Positions 1 through 27,703 of a stretch of 27,703 bases of DNA are shown here, piece after piece. The first letter of the stretch is position 1. The number at the start of each line of letters is the position of its first letter. The DNA comes from a virus, in IMG/VR virus record IMGVR_UViG_3300045884_000241, positions 1 to 27,703 of that record; one strand, 5' to 3'. Below the pieces are notes generated by a model. It had not been told where the DNA came from. It saw only the letters and a program-made list of their open reading frames with translations, and made no database searches. The translations under genes were made by a program, and so were the position numbers.

Positions 1-294
1 TTATCGATTCACGCAAAGGTCAATCAGCGTCAACGTGTACGAGGCGTTCCTCGTCCCGTCGTAATCGGACGGGTTCAATGAATTGTCTCGATTGAATCTG
101 TCGCAAATCATTTCCAGCGTCTTGCGAAAGTGCTTTCGGGGCACGCCTGTTTTCTGGGGCGTAAAGACCAATTCATCATCTTCCTTGATTTCGACCGTGA
201 ATCGTGCCGAGCGATGAAGCGTTTTCAGAACCTTCCCGACAAGGCCCCTCGCCAGCGTCAGTACCTCGGCAGCCGAAACGTGTTTCTTGCTCAT
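1..294 (-). CDS. Hypothetical protein, 97 aa
   Basis: I do not recognise this protein. The start at 294 is preferred over an upstream in-frame ATG at 336, because GGAG lies 8 nt before the 294 ATG on the minus strand and nothing like a Shine-Dalgarno precedes the 336 codon. The product is basic at the N-terminus (MSKKHVSAAEVL) and has a mixed alpha/beta look with no membrane segment and no Cys pairs. The stop codon is the first three bases of the window, so the gene is complete but its downstream context is not visible. It is divergent from the plus-strand gene at 525, with about 230 bp between them carrying the repeated GGCGTTTAAC elements. Function unknown. Confidence 0.55.
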   Translation of the reverse strand: MSKKHVSAAEVLTLARGLVGKVLKTLHRSARFTVEIKEDDELVFTPQKTGVPRKHFRKTLEMICDRFNRDNSLNPSDYDGTRNASYTLTLIDLCVNR

Positions 295-435
295 GGTGCG
301 TACTCCGAAAAAGGGGGAATGTTCGTTACGGCTCATTATCGTGATGAGTTTGGATCAAGTACGGATAAATCCGAAATAGGATCAACTCCCCCTGTCGCTT
401 CCTGACACGCATGGACGCCAAACCAGAAACTGGCA

Positions 436-495
436 GGCGTTTAACCGTGCGTGGCGATTTGGTCCGTGATGGCGTTTAACTGTACCAAGAGAAAC
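436..495 (+). repeat. GGCGTTTAAC repeats upstream of 525 gene
   Basis: GGCGTTTAAC occurs at 436-445 and 471-480. The second copy extends to a 25-bp unit (471-495) beginning GGCGTTTAACTGTACCA, which recurs with one mismatch at 804-828 in front of the next gene. The repeats sit 29 nt and more upstream of the ATG at 525, so a promoter or regulator-binding role is likely but inferred. Confidence 0.6.
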
Positions 496-524
496 AGAAA
501 CGAAACCGACCACGAGGATAAAGG

Positions 525-812
525 ATGAAACAAGTATCCCATGCCTGCATCCACTGCCGAAAGGCTTGTCGCTTTCCGAGTGACCTTTTCATTGTTCGGT
601 CATCCACTTGGCAAGAGGCAGGGTTGGTTTGGGACAGTGGGCATATCCATCTGAAATGCCTGGAAACGAAACTCGGCAGAAAGGTCAGCCAGGATGAAAT
701 GTTGGTCTGGCACGTCAAGGGCGACACGTTCGGCTGCCATGCGGACTACTTGAAAAGCCCAGAATTCCTTGAACACCAACAAAACTGTCAGGAAAAACTG
801 TCAGGCGTTTAA
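525..812 (+). CDS. Small zinc-ribbon-like protein, 95 aa
   Basis: The 95-residue product has C8-x2-C11 near the N-terminus and H42-x2-C45 in the middle, a spacing typical of a one-zinc treble-clef or LIM-like ribbon. A further C71-H72 pair could contribute. No catalytic motif is visible, so a DNA-, RNA- or protein-binding role is the most that can be inferred. The ATG is preceded by AGGATAAAGG, giving a usable Shine-Dalgarno. The last codons overlap a tandem AACTGTCAGG repeat (near 783-806) and the start of the second 25-bp leader repeat, so regulatory sequence for the downstream gene at 881 begins inside this coding region. Metal binding is a prediction from spacing only. Confidence 0.55.
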   Translation: MKQVSHACIHCRKACRFPSDLFIVRSSTWQEAGLVWDSGHIHLKCLETKLGRKVSQDEMLVWHVKGDTFGCHADYLKSPEFLEHQQNCQEKLSGV

Positions 813-850
813 CTGTACCACGAGAAACTGTAAACGGGGGCTTTCCCCGT
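783..850 (+). promoter_or_regulatory. Repeat-rich leader of the 881 gene with hairpin
   Basis: Two tandem AACTGTCAGG units (near 783-806) are followed by the second 25-bp repeat (804-828) and then a perfect hairpin with arms ACGGGG (834-839) and CCCCGT (845-850) around a 5-nt loop. No T-tract follows, so this is not a standard terminator. The block lies 30-100 nt upstream of the ATG at 881 and looks like a duplicated version of the leader of the 525 gene with the hairpin inserted. Confidence 0.5.
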
Positions 851-880
851 CGATCCGAAACGACAAACCGAAAGGCAAGA

Positions 881-1594
881 ATGTCAAGACGAAAGCTGAC
901 CCCCGATGACACGAGAATCCTTGCGCAAGTGTTCAAGGATCATGGCCCCGAATGGACGTACAAGGCCATTGGCATCTGGTACACGGACGAGATTACGACG
1001 GATGAACTGCACAAGGTAAAGCGATGGACGAACAAGCGCCTTGCGGCTTTACGATTCCTTCGTGGTATCACGAGAGACTACACTTTCAACGCCATCTATG
1101 ACGCTGCGAACGAGATTGCACCAGGATGGCAACCTTGGCGTGACAGTAGCCCAGCGAGGCACAGTTCCACGATCTTGCCCGATGGTACGCCCAAGCCGAT
1201 CAAGGACACGATTCCCTTGAACAAATCGACCTTGATCCGCCAAACGATAACAAGCAACCCGACGGCAACGCCGAAAGAGATTGTCGCCAAGCTGCAAGCC
1301 AAGGGCCACATGGTCACGATGGGCCTGGTCTATCAAGTGATGCACGCTGCGAAGAAACGAAACCAGAACCGAAAGGCAAGAATGAGCAAACCGAAAATCG
1401 ATTGGAAGAAAACGAAATTCTGGCGTGTCACTAAGATTGCCAATCCCACTAGCCCACGAAATCCCTGGCTACTCCAATACGAAGGCCCTAATGCGCAAGG
1501 CAGCTTGACTTTCCAGAGCCAAGATTTCAGGACGAAAAAAGAGGCTCAGCATTTTGCGCAAAAGGCTGTCGATCTAGGAAAGGCAATGCCGTAA
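881..1594 (+). CDS. Two-part protein: winged-helix-like domain plus DUF2188-like tail
   Basis: The 237-residue product has three parts. An N-terminal segment (about 1-95) is unrecognised. A middle segment (about 115-157) reads IRQ...PTATPKEIVAKL...GHMVTMGLVYQV, a small winged-helix-like domain shared with the protein encoded at 11507-11830 (IRD...ASPAEIVQSL...VGLVYQV). A C-terminal segment (about 168-237) has W-L-L-Q-Y-E-G and F-x-T-K-K-E-A-x-x-x-A, resembling DUF2188-type small domains. AAGG precedes the ATG. The C-terminal part starts with its own Met (codon at 1382) behind a copy of the same 18-bp ribosome-binding region that precedes 881, so a second 70-aa product may be made. The gene ends at a strong terminator. 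DNA binding is inferred from the domain; it is not demonstrated. Confidence 0.6.
   Translation: MSRRKLTPDDTRILAQVFKDHGPEWTYKAIGIWYTDEITTDELHKVKRWTNKRLAALRFLRGITRDYTFNAIYDAANEIAPGWQPWRDSSPARHSSTILPDGTPKPIKDTIPLNKSTLIRQTITSNPTATPKEIVAKLQAKGHMVTMGLVYQVMHAAKKRNQNRKARMSKPKIDWKKTKFWRVTKIANPTSPRNPWLLQYEGPNAQGSLTFQSQDFRTKKEAQHFAQKAVDLGKAMP
1382..1594 (+). other. Possible internal start giving a 70-aa C-terminal product
   Basis: AACCGAAAGGCAAGAATG occurs at 866-883, at the gene start, and again at 1367-1384 inside the same reading frame, so both ATGs have an identical upstream context including AAGG. Initiation at 1382 would give a 70-residue DUF2188-like protein starting MSKPKIDWKK. This could be a fusion of two once-separate genes or a deliberate two-product gene. 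Confidence 0.4.
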
Positions 1595-1599
1595 CAACA

Positions 1600-1637
1600 A
1601 TGCCCCTTGGCTTGCGTTCAGGCCGAGGGGCATTTTT
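1600..1637 (+). terminator. Rho-independent terminator
   Basis: The arms are ATGCCCCTTGGC (1600-1611) and GCCGAGGGGCAT (1622-1633), 12 bp with one G-U pair and a 10-nt loop, followed by TTTTT to 1637. It lies just after the stop of the 881 gene and insulates it from the gene at 1662. Confidence 0.85.
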
Positions 1638-1661
1638 CTGCGCAGCCTGCGTACATAGGAC

Positions 1662-2252
1662 GTGTTTTACAAAACCCTCGGAGCAAACAGCCCACTAAAA
1701 AAACTACTTGACGGCAGCGTACCGAACGAAACATGGCGACTGAATCGAACCCAACGCCTGCTTGACAGCTACCAGCTTGCAATGGACCAATGGCAGTTTG
1801 TTTACAAATGGTTCGCTGTCGCAAAATTAAACTACCGAATGCCTGTTCCCGTAATGCCGACGCTGGCCTACATCAGCTTGATTGGTGGACAGGTTCCAAG
1901 TCTATCGCTCGCAATCGATATCATCACGTCCAGCCCCTTGAACTGCCGACTAGCCGAACAACGAATCTATTCCTGCTACACTGGTTGGCTGCGAGAACTT
2001 CACGTCGGGCTTTACCTTGCCCAATTCGGCGAGGTGACAAAGAACCCTGTTGACGACGTTAGCAACGGAATCGACTGGCTTTTCAACGGAAAGAAAATAG
2101 CCGTCACAAGAGACGGCAAGGCGAGCAAGCGATACATCGCCCAGCGCAAGGCCGAAAAGACCGATCAGGAAACAATCGTGTTGACGGCGAGGGGTTCGGT
2201 GGGGCTGGCGTTGGTGGATGAATCGGAGATTGACGCCAAGTGTCTGGCGTAA
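1662..2252 (+). CDS. Hypothetical protein, 196 aa (GTG start)
   Basis: I cannot assign this protein. The only plausible start is GTG at 1662, preceded by TACATAGGAC, a sequence close to the start-proximal box seen before other genes here and also containing AGGA. A stretch around residues 120-165 reads Y-L-A-Q-F-G-E-V...GIDWLFNGKKIAV, where an Asp is followed by a hydrophobic strand and Lys residues. This faintly recalls the core of PD-(D/E)XK nucleases, but no full E/D-x-K signature can be demonstrated. The N-terminal half is Trp/Tyr-rich and looks helical. The last 88 bp overlap the convergent minus-strand gene at 2165-2404. It follows a terminator, so it is probably transcribed on its own. 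Confidence 0.5.
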   Translation: MFYKTLGANSPLKKLLDGSVPNETWRLNRTQRLLDSYQLAMDQWQFVYKWFAVAKLNYRMPVPVMPTLAYISLIGGQVPSLSLAIDIITSSPLNCRLAEQRIYSCYTGWLRELHVGLYLAQFGEVTKNPVDDVSNGIDWLFNGKKIAVTRDGKASKRYIAQRKAEKTDQETIVLTARGSVGLALVDESEIDAKCLA

Positions 2253-2404
2253 ACCTCGTCATCGTGGCAGCCAATTTCAACGTACTTGTTATCGAAATCC
2301 CATCGCTTGATGAACATGCCCATTCGCACCATTTGAGCAATCGTGTCAGGATCGGAAAAGTATGTCAGGGCTTCACGCCAGTCGTCTTGGCATTCAATAC
2401 GCAT
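2165..2404 (-). CDS. Hypothetical protein, 79 aa
   Basis: This is a small unrecognised protein starting MRIECQDDWREALTYF. It is acidic in its N-terminal half, with no membrane segment. The support is the start region: reading on the minus strand, CCTGACACTCTAAATA followed by GACC leads directly into the ATG, the same box that precedes the terminase small subunit, portal and methyltransferase genes. The first 50 codons are free of overlap. The last 29 lie antisense to the end of the 1662-2252 gene. If the overlap is real, the two convergent genes share 88 bp. The C-terminus (SSTNASPTEPL) is low-complexity, as expected where the other strand constrains the sequence. Confidence 0.5.
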   Translation of the reverse strand: MRIECQDDWREALTYFSDPDTIAQMVRMGMFIKRWDFDNKYVEIGCHDDEVYARHLASISDSSTNASPTEPLAVNTIVS

Positions 2405-2408
2405 GGTC

Positions 2409-2418
2409 TATTTAGAGT
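2409..2418 (-). promoter_or_regulatory. ACTCTAAATA start-proximal box
   Basis: On the minus strand ACTCTAAATA ends 4 nt before the ATG at 2404, with no Shine-Dalgarno. A TGTCAGG half-site (2418-2424 on the plus strand) abuts the box upstream. This is interpreted as a -10 element producing a leaderless or nearly leaderless transcript. Confidence 0.45.
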
Positions 2419-2446
2419 GTCAGGCCGAAAGAAATTCGTGACGGCT

Positions 2447-2456
2447 ACTCTGATAA
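2447..2456 (+). promoter_or_regulatory. ACTCT-GATAA start-proximal box
   Basis: ACTCTGATAA ends 4 nt before the ATG at 2461. The ACTCT and GGACATG flanks match the methyltransferase start region (ACTCTATTAGGACATG on the minus strand at 12447-12460). Confidence 0.4.
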
Positions 2457-2460
2457 GGAC

Positions 2461-2541
2461 ATGCAGAAAGTTTGGCTGGCTTACGTCCTGATAACGCTGG
2501 TTGCATATTCGCTCTATTGGGCGTTCAGATTGTGGGGCTGA
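2461..2541 (+). CDS. 26-residue single-pass membrane peptide
   Basis: The reading frame is ATG plus 25 codons and TGA. The product begins MQKVWLAYVLITLVAYSL and ends WGAFRLWG-like with Trp and Arg, specifically ...YWAFRLWG. Residues 5-22 form one hydrophobic, aromatic-rich segment with a Lys before it and an Arg after it, as expected for a small membrane peptide. It is too short for standard gene finding. The support is its position exactly behind an ACTCT-type box with GGAC before the ATG. Small phage membrane peptides include holin-like, antiholin and exclusion proteins; nothing here picks one. Confidence 0.4.
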   Translation: MQKVWLAYVLITLVAYSLYWAFRLWG

Positions 2542-3127
2542 ATCCGTTATGGATCGGCTGCCATCAAATCAAGGTTAGATCGGCCATAATAGGACACGAT
2601 GGCTTGCCCTGGCTCTCGGCTTGTGGCCAGCCCAGCCCGCAACCCGATCAACTGTCAACAAAATCTAAACCTTTCAACTGACACTTGGACGCAATGCCGA
2701 TTGGTGAAATTCTCGGCTATTAAGTGTCCAAGTTGCATCGACAATTGATTTGACAGTATCGGGCAATGGGCAAGAGCCGAGCAACGCCCCCACGGTCTGA
2801 ATTCCGAGACCCCTACCCCCTATGGCTTGCGTGTAGCGTGTCGATGGAATTTTACCAAAATCAGCCCGTACCAAATTTTTCCCCAATTCTACCCTTACCC
2901 ATTCCAGCCCGATGCCAACAGAGGCCCCTACGATTTTGTTAAATTAATCCCGACGCCCCCAAAGGCCCTTTGGCCTGTCCAAGCAAATTGAAGCCGTCCA
3001 AAGGCCCCCTAGCAATTCTTGCCGATTGGTAAAAATAATTCTTCCCCAGACCTTCCCTTCCGTCAGCCCCCAGGTAGAATCCTGGCAGCTGACGTAGCAG
3101 GTAAAACCTCGTATCAGGGGAAAAACA
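2542..3127. other. Gene-free region upstream of the serine recombinase; candidate recombination or control site
   Basis: No credible coding frame is visible. The stretch holds TGTCA half-sites at 2653-2657 and 2679-2683 (inverted, 21 nt apart) and near 2751. It also has an inverted repeat with arms ACTTGGAC (2683-2690) and GTCCAAGT (2726-2733), a CCAAAG-GCC-CTTTGG palindrome near 2958-2972, a second CCAAAGGCCC near 2998, and CCAGG/CCTGG arms near 3072-3087. Serine recombinases commonly act on sites next to their own genes, so this is the best place to look for a res/att-like site. No core dinucleotide can be assigned by eye. Confidence 0.4.
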
Positions 3128-3730
3128 ATGATTGGCGTCTACATGCGGGTATCGAGCAACAAACAGGACACGGCAAGCCAAGAGGCAGACTTGAGGCAAT
3201 GGGCCAAAGGCAAGGATGGCGTCAACTGGTATCAGGACAAGGCGACGGGCAAGAACATGGATCGGCCTGGGTTTCAAAAGCTTATGGGCGACATTCGCCT
3301 GGGCAAGGTCAAGACGGTTGTTGTCTGGCGATTGGATCGGCTGGGGCGCACGGCATCGGGCTTGACGGCGCTGTTTGATGACTTGATCGGGCTGGGGGTC
3401 AACCTTGTCAGTCTCAAGGATGGCATCGACCTTGGCACGCCTGCGGGAAAGCTGATGGCCAATATCATCGCCAGCATTGCGGCATACGAAACGGAAATCA
3501 GAGCCGAGCGTATTCAGGCTGGGTTGGCTGCCAAGAAAGAGCGTGTCGCCCAGGGCCTAGAGACTTGGAACGCTGGTAGGCCATCAGGATCGGCGCACAA
3601 GGCAACGCCCGACGTTTGCCAAGCTGTCAAGGATCAAGCTGCCAAGGGAACGAAGAAAGCCCGTATCGCCAAGATGTTCAACCTGTCACGTCCGACCGTT
3701 TACGCCATCTTGAAAGGACAGGCAGCATGA
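3128..3730 (+). CDS. Small serine recombinase (resolvase/invertase family)
   Basis: This 200-aa product has the standard resolvase layout. The N-terminal catalytic domain starts with Y5-M-R-V-S9, where S9 is the predicted nucleophile. The conserved W67-R-L-D-R-L-G-R74 arginine motif follows, then a helix E around residues 115-140. A C-terminal helix-turn-helix (about 165-197, ARIAKMFNLSRPTVYAIL) provides site recognition. GGGGA precedes the ATG. The size is that of resolvases and DNA invertases, not of the large serine integrases (usually well over 400 aa), so dimer resolution or DNA inversion is as likely as phage integration. It overlaps the next gene by 4 bp (ATGA), indicating translational coupling. 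Confidence 0.92.
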   Translation: MIGVYMRVSSNKQDTASQEADLRQWAKGKDGVNWYQDKATGKNMDRPGFQKLMGDIRLGKVKTVVVWRLDRLGRTASGLTALFDDLIGLGVNLVSLKDGIDLGTPAGKLMANIIASIAAYETEIRAERIQAGLAAKKERVAQGLETWNAGRPSGSAHKATPDVCQAVKDQAAKGTKKARIAKMFNLSRPTVYAILKGQAA

Positions 3731-4134
3731 ACGACTTACTTACCAAATTCAAGACATTGCCGACGCCTACGAAAGCTGGCGTCATCGTGGCCCCGATCCT
3801 GTTGCTCTCTTGCGCCTGTTGCTGCCCTGTTAGCGTCATCGGGTACATGAGCATGGGGGGCAATCGCCCTGTGCCGACGCTGAACGCTGCCGAGTTAGCC
3901 GACGATTGGCGAACCCACCAGGGCAAGACGGTCATCTTGGCGGATACGCCGTATGATCGGATTGACAATAAGCTGATGTTCCATCGGCCATCGAAAAGCA
4001 ATCTCAAGGTTTGGGCGACGGGCGACATTGGCGGGACTGCAAAGGAACAGCCCGTCAAGCTGCAAGGCAGAGTGGAAGGCCCCGCCGATGGATTCCTCGT
4101 CGTCAGCTTGAAAGATTGCAAGATCGTCAAATAG
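3727..4134 (+). CDS. Membrane-anchored protein with OB-fold-like domain, 135 aa
   Basis: The start at 3727 overlaps the recombinase stop as ATGA, so the two genes are coupled. Residues about 15-45 form a hydrophobic segment rich in cysteines (LLLSCACCC), a membrane anchor or possibly a lipoprotein-like signal. The remainder (about 55-135) runs W-R-T-H-Q-G-K-T-V-I...V-K-L-Q-G-R-V-E-G...V-S-L-K-D-C, the strand pattern of small OB-fold domains (tRNA_anti-like family). This suggests an extracytoplasmic or membrane-proximal ligand-binding domain, but the ligand is unknown. The gene is followed after 26 bp by a strong terminator that closes the operon. The OB-fold assignment is tentative; membrane anchoring is more secure. 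Confidence 0.6.
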   Translation: MNDLLTKFKTLPTPTKAGVIVAPILLLSCACCCPVSVIGYMSMGGNRPVPTLNAAELADDWRTHQGKTVILADTPYDRIDNKLMFHRPSKSNLKVWATGDIGGTAKEQPVKLQGRVEGPADGFLVVSLKDCKIVK

Positions 4135-4160
4135 GCCCTTGCGAGTGCGAAGCAAGGCGA

Positions 4161-4191
4161 CGGCGGGCAGCGTTGGCTGCCCGCCGTTTTT
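4161..4191 (+). terminator. Strong rho-independent terminator
   Basis: Perfect 11-bp arms CGGCGGGCAGC (4161-4171) and GCTGCCCGCCG (4176-4186) with a GTTG loop are followed by TTTTT (4187-4191). It ends the recombinase operon and isolates the HNH-DGQH gene. Confidence 0.92.
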
Positions 4192-4273
4192 CATCCGCCG
4201 TTCTTTACTTCCCGCCAATTCCCGCTATTCTTGCCCTAGTTGATTTTCCGATAGCCAACCCAAGGGGGAAATC

Positions 4274-5893
4274 ATGGGATCGCTCTACCTCTCCAAGCTG
4301 TCAGCCCAGGGCCGTTACGACCTCATCTGCAAGCTGCATGATATTCAGGGCGGCAAGTGTTTCATCTGCGAGCAAGAGATTGATTTGGCTGTTCAGAAGG
4401 ACGACCTGGACATTGACCACGTTGTACCAACTGCGATGAACGGCAAGGATGATCCGTCAAACTTCGCAGTGACGCATTTGAGTTGCAACCGATCCAAACA
4501 AGACGCCTACCTCGAAATCGCCAGGATTCTCCATCGCTTCGGCAGACTGTCGGAAGAGACGACACAGAACCACAATCGAAACCCGAACCTCGATGATATT
4601 CTGAAGCTGCGAGGAGGTTCGCAGCACACAACGTCCTTTTCTGTGTCGGGCGGATTCGTCAAGTTTTCGTTCAGCAAACTTGGCCGAAACGACATCATCA
4701 AGCTACCTCTCTACAAAGACTCATTGAGCGGATGCGAATATTTTTTTTCGACGTTCCCGATTGAATGCCTCTACCACGACATACGAATCAATCCTCGTGA
4801 TATCGGAAGCAGCATTTCAAAGCTGCTAGTCGAGTTTTATGAAAAGCGCCCGCAGCTTCACGTTGCGCTAGGCTGGATCGAATGCAAGGACGGCGATAGC
4901 GGTTCCCAGGTGAACGTCTTTGATGGACAACACAAGACCGCAGCACAGGTACTCTTAGGTGTCAAAGAGATTCCTGTCAGGGTTTTCGTCAATCCTGATA
5001 CCGATGTTCTGTTGGCTGCGAACACGAACGCAGGCACTACGCTAAGGCAAGTCGCCTTTGACAAGTCAGTGCAACGGCATCTCGGCAGTACGCTCTATTT
5101 GGAGCGGGTGAAGCGCTACAAGGAAGACTTGGGCAAGGCCGACGAGGACTACAATTTCTCCGAACGTGACTTGGTGAAATACTTCAAGGGCCAGGCCCGT
5201 GAGATGAAGAGGTTCATACTTGACGCCATCCGTGATTGGGTTACTCACAACGTCGATAACAAGCTGAAAGAGTATGTTGATTTGAGCGGCAAGGGCAAGG
5301 AACGTCCCGTTTCCTATAGCTCAATCGAAAAGACGTTCTATAGCCTCTTCATTTTCCAAGAGGCGTTGGAGACGCCGATTTCTCAGGGCCTTGACATTGG
5401 CAATAATCCGAGGGAACTAGAAAAGTCGCAACTGCTAAACCTCATGAATGTGGTTGCCGAGGAACTGTTCATCGACAAGTTTAACTCTGACGTGTCGGCC
5501 GACCGAATCGAAAAGAAGCTGCAAGACGGGGAAAGTCTGCCGTTGGATCATATCCGATGCTGCCGTCTCTCCCGTGAAGAAATCATGTTCAACTGGTTGA
5601 AGCATATCAGGGGTATCATTCAAAATTACTTTCTGACGAACGGCAGGCCCTACAGCGATGAAAAGCTGTTCCATTCCCGTTTTGACAATCAGCTTTGGCA
5701 AAACATCCGCAACTATATACGGAACCTATCAGATTTGCCCGTCTGGGTCAACCGTGACCTTTCAAGGACAGTCTTCGGCGGCAAGCAAAATCATGACTAT
5801 TGGGAAACCATCTTCGGAACAGGCAAATCGCCGCAGGGCGTCAAAGTACTTGCAGAGCCTATCAATCTGATTCAAATGACAAAGCGGGACTAG
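4274..5893 (+). CDS. HNH endonuclease fused to a DGQH(R/K) ParB-like domain, 539 aa
   Basis: AAGGGGG lies 5 nt before the ATG. Residues 15-75 are an HNH nuclease of the zinc-binding type: C29-x2-C32, D48-H49 with V-V-P, N63, H68, C71-N72 and K75. After a variable linker, residues about 155-250 contain V-F-D217-G-Q-H-K221-T-A-A-Q-V-L-L-G-V-K-E-I-P-V, the signature of DGQHR/ParB-like domains known from DndB-type proteins. The usual final Arg is Lys here. The C-terminal 280 residues are helical and unrecognised. In GmrSD-type enzymes a DGQQR (DUF262) domain precedes the HNH domain; here the order is reversed. The gene stands alone between two terminators, like a cargo or moron gene. A role in attacking modified or foreign DNA is inferred. 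Confidence 0.8.
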   Translation: MGSLYLSKLSAQGRYDLICKLHDIQGGKCFICEQEIDLAVQKDDLDIDHVVPTAMNGKDDPSNFAVTHLSCNRSKQDAYLEIARILHRFGRLSEETTQNHNRNPNLDDILKLRGGSQHTTSFSVSGGFVKFSFSKLGRNDIIKLPLYKDSLSGCEYFFSTFPIECLYHDIRINPRDIGSSISKLLVEFYEKRPQLHVALGWIECKDGDSGSQVNVFDGQHKTAAQVLLGVKEIPVRVFVNPDTDVLLAANTNAGTTLRQVAFDKSVQRHLGSTLYLERVKRYKEDLGKADEDYNFSERDLVKYFKGQAREMKRFILDAIRDWVTHNVDNKLKEYVDLSGKGKERPVSYSSIEKTFYSLFIFQEALETPISQGLDIGNNPRELEKSQLLNLMNVVAEELFIDKFNSDVSADRIEKKLQDGESLPLDHIRCCRLSREEIMFNWLKHIRGIIQNYFLTNGRPYSDEKLFHSRFDNQLWQNIRNYIRNLSDLPVWVNRDLSRTVFGGKQNHDYWETIFGTGKSPQGVKVLAEPINLIQMTKRD

Positions 5894-5930
5894 AACGTAC
5901 TGCGACTATTTTCGTTTTCTTGAGCGACGG

Positions 5931-5964
5931 CGGGCGAGGCGTGTTGCCTTGCCCGTTTTGTTTT
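5931..5964 (+). terminator. Rho-independent terminator
   Basis: The arms CGGGCGAGGC (5931-5940) and GCCTTGCCCG (5946-5955) form 10 bp with one G-U pair and a 5-nt loop, followed by TTTTGTTTT. It separates the HNH-DGQH gene from the terminase operon, only 27 nt before the terminase start. Confidence 0.85.
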
Positions 5965-5975
5965 CATGCGCCATC

Positions 5976-5985
5976 ACTCTAAATA
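5976..5985 (+). promoter_or_regulatory. ACTCTAAATA box before terminase operon
   Basis: ACTCTAAATA ends 5 nt before the ATG at 5991. The 11-mer CACTCTAAATA is identical to the one before the minus-strand gene at 2404. There is no Shine-Dalgarno. Because a terminator lies directly upstream, a promoter must act here, and this box is the best candidate -10. A weak -35 (TTGTTT) lies about 16 nt further upstream. Confidence 0.55.
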
Positions 5986-5990
5986 CTTCC

Positions 5991-6503
5991 ATGAGCGATT
6001 GGACAGAACAAGAGCTAGCCGAGATCGAGGCCCCGATCTTGGAAGAGTTGCCCCCTGACTACGTGGCCCCGAAACTCGAAAGAGACCCGAAGGGGCGATT
6101 GCTTCCTGGGCATTCGGGCTTGAAGAAACCAAAGCCAAAACCTGTCAGCGATTCCCAGCTAAAGCGCCTTGCGAAACAGGAACTGACATTCTTGACCCAT
6201 CACGAGGAAGTTGCTCTCAAGAGAGAAGCAATCCATTCCGTCATTGGCGAATACGAGATGAAAAAGGCAATCGTTGACTTATACGAGGCCGCACTAGCTG
6301 CCGAGAACCCATACGCAAAGGTAGCGTTGATGCGATTGTTTTTTGAACAAACCGTTGGCATGCCCCCAAAGCAACTTGAGGTACAGAGCACGCAATACCA
6401 GTACAAGCAATCGATTGACTATTCAAAGCTGACGAAAGACGAATTGGCCCAGCTTGAAAAGCTGGCGAGCAAGTTTGCACCAACGGAGGGCAATGCTCTC
6501 TAA
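5991..6503 (+). CDS. terS: Terminase small subunit (probable)
   Basis: The product is 170 aa and directly precedes, with an 11-bp overlap, the terminase large subunit. It is a charged, mostly helical protein. The N-terminus is acidic (MSDWTEQELAEIEAP), followed by a basic segment around residues 20-60 (RDPKGRLLPGHSGLKKPKPKP) of the kind seen at the front of planctomycete and proteobacterial phage small terminases. A central region about 80-125 could form the oligomerisation helices. No helix-turn-helix is obvious by eye. The start at 5991 is set by the ACTCTAAATA box; an upstream in-frame ATG at 5966 would run back toward the terminator. Assignment rests mostly on position and size. Confidence 0.65.
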   Translation: MSDWTEQELAEIEAPILEELPPDYVAPKLERDPKGRLLPGHSGLKKPKPKPVSDSQLKRLAKQELTFLTHHEEVALKREAIHSVIGEYEMKKAIVDLYEAALAAENPYAKVALMRLFFEQTVGMPPKQLEVQSTQYQYKQSIDYSKLTKDELAQLEKLASKFAPTEGNAL

Positions 6504-7986
6504 CATCGACGTTGACCTAATCAAAGCCGAGAAATCACGGCGCAGCCTGAAAGAATTCATCAAGCAATTCTGGCATATCATCGAACCAACAACGCCGTTC
6601 GTTGACAACTGGCATATCGACGCCTTTTGCGATCATCTAGCCCATATCCACGAAATCAGAAACCTGCTAATCAACGTTCCCCCTGGCTGTTGCAAGAGCC
6701 TGATTTTCAGCGTGTTCTTTTTCTGTTGGCAATGGGTTCATGATCCTAGCCAACGGTTCCTTTACAGTTCCTACGCCCTGAATCTTTCCGAACGTGATAG
6801 CGTCAAGTGTCGGCGCTTGATAGCCAGTGACCTCTTCCAGAAATGCTACGGCAGCCTGTTCCAGGTAACTGCCGACGTTGATACCAAACGGCATTTTGAA
6901 AACGACAAGACGGGCTTTCGGCAGTCTATTTCAATCGGTAGTCAGACCAAAGGATTGAAAGGCCAATACTGCATTCTTGATGATCCGCACAACGCCAGCG
7001 ACATTGACAGCGAAATCAAGAAGCAAGAGGCGATAACGTGGTTTGTCGATAGCTGGTATGATCGGCTTTGCGACTTTGGCAAGGATTGCCGTATCGTCAT
7101 CGGGCAACGAATCGCCAAGGACGATCTATCGGCCTACATCCTTGAGAATTACGGAGAGACATGGACGCATTTAGTTTTGCCCTGGGAGTACAAGCCGAAC
7201 GATTGGGTAAGCCCGATTGGTTGGCGGGATCATCGACGGGAAGAGGGCGAGGCCCTCTGGCCTGAGAAGTTTCCCGACGCTGACATACGCCAGCTAAAGC
7301 GCAAGTCGAAAACGTTCTCGGCGCAGTGGAATCAAAACCCCATCGATTCCGAGAACGCATTGTTCAGGGCCGAGGATTTCAGGTACTACGATCAATCGGA
7401 AACGGCGTATCACCTTGGCGAGCGCCGCATAGCCAAAACGGATTGCTGGCGATTGATGGCCGTTGACCTTGCCATCAGCTTGGACAAGAGGGCTGACTAT
7501 TCCGTTGTCATCGTGGCCGACGTGACACGAACGGGAGACTTGATCCTGGTGCATGTCTTGCGTGACAGGATCGGGGGAACAAAGATTGTCCCGATGCTGC
7601 AAGCGATGAATGAAAGCTATCGACCGTCGTACATCCTGGTTGAAGACGTTGCCTTCCAACGGATGGTATTGGATCAGGCTAGAGCCGAGGGGCTGGCAGT
7701 CCGTGGCATTCGTCCCGATGGCGACAAGGAAAGCCGAACGTTGCCGTTGCAAGTGAGGTTCGAGGCTGGCCAGGTATGGTTCCCCAGGCAGGCCCCATGG
7801 CTGCCAATCTTGGAAGCCGAGCTAACCGAATTCCCAAACAGCCGACATGACGACACGGTTGACGCCCTGGCCTACGTCGCCTACGAAGCTGGACGGCGTT
7901 CACGCCAGAGGCCAGAGAAACCAGAGGCCCCCGTCGAATCGTTCGAGGAAAAGATGGCAAAGGCGATGCTTGCGGGGTTGCGCTGA
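6493..7986 (+). CDS. terL: Terminase large subunit
   Basis: This 497-aa DNA-packaging motor has both expected domains. In the ATPase, the Walker A region is P63-P-G-C-C-K-S69, with Cys where most P-loops have Gly; this resembles the PPGxMKS-type subfamily. Walker B is C160-I-L-D-D164, and a following S/T-x-Q-R region carries the coupling motif. The C-terminal RNase H-like nuclease supplies acidic residues at D325 (AVDLA), E384-D385 (LVEDVAF) and D453-D454 (RHDDTVDALAY). GGAGGG gives a good Shine-Dalgarno, so start 6493 is preferred over the upstream frame opening at 6454. It is coupled to terS by overlap and followed by a DUF4238 gene with its own promoter, not directly by the portal. Confidence 0.95.
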   Translation: MLSNIDVDLIKAEKSRRSLKEFIKQFWHIIEPTTPFVDNWHIDAFCDHLAHIHEIRNLLINVPPGCCKSLIFSVFFFCWQWVHDPSQRFLYSSYALNLSERDSVKCRRLIASDLFQKCYGSLFQVTADVDTKRHFENDKTGFRQSISIGSQTKGLKGQYCILDDPHNASDIDSEIKKQEAITWFVDSWYDRLCDFGKDCRIVIGQRIAKDDLSAYILENYGETWTHLVLPWEYKPNDWVSPIGWRDHRREEGEALWPEKFPDADIRQLKRKSKTFSAQWNQNPIDSENALFRAEDFRYYDQSETAYHLGERRIAKTDCWRLMAVDLAISLDKRADYSVVIVADVTRTGDLILVHVLRDRIGGTKIVPMLQAMNESYRPSYILVEDVAFQRMVLDQARAEGLAVRGIRPDGDKESRTLPLQVRFEAGQVWFPRQAPWLPILEAELTEFPNSRHDDTVDALAYVAYEAGRRSRQRPEKPEAPVESFEEKMAKAMLAGLR

Positions 7987-8023
7987 ATCAGCCCGAACCC
8001 TGCGCTTCCGAAAGGCATCATTG

Positions 8024-8032
8024 TGGTATAAT
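8024..8032 (+). promoter_or_regulatory. Extended -10 promoter of the DUF4238 gene
   Basis: TGGTATAAT is a perfect TATAAT preceded by the TGn extension. No good -35 is seen at 17 nt, which fits an extended -10 promoter recognised by the host housekeeping sigma factor. Transcription would begin near 8039, just before an in-frame GTG at 8041. Confidence 0.65.
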
Positions 8033-8064
8033 TGACTAGAGTGAATGGCCCACGGAATCGACCC

Positions 8065-9066
8065 ATGAAATTCAACAAACAGCGAACGGTTCGCCAGCAC
8101 ACCGTACCTCGAAACTACCTTGCACGATTTCTTCCCCCTGGCGGGAACAAGCTTCACGTCTTCGATAAATTCACGAAGGCGACCTACGAAACGACACTCC
8201 CAAATATCGCTGTCGAAAACGGCTTTTTCGATTTCCCAGACGGCTACGAAGCGAAGGGTTATCCGAGAGAAGAGTACGACTATCAATTCATGGAACACAA
8301 CCTCGCCGAGGTCGAGGCGCAGTTCAAGGTTGACCTAGATGAGTTTCTTGGCGTAGTCGAAACGAAAGGCATCATGCCATTACACAAGGCCATGCTAGCC
8401 CCGTATATGGTCATCCAATGGTTACGAGGGCGTGAGTACAGGGAACGAATTCGACAGCAACGGGAGAAGCTGACGCTTTTGGAGTTCAAAGAATACTGCA
8501 AGAAAAAACACCCTAATGAACTGCCAGATGATTTTGATAGGTACGTGAAACTTGAATGGAACAAACATTTAGCGACAGCCGAGCAAATGACGCATTTGAT
8601 CGACGGGAAGCAAATCGAAGAGTTGGGCCTAAAGCTGCTAAATCACATTTGGGTAGTCGGCATCAATCGAACAATGCAGCCGTTTTACACGTCGGACAAT
8701 CCCGTTGTGAAGATCCCCCATCTCTTCAAGCCTGGGCGCAGCCTTTCGGGATTTGGTTCGCAAGGCGTCGAAATCGTGTTTCCATTGACACCTACTCATA
8801 TCCTCGTGTTATTTGAAAGACGCCATCACTACAAAGCGAATGGCCATCGGGAGGATGGCGTTCACCTTGTCAATTATCTTGGCGTTGATCGATACAACGA
8901 ATGGCAAGTGAAACAGAGCTATCGCCAAGTGTTCTGTACAAAGAAGGAATTTGAACAAGCACAAGGCGTATGCAGGCGATTCCCTGAAGTGTGCAACCCA
9001 GAGCGAAACAGAGTAAACGTCGAAAGACGTGGGGACGTGATTGCGATATTGAATGAGGCTTTCTGA
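8065..9066 (+). CDS. DUF4238 family protein, 333 aa
   Basis: The diagnostic features of DUF4238 are present. Near the N-terminus is R-Q-H-T-V-P-R-N-Y-L-A-R-F (about 10-22), and in the middle P-F-Y-T-S-D-N-P-V followed after about 30 residues by E-I-V-F-P-L-T-P. The biochemical function of the family is not established as far as I know. The gene lies between terminase and the minus-strand block and has its own extended -10 promoter. That makes it a likely moron expressed independently of the late genes, possibly in the lysogen. The ATG at 8065 is used here with a weak CGGAA upstream. GTG at 8041 is in frame and close to the predicted transcript start, so it is a real alternative (8 residues longer). 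Confidence 0.85.
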   Translation: MKFNKQRTVRQHTVPRNYLARFLPPGGNKLHVFDKFTKATYETTLPNIAVENGFFDFPDGYEAKGYPREEYDYQFMEHNLAEVEAQFKVDLDEFLGVVETKGIMPLHKAMLAPYMVIQWLRGREYRERIRQQREKLTLLEFKEYCKKKHPNELPDDFDRYVKLEWNKHLATAEQMTHLIDGKQIEELGLKLLNHIWVVGINRTMQPFYTSDNPVVKIPHLFKPGRSLSGFGSQGVEIVFPLTPTHILVLFERRHHYKANGHREDGVHLVNYLGVDRYNEWQVKQSYRQVFCTKKEFEQAQGVCRRFPEVCNPERNRVNVERRGDVIAILNEAF

Positions 9067-9090
9067 ATCAATCTACTTGCGAGGCCCCTC

Positions 9091-9630
9091 ATGAACATGA
9101 CCATGAACAGGAATCACGGCATCCTGCTTCTAAACGCATGGGAATACGATCTAACGCAAGAGGACTTTTTTGCGCTACTCGATTCAATGCAACCTGCCGA
9201 GCGTGACAGGATACTATTTGAGTTTTTCTTGTTTTGCACGCCATCATCCTATGACAAGGACGAGGCGACGGCGTATCCTGATACCAAGATGAGTGACCTT
9301 GTTTCGGCTGTGAATTACCGAATCTTTCGCCAACACTTTGAAGAAAACGAAACCGACTTGTCCTTGCTTGCTCAAATAATTCGCTACCTCGCCTACGCAT
9401 GGCAAATGCAAGACAAGGAACATTCCGAGATGACTAGCACCCCGTTCTTGCAAAAGACCATTGACGCATACAAAGCTGGCAACCCAATGGTTAAGAAGCA
9501 CATGCACGACTTGGCGGTAAGACAGCTTGCGAACAAGGAAACCGACCTGAAGCGATTTGCAAAGGGATACAATGAGTTTTGCGAAGTCGTCCTGCGCCCA
9601 TTGATGGAAAAAGGAAAGAAGAACTACTGA
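9091..9630 (+). CDS. Hypothetical protein, 179 aa
   Basis: I do not recognise this protein. It starts MNMTMNRNHGILLLNAWEYD; three in-frame Met codons cluster at the start (9091, 9097, 9103 region), so the exact start is uncertain, with GAGGCCCCTC before the first. The product is helical, acidic and aromatic-rich (F-F-A-L-L...ILFEFFLFC), with no strong membrane segment and no recognisable motif. It follows the DUF4238 gene by 24 bp and probably shares its transcript, so the two may form one cargo unit. It is convergent with the minus-strand gene ending at 9633, only 2 bp away, with no terminator visible between them. Confidence 0.6.
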   Translation: MNMTMNRNHGILLLNAWEYDLTQEDFFALLDSMQPAERDRILFEFFLFCTPSSYDKDEATAYPDTKMSDLVSAVNYRIFRQHFEENETDLSLLAQIIRYLAYAWQMQDKEHSEMTSTPFLQKTIDAYKAGNPMVKKHMHDLAVRQLANKETDLKRFAKGYNEFCEVVLRPLMEKGKKNY

Positions 9631-9632
9631 TA

Positions 9633-10130
9633 CTAGACTTCAATTGCTTCCCATTCTTCCTGTAATTTGACAGGATCAGGATGGGCCAGGCTGGGGCTGC
9701 GAAAGCACTTCTTAACCCAGCCTGGACCAAATGCACGCAACATGAACGACTTGATTTCCTTTTGCGTTGCCCTGGACTTTGTTAATTCCCAATAGCAAGC
9801 TTTAACGTCTTTTTTCTCAATCAGGGGCTTTGATTCGTTTGCCGTTCGTGAGAACGCAATAAGATGATGGAAAACAAGCTGGTACTTTCTAGCCTCTGTT
9901 TCAAGCGTATCGGCATCAACGGAACCTCGACGGGCTTTGATGATGGCTTTGTAAACGTCGTCATCGGTTGGCGTTGGTTCTTTGCGTTTTCTCTTTCTCC
10001 CGTCCTTCCAATACCCGTAACGACGCACTGCCCAGACGAAATTGTAAAACCGTTCAAGGTCATTTGGATGACTTGAAGGCATGCATATCCATGCTTGAAA
10101 GTAGCAATCCAAGTCCTTTGGTAGCTTCAT
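9633..10130 (-). CDS. Hypothetical protein, 165 aa
   Basis: This is the last gene of the minus-strand block, starting MKLPKDLDCYFQAWIC. The start overlaps the stop of the upstream gene as TAATG, which supports translational coupling. It is a basic, Trp/Tyr-rich, helical protein with a highly basic stretch around residues 43-52 (KDGRKRKRKE), which could contact nucleic acid. There are no Cys pairs and no known catalytic motif. Its neighbours in the operon are two small zinc-binding proteins and a secreted nuclease. Function unknown. Confidence 0.55.
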   Translation of the reverse strand: MKLPKDLDCYFQAWICMPSSHPNDLERFYNFVWAVRRYGYWKDGRKRKRKEPTPTDDDVYKAIIKARRGSVDADTLETEARKYQLVFHHLIAFSRTANESKPLIEKKDVKACYWELTKSRATQKEIKSFMLRAFGPGWVKKCFRSPSLAHPDPVKLQEEWEAIEV

Positions 10131-10450
10131 TAGTGGCCCTTTTTCCTTGCCTTCGCCTTTGCCTTTACTTCCTTTGTCCGTTCTTTAAGAAAATTCAAGG
10201 CTCCTTTCGTGTACGTCGATCCGTAGCCGTCGTCCTTGCTTGGATCAGGGATGGGACGGGAATCACCCTCAAACCAATCCCATACGCCGAGGCCCCAGGG
10301 TTCATCGTCGCATTCGACGCAAGCGTATTCTTTCTTGCCGTCGTTCCAATCCATCGGAATAAAACGGGCTTCCTCGCCCATTTGGAATGTGCAACATGCG
10401 TGACACCATCCCAGCTTTCCCGCAAACTTGTTCCTTGGAATCTTTGGCAT
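10130..10450 (-). CDS. Small zinc-ribbon protein, 106 aa
   Basis: Residues 14-47 contain C16-x2-C19 and C44-x2-C47 around a strand-rich loop (GEEARFIPMDW), a classic four-Cys zinc ribbon. The middle is acidic and Trp-rich (EPWGLGVWDWFEG). The C-terminus is strongly basic (LKERTKEVKAKAKARKK), giving a charge layout suited to nucleic-acid or partner binding. AAGGAGG lies about 7 nt before the ATG on the minus strand, one of the strongest Shine-Dalgarno sequences in the window. It is coupled to the gene downstream through the TAATG overlap. No family assigned. Confidence 0.65.
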   Translation of the reverse strand: MPKIPRNKFAGKLGWCHACCTFQMGEEARFIPMDWNDGKKEYACVECDDEPWGLGVWDWFEGDSRPIPDPSKDDGYGSTYTKGALNFLKERTKEVKAKAKARKKGH

Positions 10451-10477
10451 GGGCTGCCTCCTTGATTACTGATTGCG

Positions 10478-10726
10478 TTAGGTCAATGGAAGGAATACGG
10501 CTTTGTACATGTTCTCTTGCATCTTCTTGCAGTCATCGCACAATCGGGCGGAAATCTCCTCATCGGCCATGTAGTCGTGAACGTCAGTATCGCCGCATAT
10601 CGAGCAACACATTTCCGTACCAGAATTCTTGATTGCAAGCCTCGCCATTTGTGCCTGCATGGGATTCCTACTCTCCATGTCCTTGAACCATTCCTTTGTA
10701 TGCGGCTTGTTGGGTTTCTTTCGCAT
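10478..10726 (-). CDS. Small Cys4 zinc-binding protein, 82 aa
   Basis: The start at 10726 (MRKKPNKPHTKEW) is chosen because GAGGA precedes it. An upstream in-frame ATG at 10792 would lie inside the SNase gene and has no such sequence. C41-x2-C44 and C63-x2-C66 form a likely single zinc site, with an acidic linker (DTDVHDYMADEE) between the pairs. The layout resembles short phage zinc-finger proteins of the SICG...C-x2-C type. It lies 10 bp after the SNase stop in the same minus-strand operon and 27 bp before the zinc-ribbon gene. Metal binding is predicted; the partner is unknown. Confidence 0.6.
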   Translation of the reverse strand: MRKKPNKPHTKEWFKDMESRNPMQAQMARLAIKNSGTEMCCSICGDTDVHDYMADEEISARLCDDCKKMQENMYKAVFLPLT

Positions 10727-10736
10727 GGTATGATCC

Positions 10737-11396
10737 TCATTTCGGCGGGTTGCAAACGCTGCACGGTTCGTATTTCTTGCGGGCATCCTCAAGGCTGATT
10801 GGCAGTTTGCTCTTGCTCAAGAACTTGCAGCCGTCCCGATGATACTTCTTTCCCGATGCCGTCACGAAAACATCGTTTGCGGCTTTGGGGTCGGGGTTCT
10901 CGGCTGACTTGCCTCGCCGATAGTCCCAGGGCGCTGTCGGGTTCGGATCGGTCCATAGCCCCTTCTTGGCTTCCTTGGCTTCCTTCTCGGCTTTGGCGAG
11001 GGCTTCATCCTTGCTGTACTGTTTGTAGTGCCAGGCCATTCCCTCTTGAACCATTTCCAAGCATATGCGCCGATCCTCAAGATAAACCTCGCCAACGATT
11101 CGCTTGTACTTGTCCCGTTCCTTCCATTCGATTTTGACATCCTTGCCGAAAACTTTGTCAGCCAGGGCTTGTTTCGATTTCGTGCCGAAGGCTTGTCCAC
11201 TTTCGGGCGCATCAATGCCCGCAAGCCTGATTCGGTGTTGCGTCTTGTCCAACAAGACGGTAATCGTGTCCCCGTCTGCAATGCTGACGACTTTTCCCGT
11301 AAACGGCTTTGGTGGATCGGCCTGGCCTTGCAATGCCAGCGCAGTAACGCAAGCCGTGAATACAACGGCCAGAGCAAGAGAGATTCGGCGCTGCAT
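10737..11396 (-). CDS. Secreted SNase (thermonuclease) domain protein with C-terminal Cys/His motif
   Basis: The 219-aa product begins with a Sec signal peptide: basic MQRR, then a hydrophobic stretch to about residue 22 with an ALA-type cleavage site. Residues 32-150 are a staphylococcal-nuclease-like domain. D41-G-D43-T starts it, R57-L-A-G-I-D62-A-P-E65 carries the calcium and catalytic residues, and R99 in KYKRIVGEV matches the second catalytic Arg. It cleaves DNA or RNA in family members, here outside the cytoplasm. The C-terminal 45 residues hold Y-H-R-D-G-C...Y-E-P-C-S-V-C-N-P, a probable metal-binding module appended to such nucleases. It lies in the minus-strand operon between the winged-helix-like gene and the zinc proteins. 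Confidence 0.9.
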   Translation of the reverse strand: MQRRISLALAVVFTACVTALALQGQADPPKPFTGKVVSIADGDTITVLLDKTQHRIRLAGIDAPESGQAFGTKSKQALADKVFGKDVKIEWKERDKYKRIVGEVYLEDRRICLEMVQEGMAWHYKQYSKDEALAKAEKEAKEAKKGLWTDPNPTAPWDYRRGKSAENPDPKAANDVFVTASGKKYHRDGCKFLSKSKLPISLEDARKKYEPCSVCNPPK

Positions 11397-11450
11397 GGTG
11401 AGGCCCCCCGAATGGTTGACGGTATCCTAGATCGTCAGGCCCCTAACGAC

Positions 11451-11479
11451 AATCGCCTCGGTGATTGACCGAGGCGATT
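11451..11479. terminator. Perfect 12-bp hairpin between minus-strand genes
   Basis: The arms AATCGCCTCGGT (11451-11462) and ACCGAGGCGATT (11468-11479) pair perfectly around a 5-nt loop. Neither strand has a clear T-tract after it, so it may be a weak terminator, an attenuator or an mRNA-stability hairpin 3' of the winged-helix-like gene and 5' of the SNase gene. Confidence 0.55.
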
Positions 11480-11506
11480 CAAAACAACATGCTACAGGCA
11501 GCCCGA

Positions 11507-11830
11507 TCAGCCCTTCAAGGCGTTTGCGATTTCCAGCAGGTTTTCATATCCGCCAACGGCATCGGCAGCCTTGCGAACCGTGGCGATAGCTGCCCCGAAA
11601 GTCGCCTTTCCGTTAGATGACGGCGCAGCCTTGGGAGCAGGCCCCCGTTTGGCTTTGGCCTTTTTCTTTCCCTTGCCTTGCTTGACCTGATACACAAGGC
11701 CCACCTTGATTTCAGTATGGCCTGCGCTGTGCAGAGATTGGACGATTTCGGCAGGCGATGCTTTTGGATGTTTCTTCATTGCGTCTCGGATCAGTTCCGA
11801 CATGCTGGGTTTCTCTTTTTTGTCAGCCAT
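11507..11830 (-). CDS. Winged-helix-like small protein, 107 aa
   Basis: Residues 8-52 (SELIRDAM...ASPAEIVQSL...VGLVYQVKQGKGKKK) form the same compact helical domain seen in the middle of the protein encoded at 881-1594. Similar domains followed by a basic Lys/Ala linker are common in planctomycete genomes and are thought to bind DNA. Here the linker (about 53-75) is Lys/Pro/Ala-rich and is followed by a short helical tail. GGGAG precedes the ATG by about 8 nt. A copy of the GCGTTTA...ACTGTACC element (11848-11866, minus strand) sits 18 nt upstream. The same element precedes the 525 and 881 genes, so these may be one regulon. Confidence 0.7.
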   Translation of the reverse strand: MADKKEKPSMSELIRDAMKKHPKASPAEIVQSLHSAGHTEIKVGLVYQVKQGKGKKKAKAKRGPAPKAAPSSNGKATFGAAIATVRKAADAVGGYENLLEIANALKG

Positions 11831-11847
11831 GATTCAAACTCCCGATA

Positions 11848-11866
11848 GGTACAGTTTTGTAAACGC
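11848..11866 (-). promoter_or_regulatory. GCGTTTA...ACTGTACC element
   Basis: On the minus strand GCGTTTACAAAACTGTACC lies 18 nt upstream of the winged-helix-like gene. Apart from an inserted four bases it matches GGCGTTTAACTGTACC at 471-486 and 804-819. It is probably a regulator site or part of a promoter. Confidence 0.45.
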
Positions 11867-11880
11867 TGGCGTTACCAAGT

Positions 11881-12447
11881 TTATACCTGGCTTGAATCGG
11901 AAGGCAAGACTTCGTTCCCCCAACACGTCCATTGGGGCCTTTGCTGCCTTGCAAAGCAATCTAGGTAAGGGCCTGGGGACATGGCTTCAATCAGATTGTA
12001 AAAGGCGTCGGGCTTGCGGGAATGCGTACCAGCCAACGGGTTTGTTTTCATCCAATTCAACTTGCCGATACCCGTAAATTTTTTCATCGGCTTGCCATAG
12101 AAGGCCAGCAGGCAATACTCGGCAGCAAAGACGTACCCGCAACAGGGAGCAATTCCAGACGACTTGACAAGAGGCATGCAGAGATGAAATCGGCAGCCCC
12201 AGGCATCCAGAACATCAAATGCCGAGCGTAGAAACTTGTTCGTTGTCCACAAGTAGACATGAGCGCCAACCTCGGCCAATGACGCCAGAGGAAACGATTT
12301 GATTTCATCCAAGGTCAAGGTTTGGTACGGCAACTCTCTTGCCCGTTGATGCCTGCGCCTGTCATACCGTCCTGTCATGCTCTGTTGCCATGCGGGATCG
12401 ATATTGATTGTTGCAAAACGAGAATTAGGTAAGTGTTCAAAAAGCAT
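11881..12447 (-). CDS. MT-A70 family N6-adenine DNA methyltransferase
   Basis: The 188-aa product begins with the SAM/catalytic motif I-N-I-D17-P-A-W20, the DPPW-type signature with Ala in place of the second Pro. It then has the family hallmarks L-T-L-D-E-I-K-S-F-P-L, V-Y-L-W-T-T-N-K-F, E-Y-C-L-L-A-F-Y-G, S-R-K-P-D-A-F-Y and a C-terminal W-T-x-W-G-N-E. This matches phage MT-A70 enzymes, which transfer methyl to adenine N6 in DNA. It is the first gene of the minus-strand block. Its ATG is preceded by ACTCTATTAGGAC with a TGTCAGG half-site abutting, and it is divergent from the portal gene across only 65 bp. Protection of phage DNA from host restriction is the likely role. Confidence 0.88.
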   Translation of the reverse strand: MLFEHLPNSRFATINIDPAWQQSMTGRYDRRRHQRARELPYQTLTLDEIKSFPLASLAEVGAHVYLWTTNKFLRSAFDVLDAWGCRFHLCMPLVKSSGIAPCCGYVFAAEYCLLAFYGKPMKKFTGIGKLNWMKTNPLAGTHSRKPDAFYNLIEAMSPGPYLDCFARQQRPQWTCWGNEVLPSDSSQV

Positions 12448-12512
12448 GTCCTAATAGAGTGTCAGGCAACCATTCTTGTCAGGAAGTGACAGGTAGCACA
12501 CTAAATAAAGAC
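12448..12512. promoter_or_regulatory. Divergent control region between methyltransferase and portal genes
   Basis: This 65-bp stretch holds a start-proximal box on each strand: ACTCTATTA (12452-12460, minus) and ACACTAAATA (12498-12507, plus), each 4-5 nt from its ATG. Between them are three TGTCA half-sites: TGTCAGG at 12460-12466 and 12477-12483, and TGACAGG starting at 12487. The compact layout of two back-to-back starts sharing three half-sites suggests joint control by one regulator. Confidence 0.6.
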
Positions 12513-14801
12513 ATGACTAAGGGCAAGAAACCAAAGGCAAAGCCAAAGGCAAGAAAGGCAACGCCGAAAAAGCTGCAAGAAAAAGCCTGGCCCAACTGGA
12601 TACCAATAGGCGGATCAAGCTACGCCCAGGGTTCCGATTACTGGGGCAGACCGAACCCAACAACAATCGACTTGATCGGGGCATTCAACGACACGGTTTA
12701 TAGTTGTTGCACGTTGATTACAAACTACATGGTTGACGTGCCGATTCGTCTTTTCGTCGAAACCGAGGACGGGCAACCGAGGCCAAAATGTAGGACGAGG
12801 CGTCCATCGAAAAAAAGTTTGGCCGTTGTCGAGAAACGCCTGGGTAGAGCAACCAGAGTAGAGGAAGTAGTAAGCCATCCAGCCCTCGATTTGCTGAACC
12901 ATGCGAACGGGTATCACAACTGGCTTGAACTAATCCAGCTAACGCAACTGTTCATTGACGTGACGGGCAACGCCTATTGGCTGGTACAAGCCGATGCGTA
13001 TGGCGTGCCGAGCGAAATCTATTTGCTGCCGACGCAAACAGTTGAACCGATCAGAGACGAGGCAACGGGCTACATCGTTGGATGGACTGTCACCAATGGC
13101 CAGAGCAAGACAGAGTACACGCTAGATCAAGTGATTCATTTCAAGACCCCCAGCCTCGCCGATCCTTACGGGATGGGGTATTCCCCCGTCATGGCGACAT
13201 GGAATCGTGTTCAAATCGGCGCAAAGGAAATGGGCTACCTTGACGCCACGTTATCGAACATGGGAAGGCCCGACGCTGTATTAAGCCCTGATGAACCGAT
13301 CAGCCCGCACGAGGCCGAACGGCTTGCCAAGGATTTCTTTCAGAGGTTCAGAGGCCAGGGCAGTGGCGGCATACTGGTTGCCGATGGCCCGATGAAGCTT
13401 AGCCCTCTCGGATGGCCCCCACGGGATTTAGCCGAGTACCAGTTGTACCAGTCCATCAAGTGGGCTGTCTCCAATGCGTTCGGCATTCCCCCAGACGTAT
13501 GGGAAATCGGCCAGGCCAATCGATCAAGCGCCGAGGCAGTCCTTTACGCCTTGGCTGTTCACGCCATCAAGCCTCGTGTATCGAGAATCGTCGAAAAGCT
13601 GAATGAGCGATTGATACCGATGTTTGATAATTCGGGGCGTCTCTTTTTTGAGGCCGACAGCCCGATACCAGAGGACAAGGAATTCCTGTTGCGTGAACGG
13701 CAAATGTTGTTGGCGACGGGAACCATCTTGAGGGATGAAGCCCGAACGCTGTACGGTTTCGATTCGGTTGATTGGGCGAAAGAGCCATTGGCCCCACCAG
13801 GGATGTTGCCGAGCGAGGCCCTTGCAGCCAGCCAGCTTGCCCAGCCGAGCGAACCCACCGAGGACAAGATCGATCGTTCGGCGCAGGCCCCGATCCTTGC
13901 GGCGCTGCAAGCCCAGGTTAACGCTGGCCAGATAAGCCGACAGGCAGCAATTGCCAACGTCGTCTTGACGATGGGGTTCGCCCAGGCCGAGGCCGAGGCC
14001 CTCTTCCCAGAAAAGCCCCCGAAGGTCATTGCCCCAGAGCCAGCCCCAGCCAAGGCGATGAAAACAAAGGCCCTGAAACGCAAAAGCCCAGAGCGATTAG
14101 CCAAGGCCATTGCCTCTTTCTTCCGTCATCAGAAAGCCAGTGTCTTGGAACACGTCAAGGCGTTGCCCGATCTTGAGACGAAAGCACACGACGAATTTTT
14201 CAACCTTGAGCATTGGTCAAAGGCGATGGCCGAGGCGTTGCGCCCTGTTGTGCAACTGTATGCCGATGACAGCGCACGCAAGACGGTAACCAGAATCGGG
14301 GCGACGTTGGATTTGTTCAACGTCACACAACCGAAACTGAAAGAGGGCGTCGATAAGGCCACGATGATTTTTTGCAAAGAGACAAACGACACAACCAGCC
14401 AGGAAATCGGCGTTGCGATCAAAGAGCTACGGGCGTCGTTGACCGAGGGCCTACAGGCTGGCGAGTACAACAACCAGCTTGCCAAACGTGTCGGGGCGAT
14501 TTTCGAGAACGCCGAGGTTTACCGATCCTGGCGCATCGCCGTTACCGAGGCCAATCGGGCGCAGCATGCGGCGCAATTCACGGTTGCCAAGGAATCGGGA
14601 ATCGTGAAGGGCAAGCGCTGGATACTGTCCAGTGAAGCTTGCGACAAATGCAAGCCGTTGGCTAACAAGGTCGTGCCATTGGAAGAAATCTTTACCAACG
14701 TGGATTTTGGAAACAAGGCTTACTCTGCTATTGAATACCCCCCGTTGCATCCTGCTTGCCGTTGCGATTGCATCGAGGTTATCGAAGGGATAAACGAATG
14801 A
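12513..14801 (+). CDS. Portal protein fused to MuF-like minor head protein, 762 aa
   Basis: Residues about 1-30 are a Lys/Pro/Ala-rich basic tail. Residues about 45-430 are an HK97-type portal, recognisable from Y-S-C-C-T-L-I-T-N-Y-M, L-L-N-H-A-N-G, G-N-A-Y-W-L-V, Y-L-L-P-T-Q-T-V and F-G-I-P-P-D-V-W. The portal forms the ring at the packaging vertex. A Pro/Ala/Glu-rich linker (about 430-530) leads to a MuF-like C-terminal domain (about 600-760): R-x-A-V-T-E-A-N-R, then W-x-L-S-S-E-A-C-D-K-C and H-P-A-C-R-C-D-C. These are separate genes in most phages. Start 12513 follows the ACACTAAATA box; an upstream opening at 12459 is less likely. It overlaps the next gene as ATGA. Confidence 0.92.
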   Translation: MTKGKKPKAKPKARKATPKKLQEKAWPNWIPIGGSSYAQGSDYWGRPNPTTIDLIGAFNDTVYSCCTLITNYMVDVPIRLFVETEDGQPRPKCRTRRPSKKSLAVVEKRLGRATRVEEVVSHPALDLLNHANGYHNWLELIQLTQLFIDVTGNAYWLVQADAYGVPSEIYLLPTQTVEPIRDEATGYIVGWTVTNGQSKTEYTLDQVIHFKTPSLADPYGMGYSPVMATWNRVQIGAKEMGYLDATLSNMGRPDAVLSPDEPISPHEAERLAKDFFQRFRGQGSGGILVADGPMKLSPLGWPPRDLAEYQLYQSIKWAVSNAFGIPPDVWEIGQANRSSAEAVLYALAVHAIKPRVSRIVEKLNERLIPMFDNSGRLFFEADSPIPEDKEFLLRERQMLLATGTILRDEARTLYGFDSVDWAKEPLAPPGMLPSEALAASQLAQPSEPTEDKIDRSAQAPILAALQAQVNAGQISRQAAIANVVLTMGFAQAEAEALFPEKPPKVIAPEPAPAKAMKTKALKRKSPERLAKAIASFFRHQKASVLEHVKALPDLETKAHDEFFNLEHWSKAMAEALRPVVQLYADDSARKTVTRIGATLDLFNVTQPKLKEGVDKATMIFCKETNDTTSQEIGVAIKELRASLTEGLQAGEYNNQLAKRVGAIFENAEVYRSWRIAVTEANRAQHAAQFTVAKESGIVKGKRWILSSEACDKCKPLANKVVPLEEIFTNVDFGNKAYSAIEYPPLHPACRCDCIEVIEGINE

Positions 14802-14986
14802 AAAACTACTGGCTTGACAAGGGCGCTGTCAACTGCCTTGAGGAAGAGATTTTCAGCCTGTTGCAAGAAACGCCGATCATCGTGCATCGGTTAATCAACT
14901 ACCAGTTGCCAGAGACGCCCCCGAAAATTGAACTGGTAGGCGTCGATGCCAAGGGCAATGAAGTCTGGAGGCGTGTCGATGAATGA
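14798..14986 (+). CDS. Small hypothetical protein, 62 aa
   Basis: The start at 14798 overlaps the portal stop as ATGA, and the stop overlaps the next start by 8 bp, so this lies in a tightly coupled head-gene string. The product (MKNYWLDKGAVNCLEEEIF...) is acidic in the first half and has a predicted C-terminal beta hairpin (KIELVGVDAKGNEVWRRV). No family is recognised. The position between portal and protease suggests a head-assembly or minor structural accessory, but this is context only. Confidence 0.6.
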   Translation: MKNYWLDKGAVNCLEEEIFSLLQETPIIVHRLINYQLPETPPKIELVGVDAKGNEVWRRVDE

Positions 14987-15167
14987 TGACACAGTATCCA
15001 TCGGCCTGAAAATCACCCTGCCTGTTGCAATGGTCATGAATGCCGATGGCCTAGAGGCACAAGCCCAGCTTGATGAATTGGTCATCACGCAGGCCCTGAA
15101 CGAAGTTTATTCGCAACTCGGAATTGAGAGGACGTATGAAGTACAAAACGAAAGTGATGGTAACTGA
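14979..15167 (+). CDS. Small hypothetical protein, 62 aa
   Basis: The start at 14979 is supported by TGGAGG about 7 nt upstream; the gene overlaps its predecessor by 8 bp. The product is acidic and short (MNDDTVSIGLKITLPVAMVM...), with a strand-rich first half and a helical second half (AQLDELVITQALNEVYSQL). No family is recognised. It lies 23 bp before the prohead protease. A TAAATA sequence (15170-15175) follows the stop, in front of the protease, which also has a strong Shine-Dalgarno. Confidence 0.6.
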   Translation: MNDDTVSIGLKITLPVAMVMNADGLEAQAQLDELVITQALNEVYSQLGIERTYEVQNESDGN

Positions 15168-15190
15168 GATAAATAGGACAGTGGAGGAAA

Positions 15191-15997
15191 ATGAAAAAGA
15201 AAACTCTTGTGCAAGGCCCTCTGGGATTTCAACAGACGGAAGAGACAGCGAGGCACTTAGAGGCCCTGTTGAAGAAACTTCCGAAGGACAAGGCGTACCA
15301 GTATCGGAAAAAGAACACGTCCAGCGATGTTCAATTTGAACCAGGCGAGCGTGCCAGCATCGACATTATCACAACCGATAGCGTCGATCATGAAAAGGAA
15401 GTTGTCCTGCCCGATGGCCTAAACCTCGGCAGCTACCGAAAAAATCCAATCGTCCTGTATTCCCATGACGCTGAAAAGCCAATAGGCAAGAGCCTCTGGA
15501 TAAAGGGAACGCTGAACGGCTTGAAAGCCAAGACGCTGTACGCCACGAGGCCCGACAATTTCGAGGGCGATTTCTTGCCCGATCTTGTCTTTGCCCTGGT
15601 GCAACAGTCGATCCTGAAAGGCCGATCAATCGGCTTTATCCCCCTGGTCATCGACAGCCCGACGCCAGAGCAAATCAAAGCGAGGCCAGATTGGGAAGGG
15701 GCTAACGTCATCATTTCCAAGTCGGAATTGTTTGAATACTCCATCGTCTCGATACCGTGCAACGAAGACGCCTTGCAGCAGGTTGTATCCAAGGGCTTGA
15801 AAGACTTCTCTACCGAGGCCCTTGCGGCGCTGGGATTGAACGTCCAGGCCCCCATCAAGGAAACGACCGTCAAGCCACGACCAAAGCCCATCGACGAAAG
15901 CAAACTGGCAATCAAGCTGTTGGAGAAAATCCAGATTGACCCCGATGCCATCGCAAGGCAAGTCATCGAGGCCCTACGAACAAGGGGACAAATTTGA
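15191..15997 (+). CDS. HK97-type prohead protease
   Basis: The 268-aa product carries the U35 prohead protease signature: V-D-H-E-K-E-V-V (about 73-80), I-V-L-Y-S-H92-D with the predicted catalytic His, and G-R-S146-I-G-F with the predicted nucleophilic Ser. E-Y-S-I-V-S-I-P-C-N follows. Family members cleave the capsid delta domain and scaffold during head maturation, then degrade themselves. The C-terminal 60 residues are Lys/Pro-rich and helical and may be a scaffold-like tail, since no separate scaffold gene is seen. GTGGAGG before the ATG gives a strong Shine-Dalgarno. A strong terminator follows, so the capsid gene downstream must have its own promoter. Confidence 0.93.
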   Translation: MKKKTLVQGPLGFQQTEETARHLEALLKKLPKDKAYQYRKKNTSSDVQFEPGERASIDIITTDSVDHEKEVVLPDGLNLGSYRKNPIVLYSHDAEKPIGKSLWIKGTLNGLKAKTLYATRPDNFEGDFLPDLVFALVQQSILKGRSIGFIPLVIDSPTPEQIKARPDWEGANVIISKSELFEYSIVSIPCNEDALQQVVSKGLKDFSTEALAALGLNVQAPIKETTVKPRPKPIDESKLAIKLLEKIQIDPDAIARQVIEALRTRGQI

Positions 15998-16035
15998 TTG
16001 ATGACGCATAGATAGATTGTTTGACTCCTTTAAGG

Positions 16036-16079
16036 TTCGCTCTGGGGAAATGGCATCCAGCCCCAGAGCGAATTTTTTT
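16036..16079 (+). terminator. Strong rho-independent terminator after prohead protease
   Basis: Perfect 12-bp arms TTCGCTCTGGGG (16036-16047) and CCCCAGAGCGAA (16061-16072) surround a 13-nt loop and are followed by TTTTTTT (16073-16079). It separates the portal/protease transcript from the capsid gene. Confidence 0.93.
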
Positions 16080-16088
16080 GAAAGAGCG

Positions 16089-16224
16089 CCTATATACGGG
16101 CAGACTGAAAAGCGATCAGGTTAAGCGATACCTAGCCAGGTTTGGATAGCTGGAGGTTAGGATCGGTTGTAATAACTGGCGATTGGCGACAGTCAAAGAG
16201 AAACTTTGACTTAATAGAGGATCA
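16089..16224 (+). promoter_or_regulatory. Capsid gene promoter candidate and leader with 5' hairpin
   Basis: CCTATATAC (16089-16097) closely matches CCTACATAC found before the tail tube and the last virion gene. It lies just after a terminator, so it is the best -10 candidate for the capsid transcript. The roughly 120-nt leader ends with a perfect hairpin, GTCAAAG (16192-16198) and CTTTGAC (16204-16210), followed by TTAATAGAGGATCA and the ATG. The hairpin leaves GAGGA free and may protect the mRNA 5' region of this highly expressed gene. Confidence 0.55.
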
Positions 16225-17628
16225 ATGCAAGTAGCATATCGACTAGAACAAGCCTTCGGCAGCAATAAAGAGGGCGACATTATCCACATGGATTCAGAGG
16301 AAGCAGGCAGCCTGGTAGAGGCTGGCGTCCTTTGCGAAGCAAAAGAGGAAGACTTACAGAACAACGACGAGGACAAGGAAGCCCCAGAGGAAGAGGAAGT
16401 AGCCCCAGAACAGAATGCGGCGCTTTCCAAGGCAATCGACAAGATCAGCCGAAACATCGAAACAGCCGTCGCCAAGGCGTCAGCCAAGGTCATGGCCAAT
16501 AGCAAGACACGCCAGGCCCCAGCCTTGAGCGTACCAGCCGAACCAAAGCAAGAGGTTTACAAGTGTATGGGCGAAATGCTCAAGGACACTTGGCTTGTAC
16601 GTCAAGGTGATTCAAGGGCTGCCAATCGCTTGAATGCTTACAATGCACGTCACAAAGTTGCCGCATTGGGTAGCAATGAAACTAGCGATGCAGCAGGCGG
16701 ATATGGGGTTAAGCCTGATTGGGCCAACAAAATTTGGGACAAGGCCAGGGACTATCCAAGACTTTTGGATCGTACCGAACGTGTCCCTGTCAGTGGCGAC
16801 ACGTTCAACATTCCATGCTTGAATGAAACCAGCTTGGCAGACGGTAGCCGTCATGGTGGAGTAAGGGGCTATTGGGTTGGTGAGTATCAACCAGCTACAG
16901 CCAGCCAACCAGCAATGACCCAGGTAACAGCCATCATTCAAACGAACATTGTGTTCTCGTTCGCAACACTTCAGTTGTTACAGGACAGCAATATCGAACC
17001 GTTTGACAGGTTCATTACCAAGTACGCTGGCTTAGAATTGGTATGGCAAGAGAATCAGGCAGTAACAGCAGGCGCAGGCACTACGCAACCTGTAGGTATC
17101 CTGAATCAACCAGCGTTGATAACGGTTACCAAATCCAGCAACGATGGCGCTGCAATGTTCGGCTTTGACGACCTGGCGAAAATGTACCGTTCACTTTATG
17201 GGCCATCAAGAGCCAACGCCGTTTGGCTTGTGAACCCAGAGGCGTACAACGTCCTTGCACAAATGACGTTCGTAAATCAAGCTGGTACAGTCACAACCTA
17301 TCCAGCATTCGGAGGCGTGTCCTACAATGCAAACGATGACAAGTTCCCAATGCGAATCTTTGGTAAGCCTGTCATCGAATGGCAAGGCTTGCCGCAATTG
17401 GGCGAGGTTGGCGATATCATTCTTACCGATTTGACCCAGCTTGTAACAGCCGAAAAGCCGCAACTTTTTGCAGACGTGTCGAACGACTACGCTTTCAATA
17501 CTCTGCAAGTGGCTTTCAGGTTCTATCGTCGTTACGACATTCGCAGCCCTTGGACGGCTGCATTGACTAGCGTTGATGGCCACTATAGCTACAGCCCATT
17601 CATTGCATTGCAGGCCCGAGGCACTTAA
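16225..17628 (+). CDS. Major capsid protein (HK97 fold)
   Basis: The 467-aa product has an acidic, helical N-terminal region (about 20-125, including a run of Glu near 47-58) typical of a delta domain that acts as internal scaffold and is removed by the protease. The HK97-fold core follows from about residue 150: T-S-D-A-A-G-G-Y-G-V-K-P, R-L-L-D-R-T-E-R-V-P, F-D-R-F-I-T-K-Y-A-G-L-E, G-A-G-T-T-Q-P-V-G-I-L, A-V-W-L-V-N-P-E-A-Y and F-R-F-Y-R-R-Y-D-I-R. These match the Phage_capsid family. Shells of several hundred copies are built from it. GAGGA precedes the ATG. It is flanked by a terminator on each side, an independent and probably very strong transcription unit. Confidence 0.94.
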   Translation: MQVAYRLEQAFGSNKEGDIIHMDSEEAGSLVEAGVLCEAKEEDLQNNDEDKEAPEEEEVAPEQNAALSKAIDKISRNIETAVAKASAKVMANSKTRQAPALSVPAEPKQEVYKCMGEMLKDTWLVRQGDSRAANRLNAYNARHKVAALGSNETSDAAGGYGVKPDWANKIWDKARDYPRLLDRTERVPVSGDTFNIPCLNETSLADGSRHGGVRGYWVGEYQPATASQPAMTQVTAIIQTNIVFSFATLQLLQDSNIEPFDRFITKYAGLELVWQENQAVTAGAGTTQPVGILNQPALITVTKSSNDGAAMFGFDDLAKMYRSLYGPSRANAVWLVNPEAYNVLAQMTFVNQAGTVTTYPAFGGVSYNANDDKFPMRIFGKPVIEWQGLPQLGEVGDIILTDLTQLVTAEKPQLFADVSNDYAFNTLQVAFRFYRRYDIRSPWTAALTSVDGHYSYSPFIALQARGT

Positions 17629-17686
17629 ATTACTGCGATGGTTGGACCGATTTCATCGGGACCATTAGGCATGTTTCCTTTGTAAA

Positions 17687-17719
17687 GCAAAAAACCCTGG
17701 CTTGTGGCCAGGGTCTTTT
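17687..17719. terminator. Bidirectional terminator
   Basis: The arms CCCTGGC (17695-17701) and GCCAGGG (17707-17713) surround a 5-nt loop. An A-tract (GCAAAAAA) on the left and TCTTTT on the right give U-tracts on both strands. It serves the capsid gene (plus) and the ATPase gene (minus, stop at 17725). A second hairpin, CCGAT-TTC-ATCGG, lies just upstream near 17648-17660. Confidence 0.85.
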
Positions 17720-17724
17720 GTTGC

Positions 17725-18642
17725 CTACTTCTCTGTTCGCTTCAAGGCCCTGTAGAAACTCCGTTCCCCCTTGTGGCCAGTATCCCTTTCCCACAAGGCG
17801 ATTTTTTCCTTGTAGCCGATTTTCATGGCGTTGATCTTGAGGGCAGTTTCAACGTCCCTTGCAACCCGATCCGAGCGCCGAACGACGATGGGCCTTTCCT
17901 GAATCCGACCTAGCAACAGTTCCGACCAGTGCTTGACGCTGTTGCCCGTCTTCCATTGCAGCCGATCCTTGAAGCCGTTTTGCAGCAGGCGAAGGTCAAG
18001 GTTGCGGCGCAGCTCACCGAGGCGGGTTCGGATCATCTCGCCAACTTCAAGGCATTCATCGGGCGTCAAGAAATCGTCGCCATACTGAAACCCATCGAGG
18101 CAGATTTTCTTTTGCAAGGCGAGCAATTCCTCGTTGCTCAAGTCAAGCTTGATGACGTTGATTCGTGTCTTGATGGCCCGAACCTCTGGGATTTCATCGG
18201 CGAGGTTGGCGTTGCTGATGACGATGATTGCGCCCGTAAACGGAAAGCGAATTTCCGTCTTGTGCGCCGTCCAAGTGATTTCACGGACAGGGGGCTTTTC
18301 TTTCGATTGCGACCAAAGAGCCGAACGCAAGACGCCAAAGGTTTTCTTGTCGTCCATCAGCGTTTCGGCATCCTCGATAAGGTGAATGTCGGCTGGCGAA
18401 CGCTCAAGGGCTTCAACCAGGCCCCTGGCTGTCAATCGGCTGTTGTGGTAGATGTATCGGGCTTTCTCGTCTCGCAAGACTTCAAGTACCTTGTACGATT
18501 TGCCCGTTCCGCCTTCCCCATAGAGGAAAAGCCCCGTTGCGAAATGCTTCGTGACGCCCCGTACCAAATCGGCAACGTGCGTCATCTTGTCCTCGATGCT
18601 TTCCAGATGGTCCCGTTCCTGTTTGGTCAGTTGCGATGACAT
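17725..18642 (-). CDS. AAA+ ATPase, 305 aa
   Basis: Walker A is G42-E-G-G-T-G-K-S49, Walker B is I-H-L-I-E-D (about 103-108), and sensor-1-like I-V-I-S-N lies near 160. These are features of a P-loop AAA+ protein of the DnaC/IstB-like or regulatory type. The C-terminal 100 residues are helical and basic (WERDTGHKGERSFYRALKR), plausible for DNA or partner binding. It could be a helicase loader, a replication accessory, or a defence or immunity ATPase; nothing adjacent decides. AGGGG precedes the ATG on the minus strand. The gene is antisense to the late genes and behind the best consensus promoter in the window, which sits in a cluster of TGTCA half-sites, so tight control is likely. Confidence 0.8.
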   Translation of the reverse strand: MSSQLTKQERDHLESIEDKMTHVADLVRGVTKHFATGLFLYGEGGTGKSYKVLEVLRDEKARYIYHNSRLTARGLVEALERSPADIHLIEDAETLMDDKKTFGVLRSALWSQSKEKPPVREITWTAHKTEIRFPFTGAIIVISNANLADEIPEVRAIKTRINVIKLDLSNEELLALQKKICLDGFQYGDDFLTPDECLEVGEMIRTRLGELRRNLDLRLLQNGFKDRLQWKTGNSVKHWSELLLGRIQERPIVVRRSDRVARDVETALKINAMKIGYKEKIALWERDTGHKGERSFYRALKRTEK

Positions 18643-18672
18643 GACTAGGCCCCTGTTTGAACGAATCGGCTA

Positions 18673-18793
18673 CCTGACACTTAATGTCATGATACGTAAA
18701 CTGTCAGGTAATGTCAAGTGTTGTGTCATGGAAACCTGGAAATATCCAGGCTGACACAACATGACAGTTTGTGTTGTGCGTCTAAATCTGTCA
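18673..18793. repeat. Cluster of eight TGTCA/TGACA half-sites with a 41-bp inverted repeat
   Basis: Half-sites lie at 18675, 18685, 18702, 18712, 18724, 18752, 18762 and 18789 (first base given; both orientations). CCTGACA (18673-18679) and TGTCAGG (18702-18708) are inverted copies. GTTGTGTCA (18720-18728) and TGACACAAC (18752-18760) form a larger inverted repeat that encloses CCTGGA-AATA-TCCAGG (18735-18750). This density looks like a multi-site operator upstream of the ATPase gene. Confidence 0.7.
18689..18717 (-). promoter_or_regulatory. Consensus promoter of the ATPase gene
   Basis: On the minus strand a perfect TTGACA -35 (18712-18717) and TATCAT -10 (18689-18694) are separated by exactly 17 bp. 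Transcription would start near 18682. TGTCA half-sites lie in the -35 itself, in the spacer (18702-18706) and at the start (18685-18689, 18675-18679), an arrangement typical of a repressed promoter. Confidence 0.75.
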
Positions 18794-18828
18794 GTATGTT
18801 ACCACGAAAAGCCGAGTTGTAAAGTGAA

Positions 18829-19590
18829 TTATTTCGCAAGATCGGCAACGATGGTTTCAAACAGGCCCTGACTGATGACCTGATAGCCGTTTTCGCCGTT
18901 CGGCTGGCAATTGGGCGCTTGGCAAAAAACTTCCAAGCAACGAGGGATCTTTAGGGCTTCCGCAATGGCGAATGCCGATGACTGGTTGCCAATGAACAGC
19001 TTGCAAGCTGCGATGGCCCTGGCGATTTCGTAGAAATTTTTCGGGTAGTGATGGGGAACGTTGATCTTGGCGAATCGGCGAAAGTCTCTGTATTCCTCTG
19101 GCAGTCCAAGAAAGATGATCTTGCTTTCGTAATGGCGCAGGAATCGGTAGCAAAGCTGGGGGTTGCGATACCTCATGGTTCGATTCACGAGGATCATCCC
19201 TCGGAACGATTCATCGGGATCGACAGTTAGCCAGGGTTCCCATGTCCGAGGGCAGACCTTGAACACGTAGCTGTAGTATCGGGCAATGTCGCCTTTATCC
19301 AACGGGAACCCGATTCCACGGAACCAATTCAAGTTGTAATCGGCCTGTTCGCCTTGCCAAATTCTCGCCTCGCCAATGTACGGTTGCTTCAAAAGCAATG
19401 GGATCAGGCCCTCGGCGTAGGCCCTGTTCATGCAGACGTTGCGCAACGGATGAGACACGCCATGAACGTAGCCTGCGGGATGATCGATTTCCAAGAGCAT
19501 GCAAGCCTTGTCGGGCTTGCACAGTTCCTTGACCGTCGCAAGCGAATACAGGGCGTCGCCCACGTTGCCCCACGTATGAAACGTCTTCAT
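18829..19590 (-). CDS. Glycosyltransferase family 9-like protein, 253 aa
   Basis: The start MKTFHTWGNVGDALYSL at 19590 carries the N-terminal G-N/D-x-G-D motif of heptosyltransferase-like GT9 enzymes. The C-terminal F-I-G-N-Q-S-S-A-F-A-I-A-E-A-L-K-I-P (about 205-222) matches their nucleotide-sugar site. Such enzymes transfer a sugar from an ADP- or GDP-like donor. The ATG overlaps the stop of the upstream glycosyltransferase (ATGA), so the two are one operon; an upstream opening at 19662 is inside that gene and rejected. The substrate could be host envelope glycan (receptor masking), virion protein or DNA; nothing in the sequence decides. No terminator is seen before the operator region downstream. 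Confidence 0.75.
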   Translation of the reverse strand: MKTFHTWGNVGDALYSLATVKELCKPDKACMLLEIDHPAGYVHGVSHPLRNVCMNRAYAEGLIPLLLKQPYIGEARIWQGEQADYNLNWFRGIGFPLDKGDIARYYSYVFKVCPRTWEPWLTVDPDESFRGMILVNRTMRYRNPQLCYRFLRHYESKIIFLGLPEEYRDFRRFAKINVPHHYPKNFYEIARAIAACKLFIGNQSSAFAIAEALKIPRCLEVFCQAPNCQPNGENGYQVISQGLFETIVADLAK

Positions 19591-20315
19591 GACGGCATCC
19601 AATCCGCCTTGGCATCTTTCGGGATGTTGCGATAGATGCGCACGTCTTGCAGCCCGATCCACGAGGACAGCATCGCTAGCGTTGGATCAGAGGCCCCCGT
19701 ATCGAGATGGCCCAGGCCGAGGCCAGAGGCCCCTGGCATTTGCTTCAAGCCGACATGCAACGGCTTGCCGTCGTTTGCTCGATTCGGAATCAACGTCCAA
19801 CGGCTGTCGTCTTGTGTCCCCTCGGACCAAAGATAACAGTCGATGTAAACGGATTTATGCAACTTGCAGCGCTCAACGAACGGGATCATGTCGGGCGTGA
19901 AGGCCGACGCTGCGAGGCTGGCGTGATGCGTGTTTCCCATTCGCTGATATTTGCGAACGGCAAGCTTGTAATACAAGTCGCCCTTCACGCCTGCCAACCT
20001 GTTGGTTTCCAGCAACGGCAAGAGTGATTCAATGAACGTGGCATGGTAGTAATCGTCATCTTCAAAGGCAAAGATTCTGTCGCCCTTGATCCTGGGAATT
20101 GCTTCAAGCCAGTTCAGGCATATCGACGGCAAGGCGTCTTTCTTGCTCGCCTTGCGATGGACAACCTCCTGGCCCATCGTGAATCGATAGCCTTTCAAGT
20201 CTTCCCCGACTACTAGCCATTGGTTCCAAGGCACAGTTTGACGGGCTACCCACTTTTCAAGCAAGGCAAAGCAACCTGGCCTGCCCGTTGTTGTCGTGAC
20301 AATTGTAATGCTCAT
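19587..20315 (-). CDS. Glycosyltransferase family 2-like protein, 242 aa
   Basis: The start at 20315 (MSITIVTTTTGRPGCFALLE) fits the usual GT-A N-terminus, T-x-T-x-G-R-P followed by a helix, with a W-L-V-V-G-E-D strand. I-F-A-F-E85-D-D-D88-Y-Y is the metal-binding DxD-type motif. Sequence after residue 150 (Y-I-D-C-Y-L-W-S-E-G-T-Q-D-D) is less typical of the family. AACTCTAATTA (20320-20330, minus) lies 4 nt before the ATG with no Shine-Dalgarno, so this is a start-proximal-box gene. It heads a two-gene operon with the GT9-like gene and is divergent from the connector gene at 20348. Cytoplasmic enzyme, no membrane segment seen. Confidence 0.75.
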   Translation of the reverse strand: MSITIVTTTTGRPGCFALLEKWVARQTVPWNQWLVVGEDLKGYRFTMGQEVVHRKASKKDALPSICLNWLEAIPRIKGDRIFAFEDDDYYHATFIESLLPLLETNRLAGVKGDLYYKLAVRKYQRMGNTHHASLAASAFTPDMIPFVERCKLHKSVYIDCYLWSEGTQDDSRWTLIPNRANDGKPLHVGLKQMPGASGLGLGHLDTGASDPTLAMLSSWIGLQDVRIYRNIPKDAKADWMPS

Positions 20316-20347
20316 GAAGTAATTAGAGTTACCAGCGTAAATATTGC
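20316..20347. promoter_or_regulatory. Divergent start-proximal boxes between glycosyltransferase and connector genes
   Basis: Only 32 bp separate two divergent starts. AACTCTAATTA (20320-20330, minus strand) ends 4 nt before the ATG at 20315. GTAAATA (plus strand, near 20337-20343) ends 4 nt before the ATG at 20348. Neither has a Shine-Dalgarno sequence. Confidence 0.5.
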
Positions 20348-21286
20348 ATGGCACTAATCACAAGAGCAAGGGCGACTGAACTGATTCCTAATTTCCCATC
20401 GGCTGATAACAGCGTAATGGATGACATTGTGAACGCTTCGTCGGATACTGTAATCAGATATTGCAACCGTGATTTCGCACTGACGACCTACGACGAGGTG
20501 CTTGATGGCTCTGGGGCAAGGAACCTCTTGCTAAGCCAATACCCCGTTACGCAAATCCTGCGCATTGCCACGAACAACACGAACGCAATGGGCATCCATC
20601 AGAGCGATACAGGATGTAGCCGAGCTTCCTGGCGATTGGACGGCACGACAGCCTCGCCATCGGTTCCGAATTACTTGTACCTTGTGTCGGCAAAGAACGG
20701 CGTTGAAACGGCCGTCACGATAGGCCCCGTCACGTCGGCAACCCCTACGGTTACGATCAACGGGGGCAGCCCCACGACGATAGCCCAGATGTTGACCCTG
20801 ACTGACCTGGCGACAGCGATCAATACCTACGGGGGTTCTTACGGTTGGCAGTCCATCGCCCTGGGACAATTCGGGACATGGCCGATAGCCGACTTAAGGC
20901 CCCCGCAGGGCGCACTTGAGGCACGATGGTACGGGTACGCTTTCCTAACGATGTTCGGCCTGAATTTCTTCCTGTTCGATTTCAACCCAGACGTTGGCGA
21001 GATTGTTTCGGCGCAGGGGTTCGATTTCGGCTATCGGAACTATCGGGTTATCTACCAGGCTGGCTATTCGACGGTTCCCAGCCCGATCCAACAGGCAGTT
21101 GCGGCGCTTGCCGTTTCCGTTTACCAGTCCAGAGGGATCAACACGAACCTTCAGAGCGAAAGCCTTGGCGGGTATTCCTACAGCCTGATTGCCGACAAGA
21201 CGTTTCATCAGCTTGACCTTGTTTCGAGGTACGGCTTGAATCTTTGGAAGTCTCACAGGATCGGGAAATTCAAGGTCACAGTGTAA
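20348..21286 (+). CDS. Head-tail connector (adaptor), HK97 gp6-like, 312 aa
   Basis: The N-terminus (R-A-R-A-T-E-L-I-P-N-F-P-S-A-D...V-N-A-S-S-D-T-V-I-R-Y-C-N-R-D-F) is the helical start of gp6-like adaptor proteins. The C-terminus has the matching closing helix, P-S-P-I-Q-Q-A-V-A-A-L-A-V-S-V-Y-Q-S-R, and G-G-Y-S-Y-S-L. These proteins form the ring docking below the portal. At 312 aa it is about three times the usual gp6 length. The extra region (about 80-225) is strand-rich, with T-P-T-V-T-I-N-G-G-S-P-T-T, and probably a beta-domain insertion decorating the connector. It starts a plus-strand run that continues through the tail genes with small spacing. Confidence 0.75.
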   Translation: MALITRARATELIPNFPSADNSVMDDIVNASSDTVIRYCNRDFALTTYDEVLDGSGARNLLLSQYPVTQILRIATNNTNAMGIHQSDTGCSRASWRLDGTTASPSVPNYLYLVSAKNGVETAVTIGPVTSATPTVTINGGSPTTIAQMLTLTDLATAINTYGGSYGWQSIALGQFGTWPIADLRPPQGALEARWYGYAFLTMFGLNFFLFDFNPDVGEIVSAQGFDFGYRNYRVIYQAGYSTVPSPIQQAVAALAVSVYQSRGINTNLQSESLGGYSYSLIADKTFHQLDLVSRYGLNLWKSHRIGKFKVTV

Positions 21287-21295
21287 CGGAGGATC

Positions 21296-21616
21296 ATGCT
21301 TGCGAATTTGATGTTCAATACGGTCAACGTGAATCGGCCTACGCCAACAAAGGGAACGTCGGGGGCGCAAAAGAATACGTACACGACGGTTTATAGTTCG
21401 CTGCCCTGTTCCGTCCAGCCCGTTACCGCAACTTGGCAGGTACTCTACAGCCAACGGCATATTGACGTGACGCACAGTGTATTCTTTAATTCCAATCCGA
21501 CCATACAGGCAGGAGACCAAATTGTTTTTGGTTCATTAACGCTGATGGTTCAGGGTATCAGGGATTTAATCAGCTTGCAACGTGTCCTAGTCGTGGACTG
21601 TCTGCAAATCGAGTAA
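21296..21616 (+). CDS. Head-tail joining (stopper) protein, 106 aa
   Basis: The size, place and pattern fit the head-closure family (SPP1 gp16/HK97 gp7-like). A short beta barrel is indicated by T-Y-T-T-V-Y-S-S-L-P-C-S-V-Q-P, then Y-S-Q-R-H-I-D-V-T-H-S-V-F-F, I-Q-A-G-D-Q-I-V-F, and a final V-Q-G-I-R-D strand near the C-terminus. The stopper seals the packaged head and binds the tail. CGGAGGATC before the ATG is a strong Shine-Dalgarno. It lies 9 bp after the adaptor gene and 8 bp before the gp10-like gene, in the canonical order. Confidence 0.75.
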   Translation: MLANLMFNTVNVNRPTPTKGTSGAQKNTYTTVYSSLPCSVQPVTATWQVLYSQRHIDVTHSVFFNSNPTIQAGDQIVFGSLTLMVQGIRDLISLQRVLVVDCLQIE

Positions 21617-21624
21617 GGAGGCCC

Positions 21625-22023
21625 TTGGCAACGTTCAATGATAAGTTCATCGATGGCGTAGAAAAGCAACTGAAGGATAATCTGTTCAAGGCTGCCGTAT
21701 ACCTCAAAACAAAGATCAAAGAACGCCTGAACGTGACAGGAAACCCGATCCTAGCAAGCCGAGGCCCTGGTGGACGGCATTACCGAAACGAAACGGTATC
21801 AGCCCCAGGCGATGCCCCGCACAAGATGCTAGGCAATCTTCAGCGCAGTATTGCCCATGCCGTTGATTCAGACGGCAAAACGGCATACGTCGGCAGCAAT
21901 CTTGACTATGCCCTGTATCTCGAAATCGGCACTTCCAAGATGGCAGCCCGTCCATTCTTTCGCCCGATCTTTCAGGAAGAGGCGGATACGTTGGCAAAGA
22001 TACTGACGACAGGCACTAAATAA
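21625..22023 (+). CDS. HK97 gp10-like tail component, 132 aa (TTG start)
   Basis: The sequence Y-A-L-Y-L-E-I-G-T-S-K-M-A-A-R-P-F-F-R-P (about 98-117) is the defining signature of the HK97 gp10-like family. An N-terminal helix, a Gly-rich loop (S-R-G-P-G-G-R-H-Y) and G-N-L-Q-R-S-I precede it. Members act at the head-tail interface or tail completion. The start is TTG at 21625 with AAGGAGG 6 nt upstream; no in-frame ATG gives a full-length product. Its final codons ACT AAA TAA form a TAAATA-like sequence in front of the next gene. Confidence 0.85.
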   Translation: MATFNDKFIDGVEKQLKDNLFKAAVYLKTKIKERLNVTGNPILASRGPGGRHYRNETVSAPGDAPHKMLGNLQRSIAHAVDSDGKTAYVGSNLDYALYLEIGTSKMAARPFFRPIFQEEADTLAKILTTGTK

Positions 22024-22027
22024 GTGC

Positions 22028-22429
22028 ATGGCCAGTTTTCTTGCGGACATAATGACGTATTGGGCGGGCAACTCAACACTTACTAACGCTGTTCCTGCGA
22101 GCAAGTTCTATACGGGCTTAGTTCCTGAAGGAACGGCATTCCCCTACGTGATTGTAATTCCCATTGCATCGACCCCGACGAATCTAACAGCCCCAGGGTA
22201 CTGGGAAACATTCAGTTTCCAATTGAGCGTATACGATTCCGACCCTGATAACGTGGAAACGGTTTGCCAGACGATCTTAGGCCAGTTTGATTACGTGTCC
22301 ATATCGGCAGCTTGCATATCGGTCGAAAGAACAAATGGCCCCGTTTTCATGGTCGATCAGGAAACGCCAGAATTGGTATATCACGGAATGATTGTCTACG
22401 ATTACAGGCGCAACCAAACAGGCCAATAA
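22028..22429 (+). CDS. Tail terminator/completion protein (probable), 133 aa
   Basis: Position between the gp10-like protein and the tail tube, plus size, indicate a tail terminator. The sequence fits the alpha/beta fold of that group: M-A-S-F-L-A-D-I-M-T-Y-W, then F-P-Y-V-I-V-I-P, F-S-F-Q-L-S-V-Y-D-S-D-P-D-N-V-E-T-V-C-Q-T-I and E-L-V-Y-H-G-M-I-V-Y-D-Y-R. It would form the ring capping the tube after assembly. There is no Shine-Dalgarno; the CACTAAATA sequence at the end of the upstream gene lies 6 nt before the ATG. A tube-like protein is the alternative but less likely. Confidence 0.7.
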   Translation: MASFLADIMTYWAGNSTLTNAVPASKFYTGLVPEGTAFPYVIVIPIASTPTNLTAPGYWETFSFQLSVYDSDPDNVETVCQTILGQFDYVSISAACISVERTNGPVFMVDQETPELVYHGMIVYDYRRNQTGQ

Positions 22430-22445
22430 AAAACACGTCGGCAGC

Positions 22446-22483
22446 CCTACATACCTCCAGAGACTTTTACTACCCTCTGGAGG
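22446..22483 (+). promoter_or_regulatory. CCTACATAC box and hairpin covering the tail tube ribosome-binding site
   Basis: CCTACATAC (22446-22454) is followed by a perfect 9-bp inverted repeat, CCTCCAGAG (22454-22462) and CTCTGGAGG (22475-22483), with a 12-nt loop. The right arm contains the GGAGG Shine-Dalgarno, 3 nt before the ATG at 22487, so the hairpin would mask it. If CCTACATAC is a -10, the transcript starts about at the left arm. This can be a translational switch or a 5' stabiliser. Confidence 0.6.
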
Positions 22484-22486
22484 AAA

Positions 22487-22876
22487 ATGGCGACTTTCAA
22501 AAATGGTTTTAGTGGCAATGTTTTGGTTGGTGCATACTCGTTAGCCGTTACCGAATGGAATTGCGATTTCGAGGTTGAAATCCTTGATACTACAACAACT
22601 GGTGATTCGGGTTGGCAAACCAACATCAACGGTTGCAAAAAAGCTACGGGAACGGTCAAGACGTTCTTTGATACGGCTGCCGTGCCTACAGGCGCAACAG
22701 GCCCAAACCTTCAAAACGGAACCAGCGTTACCTTAACGCTCAAGATTGCGGACACGACTAGCGTTTGCATAGTCCCTGCCCGAATCGGCAAGGTATCGAT
22801 AGGCAACCCTGTCAAGGGCGTTGTTTCTTTCGAGTTTCCTTTTGAATCGAACGGCGTTTGCACACTACCAACATAA
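22487..22876 (+). CDS. Tail tube (major tail) protein, 129 aa
   Basis: The 129-residue, strand-rich protein (N-G-F-S-G-N-V-L-V-G-A-Y-S-L-A-V-T-E-W-N-C-D-F...D-T-T-T-T-G-D-S-G-W-Q-T-N-I-N-G-C-K-K-A-T-G-T-V-K-T-F-F-D) has the tube-protein pattern of a beta sandwich with a long loop and ends V-V-S-F-E-F-P-F. It stacks to form the tail tube around the tape measure protein. The strong GGAGG near the ATG, its own CCTACATAC box and leader hairpin, and its place before the chaperone and tape measure genes all fit a highly expressed tube protein. Family match is by pattern, not by a decisive motif. Confidence 0.75.
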   Translation: MATFKNGFSGNVLVGAYSLAVTEWNCDFEVEILDTTTTGDSGWQTNINGCKKATGTVKTFFDTAAVPTGATGPNLQNGTSVTLTLKIADTTSVCIVPARIGKVSIGNPVKGVVSFEFPFESNGVCTLPT

Positions 22877-22890
22877 TTTGAGGCTGACGT

Positions 22891-22900
22891 ACTCTATTGA
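22891..22900 (+). promoter_or_regulatory. ACTCTATTGA start-proximal box
   Basis: ACTCTATTGA ends 4 nt before the ATG at 22905, with TGAC a few bases upstream. No Shine-Dalgarno is present in the 28-bp gap after the tail tube stop. Confidence 0.45.
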
Positions 22901-22904
22901 TTTC

Positions 22905-23297
22905 ATGAAGACACTACGCTTAAAGATCAACGGCGAGGATAAGGTATTCCGACTTGCCGACATGGATAACAAATTCGTTGCCGATATGCTCGCATGGGCT
23001 AGGCCGAGGCTTTCCGATCCTGTTGAAGACATTAAGCCCCTGTTAAGTGGGCTGTCGCAAAGGAATCAGGAAATCATGATTAAGGAAGCCATGCAAGCCC
23101 GTCGAATGCCAAAGGGGGTCGATCATCCAGAGGTACAGGCTCTGATGACAACGGCAGAAGGCTTGGAATTTGTTATGCTGTTGCATTTTCAAAGGCATCA
23201 GCCCGACCTTACCAAAGAACAGATTTGGGCTTTGCACTTTGAAGCCGTCAAACAGCTAGGCGATAACTACGTTGAAAACCTTCCAAATGAATCATGA
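22905..23297 (+). CDS. Tail assembly chaperone-like protein A, 130 aa
   Basis: The ATG at 22905 (MKTLRLKINGEDKVFRLADMDN) follows the ACTCTATTGA box; a longer frame opening at 22821 lies in the tail tube gene. It is a helical, acidic protein at the place where siphophages encode the tail chaperones. V-F-R-L, then W-A-R-P-R-L-S-D-P and I-K-E-A-M-Q-A-R repeat with similar spacing in the next protein (T-F-R-L; W-A-A-S-Y-I-E-N-P; I-A-S-D-M-M-T-H), which suggests a duplication. The genes overlap by ATGA. The role is to hold the tape measure protein during tail assembly. Assignment is mainly positional. Confidence 0.65.
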   Translation: MKTLRLKINGEDKVFRLADMDNKFVADMLAWARPRLSDPVEDIKPLLSGLSQRNQEIMIKEAMQARRMPKGVDHPEVQALMTTAEGLEFVMLLHFQRHQPDLTKEQIWALHFEAVKQLGDNYVENLPNES

Positions 23298-23980
23298 GAT
23301 ATTTCGGCATTGAACAATCAGTAAAGGCGGACGGCAAGACGTTCCGCCTTTCTCGTTTCTCAAGGCGGCTGTTGCGCCTCTGGTTTGAATGGGCTGCCAG
23401 CTACATTGAAAATCCCCTCGCCATTGTTGACGAACATTTCGAGAGGTTCCCCGAAAAGGAACTATTAATCAGCATCGCCTCGGACATGATGACCCATCGA
23501 TTTAGCTTTAATGACGAGGCAGTATTGCAGTTATGGACGAATGACATAGGCATCAACAAAGCCTTCGCTTTGCTCTTTGACAAGTACCATGCCGATGTTG
23601 ACCCAGACCCCATTGCAAGGGCGTTGGGGATCGGGGAAGTAAGACGCCTGTTGATATTGGCCAATGGCGTTGCGCCTGTTGACACAATGCAGATTGAACG
23701 GGACTACTTTGCAAGCCTCGGCCTGCTGCCCCAGAGGGAACAGAGGGAAATCAAGACGATTGATTGGGAAGAATTCGACGCAAGCTTGTTTCAAAACGTC
23801 CATTTGACCCCTGAACAAATCGACGAATTGACTCCCGTTGAAATAACTGTGTTGTGCCGAAAGGAGGAAACAGGCCCAACGTCAGCCGAGGCTATTGAAC
23901 ATGCCAAGTTGCAAACCAAACTTACCCCTAACCAAATCCTTGATTTAGCAAAGTTGAAGTATGAAACGCTAAATAGGTAA
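23294..23980 (+). CDS. Tail assembly chaperone-like protein B, 228 aa
   Basis: The start overlaps the upstream stop by 4 bp, and the stop overlaps the tape measure start as TAATG. The first 80 residues (G-I-E-Q-S-V-K-A-D-G-K-T-F-R-L-S-R-F...W-F-E-W-A-A-S-Y-I-E-N-P) parallel the preceding protein, and the remaining 150 residues are a helical extension ending T-P-N-Q-I-L-D-L-A-K-L-K-Y. In many siphophages the longer chaperone is made by -1 frameshifting from the shorter. Here the frame relation is -1, but the second gene has its own overlapping start and no classical slippery heptamer was found at the end of the first. Independent initiation by coupling is therefore more likely. Confidence 0.65.
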   Translation: MRYFGIEQSVKADGKTFRLSRFSRRLLRLWFEWAASYIENPLAIVDEHFERFPEKELLISIASDMMTHRFSFNDEAVLQLWTNDIGINKAFALLFDKYHADVDPDPIARALGIGEVRRLLILANGVAPVDTMQIERDYFASLGLLPQREQREIKTIDWEEFDASLFQNVHLTPEQIDELTPVEITVLCRKEETGPTSAEAIEHAKLQTKLTPNQILDLAKLKYETLNR

Positions 23981-26484
23981 TGAGCGTTCCTGCACAACTT
24001 GCCTCGGCCTATTTGGAGATAACAACCAAAGGACTGGACAAAGCCAAGAAAGATTTGGCTAGTCTCAAATCCAGTCTGTTAAGCATTCCTACAGCCAAGC
24101 CGAATATAGAGGTTCCTAAATCGTCTGGCGTCTTTGACAAGCTTAAATCAGGAACCCTTGCGACTATCGAGGGATTCAACAAAGTCAAAGCAAGCATAAC
24201 AGGGGCATTAGATCGGGCGACAGACATTCCCGTTTTGAAGCAATTGAAGACGGGCATTTCCTACGTCAACACCAAATTCGATGAGTTTCTTACCAAGCGT
24301 TACGGCAAGCTGGCAAAGCCCATCAAGTACAGTGGCATGGCCGTTGATCTTGGCATGATGGCCGCAGGCTATCCGATTCCTGGCGGGGCGATTCTTGGAA
24401 CCCTACCCGCAATGGCTGGGGCCGAAGGTTACAAGCAAGTCAAAGACTACATGGGACGGCGCAGAGAACGCCAGGCAACTGGCCAGGCCCCGACCCTACT
24501 TGACAAAGGCGTCAACGCCGTCGGCGCTGGCGCAAGCAAGACGTTCGGCTTTGCTGGCGCTGCCATCGGCAAGGGGATCGGGCTGGCGGGATCAGCCGTT
24601 GGCGGATTGGTCAACAAAGTTAGGAACGTCAATTTCGCCCCTCTCGTTTCGGGAATGAAGTCTGTAGGATCGGCAGCCCTGACGGGTTTCGGGGCAGCAG
24701 GTACAGCCGTTGGGGGCTTCCTTGGCAAACTGAACGGCGATACCCTTTCGGCGTTCGGAGGCAAGCTGAAAGAACTAGGAACAGCCGTTTCAGCGTCGAT
24801 CAGTGAAGTTACCAGCGTTGGCGCTAGAGGCTTTGCCTTCCTTACGGCGGGGATCGGGGCAGCCGTCCGCATGGCCGACCCATACGGCTGGCTGCAATTC
24901 ACGACGGCCATCCAGGGGGTAAGTATTCAAATTGGCCGCATATTTGTACCATTGTTGCGAGAGGTAACGTACTACGTCATTCGCCTCGAACAATTCATGA
25001 GAGGCTTAACCGACGAAACCAGAGCAAGTATCTTGCAATGGGTTCGTGTCGCCCTCGTGGTAACTGGCGTTATCACGGCGCTAGGAACATTGTTTTCAAT
25101 TCTGACGGCTGGGTTCGGCATCCTGTCCAGTTTCGTAGGCATCCTTTCCGCCCTGGGCGTATCAGGCCCTATCGGTTGGATCATCGCTATCGGGGCTGCC
25201 ATAGCTGGCCTAGTCGCCATCGTTGCGGCAAGTACGGGCGGGTTAGCTGGCTTGTTCGGTGGATTGCAACCATTGCTTGCGGGTTTGATAGCTGCCTTCC
25301 GAAACGTCCTCGGCGCTATCATGCCGATCTTGCAACAGGCATTGGGCTTTTTCACGACGTACATGCAGACGGCGCTAGGTCTAATCGTTCCGTTCGTTAC
25401 TCGATTCGCAACTCTCTTTGCAAACAGTGTCGGGCAAGTGGCGGGGGTTATTGGCCCCATCGCAGCGCAGATATTCGCAAGCCTTACCAGCATGATGAAC
25501 GTCGTTAGACCCGTTGCCGAACGGGTTCTTAACGGGGTCATGGGCGTTGCATCGGCTGTCTTTGCGGTCATCGTCCGAGGCTACTCGGCAATACTTCCGA
25601 TTATCGGCGGGATCATTCAATCCCTGATTCCTTTGTTCCAAAGAATCTATGAAGCCTTTTACGGGATGATCGCACGAGTATTGCCGATCATCAGCCGACT
25701 TGTAACAGGGATCGGCAGCGTACTTATCCCGACGATGACGGCGATTTACAACACAATCAGGACGGTTGTTGCTGCCGTTGTGCCGATCATTTCAGATTTC
25801 ATTGACGCCCTTACGCCGATCTATGAAGCGATAGTAGACGTTTTCAGTTCAATCATCGATGCTTGCGAACCCTTGTTTGGCATGTTCGGCGAGGGCGCTG
25901 GAATCTTTGAAACACTGTTAGGGGTAGTCGTCAACATGGTATTGGCCCCGTTGCGAGCATTGGCCTTCGTCTTGTCTATTGTCACTCCCGTTATCCGTTT
26001 CTTTGCAACGGCCATATCGGAAATTGCGGCGTTTATCTCTGGCGTCTTGCGTCCTGTTTTTGATGCGATGGCAGCGATGATGCATGATTTGAACGTGGGA
26101 TTCAGACGGTTGATAAACGGGCTAATCGATTGCGTCAACATGCTGATTGATTTCTATAACACGTTGCCGATACCAGGGCGACTACAGCGCATGTCACGCA
26201 TAGCCGAGGCCCCTGCTGCCCCAGCCCCGAATGCAGCCCCGAATCAGCAACAGCAACAACAAGGCAACAGGCCCCCGAATTTCCAAGGGGAAGTACGCCA
26301 GCAAATGCAACTGGTCGGAATCGCCGAGGCATGGCGTAGGGCGCAAACAGCCGATCCTAACGACCCGTCACTAAGGCTTCAACAACAACAGTTGAATCAG
26401 GCCCAGGAATCGAACGGGGTATTGAATGATATCCTGAACTGGTTGCGTTCCAATGGCGGCAACCAGGCTGTATTTGGTAGCTAG
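23980..26484 (+). CDS. Tail tape measure protein, 834 aa
   Basis: This is the longest gene in the window, right after the chaperone pair. The N-terminus (about 10-140) is helical and Lys-rich. The middle (about 145-300) is Gly/Ala-rich with K-G-I-G-L-A-G-S-A-V-G-G-L-V. Residues about 340-690 contain several strongly hydrophobic segments (W-V-R-V-A-L-V-V-T-G-V-I-T-A-L-G; W-I-I-A-I-G-A-A-I-A-G-L-V-A-I-V), usual for tape measure proteins that help DNA cross the membrane. The C-terminus has an Ala/Pro linker, a six-Gln run (near 26245-26263) and a Gln-rich tail. Length suggests a tail roughly 120 nm long, from the usual helical-rise rule; this is inference. TAATG couples it to the chaperone gene. 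Confidence 0.92.
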   Translation: MSVPAQLASAYLEITTKGLDKAKKDLASLKSSLLSIPTAKPNIEVPKSSGVFDKLKSGTLATIEGFNKVKASITGALDRATDIPVLKQLKTGISYVNTKFDEFLTKRYGKLAKPIKYSGMAVDLGMMAAGYPIPGGAILGTLPAMAGAEGYKQVKDYMGRRRERQATGQAPTLLDKGVNAVGAGASKTFGFAGAAIGKGIGLAGSAVGGLVNKVRNVNFAPLVSGMKSVGSAALTGFGAAGTAVGGFLGKLNGDTLSAFGGKLKELGTAVSASISEVTSVGARGFAFLTAGIGAAVRMADPYGWLQFTTAIQGVSIQIGRIFVPLLREVTYYVIRLEQFMRGLTDETRASILQWVRVALVVTGVITALGTLFSILTAGFGILSSFVGILSALGVSGPIGWIIAIGAAIAGLVAIVAASTGGLAGLFGGLQPLLAGLIAAFRNVLGAIMPILQQALGFFTTYMQTALGLIVPFVTRFATLFANSVGQVAGVIGPIAAQIFASLTSMMNVVRPVAERVLNGVMGVASAVFAVIVRGYSAILPIIGGIIQSLIPLFQRIYEAFYGMIARVLPIISRLVTGIGSVLIPTMTAIYNTIRTVVAAVVPIISDFIDALTPIYEAIVDVFSSIIDACEPLFGMFGEGAGIFETLLGVVVNMVLAPLRALAFVLSIVTPVIRFFATAISEIAAFISGVLRPVFDAMAAMMHDLNVGFRRLINGLIDCVNMLIDFYNTLPIPGRLQRMSRIAEAPAAPAPNAAPNQQQQQQGNRPPNFQGEVRQQMQLVGIAEAWRRAQTADPNDPSLRLQQQQLNQAQESNGVLNDILNWLRSNGGNQAVFGS

Positions 26485-26544
26485 TGTCTGTCACCTCCTG
26501 ACACAATCAAGCGCATAGTTATTATTGTCAGGATGCCTACATAC
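26484..26544 (+). promoter_or_regulatory. TGTCA operator-like site and CCTACATAC box after the tape measure gene
   Basis: The gap before the ATG at 26549 holds an inverted pair, TGTCA-CCTCC-TGACA (26489-26503), which is itself nested in GTGTC...GACAC (26484-26504). It also holds TGTCAGG (26526-26532) and CCTACATAC (26536-26544), whose end is 4 nt before the ATG. Confidence 0.55.
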
Positions 26545-26548
26545 AGGT

Positions 26549-27703
26549 ATGGCACTTGAAAACTGGACATTAGTAGGCCCTGCGGTCAAGACAGAAAACT
26601 TAGGCCCCTTGCAATACAAGATTGCCAAGGGATTTAACGCAACGTTCTCGACATTCAACCCAGGCAACTCTGGCGTACCGATTACGTATTACATCGGCTG
26701 GGATTCCGCCCCTGGTTCCTCTTCCTCAAGTAGCGGCGGGGGCCATTGGACCATTGACACAAACAACGTCCAAAACTTCCTGTCGGACTGTCTCGGATAC
26801 AGCTACGTCATTCCAACGGGCGACCCCGATGAACCCTATTTTCTAAGACGCATTTTGCCCGACAGTCTTTTTGATTGGCCCGTGTTCTATGCCCAGTCCG
26901 CCAAGGTTGAGGGCATAGGCGCACCAGGCGAAAGCCCATACACGTTTGAAATTGATTATCCCGTTGCCAAAGTTACGGTTGACTACAAGCCGTTTGATTT
27001 CCGTTTGTTGGAAGACAACGAATTATCGGGAAACCTGGGTCAAGAATTGGAGCGATACGTAACCAGAGGCATGGGATTTGAACAACAAATGTTGACCCTA
27101 AACGGCAACATGAAATATTGCACTGTGCCGAAAGACAACGTAGCAACCCCGCCAGGTAAAATCACTGGTACACAAGAATTCAATTTCACTTGGCATCAAG
27201 TTCCTGCGCTGCAAGGGAACCCGTTTACCCCGCCTAATCTGCAAGCCATCATCGATTGCCTTGGAAGAGTAAACAGCGTTCCTTTTGATACCGTTGCGGG
27301 CTTGAACTCGCCAGCAGGTACAGTCCTGTTCATGTCGGCTGATGTAAAGATGGAATTACCATCGCTGGGCGGATCAGAGGCCCAATCATTCTTGACCTTT
27401 GGCGGTTTGTATTACTGGACGATAACCATGAAATTCCTGGTTCGGAACAACGGGGTTTATTCGGCTATGCGAGGACAGCCTGGAAACCCAGGGGGATTCG
27501 GCAACACCGATTTGAACGGAGTTGTTCAGGGACACAATTTCATTTACCGCATAACAGGCCCCAGCTCATTGCGAAAGCCTTTCTGGGATTTGATAACGGC
27601 GGATGGAAACTTTACGGTAACAGCAGGAACCCCTCCAACAGTTGACGGAATAACGATCTATGAATCGGCGGATTTGAACACGTTGTTTACAATCACTGGC
27701 TAA
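26549..27703 (+). CDS. Virion/tail protein downstream of tape measure, 384 aa
   Basis: The ATG at 26549 (MALENWTLVGPAVK) is preceded by CCTACATACAGGT; a TTG opening at 26525 overlaps the control elements and is rejected. It is a strand-rich protein with a Ser/Gly linker (G-S-S-S-S-S-S-G-G-G, about residues 56-65) after an N-terminal segment. Long beta-type stretches follow (T-F-E-I-D-Y-P-V-A-K-V-T-V-D-Y, Y-Y-W-T-I-T-M-K-F-L-V-R), with no catalytic motif. Proteins directly after the tape measure are usually distal tail or adsorption proteins, so a distal-tail role is likely from context. The stop codon is the last three bases of the window, so the gene is complete. No family recognised. Confidence 0.6.
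   Translation: MALENWTLVGPAVKTENLGPLQYKIAKGFNATFSTFNPGNSGVPITYYIGWDSAPGSSSSSSGGGHWTIDTNNVQNFLSDCLGYSYVIPTGDPDEPYFLRRILPDSLFDWPVFYAQSAKVEGIGAPGESPYTFEIDYPVAKVTVDYKPFDFRLLEDNELSGNLGQELERYVTRGMGFEQQMLTLNGNMKYCTVPKDNVATPPGKITGTQEFNFTWHQVPALQGNPFTPPNLQAIIDCLGRVNSVPFDTVAGLNSPAGTVLFMSADVKMELPSLGGSEAQSFLTFGGLYYWTITMKFLVRNNGVYSAMRGQPGNPGGFGNTDLNGVVQGHNFIYRITGPSSLRKPFWDLITADGNFTVTAGTPPTVDGITIYESADLNTLFTITG

Follow-up and report, generated by a model that had tools for sequence, protein, structure and literature searches.

The window analyzed, a 27.7-kb stretch of DNA, is a fragment of a head-tail phage with a Zavarzinella formosa (Gemmataceae) prophage among its nearest relatives; the window had no match in a nucleotide search of phage records or in Rfam. 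A TA-rich box recurs in it just ahead of start codons. On the plus strand, TAAATA lies 5 nt before the ATG of a likely small terminase gene (box, 5980..5985; ATG, 5991; position weight matrix [PWM] score, 18.2), with a terminator at 5929-5957 immediately 5′ of the box, and 5 nt before the portal ATG (12502..12507; 12513). The same hexamer precedes the head-tail connector ATG by 4 nt (20338..20343; 20348), the tail terminator ATG by 5 nt (22017..22022; 22028), and a tape-measure-like ATG by 4 nt (23970..23975; 23980), where it overlaps the upstream stop codon. The boxes of 22028 and 23980 sit within tightly packed operons, where the need for a promoter is not obvious. On the minus strand, TAAATA (2409..2414; PWM score, 16.8) and TAATTA (20320..20325) each lie 4 nt before an ATG, at 2404 and 20315, respectively. 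The latter belongs to a divergent pair also found in L005 and Z. formosa, and the tail terminator box likewise recurs in L006 and Z. formosa.

The original prediction, made from the letters of the window, had proposed that such boxes place transcription starts at or next to the ATG. Every sequence string that it quoted is present at its position and on its strand, and all ten starts that it cited do have a box 4 to 5 nt upstream, but at three of them the hexamer is weak. These are ACTCTATTA (12452..12460, minus strand; hexamer TATTAG) before the MT-A70 methyltransferase ATG at 12447 (minus), TGATAA (2451..2456, plus; under the PWM cut) 4 nt before ATG 2461 of a 26-aa membrane peptide, and TATTGA (22895..22900, plus) 4 nt before ATG 22905. 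Two further box-led starts had been overlooked: a GTG at 1662, 4 nt beyond TACATA (1652..1657, plus; TACATAggac) with an intrinsic terminator immediately 5′ of the box, and an ATG at 26549, 5 nt beyond TACATA (26538..26543, plus; TACATAcaggt; PWM score, 19.5). A TAAATA at 15170..15175 (plus), 15 nt before the protease ATG at 15191, which has its own Shine-Dalgarno (SD) sequence, is uncertain because it falls within a conserved overlapping frame.

We compared the occurrence of TA[ACG]ATA with a chance model. It stood 4 to 5 nt ahead of 8 of the 36 curated starts, against 0.05 expected, and 5000 first-order Markov simulations gave a maximum of 2 box-led starts. At the same spacing it was found before none of the 839 non-start ATGs in the window. 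Only 12 copies exist in the 27.7 kb on both strands, 8 of them before starts and 3 more upstream of SD-led genes. The sites had been selected by eye, so they might have been chance AT-rich matches in an AT-poorer genome, but this reading is refuted by the enrichment tests, and the conservation of the box at orthologous genes and its blind rediscovery in other genomes (see below) also speak against it; we consider its probability negligible. GGAG, GAGG, or AGGA was absent at 11 of the 12 box-led starts in the window and present at 15 of the 24 others, in agreement with the claim that most of these starts lack an SD sequence whereas other genes have one. Across 51 box-led starts, the hexamer-to-start spacing was 4 nt in 25 cases and 5 nt in 21. 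As expected of leaderless promoters, a TA-rich hexamer thus recurs at a fixed short spacing more often than by chance, and the affected genes lack SD sequences.

The consensus is C-TA[A/C/G/T]ATA-N(3-4)-C-[A+1]; a block rich in T lies 15 to 20 nt upstream of the hexamer (T at −16 in 39 of 58 sites). This block had played no part in site selection and reappeared in matches from a blind search that were picked without it. Its presence means that the box is not the lone −10 element originally envisaged. The ACTCT extension, which had been taken as part of the motif, proved to be local: over the 58 sites, the only enrichment flanking the hexamer was of C, at −1 (42/58) and at −3 (31/58). A pyrimidine directly preceded 47 of the 51 box-led start codons versus 23 of 55 other phage starts (P = 3e-8). 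The dinucleotide C-A also occurred at box positions +4/+5 in 8 of 11 leadered sites, where it is free of any ATG constraint.

The box was then compared among related phages that share about 27 to 84% protein identity. The portal gene was box-led in all five phages and the head-tail connector in all six. When 95 genomes were searched blindly for the pattern, more phages emerged in which the box precedes portal, connector, and tail terminator genes; the terminase of other prophages was also recovered. The box was absent from the more distant viral relatives L009-L024, L180, and L182 (about 22 to 33% portal or capsid identity). Intrinsic terminators often end about 27 to 36 nt before the ATG of box-led starts (6 of 51 box-led starts and 8 of 25 blind sites versus 2 of 76 non-box phage starts), which leaves room only for leaderless transcripts.

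Major capsid and major tail genes carry the box at leadered distances, unlike a start codon signal. Ahead of the capsid gene the distance is 98 to 128 nt (six of six phages), and ahead of the major tail gene it is 25 to 102 nt (five of five). The candidate capsid promoter in the window is TATATA at 16091..16096 (plus), with a C-A initiator 5 nt after it, a hairpin with a T-run just upstream, and a leader of ~128 nt to the ATG at 16225. A hairpin with a T-run separates TAGATA at 16009..16014 (plus) from the gene and makes it an unlikely capsid promoter; TATATA at 16091 agrees with the other five phages. The capsid site of G012 lacks C-A at +4/+5. Upstream of the major tail gene (ATG 22487), TACATA at 22448..22453 (plus) is followed by a hairpin, CCTCCAGAG/CTCTGGAGG (22454..22483, plus), that masks the SD sequence, and the predicted transcription start falls within its 5′ arm. 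In four phages the SD sequence of this gene is covered by a hairpin that contains the predicted start, the pairing being kept through base changes.

We looked for the box in host DNA and found essentially none in ~640 kb (460 genes) from three genomes, a near-total lack on which we rejected a host-wide leaderless promoter. In these genomes, most box-ATG matches outside prophages led into frames that were tiny or lacked support. The bipartite motif showed no enrichment in host DNA at the strictest cut and a small excess in host intergenic DNA at a looser one (8 versus 2.4). Upstream of Z. formosa genes, TA.ATA was not enriched (3 versus 12.9 expected).

It is quite improbable that the box is a translational signal rather than a promoter, an SD substitute acting on the mRNA through contact with S1 or 16S. 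The fixed 4- to 5-nt spacing, the near mutual exclusion of box and SD sequence, and the presence of boxes within the packed operons at 22028 and 23980 would suit such a signal, but it does not account for boxes at leadered distances from the capsid and major tail genes, for C-A at +4/+5 even without a following ATG, for the upstream T block, for terminators immediately upstream, or for its lack of use by host genes. More improbable still is that a phage repressor or activator binds the boxes, which would then be protein sites laid over the starts and not RNA polymerase elements. Divergent pairs stand 32 to 65 bp apart, TGTCA/TGACA repeats lie nearby, and phage operators often overlap promoters; yet the box is asymmetric, always points to its gene at a fixed spacing, and is accompanied by a pyrimidine before the start A.

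The least remote of the alternatives, though still unlikely, is that the box is an ordinary leaderless −10 element of the host main sigma factor, as in Deinococcus, and that the phages borrow host promoters. This concerns the recognizing factor and overlaps with our preferred explanation on the promoter itself. Leaderless −10 motifs adjoining open reading frames are common in Deinococcus-Thermus (PMC12340547), leaderless and/or S1-dependent initiation has been proposed for Planctomycetes (PMC5397173), and the box is common to unrelated phages in different hosts. No phage sigma factor was found, either among the Sigma70_r2 matches listed or in Pfam scans of early genes. A host sigma-70 promoter should, however, be enriched upstream of host genes, and the motif was not, either as the box in the 460 genes of the same three genomes or as TA.ATA in Z. 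formosa. Moreover, the motif is TANATA rather than TANNNT, and the spacing of the T block is ~5 nt shorter than that of a sigma-70 −35 element.

The sigma-70 promoter is TTGACA-17-TATAAT. The phage promoter resembles it in its bipartite layout, TA-rich −10, and pyrimidine-purine start, but its T block ends ~14 nt before the hexamer, there is no TTGACA, and the consensus is TANATA; sigma-70-type matches in the window were not above shuffles. T4 late promoters (TATAAATA) depend on the gp55 sigma factor, the gp33 co-activator, and the clamp, and SD-masking hairpins occur at genes e, soc, 49, and I-TevI. There, too, a short TA-rich element (compare CTAAATA) lies a few nucleotides before the start and serves structural genes, and the T4-type layout, a promoter start inside an SD-masking hairpin (gene e among the examples; PMC3014915), is present as sequence at the major tail gene here. 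Unlike in T4, the putative starts fall on the start codon itself, a T block accompanies the element, no gp55-like gene was recognized, and the carriers are unrelated planctomycete head-tail phages and prophages. Deinococcus-Thermus bacteria use a host-wide TANNNT −10 adjoining open reading frames, giving leaderless mRNA, and have a distinct GGAG-led class as well (PMC12340547); the phages likewise combine a −10-like element a few nucleotides before the frame with an SD-led class, but theirs is TANATA with an upstream T block and is not found in sampled host genes. The late promoters of phiKZ (TATG, with G as the start) and AR9 (AACA-6N-TA/G; leaders of 26 to 491 nt) are also short phage-specific consensuses linked to the transcript start, but are read by jumbo-phage multisubunit RNA polymerases (PMC5312081), none of which was seen among the genes scanned, the window being a 27.7-kb fragment.

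We therefore favor, with a probability of about 0.86, the explanation that the box forms the −10-like core of a promoter specific to phages, leaderless where the start A is the A of the ATG. Both readings, promoter and leaderless, have good support from the enrichment and, as indirect signs of a start at the ATG, from the Y(−1)A(+1) signature and the terminators just upstream, which favor the original idea of a −10-like box with its start at the ATG; the structural genes served and the near absence of the box from 460 host genes similarly favor the proposed T4-late-like layout and phage-specific character. The promoter is probably of the late class, since structural genes are served. We infer that RNA polymerase would be positioned by CTANATA and the T-rich block 15 to 20 nt upstream, for which terminator T-runs could also serve, and would start at an A preceded by C, 5 to 6 nt past the hexamer. 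Where this A is that of the ATG, the mRNA would be leaderless and need no SD sequence. Placed farther upstream, as at the capsid and major tail genes, this promoter would yield a leader with an SD sequence. At the major tail gene, transcription would begin within the hairpin, so that the SD sequence would be free only on promoter-made RNA.

As for the recognizing factor, which the original prediction suggested might be a phage-modified polymerase or an alternative sigma factor, the Sigma70_r2 matches listed for the three host genomes all lay outside the three prophages, and no sigma domain was detected in the early genes scanned with Pfam, although a diverged gp55 could escape such scans. Early proteins common to the prophages resemble small terminase subunits or helicase/primase-like proteins, and a MerR-like multi-HTH gene, itself box-led, was present in only two phages.

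The occurrence of the box in unrelated planctomycete viruses and not in sampled host genes points to a dedicated late-gene switch, one that appears not to have been described before. We would place even odds on a fuller picture, in which planctomycete phages that differ in their capsid and tail genes share a dedicated late transcription program under a sigma factor or activator that is yet to be described. Leaderless messages for portal, connector, and tail genes would come from a bipartite promoter, often with the preceding terminator's T-run as its upstream element, and SD-led capsid and tail genes would be controlled by leaders and by a switch in which transcription starts inside a hairpin. 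For planctomycetes and their phages, promoters and translation signals are nearly uncharted. The compact consensus is testable and locates phage structural genes in unannotated genomes, and it provides, in a phylum thought to depend little on SD sequences, a natural set of predicted leaderless transcripts. It also points to a factor that steers RNA polymerase toward phage late genes; such a sigma factor or activator, if found, would also be of use as a tool in a phylum for which genetic parts are few.

A TA-rich, −10-like hexamer, TA[ACG]ATA, ended 4 or 5 nt before 8 of the 36 starts that we curated by eye from the open reading frames of the window; individual starts may be off because of this curation and, at the other loci, because of the simple codon-usage caller that supplied the gene calls. 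The mean expected from 5000 Markov simulations was 0.05 and the maximum 2, and none of the 839 ATGs that are not starts had the hexamer at this spacing. Both strands together hold 12 such hexamers, 11 of them preceding genes in the correct orientation. This box and Shine-Dalgarno (SD) sequences were nearly exclusive, 11 of the 12 box-led starts having no SD. Every box string quoted in the original prediction was present where it had been placed, and the sequence evidence gives good support to its central idea, that these are leaderless phage promoters.

The window, a 27,703-base IMG/VR virus record, carries the genes of a head-tail phage (terminase, portal fused to a Mu-F-like domain, protease, major capsid protein, connector, tail terminator, and major tail protein) and had no nucleotide-level match among phage records. 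Its relatives, given with their capsid identity, are two near-identical contigs, L005 (79%), L006 (66%), and the Zavarzinella formosa DSM 19928 prophage L025 (53%); prophages in G012 and G007, genomes of the same family as Z. formosa, have the portal, protease, capsid, and connector in common with the window phage. In each of the five phages with an available portal start, the box preceded it (TAAATAaagac, TACATAaaggc, TACATAgggc, TAGATAtctgc, and TACATAtctcg), and the box also preceded the head-tail connector in six of six, the hexamer and its spacing being kept while the flanking DNA diverged. It was not found in more distant relatives.

Other features of these elements were also recorded. 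Of 95 Gemmataceae genomes (G002-G095), 70 encode a remote capsid-protein homologue, mostly at ~24-35% identity and usually once per genome. A portal homologue is often close by, but the box is absent; these loci may represent domesticated prophages or gene transfer agents with a wide distribution. Two genes without a Pfam match, which have homologues elsewhere, are inserted between capsid and connector (18829-20315, minus strand). In the window, L005, and L006 they run opposite to the structural genes; one is in the other orientation in Z. formosa, and the interval lacks both in G012 and G007. A gene with a weak box (2461-2541) encodes a 26-aa hydrophobic peptide, a possible small membrane protein, and intergenic clusters of TGTCA/TGACA-type repeats (2400-2460, 12440-12500, 18640-18800, and 26486-26535) are possibly operators of a phage repressor.

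Alignment of 58 sites gave the consensus C-TA[A/C/G/T]ATA, with T-A-x-A-T-A nearly fixed and C at −1 in 42. A T-rich block, which played no role in selecting the sites, spans −20 to −15, with T at −16 in 39 of the 58. The hexamer-to-start spacing was 4 nt in 25 and 5 nt in 21 of 51 sites. ACTCT, previously proposed as an extension of the motif, was present in only some of the aligned sites and is to be dropped; the T-rich block and the leadered versions described below should be added.

We then considered whether the box is a promoter or a translation signal. The element also occurs at a distance from start codons: six of six phages have it 98-128 nt ahead of the major capsid gene, and five of five have it ahead of the major tail gene. 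In 8 of 11 such leadered sites a C-A pair follows the hexamer by 4-5 nt (chance, about 7e-6), at the position taken by the A of the ATG in leaderless sites, and a pyrimidine precedes the start A at 47 of 51 box-led starts versus 23 of 55 other phage starts (P = 3e-8). At 6 of 51 sites, and at 8 of 25 unique sites found blind by pattern search of other genomes, the ATG follows the end of a strong intrinsic terminator by about 27-36 nt, compared with 2 of 76 other phage starts; the terminator's T-run coincides with the T-rich block, and the last ~25 nt before the ATG contain no SD. Since the terminator would stop read-through from upstream, RNA of these genes should begin within the last 25 or so nt. 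The distant leadered boxes, the C-A and pyrimidine signature, and the terminators thus argue that the box is a promoter rather than a translation signal, a reading that is well supported at the sequence level.

Among the sequences sampled, the box was phage-specific. Control DNA from three host genomes (640 kb, 460 called genes) yielded one doubtful box case, and their prophage regions yielded 4 to 12 boxes each. With the full matrix, host intergenic DNA was at chance level at the strictest cut; when the cut was loosened, host DNA of Z. formosa had 8 hits versus 2.4 expected. The matrix was trained on phage sites, so the enrichment it shows in those phages cannot count as independent; the independent evidence is a blind search for CTA[ACG]ATA-N(3-4)-CATG in 95 Gemmataceae genomes. 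Clusters appeared in G011, G024, G022, G013, G007, and others, in which the box-led genes matched PHROGs for portals, head-tail connectors, tail terminators, and a terminase. The T-rich block, which lies outside the query, was present at hits with long reading frames and absent at the few with short ones. G134, a genome of the same class as Z. formosa but outside the 102 searched for its order, has four box-led genes in one contig stretch and six in another, and both stretches look phage-like.

Boxes were also seen elsewhere. A second low-G+C element (44-49%) in Z. formosa (G001:C1:1948000-1973000) has a different capsid region and several TAAATA boxes before starts. Two small conserved genes (EWLA..DEGFLLP and FSRY.QEKY) are box-led in both G034 and G053 (L220 and L225); the former had no PHROG match, and the two may belong to phages or to hosts. 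At L233, L234, and L235 (G154 and G181), outside obvious prophage clusters, box-led genes encode products starting with a GxPGYRVSRDG motif and presumably resemble NUMOD4/HNH homing-endonuclease genes.

Recognition by host sigma-70 alone is disfavored, since the motif goes unused in host genes. A modified polymerase or alternative sigma had been predicted; a Sigma70_r2 search of the three host genomes placed none of the matches listed (down to about 45 bits) inside prophages, and Pfam scans detected no sigma domain in the early genes. The recognizing factor may be an alternative sigma of the host, a diverged phage sigma resembling gp55, or an activator. A box-led gene with several MerR/HTH_17-type DNA-binding domains (L053:12553-13149 and L006:3126-3758), which adjoins the portal in L006, is a candidate regulator. 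The openly accessible literature yielded no account of promoters in phages of planctomycetes. The nearest precedents are T4 late promoters and their hairpins (PMC3014915), leaderless −10 motifs in Deinococcus (PMC12340547), giant-phage promoters (PMC5312081), and the non-SD initiation suggested for Planctomycetes (PMC5397173).

The capsid-gene leader measures 98-128 nt in all six phages (16097-16224 in the window; L005, L006, L025, L100, and L115) and may hold a structured RNA; an Rfam search of the window gave no match.

At the major tail gene, an inverted repeat directly follows the box in four of five phages, and its 3' arm is the SD. The arms are CCTCCAGAG/CTCTGGAGG in the window, CCTCCA/TGGAGG in L006, CCTCGG/CCGAGG in Z. 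formosa, and CCTCCGG/CCGGAGG in G012; they covary, both changing with pairing kept. Two of the four fold strongly (−15.7 and −13.5 kcal/mol; shuffle P ≤ 0.004), and the other two modestly (P = 0.06-0.08). An RNA begun 5 nt past the box would lack most of the first arm, leaving the SD free, and in a read-through RNA the SD would be hidden. This layout follows the same logic as T4 gene e, where the 5' part of the structure is missing from late transcripts (PMC3014915), and we infer that a similar SD switch may operate at the major tail gene.

Follow-up and report, generated by a model that had tools for sequence, protein, structure and literature searches.

Beside the terminase genes of a tailed phage lies a gene for a 539-residue protein in which an HNH nuclease domain is followed by a domain with a DGQHK motif and by a large helical end. 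Its bacterial relatives adjoin several unrelated restriction and anti-virus systems, so the protein probably serves as a weapon against viruses and represents a rare family not yet described. The function that we favor, at slightly better than an even chance, is that of an NTP-gated, single-chain HNH nuclease of restriction type (or an accessory effector), carried against competitors. An earlier note on this DNA had proposed a phage-borne defense or superinfection-exclusion nuclease that senses modified DNA, and as a whole that interpretation is partly supported. Features are given below in coordinates of the window, meaning the whole stretch of 27,703 nucleotides that was analyzed.

4157–4212, plus strand: upstream terminator and following bases, repeat copy 1 (hairpin at about 4159–4188 plus a T-run)
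4262–4269, plus strand: Shine-Dalgarno-like AAGGGGGA (from the sequence)
4274–5893, plus strand: HNH-DGQHK protein gene, ATG start, 539 aa
4301–4537, plus strand: HNH domain, residues 10–88 (Pfam, alignment of relatives, matches to Cas9 HNH structures)
4721–5047, plus strand: predicted ParB/sulfiredoxin-fold NTP-binding domain, residues ~150–258 (AlphaFold model, structure searches)
4922–4936, plus strand: DGQHK motif, residues 217–221 (translation, alignment of relatives)
5021–5035, plus strand: NTNAG, residues 250–254, at the site of the DndB FxxxN motif (profile alignment)
5057–5890, plus strand: predicted all-alpha C-terminal domain, residues 262–539 (modeled separately; pLDDT 90.6, pTM 0.90)
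5924–5990, plus strand: downstream terminator and following bases, repeat copy 2 (stem 5929–5957)

Domain composition of the HNH-DGQHK protein

Pfam, NCBIfam, PADLOC, and PHROGs contain no model that covers the whole protein, and no defense-family model does so. Its N-terminal part belongs with the HNH endonucleases of PF01844, which matches residues 29–77 (E 3.4e-7; 30.7 bits against a cut-off of 21.4) and whose DH, N, CN, and zinc-ligand pattern is present. The residues that the earlier note had called complete (C29, C32, D48, H49, N63, H68, and C71) are all there and are invariant in relatives down to about 25% identity. The modeled HNH region resembles Cas9 HNH domains (Z 7–8 over about 70 residues), and a profile of seven full-length relatives aligns with the HNH domains of ThermoCas9 and of a maturase. 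One role within the motif is better assigned anew: because C71-N72 falls on the Cas9 “CN” in the profile alignment, N72, which is invariant too, is more likely than H68 to be the third and last catalytic residue, and H68, occupying the position of a zinc cysteine in Cas9-type HNH domains, would then be a zinc ligand. Zinc would be held by C29, C32, H68, and C71, with D48, H49, and N72 as putative catalytic residues and N63 listed as structural.

An AlphaFold2 model built from seven relatives (mean pLDDT 83.6, pTM 0.55) places the HNH domain at residues 10–88 and a ParB/sulfiredoxin domain at about 150–258. Structures of sulfiredoxin with ATP (3cyi; Z 7.0 over 92 residues), PadC (6ryk; Z 6.7 over 99 residues), and ParB with CTP rank at middling scores of Z 6–7 (2.4–4.3 Å, 77–101 residues), and Foldseek on this part gives a probability of 1.00 yet E values of about 0.02, with many sulfiredoxin and ParB rows and without one strong match. 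The sulfiredoxin and ParB families share one fold; with two structural families converging on a single stretch, residues ~150–258 are predicted to adopt it. A ParB-like fold around residue 217, whose absence would have counted against the earlier note, is what the model returns. Judging from the aligned range, DGQHK would be placed at the NTP site, and it falls where sulfiredoxin carries FGGCHR, a comparison drawn for the DGQ motif of GmrS (PMC4619093). The motif sits exactly at the position first noticed; F216–K221 (FDGQHK) is invariant in all seven aligned sequences, including a 25%-identical relative, and N250 is invariant in the profile alignment of seven full-length relatives.

The best profile link of this part, a weak one, is to DndB. 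Alignment with hhalign to a DndB (PF14072) set scores 37.7 (E 6e-4; 28% probability, over 44 columns) across residues 210–253, reaching the Asn of FxxxN, against a maximum of 28.1 in 100 column shuffles and 19.1 for the reversed set. FDGQHK stands against (V/I)DGQHR in DndB, and the shared Asn, with a score above controls, hints that the DGQHK part may be related to DndB. DndB differs in being without an HNH domain. At E≤1 neither Pfam nor NCBIfam matches its family models, PF14072 and TIGR03187, to the window protein, which leaves the latter outside DndB/DGQHR as those models define it. The same comparison to DUF262 scores 23.5, within its shuffles (maximum 30.2), and detects no kinship. Neither PF03235 (DUF262) nor PF07510 (DUF1524) matches in Pfam, placing the protein outside the GmrSD/BrxU/SspE/DndI families, and PF02195 (ParB-CTPase) likewise gives no Pfam match.

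Residues 262–539, modeled alone, fold confidently as an all-alpha domain. Searches of the PDB returned no convincing match (Foldseek best E 1.2; VIA best Z 4.3), an absence that does not prove the fold new. No modification-reading pocket was identified in the protein.

Relatives and their genomic neighborhoods

Full-length relatives are rare and patchy, and the majority of those found are bacterial; the label “phage-borne” therefore fits the window copy and does not extend to the family. Seed genomes apart, 294 genomes of the Planctomycetota phylum yielded above about 90 bits only one relative (G259) and a partial, divergent one (G017), 299 genomes of a Clostridia-MAG phylum yielded none above that level, and 197 genomes of one family yielded a single match (G641). 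No relatives were found by tblastn in phage and plasmid collections, and scans of viral contigs returned only the same phage (L002/L053, the latter a second record; 100% identical over 12.9 kb) and one 102-kb viral record (L007). Many genome matches to the HNH part only were set aside as generic.

Defense genes stand beside five of the six independent loci: type III R-M, type I R-M (twice), a DISARM-like system, and AbiD. This is a raw count in which two Clostridia loci, L004 and L005, are taken as one and the divergent L043 is left out. By location, then, this is a putative anti-phage defense gene, in agreement with the defense role first suggested for it. In a Singulisphaera MAG (L003; 77% identity) a type III restriction enzyme gene ends about 620 bp 5′ of the gene; the Res fragment is recognized by PADLOC (REase_III, 81.8 bits) and by plasmid annotation, not by Pfam or the PDB, and its plasmid homologues come after a methyltransferase gene. 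In the Clostridia loci (42%) it comes fifth, behind hsdR, hsdM, hsdS, and a gene for an M78 protease; at another locus (L006) it precedes hsdM and hsdS; and at L051 AbiD is nearby. Neither L042 nor L043 has a recognized defense neighbor.

The relative in the 102-kb viral record (47%) is one of a row of genes on the same strand, namely DrmD (639 bits), DrmMI/type IIG, a gene of 186 aa without a match, DUF932, HNH-DGQHK, Mrr_N, a DruE-like helicase, TcmP, and DUF5131; an M78 gene comes later. The row forms part of a DISARM-like/type IIG island of about 25 kb (L045:5999-8005 to L046:13802) that is bounded on either side by a large serine recombinase and adjoins a tape-measure-like gene; it is possibly a recombinase-borne defense island in a phage or prophage. 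Genes for M78 (ImmA/IrrE-type) proteases recur near HNH-DGQHK (L004, L005, and L007/L046:9271-10056).

Comparison of the two Clostridia loci points to module exchange. Identity is 39% for hsdR, 47% for hsdM, and 41% for hsdS, against 72% for M78 and 94–95% for HNH-DGQHK, and DNA identity is 86.6% from within hsdS to the end of the HNH-DGQHK gene. The last two genes are far more alike than the restriction genes, and therefore the pair has been kept or moved apart from them. The copy in L004 (L004:8001-9602) is split by an in-frame stop; the intact copy in L005 is 95% identical.

The same neighborhoods bear on a suicidal role. An abortive-infection effector, whose ParB/sulfiredoxin part would degrade nucleotides or nick DNA while the HNH domain attacks host DNA, could draw on nuclease and nucleotide-degrading roles proposed in the ParB superfamily (PMC10853773, PMC12839542) and on the one relative beside AbiD. 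Most relatives are beside R-M-type rather than suicide systems and no toxin-antitoxin layout was seen, so that we regard this role as unlikely.

Proposed action and precedents

For the favored NTP-gated nuclease, a sequence of steps can be envisioned. The N-terminal zinc HNH domain would cut or nick DNA, as its fold and residues suggest; the ParB/sulfiredoxin-fold domain would bind, and probably hydrolyze, an NTP at DGQHK and thereby gate the nuclease; the helical C-terminal domain would, at a guess, be the likely reader of DNA or of a partner. Bacterial copies would travel as an add-on beside DNA-modification-based defenses, and the phage copy, if it benefits its carrier, would most likely be aimed at competing phages or other mobile DNA. 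NTP-gated cleavage is proposed by analogy: an HNH domain is under the control of a DGQQR NTPase domain in GmrSD, BrxU, SspE, and DndI, and DNA marks in turn govern the NTPase of SspE and DndI (PMC11662687, PMC8565348, PMC9646914, PMC10952713; as a mechanistic precedent also PMC4619093). Mutation of the R of DGQQR in DndI abolished ATP hydrolysis and lowered protection, and mutation of the N of its HNH motif lowered nuclease activity and abolished protection (PMC11662687). From the same four systems we infer that the window protein may sense modified DNA. Because methylase-based systems so often accompany it, the likeliest trigger is a DNA mark or something that the neighboring systems produce.

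A bolder version, speculative and on balance improbable, would make the protein a transferable, hitherto undescribed add-on effector of DNA-modification-based immunity, in which an HNH nuclease is coupled to a DndB-like NTP switch and to a helical reader of a new kind; it would join type I, type III, and DISARM-like systems by reading the marks or stalled complexes that these produce, and phages would have adopted it as a stand-alone weapon. Should the proposed action be right, the NTPase-gated HNH nucleases gain a rare family that puts the nuclease first, and one module has been plugged into several unrelated restriction systems and a phage. A testable question is whether a single accessory nuclease responds to a signal that type I, type III, and DISARM-like systems share; the small size and single-gene form of HNH-DGQHK should make for an easy assay.

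Likeness to known systems extends to design. GmrSD, BrxU, SspE, and DndI (DUF262 plus DUF1524) also unite, in a single chain encoded in defense loci, a ParB/sulfiredoxin-fold NTPase that bears a DGQ-type motif and a nuclease of HNH type. The window protein differs in being HNH-first (opposite to GmrSD, as had been remarked from the sequence), in the PF01844 zinc type of its nuclease, in its DGQHK motif and large helical end, and in a switch that appears DndB-like rather than DUF262, to which it has no profile link. Fusions of ParB-CTPase (PF02195) with HNH (PF01844) are named as novel, and as commoner in bacteria than in phages, in passages of Kaljevic et al. 2025 on such proteins (PMC12704722). 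They have the same fold pair and are given in those passages without function or domain order; the window protein may lie outside that survey because PF02195 does not match it. No description of an HNH-first order with a DGQHR-type domain was found in literature combining DGQHR and HNH. HNH and ParB fusions are already known in general; the domain order and the linkage to defense appear to be new.

A divergent relative of 638 aa (L015:994-2910 / L043:8776-10692) has about 180 extra N-terminal residues before its HNH and FDGQHK. Around FDGQHK it weakly matches DUF6551 (E 0.006), a domain of phage ParB-like proteins that the window protein itself does not match and whose fusions bind CTP or ATP (PMC12704722). 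The guess that its N-terminus might be a DNA-binding domain of B3/EcoRII type gained no support.

The phage locus and its flanking terminators

The record has terminase, portal, capsid protease, major capsid, and tape-measure genes. A serine recombinase and a small lipoprotein-like gene are followed by the HNH-DGQHK gene, a small-terminase-like gene (start at 5994), and the large terminase. The start codon of HNH-DGQHK is right, since it is common to the full-length-aligned relatives; a consensus scan left no promoter assignable. Compared with its 77%-identical Singulisphaera counterpart, the protein has a dN of 0.146 and a saturated dS, and is therefore under purifying selection and maintained.

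Upstream of the gene is a hairpin of 13 bp followed by TTTTT (about 4159–4192; RNA fold), and downstream a terminator at 5929–5957 was marked by a consensus scan whose terminator count is not above shuffles. The two are related, forming an imperfect direct repeat (56 against 67 bases) with a local alignment score of 45; 2000 dinucleotide shuffles reach 34 at best, and no other stretch of the window exceeds 35. Copy 2 ends at TACTTCC, immediately 5′ of the small-terminase ATG. On the simplest reading, the gene and a terminator were inserted at a former lipoprotein-terminase junction. Two related terminators around the gene are what cargo would have, and together with the rarity of the family they support the stand-alone cargo cassette that the earlier note had surmised. 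The stretch 5′ of the gene in the Singulisphaera MAG reads LTVCAILKGIAA* and resembles the end of the window recombinase, LSRPTVYAILKGQAA* (79% over 43 bases, E 0.002; asterisks mark stops); because of this match, recombinase and HNH-DGQHK gene may have traveled together.

Intergenic insertion with related flanks, an HNH domain, and a serine recombinase gene nearby would also suit a free-standing homing-type endonuclease that spreads between phages, the repeat being its insertion scar. A conserved non-HNH part of more than 400 residues is unusual for homing enzymes. That part, and relatives packed into operons with restriction systems of several unrelated kinds, make such an enzyme quite improbable here.

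Elsewhere in the window an MT-A70 family methyltransferase (11881–12447, minus strand) comes near PADLOC type II MTase models; it may protect the phage DNA, and nothing connects it with the HNH-DGQHK gene. This distant gene is all that the phage copy could call on if the protein were a regulator rather than a nuclease, that is, a DndB-like NTP-dependent repressor or a partner of neighboring modification genes. In sequence, the DGQHK part links most closely to DndB, which is described as an ATP-dependent repressor (PMC12704722, PMC10853773). None of the HNH residues varies among the relatives and the phage copy is without a surrounding modification operon, and we give the regulator little credence. 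A place directly upstream of the terminase genes recalls terminase-adjacent HNH proteins that are known packaging parts (GVE2 HNHE, PMC5304195), yet a role in helping to cut concatemers is very doubtful: the gene has its own terminators on both flanks, the protein carries a ParB fold and a helical domain besides, and the R-M operons that house bacterial relatives are free of phage genes.

Directly 3′ of the large terminase, a DUF4238 protein whose annotation gives no function (8032–9066) is a possible further cargo gene, and AAA ATPase-like, unrecognized, and weakly glycosyltransferase-like genes lie on the opposite strand within the capsid-tail module (17725–20354, minus strand). A 30-nt direct repeat (471–500 and 804–833; 90%) around a small ORF (525–812) resembles the repeat that flanks HNH-DGQHK. 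The portal (12459–14801) has relatives of 31–40% identity in Planctomycetota genomes, including the genome with the closest HNH-DGQHK relative; from this search, which covered Planctomycetota alone, the host may belong to that phylum.
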